Source of the DNA: Desulfatitalea tepidiphila
Lineage (GTDB): Bacteria; Desulfobacterota; Desulfobacteria; Desulfobacterales; Desulfosarcinaceae
Direction: 5' to 3'
Length of the DNA: 64,000 bases
Assembly (NCBI RefSeq): GCF_001293685.1
Contig: NZ_BCAG01000003.1
Location: forward strand, 2,108,001 to 2,172,000
Made by a program: the position numbers and the translations under genes. Below are positions 1 to 64,000 of the stretch, one piece after another; positions within the stretch are counted from its first letter, which is position 1; each line of letters begins with the position of its first letter. The notes below the pieces were generated by a model. That model had not been told where the DNA came from, ran no database searches, and was given only the letters and a program-made list of their open reading frames with translations.

Positions 1-1452
1 CACCTGCTCGAGCGGTGGAATTTCAGACGCTTTTTGCTCCGTCACCTGGATCAGATAATATCCATTGCCAAAGTCTTGAATTTCACTGATGTCCATCTTC
101 TGCAATCCCAAGGCGACCTTGGCAAATTCAGCGCCATTGTTGATCCTCTCTTCTTGGGGACCCTCCGGACCGAAAAAGTCGGTCTGAAAAACAGGCAGTT
201 GATTCTGTTGGGCGGCTGCAGCCAGGTCATCTCCATCATAGACCGCATCATACATCGACTCTGCTTTCTGGAGAGCGATTTTACCGGCCTGCTCGTCAAT
301 GATTTTTTCCCGGATGCGATCGGTCGCTTCCACCAGACTCTCAATCTTTGCCTCGTTGATCTTTTCAACTTTAATCAGATGCCATCCGAAACGGCTCCTT
401 ACCGGTTCACTGATCTCACCGGCCTGCATTGCAAAGGCCTTATCCGCAAAGGGCTTGACCATTTCATCTCTTTTGAAAGCTCCCAGATAACCGTCTTGTT
501 CACGGGAAGGCCCCTCGGAATGTTTTCGGGCCAGCTGGTCAAAAGGCTCACCCGCTTTGGCCAGCTTAAAAACCTCCTCGGCCCTCTTCTGTTGGTCGGC
601 GACAGTTTGTTCATCGGCATCTTCATCGAGCTTAAAAAGAATATGACGTGCCTCGACGGTTTTTTCGCGTTTGAACTCGTCAGGATGTTCGTTGTAATAC
701 TGCGCGATCTGCTCGTCCGTCACCTTCACTTCGGCCTTATAAGCCGTCGGATCAAAATGGAGGTAGACGACTTTGACTTGGGGATCGGTCTTGTATTGTT
801 CCTTATGTTCCTCAAAATAGGTTTCGACTTCTGGCCTGGTCACGGTAATATCTTTATATCGTTCAGGAGAGAACACCACATAATTCAGATTCACTTCGGC
901 ATTGTACCAATCATACCACTGGCGAGCTTCCTCCTCTGTCACAATCGCACTGTTGGCCACCAGCTCTCGCAATTGGTCCATTAGCAAATCCTGCCTCAAG
1001 CCGTCACGGAACTCCGCGGTCGTAACCCTATTCTGCGCCAGAATGTAACTCGCACGCTGTTCGTCAAAAACTCCGTTGTTCTGGAAAGCCGGAATAGCAT
1101 AAATCGCCTGATCCAATGTTTCTTCGGCAATTTGAAGATCCAAACGTTCCGCCTCCTGAACCATCAACACCTGATCTATGAGCTGATTCAGAGCCTGCTC
1201 TTTGAGGTTGAGGTTTTGGAGCAACCCATTGTCCAAGGCCCCACCATACATACGACGATACTGCTCGAGCAACCGATCGTAGTGCTGCCGGTAGGCCGTA
1301 TAGGAAATCGCCTCATCGTTGACCTCGGCAACCGTGTTCGCTTGCCGGGTGGTAAAACTACCAACGCCCCAAAACACAAAAACAACGACGATGGCGAACA
1401 GCACCACCTTGATCATCCAGTTGCCTGCTTGCTTGCGCATAATACTGAGCAT
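1..1452 (-). CDS. SurA/PpiD-type peptidylprolyl isomerase, C-terminus cut by window edge
   Basis: Envelope foldase: a membrane-anchored periplasmic chaperone with a parvulin domain that isomerises X-Pro bonds during folding of exported proteins. The 484 visible codons read open from ATG 1452 to base 1. A short cytoplasmic tail is followed by one hydrophobic segment (about residues 12-30, containing VVLFAIVVVFVFWG), a SurA-N-like helical region (about 35-210), and a parvulin domain from about residue 262 with the typical ARHILFK entry and a GYLGAF segment. The ATG follows AGGAGAG at nine bases. The single N-terminal anchor makes it PpiD-like rather than soluble SurA. PpiD proteins usually exceed 600 residues, so roughly a quarter to a third is missing at the left edge. 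The family is clear, the exact orthologue is not. Confidence 0.9.
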   Translation of the reverse strand, partial: MLSIMRKQAGNWMIKVVLFAIVVVFVFWGVGSFTTRQANTVAEVNDEAISYTAYRQHYDRLLEQYRRMYGGALDNGLLQNLNLKEQALNQLIDQVLMVQEAERLDLQIAEETLDQAIYAIPAFQNNGVFDEQRASYILAQNRVTTAEFRDGLRQDLLMDQLRELVANSAIVTEEEARQWYDWYNAEVNLNYVVFSPERYKDITVTRPEVETYFEEHKEQYKTDPQVKVVYLHFDPTAYKAEVKVTDEQIAQYYNEHPDEFKREKTVEARHILFKLDEDADEQTVADQQKRAEEVFKLAKAGEPFDQLARKHSEGPSREQDGYLGAFKRDEMVKPFADKAFAMQAGEISEPVRSRFGWHLIKVEKINEAKIESLVEATDRIREKIIDEQAGKIALQKAESMYDAVYDGDDLAAAAQQNQLPVFQTDFFGPEGPQEERINNGAEFAKVALGLQKMDISEIQDFGNGYYLIQVTEQKASEIPPLEQV

Positions 1453-1644
1453 GCCGATTTCTCTCCTGAGCCGGCTTCGCCGGAGTATGAAAGTAGAAAG
1501 ATGTGCGGGCCAGAAAGATGGCGTATGGCATGGTTTGAATCATCCTGACCTCCTTCTGCCGCACATCCGTTTCAAGGGATCTTTTGCATTAAAGACCTTC
1601 AATGAAATCCGTTCTGACAAAATCCTTCATGCATTAAACGAGGA

Positions 1645-1673
1645 ATATTAGGCGGTATTGCCATCTTTGTCAA
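1645..1673 (-). promoter_or_regulatory. Sigma70-type promoter for the foldase gene
   Basis: On the minus strand a perfect TTGACA (1668-1673) is separated by 17 bases from TAATAT (1645-1650). A start near 1638 would give a leader of about 185 nt before the ATG at 1452. Apart from this promoter and the tRNA promoter, nothing is seen in the 337-base gap 1453-1789. Confidence 0.55.
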
Positions 1674-1746
1674 TCATTACAAGCACCCTGCGAAGATGGT
1701 ATCGGCCCAAGAGTGATTGTTTCTGCTAAACTATTTAAAAATTGCG

Positions 1747-1775
1747 TTGACAGAAGATTATCAGTTTGTTAGGTA
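1747..1775 (+). promoter_or_regulatory. Promoter of tRNA-Ala
   Basis: A perfect TTGACA at 1747-1752, a 17-base spacer and TAGGTA at 1770-1775 lie 15 bases upstream of the mature tRNA 5' end. The -10 box is weak, but the position and spacing fit a stable-RNA promoter. Confidence 0.5.
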
Positions 1776-1789
1776 GCCCATTCACGTTC

Positions 1790-1865
1790 GGGGCTGTAGC
1801 TCAGCTGGGAGAGCGCATGACTGGCAGTCATGAGGTCAGGGGTTCGATCCCCCTCAGCTCCACCA
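1790..1865 (+). tRNA. tRNA-Ala (GGC)
   Basis: A 76-nt cloverleaf with encoded CCA. Acceptor stem GGGGCTG pairs with CAGCTCC, D-arm GCTC/GAGC, anticodon stem CATGA/TCATG around loop CTGGCAG (anticodon GGC), T-arm AGGGG/CCCCT with TTCGATC. It decodes GCC/GCU alanine codons. It has its own promoter and terminator, so it is probably monocistronic. Confidence 0.97.
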
Positions 1866-1878
1866 AATTTTAAATATA

Positions 1879-1914
1879 CGGGGACTGTCTAATCAAACAG
1901 TCCCCGTTTTTTTT
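1879..1914 (+). terminator. Intrinsic terminator after tRNA-Ala
   Basis: Ten-base stem CGGGGACTGT / ACAGTCCCCG with an 8-nt loop, followed by eight T residues, 13 bases after the tRNA. Confidence 0.93.
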
Positions 1915-2022
1915 GATGGATAAGAAATCCGGTCTAGATAGAGATGAATCGCAACGGCGCCTCGGCACAAGACGATAAATCGCCGAACGCGCTGTTTGGC
2001 GTCCATGAGAGAAACAAACCCC

Positions 2023-3756
2023 TCAGCTCATGTGGCTATATATAAAGGTGAGGATACCGGTCAGCACGAAAAGACTCTCGACCATGAACTGCAGCTGCAA
2101 ACCGGATAAAAGGTGTTCACGTTCATAGGCCGCTATGATCGTCCACAACAGTGCCGGGCAAAAAATCAAGTAAAAAGCTAAACTGGAGAAGCATGCTCCC
2201 CAACTGCCAACCAGCAACAGCGCCGTAATCACGGCCAGAATGGTCTTGACCAACTTCAACGAGCGGCCGGCGCCGATGAGCGTGGGAATCGTCTCTTTCC
2301 CCACGATGCGATCGCCCTGCATATCCAGAATGTCGAAAAACGCCGTGCGTCCGAATACGATCCCGGAAGCCCAGGCCACGGCGAGCAGCCCGCACCCCCA
2401 CTGGCCACCCGGGGAGGCCAGGGCCGGAAGTCCAGCGGTGACGACCCCCCAAGCCAGGGCGATCAAAACTGTCTTGGAGCCGGGCAGGTCCCTGATCCGT
2501 CTTTGCTTCAGTCTGGGCAAAATGCCGGTTGGGAACAACCGCACATTGTATGACAGACCGAGCAAGCTCATGGCCAGCAGGGTCCAGAACGAGGCGACAC
2601 CCATTTGATAGGCTGATACCAGGCCTAAAGTGCCGGCCCCCAGGGCCACCGTGGTCAATATCCTCTTGTGCCGGGTGTAGAATCTTTCCCTGTCCGGATC
2701 ATTGTATCGATCCTCGGCCCTGCCTGTAAGATGGTTCAAGGTATGCATCGACATGACATAGAGCATGGCCACGAGCAGCGCTGAAAACGTGGCGGACAGT
2801 CCCTGGAGTCGCGCGGCGGCAAAACCGAGGCAACCGGCACCGATAGCGACATAGGCATTTGTCAACACCATCAGACGCTGGGCCTGGAAAACGCCGTAAC
2901 GCCATCCCCCCTTCTGGCTCAACAGCATCTGATCGATGGCGCCCACGATGCGTTTGATGATCCAGGTCGGTGTGGATGCACCCGCCGTAATGCCGATGGT
3001 ATCGAATCGGGACAACTCATTAAAATCGAGTTCCGCCTCGGTCTCCACATGGTAGACGGGTTTGCCGGTCTGCCCCACAATTTCGGCCAACCGCCGGGTA
3101 TTACCACTGTTCTTGCCGCCCACCACGATGACGGCGTCCACCTCAAGTGACAGCTGGCGCACCTCTTCCTGGCGCTTCTCGGTGGAGTCGCAAATGGTAT
3201 CGAATACTGTATAGTGCGGGCGGTGCGCGGCGACCCATGCCTTCACTTCCCGGTAGAAGCTCTGGTTCTGGGTGGTCTGGGCGACGACGATGGCTTGCTC
3301 GAAATGAGGCAATGCCTGCAGCGCATCCAATGACCCCACGACATGTGCCAAGGGTCCGGCGAATCCTTGCAGGCTGATCACTTCGGGATGATCCTGGTCG
3401 CCCACGATAATCGCGGCATACCCCTTTCGGGCATGGCTCTTGATAATCGATTGAACTTTGACCACTCGCGGGCAGGTCGCATCGATGACATTGAAACCGG
3501 CTCGCTTCAGCTGTTGTTTGGTTTCGGGCGGAACGCCGTGAGCGCGAACCAGAACGGTGCCGTTTCCCTTTTCAGGAATCTGCTTAAGAATGGTCACACC
3601 CCGTTCGGAGAACAATTCGAGAACTTGAGGGTTGTGAATCAGCGGCCCATAGGTATAAATCGGCTGCTGCTGGCGGGTTGAGGCGTCCAGGGCCAATTCC
3701 ACTGCCCGGCGCACGCCCATGCAGAATCCGGCGGTCTTGGCGATGATGATCTTCAT
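2023..3756 (-). CDS. ispH: IspH (HMBPP reductase) fused to a UbiA-like membrane domain
   Basis: Residues 1-280 are a complete IspH/LytB, the [4Fe-4S] enzyme that reduces HMBPP to IPP and DMAPP at the end of the MEP pathway. The three cluster cysteines are C12 (GFCMG), C95 (ATCPRV) and C189 (TICDST). The DHPE, TTQN, GGKNSGNT and TAGASTP motifs are also present. Usual IspH proteins end near residue 280-310. Here the frame continues for about 290 more residues of multi-pass membrane protein resembling UbiA prenyltransferases, with an acidic loop around N341/D349/D353 and a second loop FFDILDMQGDRIVGKETIP (D475, D478, D482). The ATG start is clear from the universal IspH N-terminus. The IspH assignment is firm; prenyltransferase activity of the second domain is inferred from its motifs. 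It is the last gene of the leftward parA-parB run. Confidence 0.93.
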   Translation of the reverse strand: MKIIIAKTAGFCMGVRRAVELALDASTRQQQPIYTYGPLIHNPQVLELFSERGVTILKQIPEKGNGTVLVRAHGVPPETKQQLKRAGFNVIDATCPRVVKVQSIIKSHARKGYAAIIVGDQDHPEVISLQGFAGPLAHVVGSLDALQALPHFEQAIVVAQTTQNQSFYREVKAWVAAHRPHYTVFDTICDSTEKRQEEVRQLSLEVDAVIVVGGKNSGNTRRLAEIVGQTGKPVYHVETEAELDFNELSRFDTIGITAGASTPTWIIKRIVGAIDQMLLSQKGGWRYGVFQAQRLMVLTNAYVAIGAGCLGFAAARLQGLSATFSALLVAMLYVMSMHTLNHLTGRAEDRYNDPDRERFYTRHKRILTTVALGAGTLGLVSAYQMGVASFWTLLAMSLLGLSYNVRLFPTGILPRLKQRRIRDLPGSKTVLIALAWGVVTAGLPALASPGGQWGCGLLAVAWASGIVFGRTAFFDILDMQGDRIVGKETIPTLIGAGRSLKLVKTILAVITALLLVGSWGACFSSLAFYLIFCPALLWTIIAAYEREHLLSGLQLQFMVESLFVLTGILTFIYSHMS

Positions 3757-3783
3757 CGGTTCAGAAGCAAGGATCCGATGGTA

Positions 3784-3969
3784 TCACGACCTGAGAACGA
3801 TACGATGATCGACAAGGGACAAGGCCTCAATCTTGGCTTTGATAAATTTCTGTTCACCGAAAATATTGACGAGTCGCAAGCCCTCTTCTTCAGGCTCGAC
3901 CTTGTCTACGGACTCCATAATCAACTGCTCGGATTCTCCTTCACGCAAGTAGGCATTGGCTTCACACAT
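3784..3969 (-). CDS. CooT-like small nickel-binding protein
   Basis: A 61-residue protein starting Met-Cys-Glu-Ala. It matches the CooT family (about 60-65 residues), in which Cys2 helps bind one Ni(II) per dimer for delivery to CO dehydrogenase. Visible family features are the MC start, the central LVNIFGEQKFIKAKI strand region and the ending LVDHRIVL. It lies 20 bases after the DUF3842 gene and 27 bases before ispH on the same strand. A second CooT-like protein occurs at 60689. Family membership is fairly secure; the client enzyme is unknown. Confidence 0.8.
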   Translation of the reverse strand: MCEANAYLREGESEQLIMESVDKVEPEEEGLRLVNIFGEQKFIKAKIEALSLVDHRIVLRS

Positions 3970-3989
3970 AATTTTGACCTCGATTAAAA

Positions 3990-4433
3990 CTATTCGTTCA
4001 ATAGAATATGACGTTTCAGGTGTTGGTCAACCAGCTCATCCACCAGGTGCGGCAATGGCATGGCTGATGCTCCGACGACGGTGATGTTCTCCTGGGACAG
4101 GGGTAGAATTAATTTTGGAGAAGGAGAGGAGGCGATGGCTGCAGCCATTTTGGGTGTCACCTCACCCATCATGGCGTTAGCCAGGATGATTCCCATGGCA
4201 CCGATGATGATATCCGCCGTGCTGACCGTTTGTACGATGGCATTTTCGCCGGAAGCCCCCCGGTTGGCCTTGGCCTTCAACATTTGGGCGGTGGCGATGG
4301 CATTGGTCCCCAAGGCAATGATCTCCACCGATTCGCCGTAAACCTCCTTGAGCCGCTTAATGATAACACTTCCGATCCCGCCCCCCTGGCCGTCGACGAC
4401 ACAAATTCTTTTTCGTTTAACACTTCCGCTCAA
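3990..4433 (-). CDS. DUF3842 family protein
   Basis: A small soluble protein of about 147 residues with the family signature ICVVDGQGGGIGSVIIKRL, which looks like a Rossmann-type glycine-rich turn, then ALGTNAIAT, and an alanine-rich stretch with GAMGIILANAMMGEVTP. No function is established for DUF3842. Two TTG starts are possible. The one at 4433 has GGAG eight bases upstream and was chosen. The one at 4469 adds 12 residues and lacks a visible ribosome binding site. The gene is 20 bases upstream of a CooT-like gene, so a metal-related role is a guess from context. Confidence 0.78.
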   Translation of the reverse strand: MSGSVKRKRICVVDGQGGGIGSVIIKRLKEVYGESVEIIALGTNAIATAQMLKAKANRGASGENAIVQTVSTADIIIGAMGIILANAMMGEVTPKMAAAIASSPSPKLILPLSQENITVVGASAMPLPHLVDELVDQHLKRHILLNE

Positions 4434-4540
4434 GGAAATATCTCCAGTTTGGAAGACACGGTTATCCAAACAAAAGTGTTCAGGCCGACTTACCCGGCCG
4501 CCTCTTCTTCATTCCAACGTGATAGACGACGCCGTCGCCG

Positions 4541-5059
4541 CTAAAGTTTGGACAGCACTTTGTTCATTTTGCGCTTTCGCTTGGGCAGGCGTCGGGATGG
4601 CCCAGTTTTTTTGGTTGTGGCCTGCCATCCCGATGCGGAAGCCGTCTCCTCCGCCCCTTTCGAATCCATATATTGTGCCATTTCCAGGCGTTCGTCAAAT
4701 TCGGCGGAACCGATCGTCGCAGCGCCATTGGCAACGGCGAAATCGATGATCTCCCGGTCTGAGCTGACCACCAGAGCGTTGGCCTTCTCGCGGCCGAGGA
4801 TCCGTTTGATCACCTCGTCGGCCAACTCACCGGCTTTCGAAAACCGCAACCGGATTCCCTTGGCCTGATCGCGCCGGGGCATCCCCGGCTCGGCATCGCC
4901 GCCGTCGAACACGATGGTCACAGGAAACGGCTTCAGCTTCCGGTAAGCGGCCACGGCTTCCACCAGCGCCTCACGGCCAGCCTGCAGATCATAACGGTCG
5001 ATGCGCTTCAGCCGCTGGGATTGGCGTATCAAATTATATCCGTCGATGACGATGTGCAT
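4541..5059 (-). CDS. NYN-domain (YacP-like) putative RNA endonuclease
   Basis: A PIN-like NYN fold protein of about 172 residues. It begins MHIVIDGYNLIRQ, the canonical first acidic motif of NYN/YacP proteins. VTIVFDGGDAEPG, a segment with ADEVIKRIL, and the VVSSDREI acidic motif follow, as in the Mg-dependent catalytic site of the family (Bacillus Rae1/YacP). The C-terminus is lysine/arginine-rich (KKTGPSRRLPKRKRK), which suggests nucleic-acid contact. A TTG eight codons upstream (5083) could also start it, but the ATG at 5059 begins exactly at the conserved strand. It sits between parB and DUF3842. Confidence 0.85.
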   Translation of the reverse strand: MHIVIDGYNLIRQSQRLKRIDRYDLQAGREALVEAVAAYRKLKPFPVTIVFDGGDAEPGMPRRDQAKGIRLRFSKAGELADEVIKRILGREKANALVVSSDREIIDFAVANGAATIGSAEFDERLEMAQYMDSKGAEETASASGWQATTKKTGPSRRLPKRKRKMNKVLSKL

Positions 5060-5163
5060 AAGATCCGGAATCGAAGGAAGCAACGGCTGCAGTCTTTGGC
5101 CTCAGACCTCCCGATGCGGACCAGCTGTAAATCTCCTGCAGCAATTCCTTCGGGCAAAAGAAA

Positions 5164-6075
5164 TCAAAGGGCGTTCAACAGCTCCAGGAGGCGGTTCAAA
5201 TCTTCGGTGCTGTAGAACTCGATTTCCAACCGGCCCTTTTTCCCCCGACGCTTGATTTGAACCTTGGTGCCAAATCGTCGTGCCAGGGATTCGGCGACCG
5301 TGTTCAGGTGGCGATCTTCTGAAGTGTTCTTTTTTCGCTCGATCGTCTCGGTGGCATCGCGAAGCCGCTTGACCAACTCCTCGGTCTGTCTCACCGAGAG
5401 TCCTTTGCGCAAAATCGCCCGCCAAGCCGCATTCTGCTGGGTCGGTGTATCCGCACCCAAAAGCGCCCGCGCGTGGCCCATGCTCAGCTGACCTTCGGTA
5501 ATGCTGATTTTGATGGGCTCCGGCAGCTGGCGCAAGCGGAGAAAATTGGCCACCGCCGAGCGACTCTTTCCCACCTTCTGGGCCGCCTGCTCCTGGGTGA
5601 GGCCGAATTCTTCGATCAGTCGATGATAGGCGTCGGCCTCTTCCATGGGATTGAGGTTTTCGCGCTGGATGTTTTCAACGATCGACATCTCGAGCATTTC
5701 CGCATCCGAGACGCGCTTGACCACCACCGGGACCTTCTTCAGCCCGGCCATTTTGGCTGCCCGAAGCCGCCGTTCACCGGCAACCAGCTCGTACCCCATG
5801 TCGATCGGACGAACCAGCAATGGTTGCAGAACACCCTGCTCACGAATCGAAGCACTCAACTGTGCCAGTTCTTCTTCGGCAAAATGGGACCGCGGCTGGA
5901 AACGATTGGGTTGGAGCATGTCGATGTCGCATTCCAGGTATCCCTGCTTGTCTGCACTGGTTTGCATGTCGTAAACCGACTCCCCACCGGGAATCAGTGC
6001 ATCCAGGCCTCTTCCTAGTGCCATTTTTTTCCTTTTCCTGGCTACCGTGTCAGCAGGCTTTTGCATATCTGCCAT
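5164..6075 (-). CDS. parB: Chromosome-partitioning protein ParB
   Basis: A 303-residue ParB/Spo0J DNA- and CTP-binding partition protein. It has the LGRGLDALIPGG N-terminal motif, a ParB/sulfiredoxin-like region with PLLVRP and the GERRLRAA box, the NIQRENLNPMEEA motif, a helix-turn-helix around LTQEQAAQKVGKSRSAVANFLRL, and a C-terminal dimerisation segment. The ATG follows GAGG at seven bases. It lies 91 bases downstream of parA in the same direction. No parS-like GTTTCAC palindrome was noticed within the pair. Confidence 0.97.
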   Translation of the reverse strand: MADMQKPADTVARKRKKMALGRGLDALIPGGESVYDMQTSADKQGYLECDIDMLQPNRFQPRSHFAEEELAQLSASIREQGVLQPLLVRPIDMGYELVAGERRLRAAKMAGLKKVPVVVKRVSDAEMLEMSIVENIQRENLNPMEEADAYHRLIEEFGLTQEQAAQKVGKSRSAVANFLRLRQLPEPIKISITEGQLSMGHARALLGADTPTQQNAAWRAILRKGLSVRQTEELVKRLRDATETIERKKNTSEDRHLNTVAESLARRFGTKVQIKRRGKKGRLEIEFYSTEDLNRLLELLNAL

Positions 6076-6166
6076 TTTTATTCCTCATGCAGATCCCAAC
6101 CATAGGCCGTGGATCCGTGTGGCGTCGGTTTCACACACTGTGTACCGGCTCAATCGAGTGCTAAAA

Positions 6167-6937
6167 TCAGTTGACCAGATCCCTGGTCATGATCTCCCGG
6201 GCCAGTGCAAAATAGCTCTGTGATCCGACCGAAGCCGCATCATAGAGCAAAATAGGTTTGCCGAAACTGGGCGATTCCCCCAAGCGGACATTGCGCGGAA
6301 TAATGGTTTTATATACCAGTTCCTTAAAATGAGACTCCGCATCATCGGCCACCTGATGCGACAAATTGGTGCGTTTGTCGAACATGGTCAGTAAGATGCC
6401 TGAAATTTTAAGGTGAGGGTTCAGGCTCTGTCGAATCCTCTGGAAGGTCTGAATGAGTTGGCTCAACCCCTCCAACGCATAAAACTCGCACTGCAACGGT
6501 ATCAGCAGGGCATCGGCGGCTGTCATGGCATTGACCGTGAGCAGACTCAACGATGGCGGACAATCCACAATAATATAATCGAAATCAGACCGAACCGGAT
6601 CCAGCAGGCGCTTGAGTGCCTTCTCACGGTCGGGTTCGTCCATCATCTCCACATCGAATCCGATGAGTTCGACCCGCGAAGGCAGCACCTTGAGGGCATC
6701 GATTTGCGAATCGACAATCAGCTCGCGGGCGTTGGCCTCTCCGATCATGCCGTGATAAAGTGTTTGACGGATGCAGTTCTTGTCCAGACCGATACCCGTG
6801 GTCGCATTGGCTTGTGGATCGCAATCGACCAGTAGCGTCCGTTTCTCGAATATGGCCATTGCCGCGGAGAGATTGACCGCTGTAGTGGTTTTGCCCACGC
6901 CCCCCTTTTGGTTGGCTATGCAGATGATCTGTCCCAT
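6167..6937 (-). CDS. parA: Chromosome-partitioning ATPase ParA (Soj)
   Basis: A 256-residue ParA-type Walker ATPase that binds DNA non-specifically and moves ParB-parS complexes. It has the deviant Walker A KGGVGKTTTAVNLSAAMA at residues 11-28, LLVDCDPQANAT (A'), and the Walker B strand YIIVDCPPSLSLL. Length and motifs are typical of chromosomal Soj. It is divergent from the M48 protease gene across a 53-base gap that contains a small inverted repeat. Confidence 0.97.
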   Translation of the reverse strand: MGQIICIANQKGGVGKTTTAVNLSAAMAIFEKRTLLVDCDPQANATTGIGLDKNCIRQTLYHGMIGEANARELIVDSQIDALKVLPSRVELIGFDVEMMDEPDREKALKRLLDPVRSDFDYIIVDCPPSLSLLTVNAMTAADALLIPLQCEFYALEGLSQLIQTFQRIRQSLNPHLKISGILLTMFDKRTNLSHQVADDAESHFKELVYKTIIPRNVRLGESPSFGKPILLYDAASVGSQSYFALAREIMTRDLVN

Positions 6938-6948
6938 CGGCGGGACAC

Positions 6949-6965
6949 TACCATAAAAGATGGTA
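6949..6965. promoter_or_regulatory. Inverted repeat in the parA / M48 divergent intergenic
   Basis: TACCAT and ATGGTA arms separated by AAAAG sit in the 53-base divergent spacer. They could be an operator or leader hairpin for parA. The site is short and may be chance. Confidence 0.3.
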
Positions 6966-6990
6966 TTTGAAAAGCGGTTAAGAATGTGAC

Positions 6991-8463
6991 ATGATGAGCA
7001 TTTTAGAAAAGATGAACCAACTCAAGGGGATCATGAGAAAAGGGCTTAGAAAATCATTCAATCGTCTCGGTCTGGCACTTTCCCTTCTGGTGTCGATGGT
7101 TTGGTGCACCCCCGCCCACGCCATTTCGATCAAAGAGGAAAAGGAGCTCTCCCAGGAATTTATGCGTTATGTGCATCGCTATTACGACCTCGTCGAAGAT
7201 CCGCTCATAAACGCCTACGTTAATGACGTCGGTCAGAAAATATTGGCCAAAATACCGACGCAACCGTTCGATTATCGATTCTTTGTCATCAAGGAAAACG
7301 TATACAACGCCTTTGCCATCCCCGCGGGGTATATCTTCATTAACAGCGGCATGTTGTTGGCGATGGAACACGAAGATGAGCTGGCCGGTATTCTGGCCCA
7401 TGAAATCTCCCATGTGGTCTGCCGCCACATTTCCCAACGCATCGAGCGATCCAAGAAACTCGATTTGGCGACCATGGCTGGCGTCGTGGCAGGCGTCTTT
7501 TTAGGCGTGGCCGGTGGTTCCGCCGAAGCGGCCCAGGCGCTCACCCTCGGATCCATGGCGGCCGGCCAGACCCTCGCATTGGCTTATAGTCGCGAAGATG
7601 AGAGCCAGGCCGACCAGTTCGGGTTGGCCTACCTCGAAGAAGCAGGGTACTCGGCCGAAGGTCTGCTGATAATCCTGAAGAAAATCCGCAGTCGCCAGTG
7701 GTTCGGCACCAGCCAGATCCCAACCTACATGATGACGCACCCCGCGGTGGAGGATCGCATTGCCCATATCGACGCGTGGTTGAGCACGAGGCAAACAGCC
7801 GATCCGCAACACCATCTGACTGCCGGCCCATCGAAACAGCTGCAGCGCGTGCAATATCGCTTGCGTGCGCTCTATGCGGAGCCCAACGGCGCCGCCCAAT
7901 TTTTTGAGGCCATCCTTAAAAAGACTCCATCGGACGCCGATGCGGCCCACGCCTACGGTCTGTTGTTGGCCCGCATGGGGAAACGTCAGGAAGCCTTTGA
8001 TTATCTCCAAACGGCGCTGGCCGTGAATCCATTGGATCCAACCCTCCTCAGTGATCTGGGAAAAGTCCATTTTTCAGACGGTAATACCAAAGAGGCGTTG
8101 AAGATACTGCAGGGGGCCGCGTCGTTGCCCGGCAGGAACTCGGAGGGGTTATTCTACCTTGGACGCACCTATATGGAACTTGGTGATTTCAACAATGCCG
8201 TCGACATCTTCGAGAATTTGCTCGAAGCCAATAGCGGGTATACTGCGGCCTACCTGGCACTCGGTCAGACCTATGGAAAACTGGCCCGTATCCCTGAAGC
8301 CCATTATTTCCTGGGTATTTATCATTACGAACTGGGAGATGACCGCACGGCACAGTACCACTTGTCACGCGCCCAGCAAGGCCTGAACGACCCAAAAAAG
8401 ATCGAAAAAACCCGAAGGCTCTTAGAAGCCATCGGCAAATTACCGGCCGAACAGACGCAATGA
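6991..8463 (+). CDS. M48 family metalloprotease with C-terminal TPRs (BepA/YfgC-like)
   Basis: A periplasmic zinc protease/chaperone of the BepA type involved in outer-membrane protein quality control. A signal-peptide-like stretch (about residues 20-44, ending TPAHA) is followed by the peptidase domain with HEISH (137-141) as zinc ligands and catalytic Glu, and ESQAD (204-208) supplying the third ligand. TPR helices fill about residues 300-470 (for example AYGLLLARMGKRQEAFDYL). A later ATG at 7033, just after AAGGGG, would give a shorter, more typical signal peptide. The upstream ATG is kept because both are possible. It converges on the EF-G gene with a 13-base gap. Confidence 0.92.
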   Translation: MMSILEKMNQLKGIMRKGLRKSFNRLGLALSLLVSMVWCTPAHAISIKEEKELSQEFMRYVHRYYDLVEDPLINAYVNDVGQKILAKIPTQPFDYRFFVIKENVYNAFAIPAGYIFINSGMLLAMEHEDELAGILAHEISHVVCRHISQRIERSKKLDLATMAGVVAGVFLGVAGGSAEAAQALTLGSMAAGQTLALAYSREDESQADQFGLAYLEEAGYSAEGLLIILKKIRSRQWFGTSQIPTYMMTHPAVEDRIAHIDAWLSTRQTADPQHHLTAGPSKQLQRVQYRLRALYAEPNGAAQFFEAILKKTPSDADAAHAYGLLLARMGKRQEAFDYLQTALAVNPLDPTLLSDLGKVHFSDGNTKEALKILQGAASLPGRNSEGLFYLGRTYMELGDFNNAVDIFENLLEANSGYTAAYLALGQTYGKLARIPEAHYFLGIYHYELGDDRTAQYHLSRAQQGLNDPKKIEKTRRLLEAIGKLPAEQTQ

Positions 8464-8476
8464 CGCAGCCCTTGAA

Positions 8477-10510
8477 TCACGCCTTGTCGAAGTGCGAGAA
8501 GTGCATCGTGAAAGTGCCGCGTCCCTGGGTCGCCGACCGTAAAATGGTCGAGTAGCCGAACATGCGGGAAAGCGGCACGATGGCACGGATCTCCTGAACG
8601 CCGACCTTGGGTTCGATGGATTCCACCTTTCCCGAACGGGCATTCAAATCGCCGATCACGTCGCCCATGAATTCTTCCGGAACATAAATTTCGACCTTCA
8701 TAAAAGGGTCGAGAAGATATCCCTTGCCGGCCACGAGGGCCTCCTTGGAAGCCATCGCAGCGCTCACCTTGTATGCCAATTCAGACCCCTGGCTCTCTTT
8801 GTAACCGCCACCGACCAGCTTGGCCTCCACATCGACGACCGGATACCCCATCACGGTGCCGCTCTCCAGGCTCTCCATGACCCCTTTCTCGACAGCGGGA
8901 ATATAATCGGCGGGAATCACGGTATCGTCGATGTTACTCACAAAACGGTTCCCCGTTCCTCTGGGCAGAGGCGTCAATGTCAAATGAACCTCCCCATAAT
9001 GGCGCTGGCCGGCCACCTCTTTGTCGAACACCGAGGCACCCTGGGCCGTTTGCGCAATGGTTTCCCGGTAGACGACCTGGGGTTTACCGACGCTGACCTG
9101 AGTGTTGAACTCCCTGCGCATCCGGCTGATAATCACCTCCAGATGCAACTCACCCATTCCCGACAGGATCATCTGTCCGGTCTCTTCATCCTCCTGAACC
9201 CGCAGGGTCGGATCTTCGTCCGTAAATTTTGCGAGCACATCCTTGAGCTTTTCGATATCCGAATGTGTTTTGGGCTCGACCGCTACCGAAATCACCGGTT
9301 CGTAGATCTCGATGTTTTCCAGCAGAACCGGATTATCGGCGCTGCACAGCGTTTCACCCGTGGAGCCGTCCTTCAATCCCACCACACCGACAATGCTTCC
9401 CGCACCGGCAACATCCAGCCGTTCCCGTTTATTGGCGTGCATGCGCAACAATCTGGACAACTTCTCCTTTTTTTTGCGTATGGGATTGTAGACCTCCTTG
9501 CCGGCTTCCAGCCGACCGCTGTAAACCCGCACGAAGGTCATTTTGCGCCCCTCCATCAGCGCCACCTTAAAAATGAGAGCGGCCAGCGGTTTGTTATCAG
9601 CCGGCGGACAAGCAATCGTTTCACCGGTATCCGGATGAATCCCCTGCATCGGAGGAAGATCGGCCGGGCTGGGCAAAAAGGCGACGATGGCATCCAAGAG
9701 CGGTTGAATGCCCTTGTTTTTCAAGGCGCTCCCACATAATACGGGCACCAGCTTCAACCCGATGGTGGCTTTGCGGATGGCGGCCGATAGCGTGTCGCTG
9801 TCGATGGGCTTCTCGGCTAAATAGGCTTCCATCAACTCATCATCCACCTCGGCCACCGTCTCCAGAAGCATTTCTCGATAACGCCGCGCTTCCTCGAGGT
9901 AACCTTCCGGGATCTCTTCATCCTGGAAGGTGGCCCCCAGTGAATCATCATCCCATACCACCGCCTTCATCCGAATCAGATCGATGATGCCGACCAGATT
10001 CTCCCGGGTCCCATAGGGCAGCTGAAGAAGCAAGGGGTTGGCCTTGAGGCGCTTTTTCATCATCTCCACGGTGTTGAAAAAATCGGCGCCGATGCGATCG
10101 AGTTTGTTGATAAACGCCAGTTTGGGGACCCGATATTTGTCCGCCTGCCGCCAGACCGTTTCCGACTGTGGCTCAACCCCGCCGACCGCGCAAAAAACGC
10201 CCACGGCACCATCGAGCACACGCAACGAGCGCTCGACTTCAATGGTGAAATCCACATGTCCGGGCGTGTCGATGATGTGGATGTCCTTTCCCTTCCAGGG
10301 GCAGGTCGTGACCGCGGAAGTTATCGTAATGCCGCGTTCCTGCTCGTCCGGCATCCAGTCCATCACCGCTTCGCCGTCATGAACCTCGCCCAGTTTATGG
10401 GAACGCCCGGTATAATAAAGTATCCGTTCGGTCACGGTGGTCTTGCCGGCATCGATGTGCGCGATGATGCCGATGTTTCGAATATCCTGTATTTTTAATT
10501 TAGAGCTCAT
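8477..10510 (-). CDS. fusA: Elongation factor G-type GTPase (probable EF-G paralogue)
   Basis: A 677-residue translational GTPase. G1 AHIDAGKTT is at about residues 17-25, and [17 protein letters not shown] and NKLD follow, then EF-G domains II-V ending in a regular EF-G C-terminus. The ATG at 10510 overlaps the stop of the GerMN gene as ATGA. A GTG at 10519 is the only alternative. It is not in a str operon (no rpsL/rpsG/tuf nearby), and the [17 protein letters not shown] sequence resembles secondary bacterial EF-Gs. So this may be a second copy specialised for recycling or stress rather than the main translocase. That functional split is inferred. Confidence 0.93.
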
Positions 10511-11085
10511 CGTATCCACATCATGTCGACTTCGAAAGGGAATCGCAAATCCGAATGGCCGGCCAATGTGACCGCTTCCCTTCCACCGATTAAAAATTTG
10601 ACGGATCGAATTCCGTCCACATTGAGCACCAAGGTGTTGACAATGGAATAAATAGACAACAATTCGGCCCCGGCACCGCCCGGATGATTGGAAAAGGAAC
10701 CAGCGGCAAAATCAAGATAGGCGACCTCGGCAGGAGTAATGAACAATGCGTCCAGACGGGCATCACCCGGTATTGTACGCGATGCCCCCTGGGTGGGACC
10801 GGCAATCAACGATTCGATCAAAAGCTGTCCATAAGACGCCTTATCTACCGGTTTTTCCAGGACACGCTGTTCCGCGATCAGGTATTCTCCCTGATGATCT
10901 GCGAAATAGAGGTGCGCCATAGCCTTTTCCACAGGGCGCTGGTGCGGATCAGGCAATCCAGACCCTAAAGGTGCCGACTCAGAGGCATGCCGGGCCACCC
11001 ACCACCCGGTGAACATGGCCACCAACAGAGCGGCGCCGACAACGGACAGTGCGAGTCCCGATCTGCGAGACAGGCCGAAAGTCAT
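10507..11085 (-). CDS. GerMN-domain membrane-anchored protein
   Basis: A 192-residue protein with one N-terminal transmembrane or uncleaved signal segment (residues 9-31) and a GerMN domain covering about 60-190: a segment with [12 protein letters not shown], an [18 protein letters not shown] loop, and a segment with [11 protein letters not shown]. GerMN domains occur in Bacillus spore-germination lipoproteins and widely in non-sporulating bacteria as extracytoplasmic domains of unknown ligand. Its stop overlaps the EF-G start by four bases, so the two are probably translationally coupled, although no functional link is obvious. Confidence 0.85.
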
Positions 11086-11200
11086 GCGCGCTCTCCTGCC
11101 ACGGCTGATTTATAAATTCCTGGTAAAACAGTTCAAACCGGCGCCTGCTTTCTAAGCCACTTGTATATAGATGTCAAGCCATGCGCCTGCCGCACAGCGA

Positions 11201-11412
11201 TTCTAACTGGTGCCCATCCACAAATGACCAGTTTGCCCGATATCTGCGTTGCTCGAAAAATTTAATCCTCGGAATATCAAATATATGCCTGCGGTTAAAT
11301 TTTTCGAGCGCCTTGATCTCGACCAAATTTGCCTATTTGTGGACGGGCACCAACTGATATGCCATTCATTAAACCCGGCGTGGATGGGGCAGGTGACCGA
11401 TGTCACACTGTT
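11201..11412 (-). repeat. Family C palindromic element fragment, interrupted by element A1
   Basis: TTCTAACTG (11201-11209) and, after element A1, AACTGATATG followed by a segment containing CCATTCATTAAACCCGGCG (11352-11412) match the end and interior of the family C element at 42914-43072 in reverse complement. The two pieces are joined if A1 is removed. The far end of the C copy is not recognisable, so it is probably decayed. In the 572-base gap 11086-11657 the only recognised content is A1 and this C fragment. Confidence 0.6.
11208..11352 (-). repeat. Palindromic element A1 (145 bp)
   Basis: Terminal inverted repeats TGGTGCCCATCCACAAAT / ATTTGTGGACGGGCACCA (17 of 18 match) surround an inner 15-base perfect stem GCTCGAAAAATTTAA (11251-11265) / TTAAATTTTTCGAGC (11295-11309) with a 29-base loop. 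Near-identical elements of the same length occur at 33078 and 58608. No coding capacity is seen. The structure is like a MITE or other non-autonomous palindromic repeat. It is inserted in a family C remnant. Confidence 0.85.
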
Positions 11413-11657
11413 AAATACGACAAGCCGTCCGCAATGAGGCGCAAGCCGGCGGGGGCCGGCCAACGCGGCCACTATCGGTATCTTCACGAAAACCTGCCCG
11501 ACACCCATTTGGGTCGGTTAAAATTGACATCAAGGCGGAGATGTCTATAGTGACGTATCGTGAAATAGAGGATTCCCGTATACAAGCCGATACTTAAAGA
11601 CATCTCGAGTGGATATATACGGCGGCGAAGTGGTCACGGGTAACAACGTAGCGGCCA

Positions 11658-11876
11658 CTAGGAATCGGGGGGTTCCTTTCTGCTTTGGGGAAGCTTGGCC
11701 TCCTTCATCGTCGAATCCCATAAATTGGCGAGGCCTTCCTTCTCGCGCGTTCCGGTTTTTATTTTCAGCCACACGTTCAATACCAGAAGCAGCAGGTAGA
11801 AACCGGCTGCCAGAACGACGAGGGTCAGGACCATCACCATCATATTTTCTAAAATGCTTGTGACTACCTGCATCAT
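11658..11876 (-). CDS. Small single-pass membrane protein, function unknown
   Basis: A 72-residue reading frame with one strong hydrophobic helix (VMVLTLVVLAAGFYLLLLVL, about residues 13-33) followed by a charged tail (KIKTGTREKEGLANLWDSTMKEAK). The amphipathic composition and clean helix suggest a real small membrane protein. The ribosome binding site is weak, and starts at Met1, Met2, Met12 or Met14 are possible. A decayed half of element A lies directly upstream. No family recognised. Confidence 0.5.
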   Translation of the reverse strand: MMQVVTSILENMMVMVLTLVVLAAGFYLLLLVLNVWLKIKTGTREKEGLANLWDSTMKEAKLPQSRKEPPDS

Positions 11877-11891
11877 TCAACGACCCATTTC

Positions 11892-11970
11892 GTTGGTACC
11901 CATCCACAAATGGTCATTTTACGCGATATCGGCGATATGCTCAAAATTTTACCCTCGGCGTACTCGACGG
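11892..11970 (-). repeat. Half copy of palindromic element A (A4)
   Basis: TTGGTACCCATCCACAAATG, then GATATCGGCGATATGCTCAAAATTTTACCCTCGG, follow the left half of element A1 and then diverge. The second arm is missing. It looks like a decayed or one-ended copy just upstream of the flavoprotein gene. Confidence 0.6.
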
Positions 11971-12056
11971 GCCGCAGCAACACCTAATAAAGCATTCTTG
12001 CGCCTGGCTCAAGAGGCCTTCATTTTATCTATGAAACAAAGGGAGGATGCCATCCG

Positions 12057-13073
12057 ATGCTGATCGATCGCTTTTTTGAAAAAGGTCGTGCTTTTCTCGG
12101 TAGCCGCTTTCCGATCATGTGTGGTGCCATGACCTGGGTCAGTGATCCCAACCTGGTCAGCGCTATCGGCAATGCGGGCGGGTTTGGTCTTCTGGCGGCC
12201 GGCAATATGCCGGTCGACGTCCTGCGCTCGCAGATCGAGCAGACGCGGCAATTGACGCAGCAACCCTTTGGGGTGAACATCATCACGCTGGCGCCGGCCT
12301 ATCAGGATCACCTGGATCTGGCCTGCAACATGGGCTGCGAATTCATTGTCTTCGCCGGCGGCATCCCCAAGAAAAAGGAGATTCAACAAGCCAGGGAAGC
12401 TGGGGCCAAAGTCATCTGTTTTGCCTCCACGGCGCCCCTGGCGATGATGCTCATCGAACGCGGCGCCGACGCCCTGATGCTCGAAGGTTTTGAAGCGGGA
12501 GGGCATATCGGTCCCATTGCCCTATCGGTCCTGATCCAGCAAATTCTCTTCACCGTTGACAGCGTTCCGATATTTATTGCCGGTGGGATTGCAACCGGTC
12601 GCATGATGGCCCATCTGCTCATGATGGGCGCCGCTGGCATTCAAATGGGCACACGCTTCGTCATGTCCGAAGAGTGCTCGGCCCACCCTAATTTTAAAGA
12701 GACATTCAAAAAAGCCAAAGCCAAGGATGCAGTGGCCACCCCCCAATTCGACGGCCGCTTGCCGGTGATTCCGGTCCGAGCCCTTAAGAACGATGGCACC
12801 ATCGAATTCGGCAAGCTGCAGTTGGAGTTGTTGTATAAACTGGAGAACCAGTCCATGGACCGGGACGAGGCCCAGTATGAAGTCGAACGCTTCTGGGTTG
12901 GCGCCCTCAAACGGGCGGTTATCGACGGGGATGTGATCAAAGGTTCACTCATGGCTGGTCAATCGGTGGGCCTGGTCGAAGATGTCAAACCGCTTAAAAC
13001 GATCATCGATGAAATGGTCGAGCATGCCGAAGCTGAGTTGCAGCGCCTGAAAAAAGTCCTGACGCCGGAATAA
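12057..13073 (+). CDS. Nitronate monooxygenase / FabK-like flavoprotein
   Basis: A 338-residue FMN-dependent TIM-barrel protein of the 2-nitropropane dioxygenase/FabK superfamily. Family marks are FPIMCGAMTWVSDPNLVSA at the N-terminus, GNAGGFGLLAAGNMP, the VICFASTAPLAM strand, EGFEAGGHIG, and the phosphate-binding IAGGIATGRMMAHLLMMGAAG followed by GTRFVMSEE. The family includes nitronate-detoxifying oxygenases and the enoyl-ACP reductase FabK, and sequence alone does not separate them. In a probable anaerobe a reductase role is as likely as an oxygenase role. Start ATG is preceded by GGGAGG at about ten bases. It stands alone before the parA-like gene. Confidence 0.88.
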   Translation: MLIDRFFEKGRAFLGSRFPIMCGAMTWVSDPNLVSAIGNAGGFGLLAAGNMPVDVLRSQIEQTRQLTQQPFGVNIITLAPAYQDHLDLACNMGCEFIVFAGGIPKKKEIQQAREAGAKVICFASTAPLAMMLIERGADALMLEGFEAGGHIGPIALSVLIQQILFTVDSVPIFIAGGIATGRMMAHLLMMGAAGIQMGTRFVMSEECSAHPNFKETFKKAKAKDAVATPQFDGRLPVIPVRALKNDGTIEFGKLQLELLYKLENQSMDRDEAQYEVERFWVGALKRAVIDGDVIKGSLMAGQSVGLVEDVKPLKTIIDEMVEHAEAELQRLKKVLTPE

Positions 13074-13105
13074 AGAGCTTGAAATCTCGAGAGACACAGA
13101 ATAAT

Positions 13106-13135
13106 GTCCGAATAGTTATATTCTACTATTCGTAC
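13106..13135. promoter_or_regulatory. Inverted repeat upstream of the stand-alone parA
   Basis: GTCCGAATAG (13106-13115) and CTATTCGTAC (13126-13135) pair at nine of ten positions around a 10-base AT-rich centre, 25 bases before the ATG of the ParA-like gene. Its position suits an operator for autoregulation by the RHH partner, or a partition-like site. Confidence 0.4.
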
Positions 13136-13160
13136 ACCACCTGAAGAGAAAGTTCCGGCG

Positions 13161-13955
13161 ATGCGCAAAATTGCCGTAGCCATGGCCAAAGGCGGCGTTG
13201 GGAAAACCACCACCTCGGTCAATCTAGCCCATGCGTTGGCGCTCCAGGGGCAGCGCGTGCTGCTGGTCGATTGCGACACTCAGGATCAGGTGGCGAAATT
13301 TTTGGGTGTATCGCCAAAATACGGGTTGTACGAGTTCGTCACGGGCCGTGATGAACGTGGGCAACCCCTGGCTAAAATGGAGACCATTCACAAGGCGCGT
13401 GAGAATCTCTGGATCCTGGCCGGTGGCATCAAGCTGGTGGAGCTTAAACACTGGCTGGGCGAACAACCCCGCGAGCAACGTCATGCGCTGCTCAGCAAAA
13501 CGCTGGTTCCCAAGGGTGATCGCCTCGATTTCCTGATCTTCGATTGCTCGCCGGGTTGGGACATCCTCAGTGTCAACATTCTCATGGCGGTCAATGAAGT
13601 ACTCTGCCCGGTGTCCCTGCAGGCACCTGCCCTGGAAGGCCTCAAAACCTTCTTCGGCTATCTCATTTCGGCCCAGAAATTGAACAACGACCTGGCGTTG
13701 AAATATGTACTGCCCACCCTGTTCGACCGGCGGACCCGCCAGAGTTTCGATCTTTACCATAAACTCAGGCGGTTTTTTACCCGGCAGATCTGCCATCCGA
13801 TCCGTTACAACGTAAGGTTATCCGAAGCACCGGCCGTGGGGAAAACCATCTTCGAGTACGACCAGCGCGCGATCGGCGCCCAGGACTACCAAAAATTGAC
13901 CAGGAGGCTCATCGATGACGGCATCCGATCAAAACAAGTCCCCAGATTTTTTTGA
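13161..13955 (+). CDS. ParA-family ATPase (second, stand-alone)
   Basis: A 264-residue deviant-Walker ATPase: AKGGVGKTTTSVNLAHALA at residues 9-27, LLVDCDTQDQ, and Walker B FLIFDCSPGWDILS. It differs clearly from the chromosomal ParA at 6167 and is followed not by parB but by an overlapping ribbon-helix-helix gene (41-base overlap). ParA/RHH pairs drive plasmid segregation and the positioning of cellular cargoes. Nothing else here is plasmid-like, so its cargo is unknown. Confidence 0.88.
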   Translation: MRKIAVAMAKGGVGKTTTSVNLAHALALQGQRVLLVDCDTQDQVAKFLGVSPKYGLYEFVTGRDERGQPLAKMETIHKARENLWILAGGIKLVELKHWLGEQPREQRHALLSKTLVPKGDRLDFLIFDCSPGWDILSVNILMAVNEVLCPVSLQAPALEGLKTFFGYLISAQKLNNDLALKYVLPTLFDRRTRQSFDLYHKLRRFFTRQICHPIRYNVRLSEAPAVGKTIFEYDQRAIGAQDYQKLTRRLIDDGIRSKQVPRFF

Positions 13956-14214
13956 GGACCATGGTCTCGATCCGGTGACAACCGCAACCCGATACCCATC
14001 AGCTGCATCAGCACCCCCGAAACGAAAAGCCGGCTTTTATCTGTCCGAAACACTGCTCGAACGCTTCAACCGCCATTTTCACCGGATGAAACTGGCCGGC
14101 GCGCCGGTTGAGAACAAATCCGCCTTGCTGGAGCTGGCGCTGACTTTTGCACTGGAAGACCTGGAGCGCGGTGATCAGAGCAAATTGCTGCGCAGCCTGA
14201 ACAGTCGTTCGTAA
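13915..14214 (+). CDS. Ribbon-helix-helix-like partner of the stand-alone ParA
   Basis: A 99-residue protein. The first 40 residues are polar and probably disordered, followed by AGFYLSETLLERFNRHF and KSALLELALTFALEDLE, spaced like the strand and two helices of a ribbon-helix-helix DNA-binding fold. Its start lies inside the 3' end of the parA-like gene in another frame, so the two are co-translated. A likely role is a DNA- or cargo-binding adaptor and repressor of the pair. The family is assigned by pattern only. Confidence 0.7.
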   Translation: MTASDQNKSPDFFEDHGLDPVTTATRYPSAASAPPKRKAGFYLSETLLERFNRHFHRMKLAGAPVENKSALLELALTFALEDLERGDQSKLLRSLNSRS

Positions 14215-14297
14215 ATCCTTTTTCTCCTCATGCCCCAATCCCTTCGCTCGGGGTACTGAAAAGAAAAATTACCCCGTTTCATCAGGAAAGGATCGTT

Positions 14298-15395
14298 TTG
14301 AACACTGTCAACGGACATCTGGAAATCATGGATAAAGGATTCGGCTTTCTGCGCAGCATCGCGGACAATTTCCAGCCGGGTCCGGTCGACACATTTGTTC
14401 CGGCGGCCTTGATCGCCCGGCACAAATTGCGGGAGGGGGTTTACATCGAAGGCACCGGCACCAAGGGCGGGGCCAACAATACGAATCTGAAGCTCGACCG
14501 CATTGAAACCATCAACGGCATGGCCCCAGACGAATTTGCCGGGGTGGCACCCCTGCAGCAGCAAACGAGCATCAATCCCACCCAACGTTTCCTCATGACC
14601 CGTTCTGAGAGAGACCTCATGGGCATGGTGCTGGACCGCATCGTACCCATGGGACGGGGGCAGCGGGGCCTGATCATCGCACCCCCCAAAACCGGGAAAA
14701 CGACCATCCTCCAACACATGGCCAACGCTATCACGTCTGCCTACGACGACGCCATGGTGTTCGTTCTCCTGGTGGACGAGCGCCCCGAGGAGGTCACGGA
14801 CTTCAAACGAAGCGTGAAAGGCGCACAGGTCCTGGCCTCCTCCGCCGACCAAACCATCGCCCAACATCTGCGCATGACCCGTCTGGCCATGAACTGCGCC
14901 ATCCGGTGGGCCGAGATGGGGCGCGATGCTGTGGTCTTCATCGATTCCCTCACCCGCATGGCGAGGGCGTTCAACACGGAGACCCGGAGTCACGGCCGCA
15001 CCATGTCCGGCGGACTGGCCGCCAATGCCCTGGACATCCCCCGCCAGGTCTTCGGCGCAGCCCGCAACATCGAACACGGTGGCTCACTCACCATTATGGC
15101 CACCATCCTGATCGACACGGGCAGCCGCATGGACGATATCATCTATCAGGAGTTCAAAGGGACCGGCAATCTCGATCTGGTCCTGAGCCGCGAATGCGCC
15201 GAACAACGCCTGTGGCCGGCCATCGATATCAAACAATCGGGTACCCGCAAGGAAGAACTGTTGATGGAAAAGGCCGCTTATCAGGAGAGCATCGATTTGC
15301 GCCGGGCCCTGTCCAAATTCAACACCGTCAATGCCCTGGGGGCCCTTCTGGAGCATTTGAACCAGCGAGCGCCCGCCCGTCCCCGCGTTTCCTGA
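14298..15395 (+). CDS. rho: Transcription termination factor Rho, N-terminally short
   Basis: A 365-residue RNA-dependent hexameric helicase. The OB/cold-shock-like RNA-binding region (GHLEIMDKGFGFLRS... VDTFVPAALI) is at residues 5-65. The ATPase core has the P-loop APPKTGKTTILQH, Walker B VVFIDSLTRMARAFN, the GRTMSGGLAANAL Q-loop region, and an ending that includes GTGNLDLVLSRECAEQRLWP. Typical Rho proteins have 410-430 residues. The missing piece is the N-terminal helical subdomain that precedes the OB fold. The start is TTG with AAAGGA five bases upstream. Whether it is the only Rho in the genome cannot be seen here. Confidence 0.93.
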   Translation: MNTVNGHLEIMDKGFGFLRSIADNFQPGPVDTFVPAALIARHKLREGVYIEGTGTKGGANNTNLKLDRIETINGMAPDEFAGVAPLQQQTSINPTQRFLMTRSERDLMGMVLDRIVPMGRGQRGLIIAPPKTGKTTILQHMANAITSAYDDAMVFVLLVDERPEEVTDFKRSVKGAQVLASSADQTIAQHLRMTRLAMNCAIRWAEMGRDAVVFIDSLTRMARAFNTETRSHGRTMSGGLAANALDIPRQVFGAARNIEHGGSLTIMATILIDTGSRMDDIIYQEFKGTGNLDLVLSRECAEQRLWPAIDIKQSGTRKEELLMEKAAYQESIDLRRALSKFNTVNALGALLEHLNQRAPARPRVS

Positions 15396-15518
15396 AGCGT
15401 CCCCGCCGTTGCCTCGCTCCCATGGCCCGAAATCGTATTTGAACCAGTCAGTTGCCGTTTCCTTTCGTTGACAGGGATGCCGGCTTTTGCCATAGTCTTT
15501 GCAAAGGGGAGAATTTCC

Positions 15519-17966
15519 ATGACAGGACGTGTCACCACAAAACGCCCGGATTCAAACCCAATGGAGATGAAACCAGCCATCCCTCCCGATCATACGGACC
15601 AAGAGGCAGCCGCCCCTCTCCTTACGCCAAACACACCGACCAGCAACGATTTGAACGAGGCCCCCGTCACCCCTCAACGGGAAAGCGTTGCCATCGATTA
15701 CCGACGCATGCTGGAAAACTCAGGGGACGGCTATTTCGAAGTCGACCTGTCCGGCAATTTCACACGCATCAATGACGCTGCCTGTCGTTTTATCGGGAGA
15801 ACCCGCGAAGAGTCCATCGGTCTGAACTATAGGGACTATATGCGTCCCGATGAAGCCCAGCGCATTCTTCATATCTACCAGGAAGTCTACCAGACCGGCC
15901 AGCCATCCGAGTTGATGGAATACAATATTATCCGCAAGGACGGCACAATCGCCACCCATCAAACCGTCGTCACCCTGTTGCGTGATGTCAGCGGCAACCC
16001 CCTTGGCTTTTGCGGTATCGTGCGCGACCTCACCCGACAAAAAGCGATGGAGCGAGCGCTGCGCGAAAGCGAGGAGAGTTACCAGCGGGTGCTGGAATTG
16101 GCGCCCGATGCCATTGCCATCAACGATGCCCGCACGTCGAAATACATTCAAGTCAACACCGCCTTTTGCCAGCACACCGGTTACCGTCCCGAAGAGATCA
16201 TTGGCCGAACGCCCATCGAATTGAATTTATACTTAGATCCCGGGGATGATCAACGTATTAAAAGACTTCTCATCAACGAGGGTAAAATCGACGGACTCGA
16301 ACTGCGATACCAAAAAAAGTCCGGAGAGCAGTTCGAAGACCTGGTTTCCGCGAGAATGATCCGTTTCAAAGGCAAAACCTGCTCGCTGTTTGTCGCTACC
16401 GGCATCACGCCGCTCAAGCAGGCCCAGAAGGCGCTTTGCGAGAGCGAAAAGCGTTATCGGGAAATACTCGAGGCGGCGCCGGATGCGATCTGCCTCACCA
16501 CCCTGTCCGACGGCCGATATGTGGAGGCCAACAGCGAGTTTTACCGGCGAACCGGCTACACCCCCTCGGAGACCATCGGGTTCACGTCCACAGATCTGAA
16601 CCTCTACGTCAATCCTGGAGACCGGCAGCTGTTCATAGACACACTTCAATCCAAGGGGCAGGTGGACGCATTCGAACTGCCGGTGCGTTACAAAGACGGC
16701 ACCATATCAGAACAATTGTGGTCGGCCCGGATCATCGAGCATGGCGGTCAGCAGTGTCTGCTGGTCATCGCCCGCCCCATCGACGACATTAAAGCCGCAC
16801 AGCGGGCGGTTGTGGAAAGCGAAGAGAGCTATCGTCGAATCATGGAGCTGGCACCGGACATGATCGTCATTACCCGCCAGGCCGACGGGCGAATCGTGGC
16901 GGCAAATGACGCCTTTTGCGCGCGCACCGGTTTCAGCAGAAACGAGCTGATCGGCCACACCCCCATCGAATTGGGGTTCTACACCGATCCGGATAACCGC
17001 AGGCGCTGGATGGAAGCGCTTAGACGCGACGGCAAAGTGCAAGGCATCGAGCTGCAATTCATCAACCGGGCCGGTAAGGTTCATGACGATCTCTTTTCGG
17101 CACAATACATCCGCTTCAAGGGCGAGGACTGTGTTTTAGCGGTCATCACCAGTATCACCCAACTGAAAAATAACCAACGGGAGCTGGAGCACTATCGGCG
17201 CGACCTGGAACAAATCATCGCGGAACGCACCAAAGCCTTGGAAGCGGCCCAGGCCGAACTGGTCAAACGTGAAAAATTGGCGGTCCTCGGCCAGCTCACG
17301 GCCACGGTCAGCCACGAATTGCGTAACCCGTTGGGCGTCATCCGCTCGTCGAACTACTACCTGCAGAGTAAAAACAGAGATAAAAGCCAAAAATCGGAGA
17401 AGCATTTTCGCCGCATCGACGAACAGGTGACATTGTGCGATACCATCGTGGCCGAGTTGCTGGAATACACGCGAGGGCGCAGCATATGGGTCGCCAAGCA
17501 ACCCATGGCGCCATGGATGACCGAGGTCGTGGAACAACTGCAGGAAACCAAGGGTGTCGATATTGCGCTGACCATCCCCGATGATCTGCCTGACCTCCAC
17601 CACGACAGGGAGAAGATGCGGCGCGTGCTGATCAACGTGCTGGACAACGCGGTCCAAGCCGTTCAGGAAAAGATGAAAGAGATGCAAAAACGCACCGAGT
17701 GGTATCGTCCGGCCATATCGGTCAGAACTGAAACCGTCGATAATGAGGTGACGATTTGTATCACGGACAACGGCATCGGCATGAATGAAGAGACTCGCCG
17801 ACGCGCTTTTGAGCCCCTCTTCACCACTCGGGCACGGGGCACGGGTATCGGCCTGGCCAATGTAAAAAAAATTGTCGAGGAGCATGGCGGCCGGATCGTA
17901 TTGACGAGCCGCACGGACCAGGGGACAGAAATGAAGATCGTCCTGCCTTGCGTACGTGAAACCTGA
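15519..17966 (+). CDS. Multi-PAS sensor histidine kinase
   Basis: An 815-residue cytoplasmic-looking kinase with no clear membrane segment. Four PAS modules (roughly residues 45-165, 175-295, 300-420, 425-550) are followed by a coiled linker (LEHYRRDLEQIIAERTKALEAAQAELVKREK), a HisKA domain with the H-box [19 protein letters not shown], and a HATPase with N-box INVLDNAVQAV, DNGIGM and [15 protein letters not shown] 15519 has AGGGGAG seven bases upstream. An in-frame upstream ATG at 15468 has none. It is a close paralogue of the next, broken gene. The cognate regulators are likely the receiver proteins downstream. Ligand unknown. Confidence 0.93.
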   Translation: MTGRVTTKRPDSNPMEMKPAIPPDHTDQEAAAPLLTPNTPTSNDLNEAPVTPQRESVAIDYRRMLENSGDGYFEVDLSGNFTRINDAACRFIGRTREESIGLNYRDYMRPDEAQRILHIYQEVYQTGQPSELMEYNIIRKDGTIATHQTVVTLLRDVSGNPLGFCGIVRDLTRQKAMERALRESEESYQRVLELAPDAIAINDARTSKYIQVNTAFCQHTGYRPEEIIGRTPIELNLYLDPGDDQRIKRLLINEGKIDGLELRYQKKSGEQFEDLVSARMIRFKGKTCSLFVATGITPLKQAQKALCESEKRYREILEAAPDAICLTTLSDGRYVEANSEFYRRTGYTPSETIGFTSTDLNLYVNPGDRQLFIDTLQSKGQVDAFELPVRYKDGTISEQLWSARIIEHGGQQCLLVIARPIDDIKAAQRAVVESEESYRRIMELAPDMIVITRQADGRIVAANDAFCARTGFSRNELIGHTPIELGFYTDPDNRRRWMEALRRDGKVQGIELQFINRAGKVHDDLFSAQYIRFKGEDCVLAVITSITQLKNNQRELEHYRRDLEQIIAERTKALEAAQAELVKREKLAVLGQLTATVSHELRNPLGVIRSSNYYLQSKNRDKSQKSEKHFRRIDEQVTLCDTIVAELLEYTRGRSIWVAKQPMAPWMTEVVEQLQETKGVDIALTIPDDLPDLHHDREKMRRVLINVLDNAVQAVQEKMKEMQKRTEWYRPAISVRTETVDNEVTICITDNGIGMNEETRRRAFEPLFTTRARGTGIGLANVKKIVEEHGGRIVLTSRTDQGTEMKIVLPCVRET

Positions 17967-18017
17967 TGGTTGTCAGAGGACCCAGACCGCAGTTGACGCA
18001 AATGGAAAAGGGTTGGC

Positions 18018-19256
18018 ATGGCTCAAGAACCGGATCGGAAACAGAATCGCGCAGAGAACGGTGATCCCCATCTGGCCGCCGATACAGCTTCGTCGATGCA
18101 GGAAGTCCAGCAGGATCTGCTGGCATGCATGGCGCAAACCTATTTTGAGACCGATCTGAACGGACGGCTCACCCGCTTCAACGACTATGTCTGCCGCTTT
18201 CACGGCCGCACCAGTGACGAGCTGCGCAGCATGAGCTACCGTGACTTCATCCCCACCGACCAGGCCCAGGCCGTCGCCGAGGCCTTTCAGCGCGTTTTCC
18301 AAACCGGTATCCCCTCTCCCATCCTCGAATATGAGGTGATCCGCAAAGACGGCTCGGCGGTCACGGCCCAAACGGTGGTCGCACTGCGCCGGGATGCTTC
18401 CGGAACCCCGGTCGGCTTCTGCGGCATATCCCGGGACGTCACGGCATCAAAACAGATCCAGCGCGCCTTGCACCACAGCGAAGAGAGCCACCGGGCCATC
18501 CTGGAGGCAGCCCCCTATTCCATTGCCATTATGCGCTGTTCGGACTGGACTTACGTCCTGGTGAATCAGGTTTTTTGTCAACGCACGGGTTACAGCAAAG
18601 AAGAGGCGATCGGTCGGACCTCTTCTGAACTGAACCTTTACAATAACCCCAGGGACCGGGGGCGGTTTTTCGAAACCTTTCATCGGGATGGACAAGTGGA
18701 TCGCCTGGAGATCACATTTCAATCCAAGGAGGGCCGCCCTCTGGAAAACCTGGTGTCCGCCCGACCCATCCGGTTCAATGGCGAGGACTGCATCCTGAGC
18801 ATTTCCACGAATATCTCTGACATTAAAAACGCCCAAAGAGCATTGCAGGAAAGCGAAGCGAGTTATCGCACCATATTGCAGGCTGCGCCCTACTCGATCA
18901 CCATATTGCGCATGTCCGACGGTCGATATGTGGAGGTCAACGAGGCCTTTTGCCTTCGTCTGGGTTATCGTCCCGAAGAATCCATCGGACGAACCGTCAA
19001 TGAGCTGCATTTGTTTGAAAATTCAGGAGACTTGAAACGGCTCTTGGAGGTGTTCGGAAAGCAGGAGCGAGTGGACAATATGGAGATCGCCTTCCGCACC
19101 CGCAATGGTACCATTACGACCAGTCTCGTTTCGGCGCGGCCGATCCAATACAAAGGGGAGGCGTGCATCCTGTTCATCACCTCCAATATCGACGCATTGA
19201 AAGAGACCCAACGGGCCCTGGAAGAGAGCGAAGCCCGCTTCCGGGCCGTTTTTTAA
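18018..19256 (+). CDS. Multi-PAS kinase paralogue, N-terminal part ending at an in-frame TAA
   Basis: 412 residues: three complete PAS modules (about 38-155, 165-285, 290-405) and the first residues of a fourth (EESEARFRAVF). The frame then meets TAA at 19254-19256. The same frame continues without interruption after the stop as TAADPIFLNDLQTGRF..., completing the fourth PAS and a kinase core. In related PAS sequences this position is usually Glu (RFRAVFE), so a GAA to TAA change explains the break. Whether it is a real mutation, a sequencing error or a read-through codon cannot be told here. As written, the product is a PAS-only protein without kinase. Confidence 0.85.
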   Translation: MAQEPDRKQNRAENGDPHLAADTASSMQEVQQDLLACMAQTYFETDLNGRLTRFNDYVCRFHGRTSDELRSMSYRDFIPTDQAQAVAEAFQRVFQTGIPSPILEYEVIRKDGSAVTAQTVVALRRDASGTPVGFCGISRDVTASKQIQRALHHSEESHRAILEAAPYSIAIMRCSDWTYVLVNQVFCQRTGYSKEEAIGRTSSELNLYNNPRDRGRFFETFHRDGQVDRLEITFQSKEGRPLENLVSARPIRFNGEDCILSISTNISDIKNAQRALQESEASYRTILQAAPYSITILRMSDGRYVEVNEAFCLRLGYRPEESIGRTVNELHLFENSGDLKRLLEVFGKQERVDNMEIAFRTRNGTITTSLVSARPIQYKGEACILFITSNIDALKETQRALEESEARFRAVF

Positions 19257-19310
19257 ACCGCAGCCGATCCCATTTTTTTAAATGACCTGCAAACCGGCCG
19301 ATTTATCGAT

Positions 19311-20372
19311 GTGAATCAGGCCGCCTGCCGACATCTGGGATACGACAAGGCTGAATTCGCCAGCATCTCGATCGCCGATATCGGCGAACCGCCCTGCGCG
19401 TACCCGGTCACCCATTCTTGCCATCCTCCGACCGGGAGCAAGCCGATGTTCTTCGAGACATCGCATGTGCGAAAAGACGGTTCCAGGGCCGTCGTTGAGG
19501 TCAGCAGCCAGGTAATGGTGCATAAAGGCAAAAAGACGCTGCTCAGCATTGCCCGCGACGTGACCCGCCGTAAAAAGGCCGAGCAGGAGCTTGCCCGGTA
19601 TCATGAAAACCTGGAGCAGATGGTGGCCGAGCGGACGCGGGAACTGGAAGCGGCCCAGGATGAATTGGTCAAGCGTGAAAAACTGGCCGTGCTCGGACAA
19701 CTGACGGCAACCGTCAGCCACGAACTGAGAAATCCCCTGGGCGTCATCCGTTCGTCCAATTTTTACTTACAAAAAAGAATGAAGACCGAAGACGAAAAAG
19801 CCAGGAAGCATTTCCAGCGCATCGAGGATCAAATCACCTTGTGTGAGGCGATCGTCGCCGACCTGCTCGAATATACCCGTGGTCGTCAGGCTTCGATTGT
19901 CAAACAGGAGATTTCCCCGTGGCTGGAACAGGTGGTGGAGCAGGTCGAGGAGCAGGAGGGTATCCCCATCGACCTTGAACTCGCCGGAGCGCTGCCGCCG
20001 GTCCCTCATGATCCGGAGAAGATGCGGCGGGTCCTGATCAATCTCCTGGTGAATGCCGTGCAAGCGGTCAAATCCCGCTCCGAGGCGGCGGATAACGAGG
20101 CGTCGACCTATGAACCGCGCATTGGTGTGAAGTCTTTGATGCGCGATGGCCAATTGGCTATTGAGGTGTCGGACAATGGCATCGGCATGGATGAGGAGAC
20201 GCAGCGCCGCGCCTTCGAGCCCCTGTTTACCACGCGCGCACGCGGTACGGGTATCGGCCTGGCCAATGTCAAAAAAATCATCGAAGAACACGGTGGCCTT
20301 ATTACGATGGAGAGCCGGCCGGGACAAGGCACGAAATTCTCTCTGCTCTTGCCATATACTTCCGGTCATTGA
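19311..20372 (+). CDS. Histidine kinase C-terminal part (downstream half of the broken gene)
   Basis: Same frame as the preceding fragment; the continuous open region begins right after the TAA at 19256. It holds the rest of PAS4, a coiled linker, an H-box [20 protein letters not shown]-box [17 protein letters not shown] and [12 protein letters not shown]. The first possible start is a GTG at 19311 inside the PAS domain with no ribosome binding site, so independent expression is doubtful. Restored, the gene 18018-20372 would encode 784 residues with the architecture of the kinase at 15519. Treat the two fragments as one disrupted gene unless read-through is shown. Confidence 0.75.
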
Positions 20373-20391
20373 ACAGTTATGAGGAGGCGAC

Positions 20392-21159
20392 ATGGGATTC
20401 AGGATCCTGGTGGTGGACGACAACGAGGCCTATACCGACAGCATCAAGGATATTCTGGAAGATGAAGGGTATGAGGTCGAAACGGCCAACAGCGGCGAGG
20501 ATGCCTGCACTCTCACGGATGACAAGGATTTCGACCTCGTTCTGATGGATATCAAAATGCCGGGCATGAACGGCGTGGAGTGTTTTTTGAACATGAAGGC
20601 GCGCAACCCGGGCATCAAGGTGATTCTCTTCACCGCCTACGCGCTTACCGAACTGATCCAGCAGGCGCTGGATAACGGCGTCCAGATGGTTCTGAAGAAG
20701 CCGTTGAACATGGACAAACTGCACACCGCCATCGAGGCCAACCTGCAGCGACCGGAGGGTGGGTATATCCTGATCGCCGACGACGACCGCGCCTTGTGCG
20801 AAAATCTGTATGAGACCCTCGTCGATTATGGGTACCGGGTGGCCATGGCCTGCAGCCCTCACGATGCGATTCGAGAAGCCGAGCGCCGGCCTTTCGACAT
20901 CCTTTTACTCGATCTGAAGATGCCCGGCCTCAACGGACTCGAAGTCTACCGTCGCATCAAACAGTTCCAACCCAACCTGGTAACGATTCTCATGACCGGT
21001 TATGCCGAAGAGATGAACGAGATGATCGATCAGGCCATTTCGGAGAGTGTCTACACGATGCTGCCGAAACCCATCGATGTCAAACAGCTTCTTAATCTGA
21101 TGGCGCGCGTGGACGAAGATCGCAAATTGGGGATGATCCGCAAACCTGTAACGGAATAG
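20392..21159 (+). CDS. Tandem double-receiver response regulator
   Basis: 255 residues made of two CheY-like receiver domains and no output domain. REC1 has LVVDD, the phosphoacceptor D53 in VLMDIKMPGMNG and a late LKKP. REC2 (from about 124) has IADDD, D174 in LLLDLKMPGLNG and LPKP. GAGGAGG precedes the ATG by about five bases. It lies 19 bases after the broken kinase gene and 13 bases before the hybrid kinase. It probably works as a phosphorelay intermediate or phosphate sink for this array. Confidence 0.92.
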   Translation: MGFRILVVDDNEAYTDSIKDILEDEGYEVETANSGEDACTLTDDKDFDLVLMDIKMPGMNGVECFLNMKARNPGIKVILFTAYALTELIQQALDNGVQMVLKKPLNMDKLHTAIEANLQRPEGGYILIADDDRALCENLYETLVDYGYRVAMACSPHDAIREAERRPFDILLLDLKMPGLNGLEVYRRIKQFQPNLVTILMTGYAEEMNEMIDQAISESVYTMLPKPIDVKQLLNLMARVDEDRKLGMIRKPVTE

Positions 21160-21172
21160 TGGAGTAGGCGCG

Positions 21173-23083
21173 ATGCTCAAGACCATCCTGATTGTCGATG
21201 ATGACGAAGCCATGGCGGACAATCTTTGCGACATTCTGAGCGACGAGGGATACGATCCGATCATGGCCAACACCTGCACGGACGCACTGGCACAGGCCGA
21301 TACGCGCCATCCGCAGGTGGCGCTGCTCGATCTGAAATTGCCCGATGACACCGGCATCAACCTGCTGGCGAAACTCAAAGAGAAAAACCCGGACTGTGTC
21401 TGTGCCCTGATGACCGCTTTCGCCGATGTGGATTCGGCCGTCACCGCCTTGGAAAAAGGGGCTTTTCACTACCTGCAGAAACCGGTTCGGCCCATCGAGC
21501 TGATCAATCTGCTCGAACGGATTTTCGAAACCATTCAAATTCGTGAAGATAAACGCATCGCCGAAGAACGATTGAGAGACAGCGAAAGACGCTTCCGGAC
21601 CATTTTCGAAAGCGCCCAGGATGCGATCTTTCTAAAAGACGCCGATCTTAGATACACCCTCGTCAACCCGGCCATGGAGAGACTCTACGGGCTCAAGGCC
21701 GATGATTTTTGCGGGCAGACCGATGAGCAGCTTTTTGGTGAGGAAAAGGGAAACCAGACCCGAAATATCGAAACTCGCGTGCTCCAGGGAGAAATCGTGG
21801 AAGAAGAGATGAAACTCGTTCGGGACACCACCAAGATCTTCCACAGCATCAAGGTGCCGCTGCCAGGTCAGGACGGGGACACCGGGGGCATCTGCGGCTT
21901 TGTGCGCGACATTTCCATCACCAAGCATCTCGAGGCCCAGTTACTGCAAGCCCAGAAAATGGAAGCCATCGGCACCCTGGCCGGAGGCATCTCCCACGAT
22001 TTCAACAATTTGCTCCAAGCCATCCTGGGTTATGCGCAAATGCTGCTCATGGACAAAAACGTCCCGCCTGCCAACGCGGCCAAGCTGAGGGAGATCGAAA
22101 AGGCCGCCCAGCGCGCCACGGAACTCACCTCCCAACTGCTGGCCTTCAGCCGCAAGATGGAGATCCACCCCCGGCCCGTCGATTTGAACCAGGTCGTGCT
22201 GCAGGTCGAAAAACTGCTCAAGCGCACCATTCCAAAAATGATCAATATCGAGTTAAGGTTGACCGATTCCGTGCTGACGGTCAATGCCGATCCAGGCCAG
22301 GTCGAGCAAGTGCTGCTCAATATCGGCGTCAACGCCCGCGACGCCATGCCCGACGGCGGCCGTCTGATCATCGAAACGGAAAATGTGACGCAGGACACGG
22401 CCCTGGGAAGACTCCATCTGGGCGATGTGGGCGGTGAATATGTCCGGCTCTCCATCGCCGATAATGGACAGGGCATGACCGAAGAGGTACGCCAGCACAT
22501 CTTCGAACCCTTTTACACCACCAAACAGCCGGGCAAGGGGACAGGGCTGGGACTCGCCATGGCCTATGGCATCATCCACAACCATGGCGGTCATATTCTC
22601 TGTGAGAGTCAACCAGGCAACGGCACGACCTTCTATATCTATCTTCCCGCCATCAAAATGGCCACCGTCAGGCCGGTTGCCACCCGGGAGGATCCCATCC
22701 AGAGGGGCAGCGGCGAAACCATTCTGGTCGTGGACGACGAGGAATTTTTAAGAGAACTGGCCAGGGACATGCTATCCAACAACGGCTACCAGGTGATCAC
22801 GGCCGGAAGCGGCGAAAGCGGATTGTCGCTGTACCGGGAAAAAAGCGATGCCATCGCGCTGGTCATTTTGGACCTGATCATGCCGGGCATGGGCGGCAAG
22901 CACTGCATGGAAGAGATTTTAAACTTCAACCCCGACGCCAAGGTCGTGATCTCCAGCGGCTACAGCATGGAAGATCCTGCCTCGGACGAGGTATTGCAAC
23001 GTGCCCGGGGTTTTATTCAAAAGCCTTACAATTTCAGAAAAATGCTGAAACTGCTGCACGATGTGGTTAAGGATGCGGCATAG
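21173..23083 (+). CDS. Hybrid sensor kinase REC-PAS-HisKA-HATPase-REC
   Basis: 636 residues. N-terminal receiver with D53 ([12 protein letters not shown]), a PAS module at about 140-255 ([19 protein letters not shown]), a HisKA domain with [17 protein letters not shown], an ATPase with [16 protein letters not shown] and [13 protein letters not shown], and a C-terminal receiver starting [10 protein letters not shown] with the phosphoacceptor in [12 protein letters not shown]. The HDFNN H-box differs from the HELRNP type of the upstream kinases. No DNA-binding output occurs anywhere in the array, so its targets lie elsewhere. It converges on cbiB with a 17-base gap. Confidence 0.92.
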
Positions 23084-23100
23084 ATCGGCAGCCTGGTGAA

Positions 23101-24075
23101 TCATATTAGAGAAAGCACAATGTGCAAGCCCCAGGCCAGGGCAGTGGACAAAAACGCCGAAAAGGTCATGAGCCGGCAGGCAGCGACGATATGACCGGGC
23201 CTGACCGGCCCGTAACCGGCTCCGATGACAGGCTTCTCCACCCTTCGGCCGTGGTAGGAGTTGGGACCGTTCAGCCAGACCGCCAGGGCGCCGGCAAAGG
23301 CCGCCTCGGGTCGGCCGGCATTGGGGCTGCTATGGCGGTGCCCTTCCCGCAAGGCGGTTTTCAGGGCCCGGCGGCCGGCGTCTTTTGAAAGCATTCCGGC
23401 CGCGGCCCCGATGACGAGCACCGACAAGCGAGCCGGAATGTAATTGGCCGCATCGTCGATGCGCGCCGCGATCTTCCCGAATTGAATATAGCGGTCGTTT
23501 TTATATCCCACCATGGAGTCCAGGGTACTGATCATCTTGAAGGCCATTCCCAGAGGGGCGCCGCCGATGGCAATAAAAAGCAAAGGAGACAAAATGCCGT
23601 CCACGAAATTCTCCGCTACGGTTTCCACCGTGGCCCGGGCAATGTCCGGCGCCTGATAATGGTCCACGTCTCGGCTCACGATAAAGGCCAGCTTCCGGCG
23701 GGCCGCGGGAATGGAATCATCGCGCAACACCCTGTACATCTCCATGGCTGCATCGCCGAGCGACCGAATGGAGAGAGCGTAGTAAATCATCGCCACTTCG
23801 CCCGCCCAACCCAGGGCCGGATGAATACCTGACAACACATGCAACACCGATAGCGCGGCCAACCAGGCGGCCGCAATCAAGCCGATGGCGAGCGCCGCAC
23901 CGGCGACACGGTCGTTGGGAATGCGTCTTCGGCACACCGGCTCCATCTTTTCGATGGCCCGTCCCATCCAACGCACCGGATGGGGCCACCCCTGGGGATC
24001 TCCCAGGAGCAGGTCGAGGGCGACGCCGGCCGGCAGCGCAAGCCAGGTCAGAAGGAATGGTGATGGATCCGGCAT
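23101..24075 (-). CDS. cbiB: Adenosylcobinamide-phosphate synthase CbiB
   Basis: A 324-residue multi-pass membrane enzyme that joins adenosylcobyric acid to aminopropanol (phosphate). Family motifs include DLLLGDPQGWPHPVRWMG near the N-terminus, a segment with KLAFIVSRDVD, ATVETVAENFVDGILSPL, and DSMVGYKNDRYI. The ATG at 24075 is chosen; a GTG three codons earlier is possible. It is the last gene of the leftward cobalamin cluster, 43 bases after cobD. Confidence 0.95.
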   Translation of the reverse strand: MPDPSPFLLTWLALPAGVALDLLLGDPQGWPHPVRWMGRAIEKMEPVCRRRIPNDRVAGAALAIGLIAAAWLAALSVLHVLSGIHPALGWAGEVAMIYYALSIRSLGDAAMEMYRVLRDDSIPAARRKLAFIVSRDVDHYQAPDIARATVETVAENFVDGILSPLLFIAIGGAPLGMAFKMISTLDSMVGYKNDRYIQFGKIAARIDDAANYIPARLSVLVIGAAAGMLSKDAGRRALKTALREGHRHSSPNAGRPEAAFAGALAVWLNGPNSYHGRRVEKPVIGAGYGPVRPGHIVAACRLMTFSAFLSTALAWGLHIVLSLI

Positions 24076-24127
24076 GGTGCACACTTCATCGTGTCGATTC
24101 TTCGTTTCTGTTCAAGAGACCGGCTCC

Positions 24128-25207
24128 TCACCGACACGCCAATGCCGAAAGCAAACCCACCACCTTTCGATTGACGTCGGGTTGATTGACGGCAATACGG
24201 ACGAATCGTTCTCCCAGTCCGAAGAAATTGCTGCAGTCGCGAACGAGAACCCGTTCCCGCGCAAAGCGTTCCCAAATCGTGGGAGCATCGAGACCGGGGG
24301 GCGACTCCACCAGGAAGAAGGTCGTCCGGCTCGGGTAGAGCTTCAGGCCCGCTTCGCCGCTTAACTGATCGAAAAACAGGGTTCGCTCGCGAATGATATA
24401 TGCACAGCTCTCGTCCACGAACCGGGCGGTCGATTCGGAACGGGTGGTTATAAAGGCCACCGCCGCCTGGGAGAGACTGTTGAGGCTCCAGGGCACCCGG
24501 GCGTTTCGAAAGCGTTCGGCCAACACGGGAGCGGCGATCAAAAAACCGATACGCAGGCCAGGGAGCCGGAAAAGCTTGGAAAATGAATGCAGGACAATGA
24601 CATTGTTCAGTCCACAGGCCGCCAGGGTCACCGCATCGGCATCGGGCACAAAGCCCAGATAGGATTCGTCGATGACAAAGCGCGTTTCGGGATACCGACG
24701 ACACAAGTCGAGCAGCACGGACCTCGGCAGCAACACGCCGGTCGGATTGTTGGGGTTGCAGATCACCACCGTATCGGCCCTGCCGGCCATTCGATCGAGC
24801 CCTTCCAGATCGACTCGAAATCGATCCTCGGGCGTGGCCAGCAGGTGCTCGAACGGCAATTCGGCCGAACGGCATGCATCCGCATAATCGGCGTAAGTCG
24901 GACCGACGATCAGCACCCGGCGAGAGGCCAATATCCCGAACATCGCATAGATGAACTGGGTCGTGCCGGCACCGGCCACGACCGTTCGTGGATCGACGCC
25001 CAGGTAGCGCGCCATCGACATCTCGATGGTGCGGCTGTCGACTTCCGGCAGCGCACAAACCGTGGCCATCTGCTCTCGCAGGTGGTCGAGCACCCCGGGC
25101 GGGGGGCCCAGCGGATTGATGTTGCTGCTCACATCGGCAATCTCATCGGGCCGGCAACCGAGTCGGTCGGCGAGGCCGTATACATTTCCCCCGTGGCCCT
25201 GGATCAT
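24128..25207 (-). CDS. cobD: L-threonine-O-3-phosphate decarboxylase CobD (HisC-like)
   Basis: A 359-residue PLP aminotransferase-fold enzyme producing (R)-1-aminopropan-2-yl phosphate for the cobalamin linker. Visible features are GHGGNVYG at the N-terminus (a CobD hallmark), SSNINPLGPP, CNPNNPTG, and the PLP lysine in LHSFSKLFRLPGLRIGF. ATG 25207 overlaps the cbiP stop as ATGA; a longer reading from 25234 is unlikely. HisC is the main look-alike, but the N-terminus and context support CobD. Confidence 0.93.
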   Translation of the reverse strand: MIQGHGGNVYGLADRLGCRPDEIADVSSNINPLGPPPGVLDHLREQMATVCALPEVDSRTIEMSMARYLGVDPRTVVAGAGTTQFIYAMFGILASRRVLIVGPTYADYADACRSAELPFEHLLATPEDRFRVDLEGLDRMAGRADTVVICNPNNPTGVLLPRSVLLDLCRRYPETRFVIDESYLGFVPDADAVTLAACGLNNVIVLHSFSKLFRLPGLRIGFLIAAPVLAERFRNARVPWSLNSLSQAAVAFITTRSESTARFVDESCAYIIRERTLFFDQLSGEAGLKLYPSRTTFFLVESPPGLDAPTIWERFARERVLVRDCSNFFGLGERFVRIAVNQPDVNRKVVGLLSALACR

Positions 25208-26757
25208 CCCACGCCCTCCCCTGCCCGGCCGCATTGCAACGAACGCTGCCCGCTGCCCCGGCCGTTCTCCGAGCCACTCCGATAGACGAGATCATCGACG
25301 ATCCTCATATCCAGATATCGTCCCGCATGGTCGGCCAACGCCTCGTAGGCCTGTTCGCGCGCGGCGGGTCCGGGGAGGGCCGCCACACGTATCCGGTCCA
25401 ACCCGACGCCGCCCAGCCAGCGTTTCATGATGGCCGGCGAATCGAACCATCCATGCACATAGGTGCCCAGCACCCGGCCGTCATCGCCGATGCAGCCGTC
25501 CCTGTCGTCGCAGGCTGCGCCGTTTCGGGCAAGGATCCGCAGCAGGGAACGGCCCCCCGTGCAACGCGTCTGCCCCATGTGAATCTCGTATCCCAGGCCC
25601 ACTTCGTCGTCCCAGGCAAAGCGGGTGCGGGTGGTGGTCTTAGGCGCCTTCAACTCGGTTTCCATGGCCAGCAGACCCAGCCCGGGAGTGCTGCCCGGAC
25701 GCCCTTCGATACCGTCCGGATCGCGTACGGCCGTGCCGAGCATCTGGTAGCCGCCGCAGATGCCCAGCAAATGCCCGCCCTTGTCGTGGTAGGCCCGGAT
25801 CGCTTCCCGCCAGCCGCTGGCCGCCAGCCAATCCAGGTCACTGCGGGTATTTTTGGAACCGGGCAGGATGACCGCCGAAAAACGGTCGAGGGGCCGGGGC
25901 CGGTACAAATAGACCAGGGTCACCCCATCCAGCCGCGCGAGCGGATCGAAGTCGGTGAAGTTGGAGATGTGGGGCAACCGTATCACGCCGATGCACGGTC
26001 CCTCACCGGCGACGGTCTCGGGCCGTTCGATGATCACGGCGTCCTCTGCTTCGATGGTGAAGGCCGAAAACCAGGGCAAGACCCCGATGACCGGCCGGTG
26101 GATTTGCGCCTCGATCCAGGAGATCCCATCGCGAAACATCTCGATGTCGCCCCGGAACCGGTTGACGATCACCCCGGCGATCGGCCGGCGCCGCTCTTCC
26201 GGCAGGCAGGCCAGGGTGCCCACGATCTGGGCGAATACGCCGCCGCGGTGGATGTCGGCCACCAGTATGACCGGCGCATCGGCATAACCGGCCATGGCCA
26301 GGTTGACGATGTCGCGATCCATGAGGTTGACTTCTGCGCACGAACCGGCCCCCTCCATGACGATCAGGTCGAAGCGGCGGCGCAGTCGGTCCAGGGCCGC
26401 GCAGGCCACCCCGAAAAGCTGCTCCTTCTGCTCGTGGTACACCCTGGCCGCGGCATTCATGCGGGCCTGGCCGAGCACCACCACCTGCGCGCCGACCTCG
26501 CTGGTGGGCTTGAGCAGGATGGGATTCATGTCCACGTGCGGGGCGATGCCGGCCGCTTCGGCTTGTACGATCTGGGCCCGCCCCATCTCCAACCCGTCGG
26601 GGGTCACCCCCGAATTGTTGGACATGTTCTGCGCCTTGAACGGCGCCACCCTGACCCCTTGCCGCGCATAATGGCGGCACAACGCCGTGGCCACGACGCT
26701 CTTGCCCACGTCCGATCCGGTGCCCAGTATCGCGATACAGGCGGCCTTGGCGTCCAT
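25204..26757 (-). CDS. cbiP: Adenosylcobyric acid synthase CbiP (CobQ)
   Basis: A 517-residue ATP-dependent amidotransferase that amidates the b, d, e and g side chains. The N-terminal synthetase domain has ILGTGSDVGKSVVATALCRHYA and KAQNMSNNSGVTPDG; a GAGSCAEVNLMDRDIVNLAMA stretch follows. The C-terminal class I glutaminase has the nucleophile cysteine in GICGGYQMLG and a late GTYVHGWFD histidine segment. One base separates it from the adenosyltransferase gene upstream. Confidence 0.96.
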   Translation of the reverse strand: MDAKAACIAILGTGSDVGKSVVATALCRHYARQGVRVAPFKAQNMSNNSGVTPDGLEMGRAQIVQAEAAGIAPHVDMNPILLKPTSEVGAQVVVLGQARMNAAARVYHEQKEQLFGVACAALDRLRRRFDLIVMEGAGSCAEVNLMDRDIVNLAMAGYADAPVILVADIHRGGVFAQIVGTLACLPEERRRPIAGVIVNRFRGDIEMFRDGISWIEAQIHRPVIGVLPWFSAFTIEAEDAVIIERPETVAGEGPCIGVIRLPHISNFTDFDPLARLDGVTLVYLYRPRPLDRFSAVILPGSKNTRSDLDWLAASGWREAIRAYHDKGGHLLGICGGYQMLGTAVRDPDGIEGRPGSTPGLGLLAMETELKAPKTTTRTRFAWDDEVGLGYEIHMGQTRCTGGRSLLRILARNGAACDDRDGCIGDDGRVLGTYVHGWFDSPAIMKRWLGGVGLDRIRVAALPGPAAREQAYEALADHAGRYLDMRIVDDLVYRSGSENGRGSGQRSLQCGRAGEGVG

Positions 26758-26758
26758 T

Positions 26759-27274
26759 TTACTTTTCGATCCCTTCGCGGGCCAGAATGCCGCGTCGAAA
26801 ATAGTGCTTGATCTCCTGCATTTCGGTCACCAGGTCGGCCTTCTCGATCACGGCCGGGGGCGCGTTGCGGCCGGTGATCACCAATTCGGTCTCGGGACGC
26901 CGGGCGGCTATCAGGGCCAGCAGGTCTTCCTCGCCCACCAGCCCGGTACCGTAGGCCACGTTGGCTTCGTCGGCGATGACCACATCGAAGTCACCGGAGG
27001 CCAAGGCCCTTTCGATGGCCTTGAGGCCTACGCGCGCGGCGGCAATGTCCTCTTCGCAAGGATTGCCGCGGATAAAGCATCCCCGGCCGAACTGTTCCAG
27101 GGTAATCTTGTCTCCGAATCGCTCCAGGGCCTTGATCTCATTGTAATCGGCATTTTTGATGAACTGTCCGATATAGACCCGCATCCCTGCGCCGGCCGCC
27201 CGCAGGGCCAATCCCAGGGCCGCCGTGGTCTTGCCTTTGCCATTACCCGTGTACACGTGCACATAACCTTCCAT
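26759..27274 (-). CDS. cobO: Cob(I)yrinic acid a,c-diamide adenosyltransferase (CobA/BtuR type)
   Basis: 171 residues. A P-loop adenosyltransferase that attaches the upper adenosyl ligand. It has VYTGNGKGKTTAALGLALRA at the N-terminus, then VYIGQFIKN, VVIADEANVAYGTG and ELVITGRNAP. ATG 27274 was chosen because AAGGAG lies six bases upstream. The in-frame ATG at 27355 would overlap cbiH by 59 bases. Named cobA, cobO or btuR in different organisms. Confidence 0.95.
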   Translation of the reverse strand: MEGYVHVYTGNGKGKTTAALGLALRAAGAGMRVYIGQFIKNADYNEIKALERFGDKITLEQFGRGCFIRGNPCEEDIAAARVGLKAIERALASGDFDVVIADEANVAYGTGLVGEEDLLALIAARRPETELVITGRNAPPAVIEKADLVTEMQEIKHYFRRGILAREGIEK

Positions 27275-27296
27275 AGTCATCTCCTTCCCTTCCGTT

Positions 27297-28169
27297 TCAT
27301 CCATCGATGGCATACTTGTGCGCATATCCCCTCGGCGTGAACATGAACTCCCCAAATGTCCGGGTGCTGAGGTTGCCCACGAACACGATGGTCTGCATAT
27401 CCACCGGCGCGGCCTGCAGCCGATCCAGGGTCGTGATATGGATCTGCTGCCCAGGCCGCTGGGCGGCCGTCACGATACCCACCGGTGTGCGGCCGTCCCG
27501 GCTTTCGAGGATAATATCCCTGGCGCGCGCCAATTGCCAGTCCCGCCGCCGGCTCTTGGGGTTGTAGAACACGATCACGAAATCGGCTCGGGCCGCCGCC
27601 GCAATGCGCCTTTCGATAGTTTCCCAGGGGGTGAGCAGGTCGCTCAGGCTGATGGTCGCGAAATCGTGGGTCAGCGGCGCCCCCAGCAGGGCAGCGCCGG
27701 CGCACATGGCCGGAATGCCCGGCACTACCTCGATGCAAAGGCTGTCGGTCGCCTCGTTTTCTCGGGCCGGGCCGGCCGCGATGCCCCGCGCCGCGCAGAT
27801 CTCCAGTACCAGGCCGGCCATGGCATAGATGCCCGGGTCGCCGCTGGAGACCAGGGCCACCCGGCGGCCGTCCATGGCACGCTCGATGGCCGCCGTCACG
27901 CGCTCGACCTCACGGGTCATGCCGGTGCGGACCACCTCCCGATCGCCGATCAACGGCCGGATCAGGTCGATGTAGGTGCCATACCCGACAATGGTGTCGG
28001 ACTGGGCAAGCACTTCCCGCGCGCGCTGGGAAAGATGATCGATGTGGCCGGGACCGGTGCCGACCACGAAGAGGGTCGGCGCGCAACGGCCACGGTCACA
28101 TTGGCGCTCTTTTGTTTGGGAACGATCAACGTCACGTTGCCGGCATTCAGCAGGGCGGCTGCTTCGCAT
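27297..28169 (-). CDS. cbiH: Precorrin-3B / cobalt-factor III C17-methyltransferase CbiH
   Basis: SAM-dependent ring-contraction methyltransferase. Homology begins at about 28076 with LFVVGTGPGHIDHLSQRA, and the SSGDPGIYAMAGL, PGIPAMCAGAALLGAPL and VFYNPKS motifs follow. No convincing start exists at that point. The ATG at 28169 adds about 30 residues (MRSSRPAEC...) that are cbiG read in another frame. A GTG at 28067 would cut into the first strand. The frame is -1 relative to cbiG, whose last conserved residues lie at the same spot. Fused CbiG-CbiH proteins are known, so this pair may be a fusion joined by frameshifting or split by an indel. Confidence 0.9.
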   Translation of the reverse strand: MRSSRPAECRQRDVDRSQTKERQCDRGRCAPTLFVVGTGPGHIDHLSQRAREVLAQSDTIVGYGTYIDLIRPLIGDREVVRTGMTREVERVTAAIERAMDGRRVALVSSGDPGIYAMAGLVLEICAARGIAAGPARENEATDSLCIEVVPGIPAMCAGAALLGAPLTHDFATISLSDLLTPWETIERRIAAAARADFVIVFYNPKSRRRDWQLARARDIILESRDGRTPVGIVTAAQRPGQQIHITTLDRLQAAPVDMQTIVFVGNLSTRTFGEFMFTPRGYAHKYAIDG

Positions 28170-29125
28170 ACGCTTTGGACTCCTATGTGCTTGACGGCCA
28201 TGGGCGATGGATGGGGCACATGGCGGACCTGGTTCAGTGATTCCCGGGAATAGAACACCAGCGGCACCGCAAGGGTATTCGCCAGTGACAACAATCCACC
28301 CTCGTCCTGTTTGAGATCGACCGAGGCGATGGCGGCCAGGCTGAGCGGCGACAGACGGTGAGCCGCAAGGACATCGTGCAGCAGACCCACAATTTCTTCG
28401 GCGGGTGTGTTGCGATTGCATCCGATGCCCGCCACCAGCGATGGCGGCCTCAACACGAGGAGATCCGACGGCAGGGACGGACATCGATCATCCACGAAGA
28501 TACCCTGCGGGATTTCTTCGGGCCACCCCTGCGCCCCGCACACGATGGGGAGCGCCGAGCCCCCCAGCGCTTCTGCCACCCATGCGCCTGGATCGTGCAG
28601 CGCAACAGGCTCGCCGGCCAGCAGGGCCATGTTGATCGCCTTGACGGCGGCCGGGTTTTCGATTTTCAAGCCGGCCTCCATGGCCAATGCATCGATGGCC
28701 GGCCGGCCGTGACTGTCGGTGGCCGTCGTGATCACCGCAACCGCCTCCAGCCGCGCGGCCACGTCCTTGGCCAGACGGTTGGCCCCGCCGATATGACCGG
28801 CCACGAGGCTGATGGCGAAACGGCCGGCGTCATCCACCACCACCACCGCCGGATCCACGCTTTTGTGCCGCAGCACGGGGGCAATGCCGCGCACCACGAT
28901 GCCGGTGGCCATGATGAATATGTGGCCGCTATAACGGTGAAAATTTTCGGCCACGGCCTCGATCAGTCGTTCGAAGGGGCGAACCGTCATGTGCTGGCAG
29001 GCGCCGGCCAACCGCAGGGGGCAGTGGAGATTCAGCCCGGTCCAGCAGCGGGAAAGCCGTTGCGCCAGGTCCAGGCCGTTTGGGGTCAGGACCCAGACGG
29101 CGATGTCATGCGGTTCGGTAGCCAT
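27962..29125 (-). CDS. cbiG: Cobalt-precorrin-5A hydrolase CbiG
   Basis: Opens the delta-lactone ring, releasing acetaldehyde. Marks are the N-terminal IAVWVLTPNGLDLAQRL, IMATGIVVRGIAP, DPAVVVVDDAGRFAISLVAGHIGGANRLA, and VAGIGCNRNTPAEEI at the start of the C-terminal domain. True homology ends near VTVAVARR at about 28080. The remaining residues up to the stop at 27962 are cbiH read out of frame. Start ATG 29125 overlaps the cbiF end by 20 bases. Confidence 0.9.
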   Translation of the reverse strand: MATEPHDIAVWVLTPNGLDLAQRLSRCWTGLNLHCPLRLAGACQHMTVRPFERLIEAVAENFHRYSGHIFIMATGIVVRGIAPVLRHKSVDPAVVVVDDAGRFAISLVAGHIGGANRLAKDVAARLEAVAVITTATDSHGRPAIDALAMEAGLKIENPAAVKAINMALLAGEPVALHDPGAWVAEALGGSALPIVCGAQGWPEEIPQGIFVDDRCPSLPSDLLVLRPPSLVAGIGCNRNTPAEEIVGLLHDVLAAHRLSPLSLAAIASVDLKQDEGGLLSLANTLAVPLVFYSRESLNQVRHVPHPSPMAVKHIGVQSVCEAAALLNAGNVTLIVPKQKSANVTVAVARRPSSWSAPVPATSIIFPSARGKCLPSPTPLSGMAPTST

Positions 29126-29882
29126 GTGCGAATTCCGGATCATAAAGACGCGAGCGCAGGGAGGCCAGCGCATCGGGATCTTCGAGGGCGGGCCCGATCA
29201 GAATCACCGCCAGCCGATCGATGGCCGCGGTCCGGGCCGTCTCTGCCAGGTCGGCAACCCGGGTCCGCAGAATCCGCTCTTCGGGATGACTCACGCAACA
29301 GGCCACGGCGCAGGGCGCCTCGGATCCGTAGGTGCGTGACAGCACCTGCGCCGCCTCGTCGATCCGGCCCATGCTCAAATAGATGACCAGCGACGCACCG
29401 TGGCGGGCCAGCGAAGCGAGCGATTCCGCTTCGGGCACGGGCGTGCGCCCGGCGATGCGAGTCAGGATCAGGGTCTGGGTGCGTTCCGGGAGGGTGTACT
29501 CGATGCCCATGGCCGCGGCGGCCGCGAAAGCGGCCGTGACCCCGGGAATCACGCGATAGGGAATGTCCCGGACCCGCAGGGCCGCCATCTGCTCTCCGAT
29601 GGCGCCATACAGGCTCGGATCGCCGGTGTGCAGCCGCACCACCTTGCGGCCGGCCGCGTGCGTCTCGGCCATGATGGCGATGATCTGTTCCAGATCCAGG
29701 TCCGCGCTGCTGATGCGCTCGGCCGTTTCAGGCGCCCAGGCCAGCAGTGCTTCGGGCACCAGCGATCCGGCGTAGAGCACCAGGTCGGCCGCGGCCAGGG
29801 CCTTCTGCCCCTTGATCGTGATCAGCTCGGGGTCCCCGGGCCCGGCGCCGCAAAAGATGATCGGATGTTTCGGATGCTTCAC
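29106..29882 (-). CDS. cbiF: Cobalt-precorrin-4 C11-methyltransferase CbiF
   Basis: 258 residues. SAM-dependent methyltransferase of the tetrapyrrole methylase fold, with PIIFCGAGPGDPELITIKG, LVLYAGSLVPEALL, RLHTGDPSLYGAIGEQ, IPGVTAAFAAAAAMGIEYTLPE and LVIYLSMGRIDE. The GTG at 29882 overlaps the cbiET stop as GTGA and follows GGAAGG. The ATG at 29915 would create a 37-base overlap. CobM is the aerobic-pathway name. Confidence 0.95.
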   Translation of the reverse strand: MKHPKHPIIFCGAGPGDPELITIKGQKALAAADLVLYAGSLVPEALLAWAPETAERISSADLDLEQIIAIMAETHAAGRKVVRLHTGDPSLYGAIGEQMAALRVRDIPYRVIPGVTAAFAAAAAMGIEYTLPERTQTLILTRIAGRTPVPEAESLASLARHGASLVIYLSMGRIDEAAQVLSRTYGSEAPCAVACCVSHPEERILRTRVADLAETARTAAIDRLAVILIGPALEDPDALASLRSRLYDPEFAHGYRTA

Positions 29883-31105
29883 CCTGCCTTCCTTTCCATG
29901 CCGCGAATGATCCACACCGGGTTGTGGGCCTCCAGGCGCATGCTCCAGGGCATGGCCGTGCCGCGGCTGACCTGCAGCTGAACCACTTCGACCTCATGGC
30001 CGGCCGCTTCCAGGACCGCCAGGATGCAATTCAGGTTGTCCAGCAGCACAACATTGGCCACCAGGGCACCTCCCGGCTTCAGGCAAGCGACGGCCGCCTG
30101 CACGATAACCGCCAGATCTCGTCCGCCACCACCCACGAAGATCCGATCCGGCGGAGGCAGATCGGCCAGCCCCCGGGGCAGTTCGGCCTGGATCGTTTCA
30201 TGATTGTACACCCCGAAACGCCGGGCGTTGGCGCGAATGCGCGCCACCCGCCCGGCGTCCTTTTCCACGGCCACGATGCGCCCCGGGCCGAGCAGCAACG
30301 ACGCCTCGATGCCCACCGACCCGCTACCCGCTCCAAGGTCCCACAGCATCATGCCCGGTTTCAGCGCCAGCTTAGCCAGGGTTACGGCGCGCACCTCCGC
30401 CTTGGTGATCAATCCCTGTTCGTGGGCGTAAGCCTGCTCGGACATGCCGAGGACCAGTGGGTCGGCGATCGTCCGGCATTCCGGGCCGGGTTTCAAGACG
30501 ACAAGATTCGGCTCGGCAAACCGGCGGTCCGCGGCCTGGTCCAACGGGTACCAGCCGACCTGCTCGCAGGCGTCTCCCAATCGTTCGAACACCGCCATAT
30601 CCACATGATCCACGCCTGTTTCCCGCAACCAGGCGGCCAGCCAGCCGGGCGTCCTCTGCGGGTCGGTCAAGACGGCAACCGGTTGCCATGATTTCAGCGC
30701 CGCCAGCAGTTCGAAACGGCTGTCCCGGCCGTGCAGACTCACCACTCTGGCCCCGGCCCACGATTGTCCGATGCGGGCGAAGGCGGCCGCGATCGACGAG
30801 ACATTGGGCAGCACCGTCACCCGCTCCCGGCCGATCTCCTCTGCGATACGGCTGCCGATGCCATGGAGAAGCGGATCGCCCGAGGCCAGCACGACCACGC
30901 GGCGATGGACCATGGCCGCGCGGATGCACGCCAGGGTCTCGGACACGCGCCCGTCGATGGGCCGCTTTTCCGCCGGCAAATCCTTAAACCGATCGAGGTG
31001 GCGCCGGCCGCCGACCAGCAGATCAGCCTCACGAATGATCGCCAGGTGGGCTTCCGTCAGGTCGCTGGCCGACACGCCCATGCCGATCACATAGACATTG
31101 TTCAT
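29879..31105 (-). CDS. cbiET: Precorrin-6B C5,C15-methyltransferase / decarboxylase CbiET fusion
   Basis: 408 residues. The N-terminal CbiE methyltransferase domain (VYVIGMGVSASDLTEAHLA, LASGDPLLHGIG) spans about 1-195. The C-terminal CbiT domain has the SAM motif LWDLGAGSGSVGIEASLL and DRIFVGGGGRDL. It methylates C5 and C15 and removes the ring C acetate carboxyl. The fused form is common in Desulfobacterota. Palindromic element B1 lies just upstream, between it and cbiD. Confidence 0.95.
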   Translation of the reverse strand: MNNVYVIGMGVSASDLTEAHLAIIREADLLVGGRRHLDRFKDLPAEKRPIDGRVSETLACIRAAMVHRRVVVLASGDPLLHGIGSRIAEEIGRERVTVLPNVSSIAAAFARIGQSWAGARVVSLHGRDSRFELLAALKSWQPVAVLTDPQRTPGWLAAWLRETGVDHVDMAVFERLGDACEQVGWYPLDQAADRRFAEPNLVVLKPGPECRTIADPLVLGMSEQAYAHEQGLITKAEVRAVTLAKLALKPGMMLWDLGAGSGSVGIEASLLLGPGRIVAVEKDAGRVARIRANARRFGVYNHETIQAELPRGLADLPPPDRIFVGGGGRDLAVIVQAAVACLKPGGALVANVVLLDNLNCILAVLEAAGHEVEVVQLQVSRGTAMPWSMRLEAHNPVWIIRGMERKAG

Positions 31106-31135
31106 AGTGCCCGATCCTCACCACTGCCAAACCTT

Positions 31136-31260
31136 GACGACACCGTAAACAGTCCAATATCTGCGTTATGCTCATCCCGTCGTCCTCGCGGCGTACGACC
31201 AGTACGCCTCAGGACACGGAATTTCGCGCGCCTGGATCTTGAACCGTTTACGGCGCCGTC
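31136..31260 (-). repeat. Palindromic element B1 (125 bp)
   Basis: The ends are GACGACACCGTAAACAG and its near inverse CGTTTACGGCGCCGTC. The inner hairpin is GGCGTACGACCAGTACGCC. The arms carry CCAATATCTGCGTTATGCTC and GCGCGCCTGGATCTTGAAC. It matches element B2 at 54252 in opposite orientation and equal length. Its end overlaps the last codons and stop of cbiD. Confidence 0.82.
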
Positions 31261-32369
31261 TGGCAACGGCTTTTTTCGAATCCATCAAACCTTACCTGCC
31301 CTTGAAAATCGAAGATGACCGCCCTGACCTTCAGCCGTCCGGCGGCAAAACCCGCCGCCGTCCGGATCAACTCGGATCCCACCCGGGCAATCAAGTCCGG
31401 GTGATCGTCGGCGAACAGGTCGAAGGCCTCCCGCGCCGTATTGGCGCGGACCACCCGACGTGCCAGATCCAGATCCCCGGTCGTCTCGACCGTCCAGCGC
31501 CCCAGCCGCTCTAATGTCAACCGGGCCGTACGGGCATGGGTGTGGGGCAGTCCCATGGCCATTTTCAGGGCCTTTCCTAAAAAAACCGCCAGGGTGACCT
31601 GCTCCAACCCCTGGTCGGCGGCCATCTCCAGGCCGTCGGCAAAATAGTCGCCGATCTGCACGAAGGCGTACGCCGGCCGATGCGGCCACAGTTGCTGGGC
31701 GAATCGTTCGCTGCGCCGGCCCGTGGTCATCACCGCCTCTGTCAATCCGCTGGTCCGCGCCACCGAAACGGCCGCGCGAATGGTGGCCGTATATGCCTCG
31801 TGAGAGAGCGGCCGCACGATGCCGGTGGTCCCCAGGATCGATATGCCGCCGATGATCCCAAGCCTTTCGTTGAGCGTATGCCGGGCCAATTCCTCTCCCC
31901 TGGGTATGAAAATCTCGACCTCGGCATGGCCGCAGACACCCGCGGCCGCCATACTGTCGAGCGCCGCCGCGCGAATCATCGCAAGCGGTACAGGGTTGAT
32001 GGCCGCGTCGCCCACCGGCACCTCCAGGCCCGGCCGGGTGACCCGTCCCACACCGGTTCCCCCTTTCACGGTCACCGCAGGCGTCGTTGGGCCGGGATGC
32101 CACGCCACCCGTGCGCCGATCTCGGCCCCGTGCGTGATGTCCGGATCGTCACCGGCATCCTTGATCACCGTACAGACGGCCGAGCCGGCATCCGGTCGGT
32201 GACAGGCATGCACCGTGATCTGAAGCGTCTCTCCGGTCGGCAGACCGATGGGCACCCTTTGTGGGCAAAAGCCCTGCAGCAGGCAGCCCATGGCCGCTTT
32301 CACCGCAGCGGCCGCGGCCACACCGGTCGTGAAACCGCAACGCAGCCGTTTGCCACTCCCGGTATGCAT
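31248..32369 (-). CDS. cbiD: Cobalt-precorrin-5B C1-methyltransferase CbiD
   Basis: A 373-residue methyltransferase of the anaerobic pathway. It has RCGFTTGVAAAAAVKAAM at the N-terminus, VIKDAGDDPDITHGAEIGA, GGTGVGRVTRPGLEVPVG, AINPVPLAMI and GGISILGTTGIVRPLS. Its presence with CbiG and CbiK marks the cobalt-early route. The last four or five residues and the stop codon fall inside palindromic element B1, so the C-terminus may have been remodelled by that insertion. It starts three bases after cbiC. Confidence 0.95.
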   Translation of the reverse strand: MHTGSGKRLRCGFTTGVAAAAAVKAAMGCLLQGFCPQRVPIGLPTGETLQITVHACHRPDAGSAVCTVIKDAGDDPDITHGAEIGARVAWHPGPTTPAVTVKGGTGVGRVTRPGLEVPVGDAAINPVPLAMIRAAALDSMAAAGVCGHAEVEIFIPRGEELARHTLNERLGIIGGISILGTTGIVRPLSHEAYTATIRAAVSVARTSGLTEAVMTTGRRSERFAQQLWPHRPAYAFVQIGDYFADGLEMAADQGLEQVTLAVFLGKALKMAMGLPHTHARTARLTLERLGRWTVETTGDLDLARRVVRANTAREAFDLFADDHPDLIARVGSELIRTAAGFAAGRLKVRAVIFDFQGQVRFDGFEKSRCQTAP

Positions 32370-32372
32370 GGA

Positions 32373-33038
32373 TTATCCCTCTGCCCCACGCGCCGACCAT
32401 GACCCGGCCTCGGCGTGTTCCCGGCTGCCGGCGAGCGCCAGGCCGATCAACGCATTGACCACCGCCGCCGCCACATTGGAGCCTCCCTTGCGGCCGACAT
32501 TGGTGATATAGGGCACGCCCGCGGCCGGCAGCTCGGCCTTGGATTCAGCCGCATTGACAAATCCCACGGGCAGGCCGACCACCAGGGCCGGCGCGGCTCG
32601 TCCCTGCTGGATCAGCACCATGAGACGCAGCAGGGCGGTGGGCGCATTGCCGACCACATAGATGGCGCCGTCCAGCCGATCGACCACAGCGTCCACCGCC
32701 GCCTCGGCCCGGGTCGTTCCGGCGGCAAGGGCCTTGCGGGCGATCTCATCTTCGGCAATCAGACAAGAGGCACGCCCACCCAACCAGTCCAGGTCACGGC
32801 GGCGAATTCCGGCCAGCGCCATCCGGGTGTCGGTGAACACCGCGCACCCGGCACGCAGGGCGGCCACACCGGATGCCACGGCCCGGGGATGCATGCGGAC
32901 GTCGGTCAAGTAATCGAAATCGGCCGTGGTGTGGATCATGCGTCTCACGATCGACCACTCGTCGGCCCCGAACCGATGCGGCCCTGCCTCCCGATCGATG
33001 ATCGCGAAACTCTCGGCTTCGATCTCCTGTGGTGTCAT
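32373..33038 (-). CDS. cbiC: Precorrin-8X / cobalt-precorrin-8 methylmutase CbiC
   Basis: A 221-residue enzyme moving the methyl group from C11 to C12 to give cobyrinic acid. It contains IVRRMIHTTADFDY (catalytic His region), VFTDTRMALAGI, VVGNAPTALLRL and LPVGFVNAAESK. ATG 33038 is preceded by GAAAGG at six bases. The ATGs at 33053 and 33071 are less well placed. Palindromic element A2 lies directly upstream. Confidence 0.95.
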   Translation of the reverse strand: MTPQEIEAESFAIIDREAGPHRFGADEWSIVRRMIHTTADFDYLTDVRMHPRAVASGVAALRAGCAVFTDTRMALAGIRRRDLDWLGGRASCLIAEDEIARKALAAGTTRAEAAVDAVVDRLDGAIYVVGNAPTALLRLMVLIQQGRAAPALVVGLPVGFVNAAESKAELPAAGVPYITNVGRKGGSNVAAAVVNALIGLALAGSREHAEAGSWSARGAEG

Positions 33039-33077
33039 GTCATGCCTTTCCATTGTTGACCGTAGCGGCATTTAGTT

Positions 33078-33222
33078 TAGTGTCCGTTCACAAATAGGCA
33101 AATTTGGTTGAGATAAAGGCGCACGAAAAATTTAACCGCAGGCATATGACGGATATTCCGAGGATTAAATTTTTCGTGCAACGCCGATATCGGGCAAATT
33201 GGACATTTGTGGATGGACACTA
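33078..33222 (+). repeat. Palindromic element A2 (145 bp)
   Basis: Ends TAGTGTCCGTTCACAAAT / ATTTGTGGATGGACACTA. Inner 15-base perfect stem GCACGAAAAATTTAA (33121-33135) / TTAAATTTTTCGTGC (33165-33179) with a 29-base loop. It has the same length and plan as A1, but the third pair of the stem is changed on both sides. It sits between the small ORF after cbiA and cbiC. Confidence 0.87.
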
Positions 33223-33393
33223 ATTAAGATGCGAACGATATTCCGGCTGTGGGCACGGCGATTCGGCCAGTGCGATCGCCGCGGCATTGCGGCGCATCCA
33301 CACTCGCCAGCAACGCGAGAGACTCGGATCGCGAAAGATGAGAAATTCTCCCATACAGTTGAGATCCTGTTGTATACGCCAATAGAAAAACAT
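33220..33393 (-). CDS. Possible 57-residue small protein after cbiA
   Basis: ATG 33393 lies two bases after the cbiA stop, and the GAGGAGGGG at the cbiA end forms a strong ribosome binding site six bases upstream. The product begins MFFYWRIQQDLNCMGEFLIF, is aromatic- and arginine-rich, and its stop lies in the last bases of palindromic element A2. No family recognised. The good initiation site argues for translation; composition and the repeat-borne stop argue for a degraded or chance frame. Confidence 0.4.
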   Translation of the reverse strand: MFFYWRIQQDLNCMGEFLIFRDPSLSRCWRVWMRRNAAAIALAESPCPQPEYRSHLN

Positions 33394-33395
33394 GT

Positions 33396-34802
33396 CTACC
33401 CCTCCTCTTGATCGCGTTCCCGCCGGCAGGCGCGGCATGACGAAACCAGGGCCGCGGCACAGTCAGGCCGGCTTACGAAATGTAAATGAACATAGCTTCC
33501 CAAGGTGCGGTCCACCTGGTACCCCTCTGCCGCTAGCCCGCCGCTTCTTCCGGAGACCTGGTAGGCGGTGGCGATTGGGGACCACTGGTGTCTGTCGACG
33601 ATATCCGAATAATGAAATTCGTGGCCGCGCGCCACCTCATCCTTGCCACCCAGAATCGTCGGCCCCGTCATACGCACCTCGCGATAGCCCAGGGACGTCA
33701 ACCGGCCATGCATCCGCGTGCGAAAGGGAAAACAGCCGCACATGGCATGCACCTCTCCCGCCAGATCTTCCAGTTCGCGGCACAGGTACATGAATCCGCC
33801 ACACTCGGCATAGACAGGCATACCCGCCCGGCTCGCTTCCAGGATATCCCGGCGCATGGCGTCGTTTGCCGCCAACTCAGCGGCATGTAGCTCCGGGTAT
33901 CCGCCACCGATGTAGAGGCCGTGCAACCCTTCGGGCAACCTGTTGTCGGCCAGCGGTGAAAACGTCACCAGTTCGGCGCCGGCCGCGGCCAGAAGATCGA
34001 GATTGTCCGGGTAGTAGAAGCAGAACGCCTCGTCCCTGGCTACCCCGATTCGAACCCGTTCGAAACAGGAAATGCTGCAGCCGACCGGTTCGACGTCTGC
34101 CGGTACGATGTCCGGCAGGTCCGCCAACAGCCGGTCCAGGTCCAAACCGCTTTCGATGTGGTCGGCCAGCCGATGGCACGCCGCTTCGGACAAGGCGTGC
34201 TCGCCGGCGGTCATCAACCCCAGGTGACGTTCGGGCATGGCGAGCGCCTCGTCCCTCAGCAGACCGCCCAGCAGCGGTGCGTCCACATAGGCCGACATGG
34301 CCTCTCGCAGGTAATCCAGGTGCCCGCGGCTGCCCAGCCGGTTGAACAGCACGCCGGCAAAGGCCAGCGCCGGGTCGAAGCGCTCGAAGCCCTGAACCAA
34401 CGCGGCGGCGCTGCGCGCCATACCGGCGGCGGAAACCACCAGGAGCACCGGCAATCCCAGCCACTTGGCCATCTGCGCCGTGGAGCCGGCCTCATCCCCG
34501 CCACCGTAGCCATCGTACAGCCCCATGACCCCTTCGACCACTGCCACGTCGGCGCCGGCCGCATGCCGGGCGAACAGGTCCCGATTGGCCTCCCGGGAGA
34601 GCATCCAGCCATCCAGGTTGCGGCCGGCCCGGCCGGTCACCTTGGCGTGGTGGCCCGGATCGATGAAATCCGGCCCCACCTTGAAGGGTGCCACCGCTAG
34701 CCCGCGACACCTCAGGGCCGCCATGAGCCCCAGGGACATCGTGGTCTTGCCCACCCCGCTATGCGTACCTGCGACAACGATACCTTTGATGGTTCTCTCC
34801 AC
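33396..34802 (-). CDS. cbiA: Cobyrinate a,c-diamide synthase CbiA
   Basis: A 468-residue ATP- and glutamine-dependent amidotransferase acting on the a and c carboxylates. N-terminal AGTHSGVGKTTMSLGLMAAL P-loop, KVGPDFIDPGHH, VVEGVMGLYDG, and a glutaminase domain with the nucleophile in PVYAECGGFMYL. The start is GTG 34802. It lies 129 bases downstream of the gate-type membrane gene, and that gap contains a perfect 10-base inverted repeat. Confidence 0.96.
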   Translation of the reverse strand: MERTIKGIVVAGTHSGVGKTTMSLGLMAALRCRGLAVAPFKVGPDFIDPGHHAKVTGRAGRNLDGWMLSREANRDLFARHAAGADVAVVEGVMGLYDGYGGGDEAGSTAQMAKWLGLPVLLVVSAAGMARSAAALVQGFERFDPALAFAGVLFNRLGSRGHLDYLREAMSAYVDAPLLGGLLRDEALAMPERHLGLMTAGEHALSEAACHRLADHIESGLDLDRLLADLPDIVPADVEPVGCSISCFERVRIGVARDEAFCFYYPDNLDLLAAAGAELVTFSPLADNRLPEGLHGLYIGGGYPELHAAELAANDAMRRDILEASRAGMPVYAECGGFMYLCRELEDLAGEVHAMCGCFPFRTRMHGRLTSLGYREVRMTGPTILGGKDEVARGHEFHYSDIVDRHQWSPIATAYQVSGRSGGLAAEGYQVDRTLGSYVHLHFVSRPDCAAALVSSCRACRRERDQEEG

Positions 34803-34885
34803 TTTCTCAAGCGTCGATATCCTTTCGGTCGCTTACAGGCCGAAAAGAAGATGATTGAACAAGAACGTATGAAAGTACAAAAGTA

Positions 34886-34910
34886 TGAAAGTAAAGGTAT
34901 TTTACTTTCA
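34886..34910. repeat. Perfect AT-rich inverted repeat between the gate protein gene and cbiA
   Basis: TGAAAGTAAA (34886-34895) and TTTACTTTCA (34901-34910) with a 5-base loop. A partial direct repeat of GTATGAAAGTA lies just to the left. This could be an operator or a processing hairpin within the cobalamin transcript. Confidence 0.5.
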
Positions 34911-34931
34911 ACCCCGAGACGATGTTCCTCA

Positions 34932-35984
34932 TTACAAGTAATAATATATAGCCCCCACCACCACCAGGCTGGCGATCCGATAGCCTTGCCCCAGGAGAAG
35001 CAATTGCAGCCCCATGACCGGCGCGAAAACACCCATCAGCCGCGGCAACTGATGTCTCAGGGCGCGCACCGGAACGGCGACGATGTTGCCCACCAGCAGG
35101 GCGATCACCGCCTGTTTGATGGTCACGACACCCTGGTCGAGCAGTGCCCCGGCCGCGGCAAAGCCCGAAGTGAACTCGGCCACGAAACTCAACACCACCA
35201 GGGAGAGCGCCTCGACAGGGACGAAGGCGCCGGTCACGCTGCGGGCCAACCAGGTCTCGGTCCATGCAAAAACGCCCGCGCCGTTGAGCAGGAAGACGGC
35301 GATGTAAATTGGGACCACGTAGGTGGCCACACCCACGAGTCGGCCGGGCAGCTTGGTCTTGATGACCTGCCAGGTATCTTGCCGCTTCTTCTTAAGGGGC
35401 GATTCCGCAGGGGAATCAACGGACGACGCCTGCATGCCCTGCGGCCGCCAGCGCCCCACGGCCAGCACCAGCACCAGGCGCATCAGGGCGGCCAGGAAAG
35501 TAAGGATGAAGTAAAGCCCGCCAGCCCACCCGGTCAGGGGCATGATGATGAAAAACGTGGTCGGCAGATGCAGGAAGAAGGCTGGAAACTGGTTGGCCAG
35601 ATGGCTCAGCACCAGTCGCACCCGGTCGATACGCTGTTCCTTCCAAAAATCGTAGAGCATGGCATTGGCCGCCGCACCTGAAAAGAATGCGGTCGTAAAG
35701 GCGGCGCTGCAGTGGGGTCCCATCCGGGCGAACCGAAAAAGAGGCGCCCCCAGACGGCCCAAAGCATGGGTCCATCCGGTCGCTTCGATGATCTGTCCCA
35801 GGGCCAGCCCGAATGCGATAAAAGCGAGCAGTCGCAGCATGGGCCAGGCCAGACGGCCGCCCATGGCCGCAACGGACAGCTCGTCGATCAGGGCGACTCC
35901 CAGCGCCAGCATCGCCGCCGACAGGCCGAGCGCCACCCACGGGGCATGACCGACCCGCGCGGCGTGGTTATCTCTTGAAGCCAT
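34932..35984 (-). CDS. Nucleoside-recognition (Gate) domain membrane protein in the cobalamin operon
   Basis: About 350 residues with 8-10 hydrophobic helices. It includes a repeated arrangement typical of the Gate/nucleoside-recognition (SpmA/SpmB-like) family: FFSGAAANAMLYDFWKE in the first half and TSGFAAAGALLDQGVVTIKQAVIALLVGNI in the second. Members occur near transport and sporulation genes, and no substrate is fixed. Located between cbiL and cbiA, it could move a corrinoid, metal or precursor, but that is inference. Start ATG 35984 overlaps the cbiL end; ATGs at 35993 and 36002 are alternatives. Confidence 0.8.
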   Translation of the reverse strand: MASRDNHAARVGHAPWVALGLSAAMLALGVALIDELSVAAMGGRLAWPMLRLLAFIAFGLALGQIIEATGWTHALGRLGAPLFRFARMGPHCSAAFTTAFFSGAAANAMLYDFWKEQRIDRVRLVLSHLANQFPAFFLHLPTTFFIIMPLTGWAGGLYFILTFLAALMRLVLVLAVGRWRPQGMQASSVDSPAESPLKKKRQDTWQVIKTKLPGRLVGVATYVVPIYIAVFLLNGAGVFAWTETWLARSVTGAFVPVEALSLVVLSFVAEFTSGFAAAGALLDQGVVTIKQAVIALLVGNIVAVPVRALRHQLPRLMGVFAPVMGLQLLLLGQGYRIASLVVVGAIYYYL

Positions 35985-36705
35985 GGGCATTCCGCTTGGC
36001 AAGAATCAGGGTCCAGTAATTGGGTGGATGCGCCGCCAGTTCATTGAGATCCAGGTGGACCTGCTGCTGGGCCGTGGAGCAATGCGTCACCGCCAGGCTG
36101 CCCGCCGACAGGCCAGTCTCTTGCAGGGCCGCGCGGATGCCGCCTACATCCCGATACGCCTTCAGAAACACCACATTATCCGGCGTCTGAAGCGTCTCTC
36201 GCAAGCGGTGGCCGCCGTGCACCCCCGAGAGGATGAGCAGGGATTCCTCGCCTTCCACCAGGGGCTGATTGACCGCCGCTGCGGCGGCCTGGTAGGACGT
36301 GATGCCCGGTATGGTCACGATGGTGATATCGGGCCGTTCGGTTCTTAAATGCCGCAGGATATAACCGTAGGTGGAATAGGTCAGCGGGTCGCCCAGGGTC
36401 AAAAAGGCCGCCTCCTTTCCACTTTCCATCACCTCGGCGATGTGGGCGGCATGCCGCCGCCAGGCCTCTTCCATGACCGAATGGTCCTTGCTCATGGGAA
36501 AGTCCAGCTTTTCGATGGCGACATGGTCGGGCAAATGGGGACGAACGATCTCCAGTGCCCGGGAGTAGTCGTTGCGGGTGGAGGCCGCCGTAAACACGAC
36601 ATCCACCGCGGCCAGGATGCGCACGGCCTTGATGGGAATCAATTCCGGATCTCCGGGTCCTACGCCGATACCGTACAGGGTGCCTGTATGCGTTGTTTTC
36701 ATCAT
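35968..36705 (-). CDS. cbiL: Cobalt-factor II C20-methyltransferase CbiL
   Basis: 245 residues. SAM methylase of the precorrin-2/cobalt-factor II type: YGIGVGPGDPELIPIKAVRIL, LTLGDPLTYSTYGYI, IPGITSYQAAAAAVNQPLVEGEE and VFLKAYRDVGG. With CbiK upstream inserting cobalt, its likely substrate is cobalt-factor II. It begins one base after the end of the btuF-like gene. Confidence 0.95.
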   Translation of the reverse strand: MMKTTHTGTLYGIGVGPGDPELIPIKAVRILAAVDVVFTAASTRNDYSRALEIVRPHLPDHVAIEKLDFPMSKDHSVMEEAWRRHAAHIAEVMESGKEAAFLTLGDPLTYSTYGYILRHLRTERPDITIVTIPGITSYQAAAAAVNQPLVEGEESLLILSGVHGGHRLRETLQTPDNVVFLKAYRDVGGIRAALQETGLSAGSLAVTHCSTAQQQVHLDLNELAAHPPNYWTLILAKRNAHGFKR

Positions 36706-37719
36706 TCACTCCGTCTGATGGGCGCCGGTCGGGCAATGGTGTACCAGACAACCCGACGGTGTCCTGCCGGGGGCGAAAATTTCCGGATAAAGGATCCGGC
36801 CGATCCAGCAGATCCCTATGACCATTCGCAGGGTCGGACGGGAGACCAGCTGTTCGTCGATAAAATGGATATCCCCATTGCTTACGGCCCGGATGAGATC
36901 GAAGCCCGGTTCTTTCCGGATGCTCTCCAGGTTCGGCCGGTTCATGGGGCCGACCTGGGCCAGGTAAACATCGATGGCGTCACCCCTGGCCAATATGCGT
37001 TCTTTGCCGAAATCGGCGATGGTGCTGCCCCGGCGCGGCGCGGCGTCGGCGGCGATGTTGATCCCGCCGGCGGTTTCAAGCACGAAAATGGCCATGGCAT
37101 CCGGCGAAAAGGTTCGCATGCGGTCGTGAATCGCCTCGAAATAGACCCGCTTCTTGTCGACGATGGTCGCCGTCCGTTCTGCGATGCAGGCCATGGCGTC
37201 CTGGAAGTCGGTCACCATCTGCTCGGCGGCCGCGCGGCGACCGGTCAGGCGGCCCAGGATACGCCAGTAAACAAACATCTCCTCGACGGTGTTGGGCTGG
37301 AGGGAAATCACCGCGATGGCGTTGGCCTCCAGTCGCTCGAGCAAATGGCCGTAGCCCCTGTCGATCATGGGGCGCACAAGGACCAGGTCGGGCCGAACCG
37401 CCAGAAATCGCTCCAGATCGTCATGGTAGGAATGGACCGGTTTACTGCACGCTTCCGGAGGCCAGTCCTCGTGGCGCGATACGCCGATCACCTGCTCCTG
37501 GGCCCCCATGGCGAACAAATTTTCGGTGTGGGCGCCATATAAAGAGATGATCCGCCGGAAAGGCGCCGATACGTTCAGCCGACGTCCCACGGCATCCACA
37601 ATGAGATCTTCCGTCATCGACATGTCGGACGCCGTCGATCGGCCGGTCCAGACGATAAGCGGCAACAAGAGCAACACCCACCCGCAATTACGGCCTACAC
37701 CACTCACGACACCACTCAC
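36706..37719 (-). CDS. Periplasmic binding protein of a cobalamin/cobinamide-type ABC importer (BtuF-like)
   Basis: 337 residues. Signal peptide (CGWVLLLLPLIVWTGRSTAS) followed by a FecB/BtuF bilobal fold: RRIISLYGAHTENLFAMGAQEQVIGV, RPDLVLVRPMIDRGY, and a C-lobe with AVSNGDIHFIDEQLVSRP. GTG 37719 overlaps the ATPase stop as GTGA. A longer frame reaching 37884 is antisense-like filler. Position between the permease/ATPase and cbiL favours corrinoid, but iron-chelate or cobalt-chelate binding is possible. Confidence 0.88.
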   Translation of the reverse strand: MSGVVSGVGRNCGWVLLLLPLIVWTGRSTASDMSMTEDLIVDAVGRRLNVSAPFRRIISLYGAHTENLFAMGAQEQVIGVSRHEDWPPEACSKPVHSYHDDLERFLAVRPDLVLVRPMIDRGYGHLLERLEANAIAVISLQPNTVEEMFVYWRILGRLTGRRAAAEQMVTDFQDAMACIAERTATIVDKKRVYFEAIHDRMRTFSPDAMAIFVLETAGGINIAADAAPRRGSTIADFGKERILARGDAIDVYLAQVGPMNRPNLESIRKEPGFDLIRAVSNGDIHFIDEQLVSRPTLRMVIGICWIGRILYPEIFAPGRTPSGCLVHHCPTGAHQTE

Positions 37720-38492
37720 GCCACCTCCTTGTTGAGACACACTTGGGGGGCGCCGCAAAAGGGCTGGTGGACCACTTGCGCCTGGACATCGAACACCGCC
37801 TGCAGGGTGGCTGCGGTCAGGACATCGGCGGTCGTCCCGGCGCAGACGAGGCGGCCTTGGCGCAAACAGACCCATCGGTCGCAATACAGGGCGGCCAGAT
37901 TGATGTCTTGAAAAACGGCGATGACCGTGCCGCCCTGGCCGACGCGCCGCTCGGCCAGATTGAGCAGGGCGATGGCGTGCTGAATGTCCAGACTGGCAGT
38001 GGCCTCATCCAACAGGAGAATGTCGGCTGACTGTGCCAAACCCCGGGCGAAGACCACCCGTTGGCGTTCACCGCCACTCAGGCGGTCCACATAACGATCG
38101 GCAAAGGCGCCGAGGCCGGTCTGCTCGATCACCTCTGCCACCACGGCACGGTCTCTGGCGGTCGGGCGGGAAAATCGCGGCAGGTGGGGATAGCGCCCCA
38201 TCATCAGCACTTCTCCGCAGGTGTACGGAAAATTGATCCGGTAATCCTGAGGCACCAGGGCGATCCGGCGGGCCAGGGCCTTTCGGGGAAAAGAGGCCAG
38301 TTCCCGGCCGTCCAGGCGAATGTGGCCACCGTGCGGACGAAGATGGCCGGACAGCAGATCGAGCAAGGTGGTCTTGCCACTGCCGTTTGGACCGAGAATG
38401 CCGTAGAAATGGCCGGTCTCGAAATTCAGCGACACATCCTCGATCACCGTTTGGCCATCGTAACCATAATATAGGTGATCCAGCTCGTACAT
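37716..38492 (-). CDS. ABC importer ATPase, FecE/BtuD-like
   Basis: 258 residues. Walker A ILGPNGSGKTTLL, Q-loop VPQDYRIN, signature LSGGERQRVVFARGL, Walker B ILLLDEATASLD. ATG 38492 comes five bases after the permease stop. The open frame extends upstream through the permease gene, but that region is a shadow. It forms a BtuCDF-type transporter with its two neighbours. Confidence 0.93.
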   Translation of the reverse strand: MYELDHLYYGYDGQTVIEDVSLNFETGHFYGILGPNGSGKTTLLDLLSGHLRPHGGHIRLDGRELASFPRKALARRIALVPQDYRINFPYTCGEVLMMGRYPHLPRFSRPTARDRAVVAEVIEQTGLGAFADRYVDRLSGGERQRVVFARGLAQSADILLLDEATASLDIQHAIALLNLAERRVGQGGTVIAVFQDINLAALYCDRWVCLRQGRLVCAGTTADVLTAATLQAVFDVQAQVVHQPFCGAPQVCLNKEVA

Positions 38493-38497
38493 GGCTT

Positions 38498-39571
38498 CTA
38501 ATCCCGTCGATGTCGCTGGCGCCGGCGATAGATGACGCAAAAAAACGGTCCTCCGATGAGTGCGGTAATGACCCCGATGGGCACCTCCTGGGGCAATATC
38601 GCCCGTGTCACCGTATCCGCCAGGAGCAACAAACATGCACCGGCCAGGGCTGCGGTCGGTATCAGACGGCGATGGTCCGGGCCGGTGATGAAGCGCACCA
38701 TGTGGGGCACCAGCAGCCCCACGAAACCGATAATCCCGGAAACCGCCACACACGCTGCGGCCATCAACGAAGCGCTCACCAGCATCGTCATCGACAATCT
38801 GGTCGGCGAAATCCCCAGCGAACCGGCGGTACGGCTGCCCAGGGCCAACAAGTTGAGATCGCGGCCGAAAAACAAGGTGATGGCCAATCCCGCTCCGACC
38901 ACTGCGGCCACCATGCCCACCTCGGTCCAGGTCTTGGAGGCGAAGCTGCCCATCAACCAGAAGATGATGATGCTCACCTCCTCGCCGGCCAAATATTTGA
39001 TGAAACTCACTCCTGCCGACAAAATGGCGGCGACGATGATGCCCGAAAGGATCAGGCTCGCTGACGACAGGTCGCCGCTGCTGGCGGTCAGCCAGATCAC
39101 CACGAGCAACGTTCCCAGGGCACCGGCGAAGGCGAACAACGGCACGGACCAGGCGCCTATCACCGCCAGGTTCAACCATAAGGCCATGGCCGCGCCGAAC
39201 GCGGCTCCCGATGAGACCCCCAAGGTATAGGGATCGGCCAATGGATTGAGCAGAATCCCTTGAAAGATCGTACCGGAAACCGCGAGCCCGCATCCCACGA
39301 CGGCTGCGGCCAGAATTCTGGGCAGCCGCACCTCCAAAACCACCACCGGCGCCAGTTCATCGAGACGGGAGATCAACCCCTCGGCACCGGAGAGGCGTGC
39401 CGCCAGAATGCGCACCACATCTGGATAGGAGACCTGAATGAATCCGCTCCCCGTCGCCAGAACGATCTCCATGGCCAGCAACAGAGCCAGCACCAACAGC
39501 AGCGGCCATATCGGTAATCGTTGAAACCGGAGGCATGGATCCCTATAGCCGTTGGATGCCGCCTTCATCAT
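38498..39571 (-). CDS. ABC importer permease, FecCD/BtuC-like
   Basis: 357 residues with about ten transmembrane helices. Family motifs are LPRILAAAVVGCGLAVSGTIFQGILLNPLADPYTLGVSSGA, GIIVAAILSAGVSFIKY, LGISPTRLSMTM, and VSGIIGFVGLLVPHMVRFITGPDHR (coupling-helix region). It lies 67 bases downstream of cbiK on the same strand. Corrinoid uptake is the likely role by context. Confidence 0.93.
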   Translation of the reverse strand: MMKAASNGYRDPCLRFQRLPIWPLLLVLALLLAMEIVLATGSGFIQVSYPDVVRILAARLSGAEGLISRLDELAPVVVLEVRLPRILAAAVVGCGLAVSGTIFQGILLNPLADPYTLGVSSGAAFGAAMALWLNLAVIGAWSVPLFAFAGALGTLLVVIWLTASSGDLSSASLILSGIIVAAILSAGVSFIKYLAGEEVSIIIFWLMGSFASKTWTEVGMVAAVVGAGLAITLFFGRDLNLLALGSRTAGSLGISPTRLSMTMLVSASLMAAACVAVSGIIGFVGLLVPHMVRFITGPDHRRLIPTAALAGACLLLLADTVTRAILPQEVPIGVITALIGGPFFCVIYRRRQRHRRD

Positions 39572-39638
39572 AAATCGGCAGAGTACCTCAACTTTGCTAT
39601 TTTCAAACTTCAGTATTCCAATTTCTACGACCCGCGAA

Positions 39639-40526
39639 TCAATGCAGCGCCTTCAACGCCTCGCCCGCATGGGCGACCCATATCTTCACAAAGCCGTCGT
39701 ACTCCGCCGTCCCCTTGAGAATGGGCACGCATTGAATCCCGGCGCCGGTAAAGATGCTGACCCAGGAATCATCTTCGCTGCCCGCCATATCGTTTTTGGC
39801 ATGGTCCCCGGCCACGGACATGAAGGGCATCAGATACACCTTGTTGATCTTTCTTTGCTTCAACTGCCCAAGGATCAGTTCCACGTCCGGATAGCCCTCG
39901 ACCGTTCCCACGAAAATTTGCGGGTCCTTGAGTTGCAACCGATACATCAGGGCAGCATAACCTGCATCGGCGGGATGATGGGTGCCATGGCCCATGAACA
40001 CCACGCCTTCATCGGCCCGACGTGCTTGCGGCAAATTCGCCAGAATCGTGTCGACGACAGCTTCCATGTCCGCCTGAGTCGCCATGAGCGGATGGCCCAT
40101 GACGATCTTCTCAAACAGCGCCATGGCTTGGAATCCCCCGACGATCCGACGCAGTTCATGGTATTCCTCGCCGGCAATGGTGTGCAGGGACTGCACCGCC
40201 ACATGGGTGAACTTCTCATCATGCAAGCGAGCGAGGGCCATGGCGGGAGAATCGAGAACTTTGCCCTGATCGGCGAGTTTCGCGCGAATGATGTGAGAGG
40301 TATAGGCCCAACGCACCGGCACCTGGGGATAAGCCTGGCGTACTGCCCGGTCAATGTTATCGAAGGAAACCTGGGCGGAAGCTTCGCTGGAGCCGAAGGC
40401 GACCAGAAGAATCCCGACTTTTTTGGGCGCCGTGGCGCCGTGTGCGCCTGCCTGCGCCGGGGGGCCGATCATGATACAGAGAGCCAAAACGGTGAACACC
40501 CATCGGGTCAAGTTCTTTCCATACAT
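39639..40526 (-). CDS. cbiK: Sirohydrochlorin cobaltochelatase CbiK with signal peptide
   Basis: 295 residues. An N-terminal signal sequence (LTRWVFTVLALCIMIGPPAQAGA) precedes a complete class II chelatase: KVGILLVAFGSSEASAQVSF, VRWAYTSHIIR, TIAGEEYHELRRIV, GVVFMGHGTHHPADAGYAALMY and YLMPFMSVAGDHAKNDMAGSE, including the metal/active-site histidines (GHGTHH, GDH). Exported CbiK (CbiKp) is known in Desulfovibrio, where its physiological use outside the cytoplasm is debated. No second, cytoplasmic CbiK is in the window. ATG 40526 has AAGGAG eight bases upstream. First gene behind the B12 riboswitch. Confidence 0.95.
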   Translation of the reverse strand: MYGKNLTRWVFTVLALCIMIGPPAQAGAHGATAPKKVGILLVAFGSSEASAQVSFDNIDRAVRQAYPQVPVRWAYTSHIIRAKLADQGKVLDSPAMALARLHDEKFTHVAVQSLHTIAGEEYHELRRIVGGFQAMALFEKIVMGHPLMATQADMEAVVDTILANLPQARRADEGVVFMGHGTHHPADAGYAALMYRLQLKDPQIFVGTVEGYPDVELILGQLKQRKINKVYLMPFMSVAGDHAKNDMAGSEDDSWVSIFTGAGIQCVPILKGTAEYDGFVKIWVAHAGEALKALH

Positions 40527-40629
40527 GTTGTCACTCCTTTGCGGCGGCCCTGTCCTTTGGCATGAACAGGCCATGTTGATAAGGCCTTTGGCACCATCCC
40601 CGATGCGGCTGAAGCCAACATCCTGCTCC

Positions 40630-40666
40630 AAAAAAAATCCCCGGACCTGCAAGCAGGCCCGGGGAT
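40630..40666 (-). terminator. Intrinsic terminator between B12 riboswitch and cbiK
   Basis: On the minus strand a 14-base stem ATCCCCGGGCCTGC / GCAGGTCCGGGGAT (one mismatch) with a TT loop is followed by eight T residues. It sits about 80 bases after the aptamer and 104 before the cbiK ATG, as expected for a transcription-terminating riboswitch. Confidence 0.9.
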
Positions 40667-40744
40667 ACCGTTTTTTATCCCTGAATGGAGCCCTCCACCC
40701 CCTTGCCACGAGGGGTCGAGTCGATCGATGATGTTCTACGATGG

Positions 40745-40920
40745 TCAAAGCAGGTCTTCCGGCTTCCGGATTGTCCTACCGGCTGCGCCTTCCCATCCTT
40801 ACGGACAGTGGCATGATGCAGCTTTCGTCCCCGGTTACGGCGGCGGGTCCGCGACGGATTCTCACCGTCTTCCCTTTTAAGGCCAAGGGCCGCTTCGATG
40901 ACAGGTTTGCTACAATATCT
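40745..40920 (-). promoter_or_regulatory. Cobalamin (B12) riboswitch
   Basis: The minus strand shows the conserved order of the B12 aptamer: AAAAGGGAAGACGGTGAGAA, TCCGTCGCGGACCCGCC, GTAACCGGGGACGAAAGC, the B12 box GCCACTG (40806-40812), GGATGGGAAGGCGC, and GGAAGCCGGAAGACCTGC. With the terminator at 40630 it should switch off cbiK and the downstream cluster when adenosylcobalamin is high. A TTGACT at 40931-40936 (minus) is a possible -35. The 505-base gap 40527-41031 otherwise shows nothing. Confidence 0.95.
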
Positions 40921-41031
40921 ATCGCGGGCAAGTCAAGCGCTTTGTTGAAGACACAACGATTCTGGCTCGACAGCATCCATTAAGGATTCAATCCTCAGTT
41001 TCAGTTCGCCCCGAGTTTCACTTCGTATGGA

Positions 41032-41835
41032 TCAGTAGGAAATCGGAACGATGCCGCTTTCTTTCATTCTTTGCTGGCTTGCCGGTGACTTGGCAAAGTC
41101 GATGAAGGCCTTTACAGGACCGCTGGGTTCTCCCTGGGTCACGAATGAAAAAGTCTGAATATATGGATAATCCTTGTCCTTAAAGAATTTCCCGTTAACC
41201 TTCAATATCTTGATGGCCGCATCACGGTCGGCCGAACCCTTGGTGACAAAGGAGATGCTCCAAGGGATTCGTGCGACCGAGGTGACGACCATCGTAGAAC
41301 GATAGGCCATAAAATCATATTTGACTTCGCTGCGCTTGAGGGCCAGCATGGAGAAGTTTTTGAATGCGGCGGTATCTTTTCCCGGTGTGATGGCGATGAT
41401 ATCGTGGTCCGGACCGCCAACTTCCTTCCAGTTGGTGATTTCTCCTGAAAAAATGGCTCGCAACTGATCTTCGCTGATATTGTCGACTGGTGTCTCCAAA
41501 TTGGTGATCACAATCATGGGCACCTTACAAAACGGCGTCTCAACGTAACCGAATTCGGCGTGGTTGGGCGCCAGGGGTTCGGCGCTGCTGGCGATGTCGC
41601 AAACACCGTTGAAGAGTCGATGCAAAGCCGATGAGGAAGAGCAAACGAACATGTCCACTTCGTAACCGGTCTCTTTGATAAAACGGCTGACGCCTTCGCC
41701 CCTGAATACATCATTGACTTGGGCGGAACTGCTGTAACGCAGCTTTTCCGCAGCCATGACGCCGGGTACTGAAATGAGAGCTGTAAGTACAACGACAAGG
41801 ACAGAAATCATGATGGATTTTGATAAAATTTTCAT
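41032..41835 (-). CDS. PstS-like periplasmic substrate-binding protein
   Basis: 267 residues. Cleavable signal peptide (VLVVVLTALISVPGVMAA) and a PBP-like fold. Features are FRGEGVSRFIKETGYEVD, CDIASSAEP, ISEDQLRAIFSGEITNWKEVGG (very typical of PstS-type proteins), and SFVTQGEPSGPVKAFIDFAKSP. AGGAG lies eight bases before the ATG. No permease or ATPase is adjacent, so it may serve a distant transporter or act as a sensor. Ligand could be phosphate or another oxyanion. Confidence 0.88.
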   Translation of the reverse strand: MKILSKSIMISVLVVVLTALISVPGVMAAEKLRYSSSAQVNDVFRGEGVSRFIKETGYEVDMFVCSSSSALHRLFNGVCDIASSAEPLAPNHAEFGYVETPFCKVPMIVITNLETPVDNISEDQLRAIFSGEITNWKEVGGPDHDIIAITPGKDTAAFKNFSMLALKRSEVKYDFMAYRSTMVVTSVARIPWSISFVTKGSADRDAAIKILKVNGKFFKDKDYPYIQTFSFVTQGEPSGPVKAFIDFAKSPASQQRMKESGIVPISY

Positions 41836-42270
41836 TCGGTTCTCCTAAAGAATGGTGTGGGTTGTTATCGGCATTGAGCCTACGATTGTCCCGGAATACA
41901 CGATGGCAGGCAGCGCAAAGGGCATGCCATCATGCCCCGTTTGCTGAGCAATTTTTTCCATCGTATTTTCTATGTCTTAGAATGACTTCGGGAAAATCAG
42001 GTCAGGAGTGATTTGGCAGTACCATGTCAAAAACCTTTACACAGTGAAAGGACTTGCCGTCCTCCATGTGATAGGATCGCCAACGACGGTAAACCGAATA
42101 AACGGCAGAGGCAAAGAAGTGGACGCAGTTTTGCCGCTGATATTGCCGCCAACGGGAGAATCTCTAAACTTGTTCCGATATCGTCCGATACTATATGATG
42201 CTGCAACATATGAAAGCGGCCGTTCAATCCTTGATTATTACAAACGCTATTTCCAAAAGGAGGAAACTGA
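41836..42270. other. Divergent intergenic region, no gene recognised
   Basis: 435 bases between the leftward binding-protein gene and the rightward lipoprotein gene. An open frame at 42008-42274 has no good start and low coding character. An AT-rich TACTATATGAT stretch near 42185 may hold the lipoprotein promoter. No repeat or RNA structure noticed. Confidence 0.5.
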
Positions 42271-42849
42271 ATGAAAAGACGTCTTGGGATGAAACAGATG
42301 TTTGTTTGGGGAACCGCGCTCTTGATGATGGTCTCGCTTTATGCCTGCGGCGGTCAGCAGGCCCAACCCGAAGAGGCCGAAGCGCCACCGCCTTCAGCAG
42401 CCAAACTTTCCAAGAAATATGCCGACGTCCTCTGCTATGCATTTGAAACCACGCCGGAAATCGCCAAGGACTATCCCGATGCGACCAGCACCCTTCAGCA
42501 CAGTCTATTGACCGCCCTGCAGATGAAAAATCGGTTTAACAAGGTCGCCATGCTGAAGCTGAATGAGAGAACCAAGGGCGACACCCTGCTCGTCAAAGCC
42601 AAGGTCACCGATCTGCGCATCGTCAGCGGCGCCGCACGTATGTGGGGAGGCGTCTTTGCTGGCAGTTCCTATATCAATGTCGACCTGCAATTGATCGACG
42701 GCGGCACCAAACAGGTGGTCCGGGAAGAGCCCCTGAACAGCAGCAACAACCCTTGGGCCGCATCGTATGCGTATGGCTCGACCGATCGTTCGCTGCCCGA
42801 CGACATGGGCAAAATCGTGGCCGAGTATATCACCGCCATCATGCCATAG
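42271..42849 (+). CDS. DUF4410-like lipoprotein
   Basis: 192 residues. N-terminal lipoprotein signal with the lipobox SLYAC (Cys at about residue 26), a proline/glutamate-rich linker, then a compact domain with VTDLRIVSGAARMWGGVFAGSSYINVDLQLIDGGTKQVV and DDMGKIVAEYITAI. The glycine-rich GVFAGSSYI region and the closing ADYI-like helix resemble DUF4410 envelope proteins. GGAGG is nine bases before the ATG. A GC-rich hairpin follows at 42878. No function known. Confidence 0.8.
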   Translation: MKRRLGMKQMFVWGTALLMMVSLYACGGQQAQPEEAEAPPPSAAKLSKKYADVLCYAFETTPEIAKDYPDATSTLQHSLLTALQMKNRFNKVAMLKLNERTKGDTLLVKAKVTDLRIVSGAARMWGGVFAGSSYINVDLQLIDGGTKQVVREEPLNSSNNPWAASYAYGSTDRSLPDDMGKIVAEYITAIMP

Positions 42850-42877
42850 GCGTCCTGCTACCGACACTTTCAAAGCT

Positions 42878-42911
42878 CTCGGGCGCGGTCGACCTATCGG
42901 CCGCGCCCGAG
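42878..42911 (+). repeat. GC-rich perfect hairpin after the lipoprotein gene
   Basis: CTCGGGCGCGG and CCGCGCCCGAG pair perfectly around a 12-base loop, 29 bases after the stop. No T-tract follows, so it is more likely an mRNA 3' end stabiliser or Rho-assisted end than a classical terminator. Confidence 0.6.
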
Positions 42912-42913
42912 CA

Positions 42914-43072
42914 ATTCTAACTGAATGTGATGCACCCTGAAGGGCATGCATTACAGAAGGCGTTTGATAAAAAGCTCGTATTGCGACGGAGATGGCAGGC
43001 GTGGGTGGCGCACGTGGCCCTGGCCACCTGTTCTTCCCACGCCGGGTTTAATGAATGGCCTTCAGTTGGAAT
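42914..43072 (+). repeat. Palindromic element C1 (159 bp)
   Basis: Ends ATTCTAACTGAA and TTCAGTTGGAAT (11 of 12 match inverted). Inner segments ATGGCAGGCGTGGGTGG and CCACGCCGGGTTTAATGAATGG, and a GTGGCCCTGGCCAC palindrome at the centre-right. The same ends and interior recur at 61706-62000 and, in part, at 11201-11412. No coding capacity. Apart from C1 and the preceding hairpin, nothing is seen between 42850 and 43247. Confidence 0.75.
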
Positions 43073-43247
43073 CGATGAAACTCAAATTGCCTGTTTGACA
43101 TTCTCCAGCGGTTTGGTTATTTATCTTGGTTCACCACGGTTGTGGGTTGAATGAAAATTGCAGTTCAAGGAGTTGGAACGCCACCGGAGCAAGGCGGGGT
43201 ATCGCGAGGCCTCCCTCTGTTTCGGAGCTACCGTCGATATCGAAGTG

Positions 43248-44183
43248 ATGAAAAAACTGCTCGTTGTATGCTACTCCCAATCCGGGCAACTGACCCAGAT
43301 CGTGCGCTCGGTACTCAAACCCGTCAGCGAGAGCGGTCAAATCGAGTTGGTCTTTGAAGAGCTGCGTCCGAGAGCCCCCTATCCTTTTCCATGGACGGCC
43401 TTGCGTTTCGCCGACACCTTTCCCGAATCGCTGCAAGGTACTCCTTGTGAACTCGAGCCGTTCCAATTCGATCCCCAAGCCGATTACGACGGGATCGTCC
43501 TCGCCTACCAGGTGTGGTATCTGTCGCCCAGCATTCCGGTCAACGCCTTCCTGAAAAGCCCTGAAGCGAAGCAGGTAATCAAGGGCCGGCCGGTGGTGAC
43601 GGTCATCGGATGCCGTAACATGTGGCTCCAGGCCCAGGAAAAGGTCAAGGCCAGCATCGTCGAACTCGGTGGCCTGCCGGCGGGAAACATCGTGCTCATG
43701 GACCGGGCGCCCAACCTGCTGGGCATCATTTCCATCACCGCATGGATGCTGACCGGCAACAAAGATCGCTTTTTGAAGATTTTTCCAAGACCGGGCATCT
43801 CGGACGAGGACATCACCCGGGCCGAACGCTTCGGGGTGCCTTTGCGCGACGCCTTGCATCATGGCCGATGGGACAGCCTGCAGGCCGATTTGAATCGGTT
43901 GGGCGCCGTCGAAGTGGTACCGTCCTATATCCTGTTCGAACAGCGGATCCTTAAAATTTTCAACGTCTGGGCCAAGTTTATCCGGCGTAGCGGCCCGCCG
44001 GGCGATGCATCCAGACATTTCAGACTCAGATTATTCATTGGTTACCTTTTCGCGGCGGTTTTTCTGATCGCTCCACTGGCCACCGCCGTCACCTTCGTGC
44101 TGCGGATGCTGCACCGCGACAAGGTCAACCGATTGATCGACTATTATGCAAGCAATCGCTATCCACAAGAGACCAACGGGTAG
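43248..44183 (+). CDS. DarA-like dialkylresorcinol-condensing enzyme family protein
   Basis: 311 residues. Starts MKKLLVVCYSQSGQLTQIV, a flavodoxin-like phosphate loop, with the family segments PYPFPWTALRFADTFPES, YQVWYLSPSIPVNAFL, GCRNMWLQAQEKVK and FPRPGISDEDI. A hydrophobic helix lies near the C-terminus (LFIGYLFAAVFLIAPLATAV). These match proteins annotated as dialkylresorcinol condensing enzyme (DarA) in Bacteroidota flexirubin/resorcinol clusters. The next gene is a KAS III-like protein, as in darA-darB. The reaction here is inferred. The frame opens earlier (43158), but homology starts at 43248. Confidence 0.78.
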   Translation: MKKLLVVCYSQSGQLTQIVRSVLKPVSESGQIELVFEELRPRAPYPFPWTALRFADTFPESLQGTPCELEPFQFDPQADYDGIVLAYQVWYLSPSIPVNAFLKSPEAKQVIKGRPVVTVIGCRNMWLQAQEKVKASIVELGGLPAGNIVLMDRAPNLLGIISITAWMLTGNKDRFLKIFPRPGISDEDITRAERFGVPLRDALHHGRWDSLQADLNRLGAVEVVPSYILFEQRILKIFNVWAKFIRRSGPPGDASRHFRLRLFIGYLFAAVFLIAPLATAVTFVLRMLHRDKVNRLIDYYASNRYPQETNG

Positions 44184-44209
44184 CGTTTCATTTGAAATCC
44201 ATCCAAACC

Positions 44210-44237
44210 GCCCGGCCATGGATCACCCTGGCCGGGC
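44210..44237 (+). repeat. Perfect GC hairpin between the darA- and darB-like genes
   Basis: GCCCGGCCA (44210-44218) and TGGCCGGGC (44229-44237) with a 10-base loop, in the 85-base gap. It lacks a T-tract; possible mRNA processing or stability element. Confidence 0.5.
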
Positions 44238-44268
44238 AAGCTATAGGCGATAAGGATAACCAAACCAC

Positions 44269-45423
44269 ATGAGCGTATTTATTCAAGATGTATCGGCGTT
44301 CATGCCCAACGCGCCGGTGGACAACGATGCCATCGAAACCGTGCTGGGCAAGGTCCATGACCTGCCGTCACGAACCAAAAAAGTGGTCCTGCGCAACAAC
44401 AAGATCGAGCGACGGTACTATGCCATCGACCCGACATCCGGGCATTTGACCCACAGCAATGCCCAATTGACGGCCGAGGCCATCCGCCGGTTGAAACCCT
44501 ATGCCGGCTTCAGAACCGATGACATTCAATGCCTCTGTTGTGGCACCACCAGCCCGGACCTCAATTTTCCGGGCCATGCCCTGATGGTGATGGGCGAATT
44601 GGGTCTGCCGCCCATCGAGGCCGTCTCCACCAGCGGTATCTGTCTTTCCGGCATGACGGCCCTGAAATTCGCCTATCTCAACGTTGCCGCCGGCTGCAGC
44701 AGCAACGCGGTGGCAACCGGTTCGGAGCTTGCCTCCTCCTACATGCGTTCGGCCTTTTTCACAGGCAACGGCCATTCGGATGTGGATCTGGAAAAAACGC
44801 CGATCCGCGCCTTTGACGCGGACTTTTTGCGCTGGATGCTCTCCGACGGCGCCGGCGCCGTCTTCATGGCCGACCGTCCGGCCCCGGACCGACTCAGTCT
44901 GCGTATCGAGTGGATCGAGCACTATGCCTTTTCTGGGGAACTTGAAACCTGCATGTACGGTGGCGGGGTCAAAGGCGAAAACGGCGCCATGACCGGTTGG
45001 CGCAGGATGGAGGACATTCCGGACGGTCAGTCCAGATATCTTTTCAATGTGCGCCAGGACATCAAGGTGCTGGACAAACATATCGTCCCCACCATGGGCC
45101 GGGCCCTGATCAGTGCGGTACGCAAACACCAGTTGTCGCCCGAAGAGGTGGACTGGTTCCTGCCGCACTACTCTTCGGCCTATTTTCGGCCGCGCTTTTA
45201 CGAAGGCATGCAGCAGGTGGGATTCGAGGTGCCCTACGATCGCTGGTTCACCAACCTGCCCACCAAGGGCAATACGGGCAGCGCCGCTATTTTCATCATT
45301 CTCGAAGAACTGTTGCACAGCGGCCGCCTGAAAGAAGATCAGCAACTGCTCTGTTTCATCCCGGAGAGCGGGCGTTTTGCCCACTGTTTCATGCTGCTGC
45401 GGGTGGTGGGGCCGGAAAAATAA
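44269..45423 (+). CDS. KAS III-like beta-ketoacyl synthase (DarB-like)
   Basis: 384 residues of thiolase fold. It has the AEAIRRLKPYAG N-half, CLCCGTTSPDLNFPGHALMVMGELGLPPIEA, the catalytic-cysteine region STSGICLSGMTALKFA, the FLPHYSSAYF segment holding a histidine, and NLPTKGNTGSAAIFIILEEL carrying the Asn and oxyanion glycine context. It resembles KAS III proteins that work with DarA to join acyl chains. Substrate unknown; it could make a resorcinol or another alkyl-ketide lipid. It follows the DarA-like gene and converges on an ABC-2 exporter. Confidence 0.85.
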   Translation: MSVFIQDVSAFMPNAPVDNDAIETVLGKVHDLPSRTKKVVLRNNKIERRYYAIDPTSGHLTHSNAQLTAEAIRRLKPYAGFRTDDIQCLCCGTTSPDLNFPGHALMVMGELGLPPIEAVSTSGICLSGMTALKFAYLNVAAGCSSNAVATGSELASSYMRSAFFTGNGHSDVDLEKTPIRAFDADFLRWMLSDGAGAVFMADRPAPDRLSLRIEWIEHYAFSGELETCMYGGGVKGENGAMTGWRRMEDIPDGQSRYLFNVRQDIKVLDKHIVPTMGRALISAVRKHQLSPEEVDWFLPHYSSAYFRPRFYEGMQQVGFEVPYDRWFTNLPTKGNTGSAAIFIILEELLHSGRLKEDQQLLCFIPESGRFAHCFMLLRVVGPEK

Positions 45424-45522
45424 GACGCTTTCACAGGGCCGTGAAATCAGGTGCCGTCAGATTCCTATGCAGTGGCCCAAGCCTTGTCTATCTGGTAAGT
45501 CGGCCCGGCAGGGCGGCCTGGG

Positions 45523-46851
45523 CTACCGGTGGATCCGCCGCAACACCACGATGGAGACGGCCAGCGTAACGGCAAAAAAGAGCAACAGCAGGGCCAGCTG
45601 CCCCCAAATTTCAAAAAATCCGCTGTCGCGCACCAGAAGATTCATGAAGGCGTCGTGGGCCCAACCCAGGGGAGACCCCCGGCTGATGCGCTGCATGATC
45701 CCCGGCATGGCAAAAACCGGTACCATGATCCCGCCCAGCGCCGCGGCAATGACCACGCATACCGGTCCCAGAATGGCCGCCTGCTCGTTCGTACGCGCCA
45801 CCACCCCCAGCATCAGGCCGAAGCCGTTGGCGGCCAGCGCGCTGCACAGGGCCACCAGCAGGATGGCGCCGGTACGGTCTCCTAAGACAAAGGGATCCGT
45901 CCCCAGCAGGGGCAACAGCCACCTGCCCACCAGCACGATGCATCCGAACTGCACCAGGCAAACCCCCACATAAGCCGACAGTTTTCCCAGAATCAGAACC
46001 GTCTTGGAAACCGGCATGACCATGAGACGCGCCCAGATGCCTTCACGCCGCTCGCGGATCAGCGCACCGGAGAGGGGAACGACGATGAAGAACATGCCGA
46101 ACAGTGCCCAGGCGGGCACATTCTGTTGCACGGCCGTGGGCAGCCGCTCTTTTCCCGACGTCCCGACGCCGTTGGCGACGACGGCCGCCACCGGGTGAAA
46201 AAGCGCGTCGTCCTCCAGTTCGGGGAAAAGCCGTTGCGCTGCTTGGGGCGCATATCCCCCGGTCATTTCGGCAATGCGCTGCTGTACTTTACGGTCGATA
46301 GCGTCTCCCAGGTAACGCAGGGTCACACCGGTCTGCACCCTAGCCAGGGCGCGCTCGACCACCCCTTCCACTGCGGTGCGATAGACATGGCGCAGGGTCG
46401 GATCGAAGCGCAGGGCCACCTCGGGCCCGGGGAGGCTCGATCCGGGGACCGTGTCGGCATGGCTCATCCATCGATCCACTCGATGCCTTACCCCCTCTTC
46501 GACCGCAGCGGTCAACCCCTTTGGCAGCACCACGAAAAACTGGAAGCGGCCGCCCTCGATCCAGGCCGCGGCGTCTTCTTCGGTAGTCGCACGGCCATCG
46601 ACCCGGGCGGTGAATGAAACGACGTCGGCCCCCTCGAGGGCCTTGACCAGTTCCTGGGCCACGATGCCGCCGTCCTGGTCCACCACCGCGCCGGTGACCT
46701 GAAGACCGCCCGAACGGCGCAGGACATTGTCCTGCACCAGCGTCATGGCCACCACCAGCACCGCCGGCATGGCAAAAAGGAGCAGCAGCCCGGTTCTGTC
46801 GCGGGACAGCAACCGCCACTCCTTGATCAATGTGGCCAACCACTTGGACAT
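45523..46851 (-). CDS. ABC-2 type exporter permease
   Basis: 442 residues with one N-terminal helix (LLLLFAMPAVLVVAMTLV), a large periplasmic loop (about 45-215, typical of YhgE/Pip- or YhiH-like ABC-2 exporters), and five C-terminal helices, including FFIVVPLSGALIRERREGIWARLMVMPVSKT, a hallmark of ABC-2 permeases, and GPVCVVIAAALGGIMVPVFAMP. It lies 61 bases downstream of its ATPase gene. Substrate unknown; it converges with the ketosynthase gene but is on the other strand. Confidence 0.88.
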   Translation of the reverse strand: MSKWLATLIKEWRLLSRDRTGLLLLFAMPAVLVVAMTLVQDNVLRRSGGLQVTGAVVDQDGGIVAQELVKALEGADVVSFTARVDGRATTEEDAAAWIEGGRFQFFVVLPKGLTAAVEEGVRHRVDRWMSHADTVPGSSLPGPEVALRFDPTLRHVYRTAVEGVVERALARVQTGVTLRYLGDAIDRKVQQRIAEMTGGYAPQAAQRLFPELEDDALFHPVAAVVANGVGTSGKERLPTAVQQNVPAWALFGMFFIVVPLSGALIRERREGIWARLMVMPVSKTVLILGKLSAYVGVCLVQFGCIVLVGRWLLPLLGTDPFVLGDRTGAILLVALCSALAANGFGLMLGVVARTNEQAAILGPVCVVIAAALGGIMVPVFAMPGIMQRISRGSPLGWAHDAFMNLLVRDSGFFEIWGQLALLLLFFAVTLAVSIVVLRRIHR

Positions 46852-46912
46852 GAACCGAAAATTCCTTTCAAAAGATACCCGGCCGCAAACGAATGAAACC
46901 CAACCAATTCCG

Positions 46913-47683
46913 TCAGTCCCGCAGCTGCCGCCCGGTCAGCTTTAAAAACAGCTCGCCGAGATCCCGGCAATCCGGATGCTGGCGCATCAACCTGGCAGTC
47001 TGCTCCTGGACGACAACCACACCTTGATCGATGATGGCCAGGCGGGTACACAACCGCTGCACCTCCTCCATGTAGTGGGTCGTATAGATCATGGTGATGC
47101 CCTGGTCTTTGAGCCAGAGCAGATTTTCCATGATCTTGTTGCGCGACTGGGCATCGATGCCCACCGTGGGTTCGTCAAGAAAGAGCAGCTTGGGTCGGTG
47201 CAAAATGCCGGCCGCCAGATTGATGCGGCGCTTCATGCCGCCGGAAAACGTGCCGACCGCATCACGCCGCCGATCGGCCAGGCCGGTCACATCGAGGGCC
47301 CATCGAACCGCATCTTCGAGTCGGGCCCCCTTGAGACCGTAAAGCCGGCCGAAATAGTTCAGATTCTCATCCGCTGTGAGCGTATCGAACAGGGCCAGGT
47401 CCTGGGGCACCACGCCGATCAACCGGCGCACCCGGGCCGTGTGGCGAAAGGCATCCAAGCCGCAGATCTCGACATGCCCTGCCGTGGGTCGCAACAAGGT
47501 GCTCATCACCGAAATGGCCGTTGTTTTTCCGGCGCCATTGGGGCCGAGAAATCCGAAGATTTCACCGGCCGCGACCGTCAAATCCAAATCGGTGAGAGCG
47601 TTCAGGTGCGCCCTGCGATACCGTTTGCTCAATGCAAGAACACGAAGTACCGGCGATGGACATTGCGCTTCGTTGTCGGCCAT
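46913..47683 (-). CDS. ABC exporter ATPase (ABC-2 type)
   Basis: 256 residues. Walker A FLGPNGAGKTTAISV, Q-loop VVPQDLALFDTLTADENL, signature TFSGGMKRRINLAAGIL, Walker B LLFLDEPTVGID, and the DrrA-like YTTHYMEEVQRLC H-loop. Start ATG 47683 gives a standard N-terminus. The frame extends to 47836 but the extra residues are not ABC-like. Confidence 0.92.
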   Translation of the reverse strand: MADNEAQCPSPVLRVLALSKRYRRAHLNALTDLDLTVAAGEIFGFLGPNGAGKTTAISVMSTLLRPTAGHVEICGLDAFRHTARVRRLIGVVPQDLALFDTLTADENLNYFGRLYGLKGARLEDAVRWALDVTGLADRRRDAVGTFSGGMKRRINLAAGILHRPKLLFLDEPTVGIDAQSRNKIMENLLWLKDQGITMIYTTHYMEEVQRLCTRLAIIDQGVVVVQEQTARLMRQHPDCRDLGELFLKLTGRQLRD

Positions 47684-47901
47684 GGGTTGGGAACCTATAT
47701 CTTTCACAAACCGCTCTTTCAAAACAAATGGCCTTGGGATCGCGGACGGCCATCGGTGATCGGGTCTCACAAATCCTGATTCATATTCTGTCGCAATCCA
47801 ACATAGCATTCTAAAATTAAAGCGGATTTTTATCATGTGGCATGGGTTGCGTCAACCCGTTGCTTGCAAATCGATGCCGGAAGCCAAGAAAAATCCTCCT
47901 A

Positions 47902-47930
47902 TTGACTCCGGCGAAGACGATCAGTATAGT
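47902..47930 (+). promoter_or_regulatory. Strong sigma70-type promoter before the porin leader
   Basis: TTGACT (47902-47907), 17-base spacer, TATAGT (47925-47930): five of six consensus matches in both boxes. Transcription would start near 47937 and first meet a terminator at 47993-48045 before the porin gene. Confidence 0.75.
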
Positions 47931-47992
47931 GCGATGAAACTGGAAACAGAAGTTTCCACTCCGATCACACACGTTTTTCGTAAATCCATTTG

Positions 47993-48045
47993 CCACGAAG
48001 GCTGGTCCACTGCCCTGCGACCCGACCTTCGTGGTTTTGTTTTTT
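47993..48045 (+). terminator. Intrinsic terminator in the porin leader (attenuator or sRNA end)
   Basis: CCACGAAGG (47993-48001) pairs perfectly with CCTTCGTGG (48026-48034) and is followed by TTTTGTTTTTT. It lies 70 bases upstream of the porin ATG and about 57 bases after the predicted start. A small hairpin GGAAAC/GTTTCC (47942-47957) lies before it. Either it ends a short RNA of about 108 nt or it attenuates the metal-uptake operon. Confidence 0.8.
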
Positions 48046-48114
48046 AACGGCGGGAAGCATCGCAACGGCACCGAACCCGACATCATTATTGCTTTAAAAA
48101 AGGAGGATCGCCAG

Positions 48115-49200
48115 ATGAAGAAATGGGTAGTGTTGTTGACATGTTCGCTGTTGATGGGTTTGACGGCAGCGGCCCTGGCGCAGGACAACGCCAGTCTCGA
48201 AGAGCGTGTCCGGCTTCTGGAAAAAGCCATTGGCGGGACAGAAGCGGGCAACTCTTGGTGGGACCGCATACAGGTCAGCGGCCTGGTGGAGGTCGAGGCC
48301 TATTACCAGGACGCCGACACGGCAGATGACAGCAGCGACGTGGACTTGGCCACCGTGGAACTGGCCGTGGATGCCCGCATCATCGACCATGTAGACGGCC
48401 ATGTGCTGTTCAAGTGGGAAGACGATGATCTGTTCGTGGACGAGGGCTTCATCACCCTGACCGGTACCGACGCCTTTCCGGCCTACCTGATCGCCGGGCG
48501 GCAGTACCTGCCCTTCGGCCGGTTCGACACCCACTTCATCACCGACCCCAATACCCTGATCCTCGGGGAAACCAACGAGGGATCGCTGGTGGCCGGCTGC
48601 CGCATCGGCGGCGAACTGGTCGATCTCTCGGTGGGCGCCTTCAATGGGAAAATCGAGGAGGCGGGCGAAGACAACCACGTCGACGGCTTCGTGGCCGGCG
48701 TGACCGCCCAGCCCTTCGAGGGGTTGACGCTGGGGGCGTCGTATATCTCCAACCTGGCCTCTTCGGACGCTTTCTCCGAACTGATCACGGATCGGAACGG
48801 AGACGGCGACATCGATCCGGTCGAGGATTTTGTCGGCGGCTGGAGCGCCTTCGTCACTTTCGAATTCCTCGACCGTTTCCGGCTCATCGGCGAGTATGTG
48901 TCAGCCCTGGATGAATTCGAAGCAGGGGAAGTCTATATCGACACCGACCCTGATGACCGTAAGCCCGCAGCCTGGAACGCGGAATTCGGCGTCATGATCG
49001 TCGAGGATCTGGAACTGGCCGTGCGCTATGGCGGATCGGACGACGGGGCCGACTTCCTGCCCGAAAAACAATACGGCGCGGTGATCAACTGGGGCCTCTT
49101 CAGCTGCACCAACCTGGCTCTGGAATATCTGCACGACGAATACGAAGACGATGTGGAAGAGACCGATACGGTCACGGCCCAATTGGCCATCGAGTTTTAA
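48115..49200 (+). CDS. Outer-membrane porin, LbtU/siderophore-porin-like
   Basis: 361 residues. Signal peptide (WVVLLTCSLLMGLTAAALA), a short coiled coil (NASLEERVRLLEKAIG), then repeated amphipathic strands with acidic loops (YYQDADTADDSSDVDLATVEL, DRNGDGDIDPVEDF) and a C-terminal strand ending in Phe (AQLAIEF), as required for barrel assembly. Architecture and length fit the LbtU-type porins. The start is after AAGGAGGATC. Only 83 bases separate it from nikK, so it is probably the outer-membrane entry of the nickel importer. The loops are strongly acidic. Confidence 0.82.
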   Translation: MKKWVVLLTCSLLMGLTAAALAQDNASLEERVRLLEKAIGGTEAGNSWWDRIQVSGLVEVEAYYQDADTADDSSDVDLATVELAVDARIIDHVDGHVLFKWEDDDLFVDEGFITLTGTDAFPAYLIAGRQYLPFGRFDTHFITDPNTLILGETNEGSLVAGCRIGGELVDLSVGAFNGKIEEAGEDNHVDGFVAGVTAQPFEGLTLGASYISNLASSDAFSELITDRNGDGDIDPVEDFVGGWSAFVTFEFLDRFRLIGEYVSALDEFEAGEVYIDTDPDDRKPAAWNAEFGVMIVEDLELAVRYGGSDDGADFLPEKQYGAVINWGLFSCTNLALEYLHDEYEDDVEETDTVTAQLAIEF

Positions 49201-49283
49201 CGCTGAAATCTGGCCCCCCTGGCCATGGGTACCGACTTTGATTCGATCATCTATGAATAAGCGTAAATCGAAAGGAGAAAAAA

Positions 49284-50096
49284 ATGCGCTCACTGCATGT
49301 GTTCATGAGTCTTGTACTGGCGGCCTCCATCGCCCTCTTGGCCGCAGTCTCACCCGCGGCGGCCCACTTCGGTACGATGGTGCCATCGGACGACATCGTC
49401 ACCCAGGCGGACGAAAAGAAATTGAATCTCCAGGTCAAGTTCATTCATCCACTCGAGATGCACTACATGGAGATGGTCAAGCCCAAGCAGTTCGGTGTGG
49501 TGCATGACGGCAAGAAGCAGGATCTGCTCGCCGCGCTTAAGGAAGCCAAGGGTAAAAGCCCGGACCAGGAGGAAAGATTCACTTTCTGGACGGCCGATTA
49601 CCAGATCCGCAGGCCCGGCGACTACACCTTCTACGTCGAGCCCGCTCCCTATTGGGAACCGGCCGAGGATGTATTTATCGTGCATTACACAAAGGTGTGC
49701 GTCCAAGCCCTGGGACTCGAGGAAGGCTGGGATCAGCCGATCGGCCTGGAGACGGAAATCGTGCCCCTCACCCGGCCATATGGCTTGTGGACCGGCAACC
49801 TGTTTACCGGCCAGGTGCTGCTGAAAGGCCAACCGGTACCCTTTGCGGAAGTAGAGATCGAATACCTGAACGAATTTCCTGAAAACCCCAACATTATCCA
49901 TCCACCCGCCGATGCCTATGTTACCCAAGTGGTCAAGACCGACGGTAACGGAGTGTTCAGTTACGCCATGCCCAGGGCCGGCTGGTGGGGGTTTGCGGCC
50001 CTCAACGAAGCCGATTGGAAATTGAAACACGGCAACGAGGAAAAAGGGGTCGAAATCGGCGCCGTGTTCTGGGTGCGGACCAGGGATATGAAATAG
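49284..50096 (+). CDS. nikK: NikK: periplasmic DUF4198 component of a nickel ECF-type importer
   Basis: 270 residues. Signal peptide cut after AAA, leaving a mature N-terminus [12 protein letters not shown], followed by a DUF4198 body ([66 protein letters not shown]). NikK is an auxiliary extracytoplasmic protein of NikKLMQO transporters. The start is preceded by AGGAG. It is followed by a 28-base perfect palindrome and nikL. Confidence 0.88.
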
Positions 50097-50107
50097 CACC
50101 CATCCAT

Positions 50108-50135
50108 CCATAAGCGGCCAATTGGCCGCTTATGG
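50108..50135. repeat. 28-base perfect palindrome between nikK and nikL
   Basis: A 14-base sequence starting CCATAAGCGG is followed immediately by its exact complement ending CCGCTTATGG, centred on AATT. It lies 12 bases after nikK. It can form a strong hairpin in the mRNA or bind a dimeric regulator. No T-tract. Confidence 0.6.
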
Positions 50136-50190
50136 AGGATACTGACAGCAAAGCAATTGGTCAAAGCATCTGCCACAAGGGAGGAGCGAC

Positions 50191-50529
50191 ATGATGGCTT
50201 GCGCGGGTAAACGGTTTGCGCTTATTTTAGTGTTGGCGTTGTGGTTCGCGGGAACAGCGGCGGCCCACAAGGTGAACCTGTTCGCTTACGCCGAGGGGGG
50301 AAGAGTCTACACGGAGAGCTATTTTCCAGATGGCCGCGCGGTGGAAGGCGGCAAGGTGAGCGTCTACGACAGCCACAAGAGGCTGCTGATCGAGGGCACG
50401 ACCGACAAGGAAGGATTGTTCAGTTTCAAGATCCCCGCAATCGACGATTTAACCATTGTGCTGGATGCCACCATGGGGCATAAAGCCAGCTTCACGTTGA
50501 AAAAAACCGAAGTGGAGGCAGGCAAATGA
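50191..50529 (+). CDS. nikL: NikL: small periplasmic component of the nickel importer
   Basis: 112 residues. Signal peptide then HKVNLFAYAEGGRVYTESYF, the conserved NikL start, and a beta-rich domain with VSVYDSHKRLLIEGTTDKEGLFSFKIP, like a carboxypeptidase regulatory fold. The mature protein starts with His right after cleavage. The gene begins after GGAG and ends overlapping the next gene as ATGA. Confidence 0.85.
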   Translation: MMACAGKRFALILVLALWFAGTAAAHKVNLFAYAEGGRVYTESYFPDGRAVEGGKVSVYDSHKRLLIEGTTDKEGLFSFKIPAIDDLTIVLDATMGHKASFTLKKTEVEAGK

Positions 50530-50822
50530 AGTTTTCGACCCAATGCCTCGTGACGGTCGTTCTCTGGGGATTTTCATTGATGGCGCCGGCCTCTCTCGTG
50601 GCGGAATCGCCTCCCGCGGGCGGCTGCGAGGAAGCCGTCGCCCTGTTGAAGGCGCAGAACGACAAACTGACCGGCGACCTGAGGCGTATCCAGCGCGAAA
50701 TCGCGGCACTGCGGGCCGACCTCGACAAACCAGGTATCGACGACATCTTCTCCGGCATCGGCTATATCCTCGGACTGTTCGGCACCGCCGCTTTCGTGGC
50801 ATCCCGGCGCCGCAAGGAGTAA
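50526..50822 (+). CDS. Small coiled-coil membrane protein of the nickel operon
   Basis: 98 residues. Signal peptide, a coiled coil (CEEAVALLKAQNDKLTGDL onward), then GIDDIFSGIGYILGLFGTAAFVA, a C-terminal membrane helix followed by a basic tail. Larger NikL proteins carry such a coiled coil plus helix at their C-terminus, so this may be the second half of NikL encoded separately. Overlap of four bases with nikL and three bases to nikM support a single complex. Confidence 0.75.
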   Translation: MKFSTQCLVTVVLWGFSLMAPASLVAESPPAGGCEEAVALLKAQNDKLTGDLRRIQREIAALRADLDKPGIDDIFSGIGYILGLFGTAAFVASRRRKE

Positions 50823-50825
50823 GAC

Positions 50826-51455
50826 ATGCATATTTCCGACGGCGTACTTCCCATTTCCGTCACCATTGGCGGCTATGTGGCCTGCGCGGCCCTGGCGGCC
50901 TGGAGCGCCCGCCGCACACACAGCGACGAGCTGCCCAAGCTGGCGGTGGTCACCGCGGCTTTTTTCGTCGCGTCACTGATCCACGTACCGTTCGGGCCGA
51001 CCAGCGTCCACCTGATCATTCCCGGTCTGACCGGTGCCCTGCTCGGACCGTCGGCCTTTCTTTCCATCGGCCTGGGCCTGGTGCTCCAGAGCCTGCTGTT
51101 CCAATTCGGCGGCCTGACGGCATTGGGCGCCAACGCCCTGATGATGGGATTGCCCGCACTGGCCTGCGGGTGGTTCTTCCAGAAATTCAAAGGCCAAACC
51201 CGGACCCGGCAAGCGGTGACCGGCGGTTTGGCCGGCGCGGCAGGAACGATATTGGCTGCAATTATCCTGGCGCTTCTTCTGGCCACAGGTGGAGAAGACT
51301 TTTTCGGCGTGGCCAAAATCGCGTTGGCGGCCCATATTCCGGTTATCCTCATCGAAGGCGGTATCAGCGCCTTCACCGTCGGATTCCTGGCACGCGTCAA
51401 GCCTGCCCTGCTGCAACCCTCGTTCGTACATCTCGCCAAGAGGCCGCATGGCTGA
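50826..51455 (+). CDS. nikM: NikM/CbiM: substrate-specific membrane component
   Basis: 209 residues with about six helices. It begins MHISDGVLP, the conserved N-terminal loop that coordinates Ni or Co through Met1/His2 in this family. VPFGPTSVHLIIPGLTGALLGP and FQFGGLTALGANALMMGLPAL follow. Nickel is favoured over cobalt by the NikK/NikL neighbours. AAGGAG is six bases before the ATG; the end overlaps nikQ. Confidence 0.93.
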   Translation: MHISDGVLPISVTIGGYVACAALAAWSARRTHSDELPKLAVVTAAFFVASLIHVPFGPTSVHLIIPGLTGALLGPSAFLSIGLGLVLQSLLFQFGGLTALGANALMMGLPALACGWFFQKFKGQTRTRQAVTGGLAGAAGTILAAIILALLLATGGEDFFGVAKIALAAHIPVILIEGGISAFTVGFLARVKPALLQPSFVHLAKRPHG

Positions 51456-52365
51456 TGTGATCCATATCCAGATGCCGTTCTGGCAGTTGTCCCTGATGGT
51501 CGTGGTCCCGCCGTCCATACTGATCGCCCTGGTGGTCTGGCTGCGCCAGCTGATTCTTGCGCGCAGCATGCCGGGAGAAGAGCCCGACTGGTCGGTCCCG
51601 CCGCTGGAAGCGGCCGAACGCGGCTCCTTGCTGCACCGCTGGGATGTGCGCTGCAAGATCGTCACCATTCTCGCCTACAGCTTCATGGTGGCCGCATTGC
51701 AGCACATCGGTTCGGCGCTCGTTGCGATCGCAATCTCCTGCCTGGTACTGGTCGTATCGCGGGCGTCCCTGTCCAGGGTGACGATGCGACTGCTGGCCAT
51801 CGCTGGGTTTGTGAGCATGTTTATCGTGGTTATGCCCTTCACGGTACCGGCCCGTGACGGAGACACCGTGTTCGTGATCAACCAGATGACATGGCTCGGG
51901 GTCAACCTGCGGGGGCTGCTCCTGGCCGCCACCATCGCCGCCAAGGCCGTGGCCATCACGCTTTTGATGGAACCCCTGCTCTCCACGGCGCCCCTGCCGG
52001 TCACGCTGCAAGGTTTGTCGCGGCTCGGCGCGCCCGAAATCATCGGCCAGATGGTGCTGCTCAGCTACCGTTATCTGCATGTGTTCCGCCACGAGGCAAG
52101 ACGCATGTCGGCCGGCATGCAGGTGCGCGGCTTTCGAAAGCGCACCGATATCGCCACCTTGCGGGCCGTTGCCAACTTCCTGGGAATGCTGTTTGTCCGC
52201 AGTTTTGAACGCACCGAAAGGGTCTTTGATGCCATGCGCGCCCGCGGATACAAAGGCAAGATGCCGGAGCAGCTTGAATTGAAATTGCATGGCGCGGATC
52301 TCTTGGCGGCGGGATTATGGATGACAGCCGGTATCGTCCTGATCCTTTTTGACCGCCTGGGATGA
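51448..52365 (+). CDS. nikQ: NikQ/CbiQ: transmembrane coupling protein
   Basis: 305 residues, about six helices, with the CbiQ/EcfT cytoplasmic motifs LHRWDVRCKIVTIL near the start and the ARRMSAGMQVRGF and FERTERVFDAMRARGYKG coupling segments that contact the ATPases. It overlaps nikM by eight bases. An in-frame extension to 51289 is a shadow of nikM. Confidence 0.92.
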   Translation: MADVIHIQMPFWQLSLMVVVPPSILIALVVWLRQLILARSMPGEEPDWSVPPLEAAERGSLLHRWDVRCKIVTILAYSFMVAALQHIGSALVAIAISCLVLVVSRASLSRVTMRLLAIAGFVSMFIVVMPFTVPARDGDTVFVINQMTWLGVNLRGLLLAATIAAKAVAITLLMEPLLSTAPLPVTLQGLSRLGAPEIIGQMVLLSYRYLHVFRHEARRMSAGMQVRGFRKRTDIATLRAVANFLGMLFVRSFERTERVFDAMRARGYKGKMPEQLELKLHGADLLAAGLWMTAGIVLILFDRLG

Positions 52366-52392
52366 CCGCCCGGATGAATAAAGAAGATACCC

Positions 52393-54201
52393 ATGCATGA
52401 ACTGGCCCACACCGCAGCACCGCTCGACATCCCATCCCCATTGTTCCGCGTGCGGGACCTCTCCTATCGGTATGCGAACGGTACCGTGGCCCTGTCGGAT
52501 ATCCATCTGGATATCGCGGCCGGTGACCGAGTTGCGCTGGTCGGGCAGAACGGCTCCGGCAAAACGACTCTGATCAAGCAATTGTGCGGTTTGCTGGCGC
52601 CATCCCGCGGCAACGTGTCTTACCGGGGTCAATCTCTCGAAGGAGACCACCTGGATCGCAGCCGCCTGGAGATCGGCCTTCTGTTCCAGGATCCCGACGA
52701 CCAGCTCTTCGGTCACACGGTGTTGGACGACGCCGCCTTCGGCCCCCTGAACCAGGGTCTCGCCCGGGAGACGGCGCAGCAGGCAGCCCGGCTGGCCCTG
52801 CAGCGCGTCTTCCTGGATGACAAGATCTACAAAGCCCCCCACCATCTGAGTTTCGGACAGAAAAAGCGCGCCGCGCTGGCCGGTCTTCTGGCCATGCGGC
52901 CTCGCGTGCTGCTGCTCGACGAACCCACGGCCAATCTCGATCCCCGGCAGGAAGAAGTTTTCCTCGACCTGCTCAAAGGCTTCGATGGCACGTTGGTGTG
53001 CGTCAGCCACGACCTGTTGTTTCTCTACGAGCTGTGCCGCCGGGCAGTGGTCATGGAAAATGGGTGCATCGAACATGACTACGCCATGGACGATCTGGTC
53101 TCCCAGCGCGAAGAATTGCGCGCCCACGGTCTCGATTTTTCTTTTCGATTGGTGGTCAATGCTTCGACCGAAACATCGGTTGCCGACGGTCCGACCTGTG
53201 CGACCAAGGACGACGACTTCCATTCGGAGAGCGGTGCCGCGCCCATGGTCGAGATGCACGATTACAATTTTCGCTACCCGGACGGTACCCGGGCGTTAAA
53301 GCACATTGATATCGCCATTTCATCCGGCGATCGAATTGCTGTGGTCGGAGAAAACGGGGCCGGCAAAACCACCCTTCTCGCCTGCCTTCTGGGTCTTCAG
53401 CAAGGAGAGGGAACCTATCTTTTCGAGGGAGATCCGGTCAAGCGCAAGAAACGCAAGGAGTTATGGCGAAAGGTGGGGATGGTTTTTCAGGACAGCGCCG
53501 ATCAGCTCTTTTGCCCCAGCGTCGAGGAAGAAATTGCATTCGGGCTGCAGCAGATGGGCTATTCCAAATCCCTAATCCGAACGCGCATCGAGGAAGCACT
53601 TGCCATGGTGCATCTGGAGGGTTTCGAAACGCGTGTGCCCCTGCACATGTCCGGCGGTGAGCGCAAACGCCTGGCCCTGGCCTGCGTGCTGGCCATGACC
53701 CCTAAACTGCTGATTCTCGATGAACCCACCGCCGGACTGGACCCCCGGGGAGAGGAGCTGCTGCTCACCATTCTGCGGGAACTCGATGCCACCCTCCTGC
53801 TTGTGAGTCACGACATCTTCTTCGTCCGGGCCCTGACCTGCCGGACCCTGGTCATGCATCAAGGGCAGATCATCGAAGATCTACCGACGGAATCGTTCCT
53901 GCAGGATCGGCGTCTCGGGAATCTCAACGGCCTCGCCTTTGCCTTCCGGCAGCGCGGCGGCGACGCCATCCGAGCCCTGCAACACGAACATGAGCACCAT
54001 TATCCCCACCGCCATCTGCATTCTCATCCGCATCGGCACGGAGAGATCGTCCACGAACACCTGCATGAGCATGCCCACGAGCACCCCCATCGAATCGTCC
54101 ACAGCCATCCCGGAGATGCGCAGGACCACGACCATCGGCCGCGCCGATTGCAAGCTCACGACCACCCGGACCATGATAACGATCCGGATCACCATCCGTA
54201 G
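52393..54201 (+). CDS. nikO: NikO: fused double ABC ATPase with histidine-rich tail
   Basis: 602 residues with two ECF-type ATPase domains. The first (about 15-235) has LVGQNGSGKTTLIKQL, LLFQDPDDQLFGHTV, LSFGQKKRAALAGLL and LLLDEPTANLDP. The second (about 285-515) has VVGENGAGKTTLLACL, VFQDSADQLFCPSV, MSGGERKRLALACVL and LILDEPTAGLDP. A tail of 72 residues contains 26 histidines (for example HRHLHSHPHRHG), likely a nickel store or sensor on the cytoplasmic side. Fusion of the two ATPases makes it a self-contained NikO pair. Confidence 0.93.
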   Translation: MHELAHTAAPLDIPSPLFRVRDLSYRYANGTVALSDIHLDIAAGDRVALVGQNGSGKTTLIKQLCGLLAPSRGNVSYRGQSLEGDHLDRSRLEIGLLFQDPDDQLFGHTVLDDAAFGPLNQGLARETAQQAARLALQRVFLDDKIYKAPHHLSFGQKKRAALAGLLAMRPRVLLLDEPTANLDPRQEEVFLDLLKGFDGTLVCVSHDLLFLYELCRRAVVMENGCIEHDYAMDDLVSQREELRAHGLDFSFRLVVNASTETSVADGPTCATKDDDFHSESGAAPMVEMHDYNFRYPDGTRALKHIDIAISSGDRIAVVGENGAGKTTLLACLLGLQQGEGTYLFEGDPVKRKKRKELWRKVGMVFQDSADQLFCPSVEEEIAFGLQQMGYSKSLIRTRIEEALAMVHLEGFETRVPLHMSGGERKRLALACVLAMTPKLLILDEPTAGLDPRGEELLLTILRELDATLLLVSHDIFFVRALTCRTLVMHQGQIIEDLPTESFLQDRRLGNLNGLAFAFRQRGGDAIRALQHEHEHHYPHRHLHSHPHRHGEIVHEHLHEHAHEHPHRIVHSHPGDAQDHDHRPRRLQAHDHPDHDNDPDHHP

Positions 54202-54216
54202 TTATCATGATGAACC

Positions 54217-54250
54217 GGACGACGACGCAAACCGTACGACGACGCAAACC
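54217..54250. repeat. Two tandem 17-base units beside element B2
   Basis: GGACGACGACGCAAACC and GTACGACGACGCAAACC are adjacent and differ at one base. They follow the nikO stop and touch the left end of palindromic element B2. Confidence 0.7.
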
Positions 54251-54251
54251 G

Positions 54252-54376
54252 GACGGCGCTGTAAGAAGTTCAAGATCAAGGCGCGCGAAATCCCGCGTCC
54301 TGAGGCGTACTGGTCGTACGCCGCAAGGACCGCGGGATGAGCGCAACGCAGATATTGGGCTTCTTACGGCGCCGTC
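54252..54376 (+). repeat. Palindromic element B2 (125 bp)
   Basis: Ends GACGGCGCTGTAAGAAG / CTTCTTACGGCGCCGTC (16 of 17 match inverted). Arms with GATCAAGGCGCGCGAAA and GCAACGCAGATATTGGGC. Core hairpin GGCGTACTGGTCGTACGCC. Same plan and length as B1 at 31136 (opposite orientation). Its right end overlaps the last bases of the thioesterase stop codon. Confidence 0.85.
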
Positions 54377-54815
54377 ATCGTTTGGGAATGATCATGTAGG
54401 TGGCCAACCCCTTGGCGATACGGTCGCCGGTTTCGGTGGTCACATCCACCTCGCCCAGCGCGGTCCTGCTGCCCTTCTGGACGATTCGGGCTTCGGCCAG
54501 GAGCGCACCTTGGACAAACGGTCTGAGATAATTGAGCTTCATCTCTATGGTCACCATGGTCTCGGTGCGTTCGATCAACCCGATCAAGGCCATGGCCACG
54601 GCTGCATCGGCGGCTGAAAAAATCGCGCCACCGTGGGCGATACCGTCGGCGTGGGTCAATTTCTTCTCGAAGGGCAACCGAACCAGAGCCCAGCCCTTTT
54701 TGACATCGGCCAGGGTCATGCCCAACAGGTGCCAGTAGGGATTGACCGTCCGGGCCTTTTCCATCAGCGCCCGCTTGAAGTTGGGCGTCAATTCTTCATA
54801 GGACATGGATTCCAT
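54375..54815 (-). CDS. PaaI-family hotdog thioesterase
   Basis: 146 residues. Hotdog fold with the PaaI signature ADGIAHGGAIFSAADAAVAMAL (His-Gly-Gly motif and catalytic Asp region) and MKLNYLRPFVQGALLAEARIVQKGSRTALGEVDV. It hydrolyses acyl- or aryl-CoA thioesters; substrate unknown. ATG 54815 has GAGG upstream; an ATG at 54806 is possible. The stop codon is next to palindromic element B2. Confidence 0.9.
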   Translation of the reverse strand: MESMSYEELTPNFKRALMEKARTVNPYWHLLGMTLADVKKGWALVRLPFEKKLTHADGIAHGGAIFSAADAAVAMALIGLIERTETMVTIEMKLNYLRPFVQGALLAEARIVQKGSRTALGEVDVTTETGDRIAKGLATYMIIPKR

Positions 54816-55012
54816 CGCCGGAAAACCTCACGCATGACATCGAAATAAAAAAACAGGAGCATGGGCGCACCATAACGGAACCGGATCCCCCTGTCGAGGG
54901 CCTGAATTTTTGCGTCCGATGCTCGATCCTTGAATTGACCCTCGGTCCGCTCTGTTATACCTTCCCGTCGACCAATCGATAAACCATTTAACCGGGTCGA
55001 TGCCGAGATCAA

Positions 55013-56353
55013 ATGAGCACGTCACCTACCACCATCGCGCCGACATTCGGCCGTCTGAATCGATTCTTCTGGCCCCTTGCCCTGCAGTCCGCATCCCAAG
55101 GGTTGACCTATCCCCTGGTCGCCATGGTGGCGTCCCGTTCCGAAGGCGGCCCATTGAACCTGGCCGGTCTGGCCCAATCCAACACCCTCATGTTTCTCCT
55201 GGGCACCCTGGGCTTCGGGCTGGTGGCCACGGGCCTGGTGTTTGGCAAGGACCGTGAAGGGTTTATGCAATTTCGAGGCATTACCCTGCGTCTGGGGTGG
55301 GTGGTGGTGATCCTGCAATCGGCGCTGTGCCTGCCGCCGGTCGCCGGATGGCTCTTCGAAGACCTGATCGGTTTGCCGCAGACCATCGCGCATCCGGCCC
55401 ATGTCACGCTGCTGGCCAGTGTGCCGTTGCAGTTTCTCTTTTTTATGCGGATCCCCTATCAGGTGAGCATGTACAACGGGCTGGCATCGATACGGGCCAG
55501 CTCGGCGACGATCATGCGCATTGCCATAACGGCGTTGCTGGCGCCGCTCTTCTGCCGCTGGGGGGCGGTGGGCCCGATCTGGGCCGTGGTGTGCCTCACC
55601 CTGCCGGTGGCCCTGGAAGTGGCGGCCTCGGCCGTTCTGGCCGCGCCATTCATAAAACAGCTCCGATCGTCCGACGAAAAGCCGCCGACCAAGCGGACGC
55701 TGTTCTTTTTCAACCTGCCCCTCTCCATCAGCGGCTACCTCTTAACCGTGTCGGCCATCCTGGTGGGCGCTTTCATCGCGCGAGCCGCCGAACCTGAGCG
55801 CATGCTGCCGGCCTATTATCTGGCCCTCGGCCTGGCCGCCCCGGCCGCCTTTGGGGCCACGCGACTGCAGGAGGTGGTGCTCAGCTTTCATCCGGCCGAC
55901 GGCAAGGACCGCCGCACCCTGCCGTTTGCCCTCGGTGCCGGCCTGTTCCTGGGGGTGCTGCCCCTGCTCTTCACCCTGCCCGGCCTGGCGCAATGGTATT
56001 ATGTCGGCCTGCAGAAACTCGATCCAGCCGATCTGTCCATCGTTCGCACGGCCGCCTACGGCCTGGCCCTGTTTCCGCTATGCGTGGCCCTGCGCGCCCA
56101 AGGGGAAGGGCTGGCCGGGTTCGCGCGCAAGCCCAAAATCATCATCGTCGCTCAAGGCGCCTATTTGCTGACCATCACGGCGGTAGGCTGCGCGGCCCTG
56201 TGGGCGGCGGTGCCGGGCAATCTCATCGGCGCCATGGGCCTGTGCATCGCCAACATCGTCTCGACCTTGACCGTCCGGCTGTTGCTCAACAAAATCGGCA
56301 AGCATGAGCTTCCCGTGCCGCCGACCATCACCGCCGTGGGCCAGATCCGATAA
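55013..56353 (+). CDS. Multi-pass membrane protein, MOP/MATE-like
   Basis: 446 residues with roughly 12 hydrophobic helices and few loops. The N-terminal QSASQGLTYPLVAMVASRSEGGPLNLAGLAQSN segment and the internal two-fold look (a second half beginning LPLSISGYLLTVSAILVGAF) resemble flippases of the MOP exporter superfamily (MATE or ankylosis-like). No signature fixes the substrate. It stands alone, with the thioesterase gene divergent and the radical SAM gene convergent. Confidence 0.7.
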   Translation: MSTSPTTIAPTFGRLNRFFWPLALQSASQGLTYPLVAMVASRSEGGPLNLAGLAQSNTLMFLLGTLGFGLVATGLVFGKDREGFMQFRGITLRLGWVVVILQSALCLPPVAGWLFEDLIGLPQTIAHPAHVTLLASVPLQFLFFMRIPYQVSMYNGLASIRASSATIMRIAITALLAPLFCRWGAVGPIWAVVCLTLPVALEVAASAVLAAPFIKQLRSSDEKPPTKRTLFFFNLPLSISGYLLTVSAILVGAFIARAAEPERMLPAYYLALGLAAPAAFGATRLQEVVLSFHPADGKDRRTLPFALGAGLFLGVLPLLFTLPGLAQWYYVGLQKLDPADLSIVRTAAYGLALFPLCVALRAQGEGLAGFARKPKIIIVAQGAYLLTITAVGCAALWAAVPGNLIGAMGLCIANIVSTLTVRLLLNKIGKHELPVPPTITAVGQIR

Positions 56354-56369
56354 ACACCCACTTCGTCTG

Positions 56370-57341
56370 TTAGTGACGATCGGTGGCACGCGTGCCGAAT
56401 TTTCTGACGTAGAATCGGTGGCCCTGGTAGAGCGTCTCCATCAGATCGCCTCTTGCGATCATTTTATCGACGATGTCCCAGGAAGCTTCCGCCCTGGATA
56501 ACAGGCGCCGCACCGCCTCTTCCCGCATCGGATGGACGGCGGTAATGCTCAAGAGATCTTTTTCGACATCGCCGCTGAAAGCGAAAGCATTGCCCTCGTA
56601 ACCGATCAGGTACTCGGCCCATTTGACGTTTTCCGCAAATATGCGATAGGCGCGATGGAGGGTCTCCTCGTCTGGTCCGCGAGCCCAATCGACCGCCGGT
56701 GGCCGCGTCGGCACCCCCAGGTAGGCGGTCCAGGGCTGCAGGCGCTTGAGGAAACCGGCGATGCCCACCAGGCTTTCGTCGTGATCGTTTACGCCGTGTA
56801 CCAGCATGGTCTCGGTCGCCAGCTTGCCGGTAAAATTGGCAGCGAAGGTCTGCATTCCGTCAAGAATGTCCGAAAGACGCAATTCCTTGTGGGGACGATC
56901 GATCCGGCGCCAGATCTTCTCTTCCGCGGCATCGACTTTCATCGACACCCAATCGGCCTTGGCCAGATCCCGGCGCACGTCGTCGCGCCAGAGAAGCGAG
57001 CTGTTGGTGATCACACCGATGGAGATTCCCAAAGGCTTGAGCAGGTCGATGGTCTTTCCCAGCGCCTCATCCAAAGTCGGCTCACCGTCCGGGACAAAGG
57101 CGAGATAGTCGATCTTCTCGGAGACCGCCACGGCATGGGACACCTTTTCTTGAACTTCCCGGAAGATATCTTCGGGTTTGAAAAAGGCTTGGCGCTGGAT
57201 CTGCATCCGGCTGGTGCCCCCTACCTGGCAGTAGATACAAGCATAGCTGCAGGTCTTGGCGGGGATGTTGTTGATCCCCAGGCTTCGTCCCAGCCGCCGT
57301 GAGGGAACCGGGCCATAAGCATAGTGGTAAGCCGGGATCAT
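56370..57341 (-). CDS. Radical SAM protein
   Basis: 323 residues. CSYACIYC (CX3CX2C) supplies the [4Fe-4S] cluster, preceded by YGPVPSRRLGRSLGINNIP, the N-terminus of the COG0731-type radical SAM group. FVPDGEPTLDEALG, a GVITNSSLL strand and TETMLVHGVNDHDE follow. The C-terminal 80 residues look like a winged helix. The ATG overlaps the DUF89 stop as ATGA, so the two are coupled. Substrate unknown. Confidence 0.88.
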   Translation of the reverse strand: MIPAYHYAYGPVPSRRLGRSLGINNIPAKTCSYACIYCQVGGTSRMQIQRQAFFKPEDIFREVQEKVSHAVAVSEKIDYLAFVPDGEPTLDEALGKTIDLLKPLGISIGVITNSSLLWRDDVRRDLAKADWVSMKVDAAEEKIWRRIDRPHKELRLSDILDGMQTFAANFTGKLATETMLVHGVNDHDESLVGIAGFLKRLQPWTAYLGVPTRPPAVDWARGPDEETLHRAYRIFAENVKWAEYLIGYEGNAFAFSGDVEKDLLSITAVHPMREEAVRRLLSRAEASWDIVDKMIARGDLMETLYQGHRFYVRKFGTRATDRH

Positions 57342-58231
57342 GCACCACCTTTCTGTTCAGTCGTTGTTGGGAGGGCTTCGATCCTGGGTGTTGTCAGCAC
57401 ATGTGTGCCTACGGGAAAACCCACGTGGGACGCGATGACAGGGCACTTCACCTTGAACAGGAAAAAGATGGTGCAGACCTCCTGGCTCAAGGTCTCGAAA
57501 TTGCCCTGCCCCTTGGCAATGATCAAATCCGCTGATTCAAAGTGGCGCCGAAACGTTTCACTGCAGTCGTGCAGTAGCGTACCCGGTGCATCGGACCCGT
57601 TGTCGATCACGCGGACCATGCCGGTCAGCCCGACCGCCTCTGCGTCGGCAAGCGTCGCATCGTTGATGACAGGGCCACCTCGCACGGCCACCGTCACCCT
57701 TTCAGGACCCAACTGGGCGATCAACAGGCGATCGAAGACAATCTCCCCCGCGTTGTCTGCCAGAAAAAGGATCGAATGGGCCTCGTCTGCCGCCTTCCTG
57801 AATTCTTCCAAAGACCCCTGAATCGACGCGGTCATGGCCTGCCCAACCGCCACCGCCAGGTCAGCCGGGCTGACGCTGCTGTTCACGCCCATATCGATGA
57901 CATTGCCGGCCAAGGCCAGGCGAAGGGCCATGTCCATGGGGTCCCGCGCCTTTGCGACCGATGCCTCGAGATCGGGCAGCAACGCCAGGGCCATTCGATT
58001 GCCCTGATCTTTGACCGCCCGGTAGGGATCTTTGACGTCCGTCAATTCCCGCAGCCGCCGGTGAATCCGCTGCCCGACCACCGGCGGCGGCGCACCCAAA
58101 TCCATACGGGCCGTCCATGCCATCAGCTCGCGCATGATCTGCTCTTGCACCATGGGACCGCTCGAAATCATCCTGGCCGCATCCAGGGCCTGGCGAAGAA
58201 AACAGACCAAACAATCCAGCGACGTATTCAT
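57338..58231 (-). CDS. DUF89 / ARMT1-like metal-dependent phosphatase family protein
   Basis: 297 residues. N-terminal CLVCFLRQALDAAR with a CxxC pair as in the prokaryotic DUF89 subgroup, FLADNAGEIVFDRLLI (metal-binding Asp-Asn), VRGGPVINDATLADA, and IIAKGQGNFETL. Characterised relatives are damage-control phosphatases that remove harmful sugar-phosphate or cofactor by-products. The substrate of this one is unknown, and its coupling to a radical SAM gene hints at cofactor or tRNA-base metabolism. Confidence 0.85.
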   Translation of the reverse strand: MNTSLDCLVCFLRQALDAARMISSGPMVQEQIMRELMAWTARMDLGAPPPVVGQRIHRRLRELTDVKDPYRAVKDQGNRMALALLPDLEASVAKARDPMDMALRLALAGNVIDMGVNSSVSPADLAVAVGQAMTASIQGSLEEFRKAADEAHSILFLADNAGEIVFDRLLIAQLGPERVTVAVRGGPVINDATLADAEAVGLTGMVRVIDNGSDAPGTLLHDCSETFRRHFESADLIIAKGQGNFETLSQEVCTIFFLFKVKCPVIASHVGFPVGTHVLTTPRIEALPTTTEQKGGA

Positions 58232-58607
58232 TCAGATGGCTTTCTAATCATTTCTATTCTATGAAACCCGGCGCAACCGGAGCGTTGAGTGACATCATGG
58301 TCTCATGTTTTTAGGTGATTAAGCACAGCCCGTGCCATGATAAATCGCGACCCATGGCCGAGCAAACCCTGTTTGAATGGGGGGGAAACCGATTCCATGC
58401 GCGTGCCCTATCGTCGCAAATATGAAACGGCCTGTTTGATAGTGTCGCATGCCTGCTATAGTATACCGGTCAATGAGCATTCGCCTCACCGTGATTAGGG
58501 CTTCAACCCGGCGCAACATAAGGATATTCAAAATCATCCGATCTTTCTTTCGCCCCGGCACAGCCTTTGCTGTTGAACAGGGCCAACAGGAGTGAACCGA
58601 TATAACC

Positions 58608-58751
58608 GAGTGCCCATACAGAAATAGGCAAATTGGGTCGAAATCAAGGCGTGCGAAAAATTTAACCGCAGGCATATAGAGGATATTCCGAGGATTAAAT
58701 TTTGAGCAGAAGCAGATATCTGGCCAATTGGCCATTTGTGGATGGACACTC
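58608..58751 (+). repeat. Palindromic element A3 (144 bp)
   Basis: Ends GAGTGCCCATACAGAAAT / ATTTGTGGATGGACACTC. Arms with GTCGAAATCAAGGCGTGCG and GCAGATATCTGGCCAATTGG. The inner stem is partly decayed (the right arm lacks TTCG). Same orientation as A2. It fills the right end of the 537-base gap 58232-58768; nothing is seen in the rest of that gap. Confidence 0.82.
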
Positions 58752-58768
58752 CCGAGGAGACGCGTACC

Positions 58769-59272
58769 ATGAAGATTGCTGTCACATCAACCGGCGCCAC
58801 GCTTGACGATGGGGTGGAAGCCCGTTTCGGACGCTGCCCTTACTTTCTCATCGTGGACACGGATACCATGCAGGCCGAAGCCCTGCGCAACCCCAACATG
58901 GAATTGGCCGGGGGCGCCGGTCCGCAATCGGCGGCGCTGATGGCCGAAAAAGGGGTGCGGATCGTATTGACCGGAAACTGCGGCCCCAACGCCCATCAGG
59001 CCTTCGGTGCCGCCGGGATTCAGGTCATCACCGGTGTCAGCGGCACCGTGCGCCAGGCCGTGGAACAATTCAAATCCGGTCAGTTGTCGCCATCGACCGC
59101 TTCCGCTGATCAAGGAAACCCTGCAGTGGGCGGTGGCATTGGCCCGGGTGGCGGACGTGGCATGGGTGGAGGCCGCGGTATGGGCGGTGGCGGTGGACGC
59201 GGCATGGGTGGCGGTCGCGGTATGGGCGGTTGCGGCGGTCGCGGCATGGGTGGCGGAAAACGTTTTCCATAG
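58769..59272 (+). CDS. NifX/NifB-type iron-molybdenum-cofactor-like protein with Gly-rich tail
   Basis: 167 residues. Residues 1-105 form the dinitrogenase FeMo-cofactor biosynthesis fold (MKIAVTSTGATLDDGVEARFGRCPYFLIVD, GPQSAALMAEKGVRIVLTGNCGPNAHQAFGAAGI), small proteins that carry metal clusters. The tail is a run of GRGMGG repeats (about residues 122-163). GAGGAG is nine bases before the ATG. No nitrogenase genes are in the window. It heads a rightward run with NifU-like, CooC and CooT proteins, so it may carry a cluster for another metalloenzyme. Confidence 0.87.
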   Translation: MKIAVTSTGATLDDGVEARFGRCPYFLIVDTDTMQAEALRNPNMELAGGAGPQSAALMAEKGVRIVLTGNCGPNAHQAFGAAGIQVITGVSGTVRQAVEQFKSGQLSPSTASADQGNPAVGGGIGPGGGRGMGGGRGMGGGGGRGMGGGRGMGGCGGRGMGGGKRFP

Positions 59273-59449
59273 TCAGACCCTTTCCAGGCTGAAACCCCGC
59301 ATGGCAACGTTCGCGCCTTCGGACCAAACCGGCGGTCATCGCGGGCAACCCTGAGGGGCTTGCAACCCACCGGATGCACCGCTTTTTTATCCATTCATCA
59401 TTATACCCCCGACCGAAGGACGAGGGGCGGATCGAGGTAAGTATCTGAA

Positions 59450-59890
59450 ATGGGAGACAAGCTGGATGATTTCGTCAATAAACTGCAGGATCAAATTTTC
59501 GAAGAAACCCGAACGGCTTATGGAGAGTTGGGGTTTCGGCGCTGGCGCGAACCCAAATACCAAGGGGCCATGGACGATGCCGACGCCCATGGCCGCATGA
59601 CCGGCACATGCGGCGACACCATGCAGATTTTCCTGAAGTTTGAAAAGGGGCGGGTCAAGGAAGCCTCCTTTCTCACCGATGGATGCGGATCGAGCACGGT
59701 ATGCGGATCGCTGGCCGCGGAACTCGCCTTGAACAAGACGCCGGAAGAACTGACCGACATTACCGGTGAACACATCCTGTCCATTCTGGGCGTATTTCCC
59801 GAAGAAGATCAGCATTGCGCCTTCCTGGCCTCGTCCACGGTACAGGAAGCCCTGGATGATTACATGAAAAAGCAGGCCGTCAGAAAATAA
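59450..59890 (+). CDS. NifU N-terminal-like Fe-S scaffold protein
   Basis: 146 residues. It has the scaffold pattern GTCGDTMQIFLKFEKGRVKEASFLTDGCGSSTVCGSLAAELALNKTPEEL, with three cysteines in the IscU/NifU spacing (TCGD, DGCGSS, and a C near residue 124 in EDQHCAFLA). The N-terminal region is acidic and differs from IscU. It lies between the NifX-like and CooC genes, and may build or pass a cluster for a nickel-iron enzyme. Confidence 0.85.
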   Translation: MGDKLDDFVNKLQDQIFEETRTAYGELGFRRWREPKYQGAMDDADAHGRMTGTCGDTMQIFLKFEKGRVKEASFLTDGCGSSTVCGSLAAELALNKTPEELTDITGEHILSILGVFPEEDQHCAFLASSTVQEALDDYMKKQAVRK

Positions 59891-59903
59891 GGAGTTCCAG
59901 ATC

Positions 59904-60659
59904 ATGAAGATTTCCGTTTGCGGGAAGGGAGGCAGCGGCAAAAGTACCGTCACGACGCTGCTGGCCAAGCAGGCCCTTCGACGACAGCTGGCCGTACTGG
60001 TCGTCGATGCGGACGATTCCAATGCCGGGCTATACAGAATGCTCGGTTTCGACACTCCCCCGGCGCCTCTGATGGATCTGGTGGGCGGCAAGGCCGGCAT
60101 CAAGCAAAAAATGGGCAAAGGGTCGCTCATGACCCAGTCCCAGATTCGTCCGGAAGACATCGCCCCCGAGTTTATCCGCAAGCACGACGGGCTCATGCTG
60201 GTGGGTATCGGAAAAATCCTGCAGGCGCTCGAAGGCTGCGCCTGCCCGATGGGCGTATTGAACCGGGAGTTCCTCAAAAAGCTGACCTTGGACAAGAATG
60301 AAATCGCCATCGTCGACATGGAAGCCGGCGTCGAGCATTTCGGCCGCGGCATCGACGAGAACCTCGACTGGATCCTGGTGGTGGTCGAACCCTCGTTCGA
60401 CTCGCTGAACCTGGCCGCCAGAATCAAGACGTTGGCCGCGGGGATGAACAAGAAGGTGGCCGCCGTGCTGAACAAGACCCCCTCCCAGGACGTGTCTTTA
60501 AAGATGAGGGAGGCCCTTGCCAAACACGGATTGGTCATCGCCGGGATCTTCCCCCAGGACCGCCTGGTATTTGATGCCTGTTTCAATGGAACTGTTCCGG
60601 ACCGCGGTGAGGCTTTCGAAATGGCCGGCCAGGTGCTGGATCTGCTTTTGACCCAATAG
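59904..60659 (+). CDS. cooC: CooC-type nickel-insertion ATPase
   Basis: 251 residues. MinD/CooC fold. Deviant Walker A GKGGSGKSTVTTLLAKQA, VVDADDSNAGL, the CXC motif in EGCACPMGVLNREFL (nickel-binding dimer interface cysteines in CooC), and IAIVDMEAGVEHFGRGID. This set is specific to CooC-like ATPases that mature carbon monoxide dehydrogenase / acetyl-CoA synthase. AAGGAG lies eight bases before the ATG. A CooT-like gene follows 29 bases later. Confidence 0.9.
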   Translation: MKISVCGKGGSGKSTVTTLLAKQALRRQLAVLVVDADDSNAGLYRMLGFDTPPAPLMDLVGGKAGIKQKMGKGSLMTQSQIRPEDIAPEFIRKHDGLMLVGIGKILQALEGCACPMGVLNREFLKKLTLDKNEIAIVDMEAGVEHFGRGIDENLDWILVVVEPSFDSLNLAARIKTLAAGMNKKVAAVLNKTPSQDVSLKMREALAKHGLVIAGIFPQDRLVFDACFNGTVPDRGEAFEMAGQVLDLLLTQ

Positions 60660-60688
60660 CAACACCATCAGCCCCGGGAGGCCTCCCA

Positions 60689-60889
60689 ATGTGTTTGAGC
60701 ACGGTTTTCCTCAATGCGGGCGACACATCCACGGAAGTCATGAAAGATGTGGCGCACATTGAAGCCGACAAGGACGGCTACTGGTTGTTCAACCTGTTTG
60801 GCGAAAAAAAATTCGTCGAGGGATCGATTCAAAGCGTGGACCTCGTGGACGAGCACCTCATCGTGCTCCATTCGCACAAACCGGCCTGA
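60689..60889 (+). CDS. CooT-like small nickel-binding protein
   Basis: 66 residues, beginning Met-Cys-Leu-Ser, with DGYWLFNLFGEKKFVEGSIQSVDLVDEHLIVL, the CooT pattern also seen at 3784. Cys2 is the expected nickel ligand. GGGAGG is five bases before the ATG. Placement right after cooC supports nickel delivery to CODH/ACS. Confidence 0.87.
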   Translation: MCLSTVFLNAGDTSTEVMKDVAHIEADKDGYWLFNLFGEKKFVEGSIQSVDLVDEHLIVLHSHKPA

Positions 60890-60935
60890 TCGCTTTCAGC
60901 CTCTCATCCGAAAAAAGAGCGACACCCCGAATTTC

Positions 60936-61658
60936 ATGAAGATTCTCGACCAATTGATCGACAGTTTGAATATGGATGCCCCGGTTAAAGATATCTGCCA
61001 GGGCGTATTCGACACCGCCGTGCTGACCCGTCATTGCGGCCTGGCCGCCACCCTGCCGCGCGATGCGCTGCGGCAATCCCCGCCGCTGGTGGTCGATGCC
61101 GGCGAGTTATCCCGGCAAACGGCGCGGCAGCTGGTTGGATTGGCCTATTCGAACAGCATCCTCGAAGCCGCCATCGGAATGGCCACCATCAATTCGCTGA
61201 TCGATGTGGACGACACCCGTTGCGATGAACTGAATGCCGCCGAACTGATCATCGATAAGGGACGCGACAGGAAAGTGGCCATCATCGGCCACTTTCCCTT
61301 CGTGGACAAGGTTCGCAAAAAAGCGAAATCGTTGTGGGTCATCGAGAAGAATCCGAAACCCGGCGACCTCGAAGAAGACAAGGCCGCCGAACTGATCCCG
61401 GATGCCGATGTGGTGGCGATCACCGGCACGGCCCTGACTCACCACAGCCTTGAAGCGCTGCTGGCACTGTGCCATCCCTCCGCGTTCGTTCTGCTTCTCG
61501 GTGCTTCGGCCCCGCTCTCCCCTGTGCTGTTCGATTTCGGCGTGGACGCCATCTGCGGGACCTGGGTATCGGATCCGCCCACCGCCCTGCGTTGTGTCGC
61601 CCAGGGCGCCAATTACCGCCAAATCAAAGGGGTCAAGCGCCTCACCCTGTTGAGATAG
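60936..61658 (+). CDS. DUF364/DUF4213 heavy-metal chelation-domain protein
   Basis: 240 residues. N-terminal DUF4213-like part (about 1-95: QLIDSLNMDAPVKDICQGVFDTAV, GLAYSNSILEAAIGMATINSL) and a C-terminal Rossmann-like DUF364 part (KVAIIGHFPFVDKVRKKAKSLWVIEKNP, DADVVAITGTALTHHSLEALL, LLGASAPLSPVLFDFGVDAICG). Family members are linked to metal enzymes, and the structure of one suggested metal binding; no activity is proven. It is the last gene of the CooC run and probably takes part in metal handling. Start at ATG 60936; the frame upstream is a shadow of cooT. Confidence 0.82.
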   Translation: MKILDQLIDSLNMDAPVKDICQGVFDTAVLTRHCGLAATLPRDALRQSPPLVVDAGELSRQTARQLVGLAYSNSILEAAIGMATINSLIDVDDTRCDELNAAELIIDKGRDRKVAIIGHFPFVDKVRKKAKSLWVIEKNPKPGDLEEDKAAELIPDADVVAITGTALTHHSLEALLALCHPSAFVLLLGASAPLSPVLFDFGVDAICGTWVSDPPTALRCVAQGANYRQIKGVKRLTLLR

Positions 61659-61705
61659 GGCCGCTTGTCTGCAATTTAATTAGCTTTTTTAACCTTATAC
61701 CAGCA

Positions 61706-62000
61706 ATTCAACTGAATGCAATTCACCTTGAATGGCCCGCCCTCCAGAAGTTTTTTTGATACAAAAATTCGCATCGCATGGAAGATGGCAGGCGTGGGGG
61801 GAGCAGGTGGCCAGGGCCACGTGAGCCTGCGGTCTTAGTGCCAGTTGAATGCAAACGGCGGACAAGCGGCCCAGACTGTTTGAGCGCAGCGAGTTTCTGG
61901 GCCGCCCGCCGTGTATTTTATCGGCACTTGACCGCTTGGCGTGTGTCATCGGCCACCTGTTCCACCCATGCCGGGTTTACTTAAATGGGTTCAGTTAGAA
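61706..62000 (+). repeat. Palindromic element C2 with a nested insertion (295 bp)
   Basis: Ends ATTCAACTGAAT and TTCAGTTAGAA. Left part through ATGGCAGGCGTGGG and GTGGCCAGGGCCAC, and right part GGCCACCTGTTC to GCCGGGTTTA, align with C1. About 130 extra bases interrupt the alignment (61821-61948). It fills most of the 487-base gap between the DUF364 gene and DUF2760. Confidence 0.7.
61837..61928. repeat. Nested palindromic segment D inside C2
   Basis: AGTGCC (61837-61842) and GGCACT (61923-61928) bracket a GC-rich hairpin, GCGGCCCAG / CTGGGCCGC, around TGTTTGAGCGCAGCGAGTTT. It interrupts element C2 and looks like a separate small palindromic insertion. Confidence 0.6.
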
Positions 62001-62145
62001 CCCCTGACCTAATCTCTACCCGATGTACAGCCCGCACAATCCATGATACAGAGGTGTTTTTTAAATCGGAGCCAAGGTGGCCGTCGATTCGGCACCGTCT
62101 CCGCGATCATCTTTTTTTTAATTGCCAAAAAGGAGCACGATGATC

Positions 62146-62901
62146 ATGGATACCGCCAAACCTTCCACCCGGCCCATCATGGTACGGGTCCTTTTTTTCA
62201 GCTTACTCTCCGCCGCGGCCGTGGCCGGAGCTGTTTTTTGGGGCCTTAAGGAGATGTCAGTCCGCGCCAGCCTGCTGGTGCAGGCGCATCCCGAACTGGC
62301 CGAAGCCCAGACCCTGGCCGGTTGGGTCGAAACGCTCCGTCGGGGTTTCTGGTCTTACGGCGTGCCGACGCTCCTGGTCTTTTTCCTGATCATGGCCGTG
62401 TTGACCTGGTGGTCCCTGCGCAGCCCCTTCCTTCGGCGACCCGTTCCAACGGCACCGCGCCGACCCGCGCCGGCGAAGGCCAAGCCGCAAACGGAAGCAG
62501 CGCCATCCAGCGCCGAAACGGACCGGCGGCTTTACCTGCACCTGATCGCCGTGCTGCAAAAGGAGGGACGGCTGCTCGATTTCTTCTCCGAGGACCTGGC
62601 CCAATACAACGACGGCCAGATCGGCGCGGCCGTGCGCAGCATTCACGAAAGCTGCAAAAAGGTGCTGGACCGGCACATCGCGCCCCAATCCGTGCTCGAG
62701 GTCCAGGAGGGTGAAGAGATCGCGGTGCAAAAGGATTTCGATCCCAACACATTGAAACTGGTCGGCAATGTCACCGGCGAACCACCGTTCAAGGGAGTCG
62801 TGCGCCACCGCGGCTGGCGGGCCCGCAAGGTCGATCTGCCGACCTTCTCCGGCCGGCAACCCCATGACATCATCGCCCCGGCCGAAGTCGAAGTGCAGTA
62901 A
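62146..62901 (+). CDS. DUF2760 membrane protein
   Basis: 251 residues. Two N-terminal membrane helices (VLFFSLLSAAAVAGAVFWGL and GVPTLLVFFLIMAVLTWW) separated by a short periplasmic loop, then a proline/alanine linker and the DUF2760 domain (LHLIAVLQKEGRLLDFFSEDLAQYNDGQIGAAVRSIHESC, VGNVTGEPPFKGVVRHRGWRARKVDLP). AAGGAG is ten bases before ATG 62146; an ATG two codons earlier is also possible. It pairs with the Hsp70 gene 11 bases downstream. Confidence 0.88.
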   Translation: MDTAKPSTRPIMVRVLFFSLLSAAAVAGAVFWGLKEMSVRASLLVQAHPELAEAQTLAGWVETLRRGFWSYGVPTLLVFFLIMAVLTWWSLRSPFLRRPVPTAPRRPAPAKAKPQTEAAPSSAETDRRLYLHLIAVLQKEGRLLDFFSEDLAQYNDGQIGAAVRSIHESCKKVLDRHIAPQSVLEVQEGEEIAVQKDFDPNTLKLVGNVTGEPPFKGVVRHRGWRARKVDLPTFSGRQPHDIIAPAEVEVQ

Positions 62902-62912
62902 GGAGTATCGGC

Positions 62913-64000
62913 ATGTCTGATGCGCAATACATCATCGGCATCGACCTGGGCACCACCAACAGCGTCGTGGCCTATGTTTCGGCAGATACCCCAACGGTCG
63001 AGGAGGCCCATATCCGCCTGTTCGAGATCCCCCAACTGGTGGATAACGGCGTGGTGGAAACGCGCCCGGTGCTGCCGTCGTTCGTGCTCATGCCGCCGGC
63101 CGAAGGGATGCCCTGCGAAGAGCTGGCCCTGCCCTGGGATACGTCACCGCACTATGCGGTGGGGGAATACGCCCGGCGGCGCGGAGAAGAAATCCCGCAG
63201 CGACTGATCGCCTCGTCCAAATCGTGGCTGTGCAATACCTTGGTCGACCGCAAAGCGGCGATTCTTCCATGGGAAGGCGCCCCTTCAGGTCCATCGGCTG
63301 GTCCCGCTTCCCGCAAGCTGTCGCCGGTGGAAGCGTCGGCCGCCATCCTGCGCCACCTGCGCCAAGCCTGGAATCACGTCATGGCCCGAAGCGATGATGG
63401 CGCCGACGGCCCCATGGACGACCGGCTCAAGATGGAAAACCAACTGGTTTACCTCACCGTGCCGGCCTCGTTCGACGCCGTGGCCCGCGAGCTGACCGTC
63501 GAGGCCGCCCAAATGGCCGGATTGCCGCGCGTCACGCTGCTCGAAGAGCCTCAGGCGGCCTTCTACGCCTGGATCGCCGGCCGCACCAGGAAATGGCGCG
63601 ACGCGGTCGAACCGGGCGACCTGGTCCTGGTCTGCGATGTGGGCGGCGGCACCAGCGATTTCAGCCTGATCCAGGTGGCCGAAAAAGAGGGCGCCCTAGA
63701 CCTGGAGCGCGTGGCCGTGGGCAACCATCTGCTGGTGGGCGGCACCAATATGGATTTGACCCTGGCCTATGCCCTGGCCCGTCAACTGGCCGAATCCGGC
63801 ACGACGCTGGACAACTGGCAGATGAACGGATTGTGGCACAGTTGCCGAGGCGCCAAGGAGCGCCTGCTGGCGGACCCGGATTGCGACCGCGTACCGATCA
63901 CCGTCCTGGGCCGGGGCAGCCGCCTGATCGGGGGCACCATCACCACCGAACTGACCCGGGCCACCGTGGAAAGCCTCCTGAAAGACGGCTTTTTCCCGGA
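62913..64000 (+). CDS. Hsp70/DnaK-like chaperone paralogue, cut by window edge
   Basis: 362 visible codons. Actin-type ATPase: IIGIDLGTTNSVVAYV (phosphate 1), EEPQAAFYAW, and LVLVCDVGGGTSDFSLIQV (phosphate 2). Differences from DnaK include a long insertion with ARSDDGADGPMDDRLKM and an N-lobe loop LFEIPQLVDNGVVETRPVLPSFV, typical of Hsp70-like proteins paired with DUF2760. The substrate-binding half lies beyond 64000. TAAGGAG is about seven bases before the ATG. Confidence 0.92.
   Translation, partial: MSDAQYIIGIDLGTTNSVVAYVSADTPTVEEAHIRLFEIPQLVDNGVVETRPVLPSFVLMPPAEGMPCEELALPWDTSPHYAVGEYARRRGEEIPQRLIASSKSWLCNTLVDRKAAILPWEGAPSGPSAGPASRKLSPVEASAAILRHLRQAWNHVMARSDDGADGPMDDRLKMENQLVYLTVPASFDAVARELTVEAAQMAGLPRVTLLEEPQAAFYAWIAGRTRKWRDAVEPGDLVLVCDVGGGTSDFSLIQVAEKEGALDLERVAVGNHLLVGGTNMDLTLAYALARQLAESGTTLDNWQMNGLWHSCRGAKERLLADPDCDRVPITVLGRGSRLIGGTITTELTRATVESLLKDGFFP

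Follow-up and report, generated by a model that had tools for sequence, protein, structure and literature searches.

MITEs, the non-autonomous transposons found in many copies, are usually regarded as passive leftovers whose insides are irrelevant. Among short bacterial repeats, ERIC/IRU, Correia/NEMIS and RUP are single families with one terminal-repeat type each, and the REPIN/RAYT systems consist of high-copy dispersed hairpins that are mobilised by a Y1 transposase and lack target duplications. As described in PMC2229807, ERIC/IRU, Correia/NEMIS and RUP are repeated elements of about 100-200 bp that form one long stem-loop over the whole element and have terminal repeats and target duplications, and in all of this they resemble two palindromic families, A and B, in a 64,000-nucleotide stretch of the Desulfatitalea tepidiphila genome (hereafter the window; C3:2108001-2172000 of a 5.6-Mb genome).

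Element A is a palindrome of 141 bp (140 bp in one window copy) with terminal inverted repeats GTGYCC...GGRCAC between 6-bp duplications, not of 145 bp as the first-pass annotation had it. The 125 bp previously given for B is the length of its hairpin alone; the window copy at 31136-31286 measures 151 bp, is flanked by an exact 7-bp duplication, AAGGTTT, and has an extra left end outside the hairpin, GATGG...GTAAAAAGTC, that had been missed, the terminal inverted repeats of B being GATG...CGTC. The elements and the arms that they share lie as follows.

11210..11350, minus strand: A element, 141 bp; flanking 6-mers CAGTTG / CAGTTA, 5 of 6 positions alike
11235..11250, minus strand: right arm in A, 3' strand of loop 1
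11302..11318, minus strand: left arm in A, 5' strand of loop 1
11896..11968, minus strand: degenerate partial A copy, right half
31129..31135, minus strand: AAGGTTT, 7-bp target duplication on the right of the B copy as the element is read
31136..31286, minus strand: B element, 151 bp, with the extra left end outside the hairpin
31152..31167, minus strand: right arm in B
31222..31238, minus strand: left arm in B
31287..31293, minus strand: AAGGTTT, 7-bp target duplication on the left of the B copy as the element is read
33080..33220, plus strand: A element, 141 bp; flanking 6-mers AGTTTA / TAATTA, with no recognisable target duplication
33112..33128, plus strand: left arm in A
33180..33195, plus strand: right arm in A
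54252..54376, plus strand: hairpin part of a B element, with no recognisable outer left end
54274..54290, plus strand: left arm in B
54345..54360, plus strand: right arm in B
58610..58749, plus strand: A element, divergent copy, 140 bp; flanking 6-mers AACCGA / TCCCGA, 4 of 6 positions alike
58642..58658, plus strand: left arm in A
58709..58724, plus strand: right arm in A

What A and B have in common as arms is a single conserved internal loop (CAAGGCG / CAACGCNG), of the form 5'-C AAGGCG / CAACGC N G-3', each arm being one of its strands; the stems around it co-vary. In the window, 7 places match the left arm with at most 3 mismatches (1.12 expected) and 8 match the right arm (1.15 expected), five of each inside elements. 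R1, a covariance model trained on 20 diverse elements, recovers these five elements at E <= 1.1e-14. After them, from E 0.0088 upwards, come the opposite strands of two elements and one place at chance level. The proposal that A and B share arms is thus borne out. Across the window's genome the left-arm pattern occurs exactly at 72 places and the two arms together, separated by 40-70 bases, at 81, each with a reversed-pattern control of 0. These counts rule out chance similarity of the arms, and the suspicion that the arms might be limited to the copies first seen falls with the 81 places. Of the window's A copies, those at 11.2 and 58.6 kb have the GAGC that had been assigned to the right arm, and the motif is frequent there among relatives, but most listed A copies have TTCGNGC instead, which pairs with the left arm.

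The copies available for study of the ends (100 fetched loci plus the window) gave 108 match pieces, 59 of A and 49 of B, some of them partial or duplicated. Both ends are present in 53 A copies, in 10 of which a 6-bp target-site duplication is exact (0.29 expected), and among lengths of 2 to 10 bp only 6 bp gives a clear peak. At C1:116143 of the window's genome an A copy is nested within the core of a B copy; with A and one TACTTA removed, the remaining sequence can be aligned along 158 gap-free bases with a second B copy that represents the empty site (L066), and A is therefore mobile, with a duplication of 6 bp. For B the duplication is about 7 bp, exact at 7 bp in 7 of 42 copies against 0.05 expected, with ends and length picked from a scan of 1512 combinations in which 7 was the longest length among the 15 best. 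Because A and B are high-copy palindromes with target-site duplications, they are non-autonomous transposons: the copies are many (81 two-arm places) and, at 141 and 151 bp, too short for a transposase, and both families have terminal inverted repeats and a target-site duplication of fixed length. By these features A and B are palindromic MITEs whose inside is better conserved than their ends. Membership in REPIN/RAYT was considered and rejected, target duplications being present in A and B. For neither family did we find a transcript, a protein or a transposase. Rfam at gathering score matched only a cobalamin riboswitch and a tRNA in the window and no element, and the three matches at E <= 1 in the five loci lie on no element. 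A search of plasmids with one A copy as query gave no match.

Relatives of the two families extend far beyond this genome. A search with R1 found matches in 228 of 291 class genomes (E <= 0.001), at least 9 of the 228 having supplied training sequences, and in 93 of 297 phylum genomes (E <= 0.0001). The letter-reversed R1 alignment with the same structure matched 0 of the 291 class genomes, an empty control that lacks a positive control of its own. A strict two-arm pattern matched 14 of 291 genomes of the order. The alternative that only clonal A and B copies exist is ruled out by the R1 matches across class and phylum. In a scan of named sequences at least 119 stretches matched, and the 80 listed come mainly from Desulfobacterales, Syntrophales and other Deltaproteobacteria; two are outliers that may be misbinned or chance, and one of these, a Sphingomonadaceae contig, is not confirmed by R1. 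Another pattern scan gave many single matches inside open frames that look like chance, its reversed control being positive in several genomes, and the matches judged real by reading are those in the window's genome and in G059, G359, G323 and G376. Seven stretches in viral contigs fit a loose pattern that could produce some of them by chance.

Throughout this range the loop is found behind about ten kinds of tip (for example GTGYCCRTCC, GTAAAAAG, GTGCNTGAACGAAAA, GAGRCCTTTGAAAA, GAAGCYRTYTCAAAA, GGCCNTTGGAAAAT, GGGTATCTCTAAAAATT, CTCGATGCTCAAG, GCAGCCTGTNNAAAAACG, GGGCGGCNCCAGG and TTGAAAGRCC, some represented by one element). One tip type, GAAGCCATYTCAAAA, carried by loop-bearing elements of genome G203, matches the ends (TAGAAGCCATTTCAAAACC) of an IS5-family element at C6:179580-180524 of the window's genome (NF033580), which encodes an IS5-type transposase in two overlapping frames. 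These ends match the GAAGCC tip type and not A or B. The element differs from the loop-bearing ones by its transposase gene and its loop-free ends, the 70 bases at either end having been searched for the loop. Of 20 PF01609 transposase loci examined with 1.5-kb flanks, 0 are bracketed by A or B ends, in a search whose tip list covered 100 of 205 places and which could pass over a partner with imperfect ends.

Behind the tips we distinguish two core lineages, alpha (as in A; inner loop CC NNA GG / CC GA GG) and beta (as in B; GGCGTAC...GTACGCCGC). In a table of 178 elements sorted by crude text rules, with 35 elements left without assignment and three tip classes of one element each, T1 tips go with 31 alpha, 0 beta and 2 other cores, T2 tips (n=70) with 57 beta cores, 6 other and 7 called alpha, at least one of them misfiled by the rule, T9 tips with 5 beta and 1 other, and T10 tips with 3 beta. 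The two elements that were re-read, L233 with T2 tips and L219 with unassigned tips, had been filed as alpha by rule and proved to be beta. The two core lineages track tip groups, so tips turn over on one core and cores are not freely mixed. Of the modular design suggested at first, the conserved arms combined with many tips stand, but free exchange of cores does not. That an ancient folded core is carried, phylum-wide, by so many differently tipped palindromes suggests that the core itself does something.

The reading that we favour, to which we give a probability of roughly 0.68, is that A and B belong to one phylum-wide MITE superfamily whose ends have been replaced repeatedly while the loop has been selected as a single-strand fold. 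Under this reading the ends would follow whichever transposase is available and would have been replaced several times, the two arms of the palindrome changing together; insertion of one element into another, seen once here, would be one route to new ends. Selection would keep the loop as a single-stranded fold of the CAAGGCG strand, in RNA or single-stranded DNA, perhaps because a putative protein or other partner reads it.

Paired changes were counted in an alignment of 40 alpha elements over 35 pairs; the other 15 of 55 listed sequences were judged chance, beta or short, or carry an insert. Of the cells, 93.9% are paired, against 76.9% when shuffled and at most 44.3% when slid; both sides have changed in 206 cells against 55 shuffled, and 26 pairs show double-sided changes against 17.8. 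The 35-pair structure was drawn by hand on the same sequences that were counted, and RNAalifold alone predicts nearly the same one. Next to the loop, 89 of 96 non-redundant alpha and beta elements could be scored. Pairing at -2, the second step out from the loop, holds in 87 of these 89 (44.6 shuffled) and uses four Watson-Crick types; pairing at -3 holds in 66 of 89 (40.6 shuffled), and at -4 a G.A or A.G combination stands in 64 of 89. The invariance of CAAGG and AACGC stems in part from how the sequences were selected, which is not true of the adjacent co-variation. In an element from G059 (L158) the inner-loop strands stand, by eye, in the opposite order to those of A, which suggests that the loop matters as a fold. 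The CAAGGCG strand is more stable than its complement in 88 of 95 elements with RNA parameters and 91 of 95 with DNA parameters, and on that strand G.T is found over A.C by 34:15 in the outer stems (p 0.009) and 31:16 in the upper stems (p 0.04), next to 35 and 95 mismatches of other kinds, respectively; the elements are related rather than independent trials, and these strand and wobble counts overstate significance. The difference between strands arises in part from the conserved G.A mismatches. Separately, repair of a palindrome by template switching could yield paired changes without selection.

The most serious alternative, which we consider improbable, is that one old palindromic MITE lineage diversified and that its loops persist by descent and arm-to-arm repair, without function. 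Core lineages go with tip groups, as descent predicts; the bursts in the genome look recent, full-length A copies being 87-99% identical to the query used; and the pattern and R1 searches themselves select for the loop and inflate its apparent conservation. Yet across the phylum the loop is constant although its stems vary freely through compensated changes, and arm repair should erase the G.A mismatches, which are instead kept in either order.

A second alternative takes up the idea, raised in the first-pass annotation beside that of a host protein, that one transposon protein recognises the arms: they would be the binding site of a single transposase or of an HUH/RAYT-like single-strand enzyme, with the tips mattering little. 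The fold is strand-specific, and hairpin recognition is known for IS200/IS605 and REP elements. Against this, families with the same loop differ in their duplications. In the G111 family, whose core type is that of A, a 4-bp duplication is exact in 8 of 9 copies (shuffled mean 2.7, p 0.00025); 12 copies were fetched, and 3 in which the text rule did not locate the left and right end together were dropped, no clear exact repeat being visible in them by eye. A looser scan, in which the rule put two right ends in the wrong place, had given 6 of 9, and the list of 8 corrects this. The signal is weaker in G243, where 5 of 15 copies (16 fetched, one unmatched by the rule) have an exact 6-bp duplication against 0.86 expected, with a mean match of 0.678 versus 0.594. 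Since loop-sharing families duplicate 4, 6 or about 7 bp, one arm-recognising transposase fails to explain the sharing, and the differing lengths point to different transposases; to our knowledge, HUH enzymes do not make such duplications. Nor is there the replication-strand bias of single-strand transposition, with 51 against 45 elements overall (p 0.61) and 31 against 20 on contig C3 alone. This count rests on 96 hand-compiled positions from partly incomplete lists, two of which scored 40 candidates each. Contig C7, the partial copy at C1:451548, chance matches and one copy close to where the skew switches, at 1.55 Mb, are left out of it, and one truncated copy (C3:1828 kb) is kept. Recognition of the arms by a single transposase is unlikely, and we regard single-enzyme recognition in either form as very improbable.

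Around genes, the right-hand neighbour lies on the opposite strand at 43 of 70 loci, and 77 scanned loci, chance pattern hits included, show no clear orientation bias. That neither genes nor replication show a bias would make more sense for a fold without a function tied to one strand, and this counts against the reading that we favour. Least probable of all, by a little, is a cis-acting RNA hairpin that tunes neighbouring mRNAs, a role proposed for ERIC and NEMIS, which would suit the very stable fold and the many elements near gene ends but is opposed by the lack of orientation bias among co-directional neighbours (13 '++' versus 16 '--') and by the lack of any promoter or terminator excess in the one 2.5-kb stretch scanned for it, at 30.9-33.4 kb.

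A further step, which we offer tentatively, is that the loop module is itself a structured RNA or single-stranded DNA element, selfish or host-serving, that has spread through the phylum by acquiring unrelated transposon ends again and again. If so, many MITE families would be vehicles for one conserved fold. Here, against the usual view of MITEs, the inside is the best-conserved part and the ends change, phylum-wide and often at high copy number. Why MITEs keep a palindromic fold thereby becomes a directly testable question, one that points to a putative partner that reads the fold.

Among the literature matches listed, none of those containing the module strings is relevant by title, and titles and abstract openings mention no such superfamily. 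Two described systems come from the same broad bacterial group. Multicopy nucleotide sequences of Geobacter (PMC2700814, PMC2996986) are palindromic intergenic repeats, and the centre of one family of 24, GRCGTAGCGCTGCTACGCC, resembles cores such as L224 and L238; in the passages compared they are presented as predicted short RNAs, and neither terminal repeats nor a loop nor a superfamily is mentioned. A MITE known from Geobacter uraniireducens, Chunjie (reviewed in PMC10969869), is by its description 178-235 bp long and has conserved ends and direct repeats. Unlike the REPIN/RAYT hairpins, the elements reported here have target duplications and long terminal repeats, and unlike ERIC, NEMIS and RUP they place one internal loop under many terminal-repeat types with differing duplication lengths.

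Because the target consensus of the A family, a 141-bp palindromic MITE, ends in TA (at 11204-11356 and at other A copies) and the element itself contributes GTG, a TAG stop codon arises at either A end. Among relatives, genes lying on the right side of the element and on the opposite strand end at a median distance of 10 bases from it. On another contig of the window's genome, a pair of mutually facing A tips occupies no more than 45 bases (G000:C4:160967-161011), perhaps a tips-only remnant without its core.

In front of the family B copy at 54.2 kb, tandem GGACGACGACGCAAACC-like repeats (54200-54251) stand in place of the normal outer left end. In the related genome G181, two elements (L123 and L126) carry an identical small hairpin insert (TTATCCGCC..GGCGG) at the same position of the right arm, and a similar insert is present in a further element, L129. 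Three elements of another related genome, G359 (L136, L157 and L160), have an additional ~25-30 bases in the right stem, a stretch that is absent from L447, another copy in that genome.

The window also contains two structured RNAs:

1790-1865, tRNA-Ala (GGC)
40732-40912, minus strand, cobalamin riboswitch (113 bits)

Two further repeats fall within the window. One block is present twice, at 17157-17926 and 19563-20332 (spacing 2406 bases, 71-77% identity), and the pair probably represents paralogous genes. At 59129-59254 there are five overlapping copies of a 42-base G-rich repeat, which would encode a GGxGRGMGG-like stretch.
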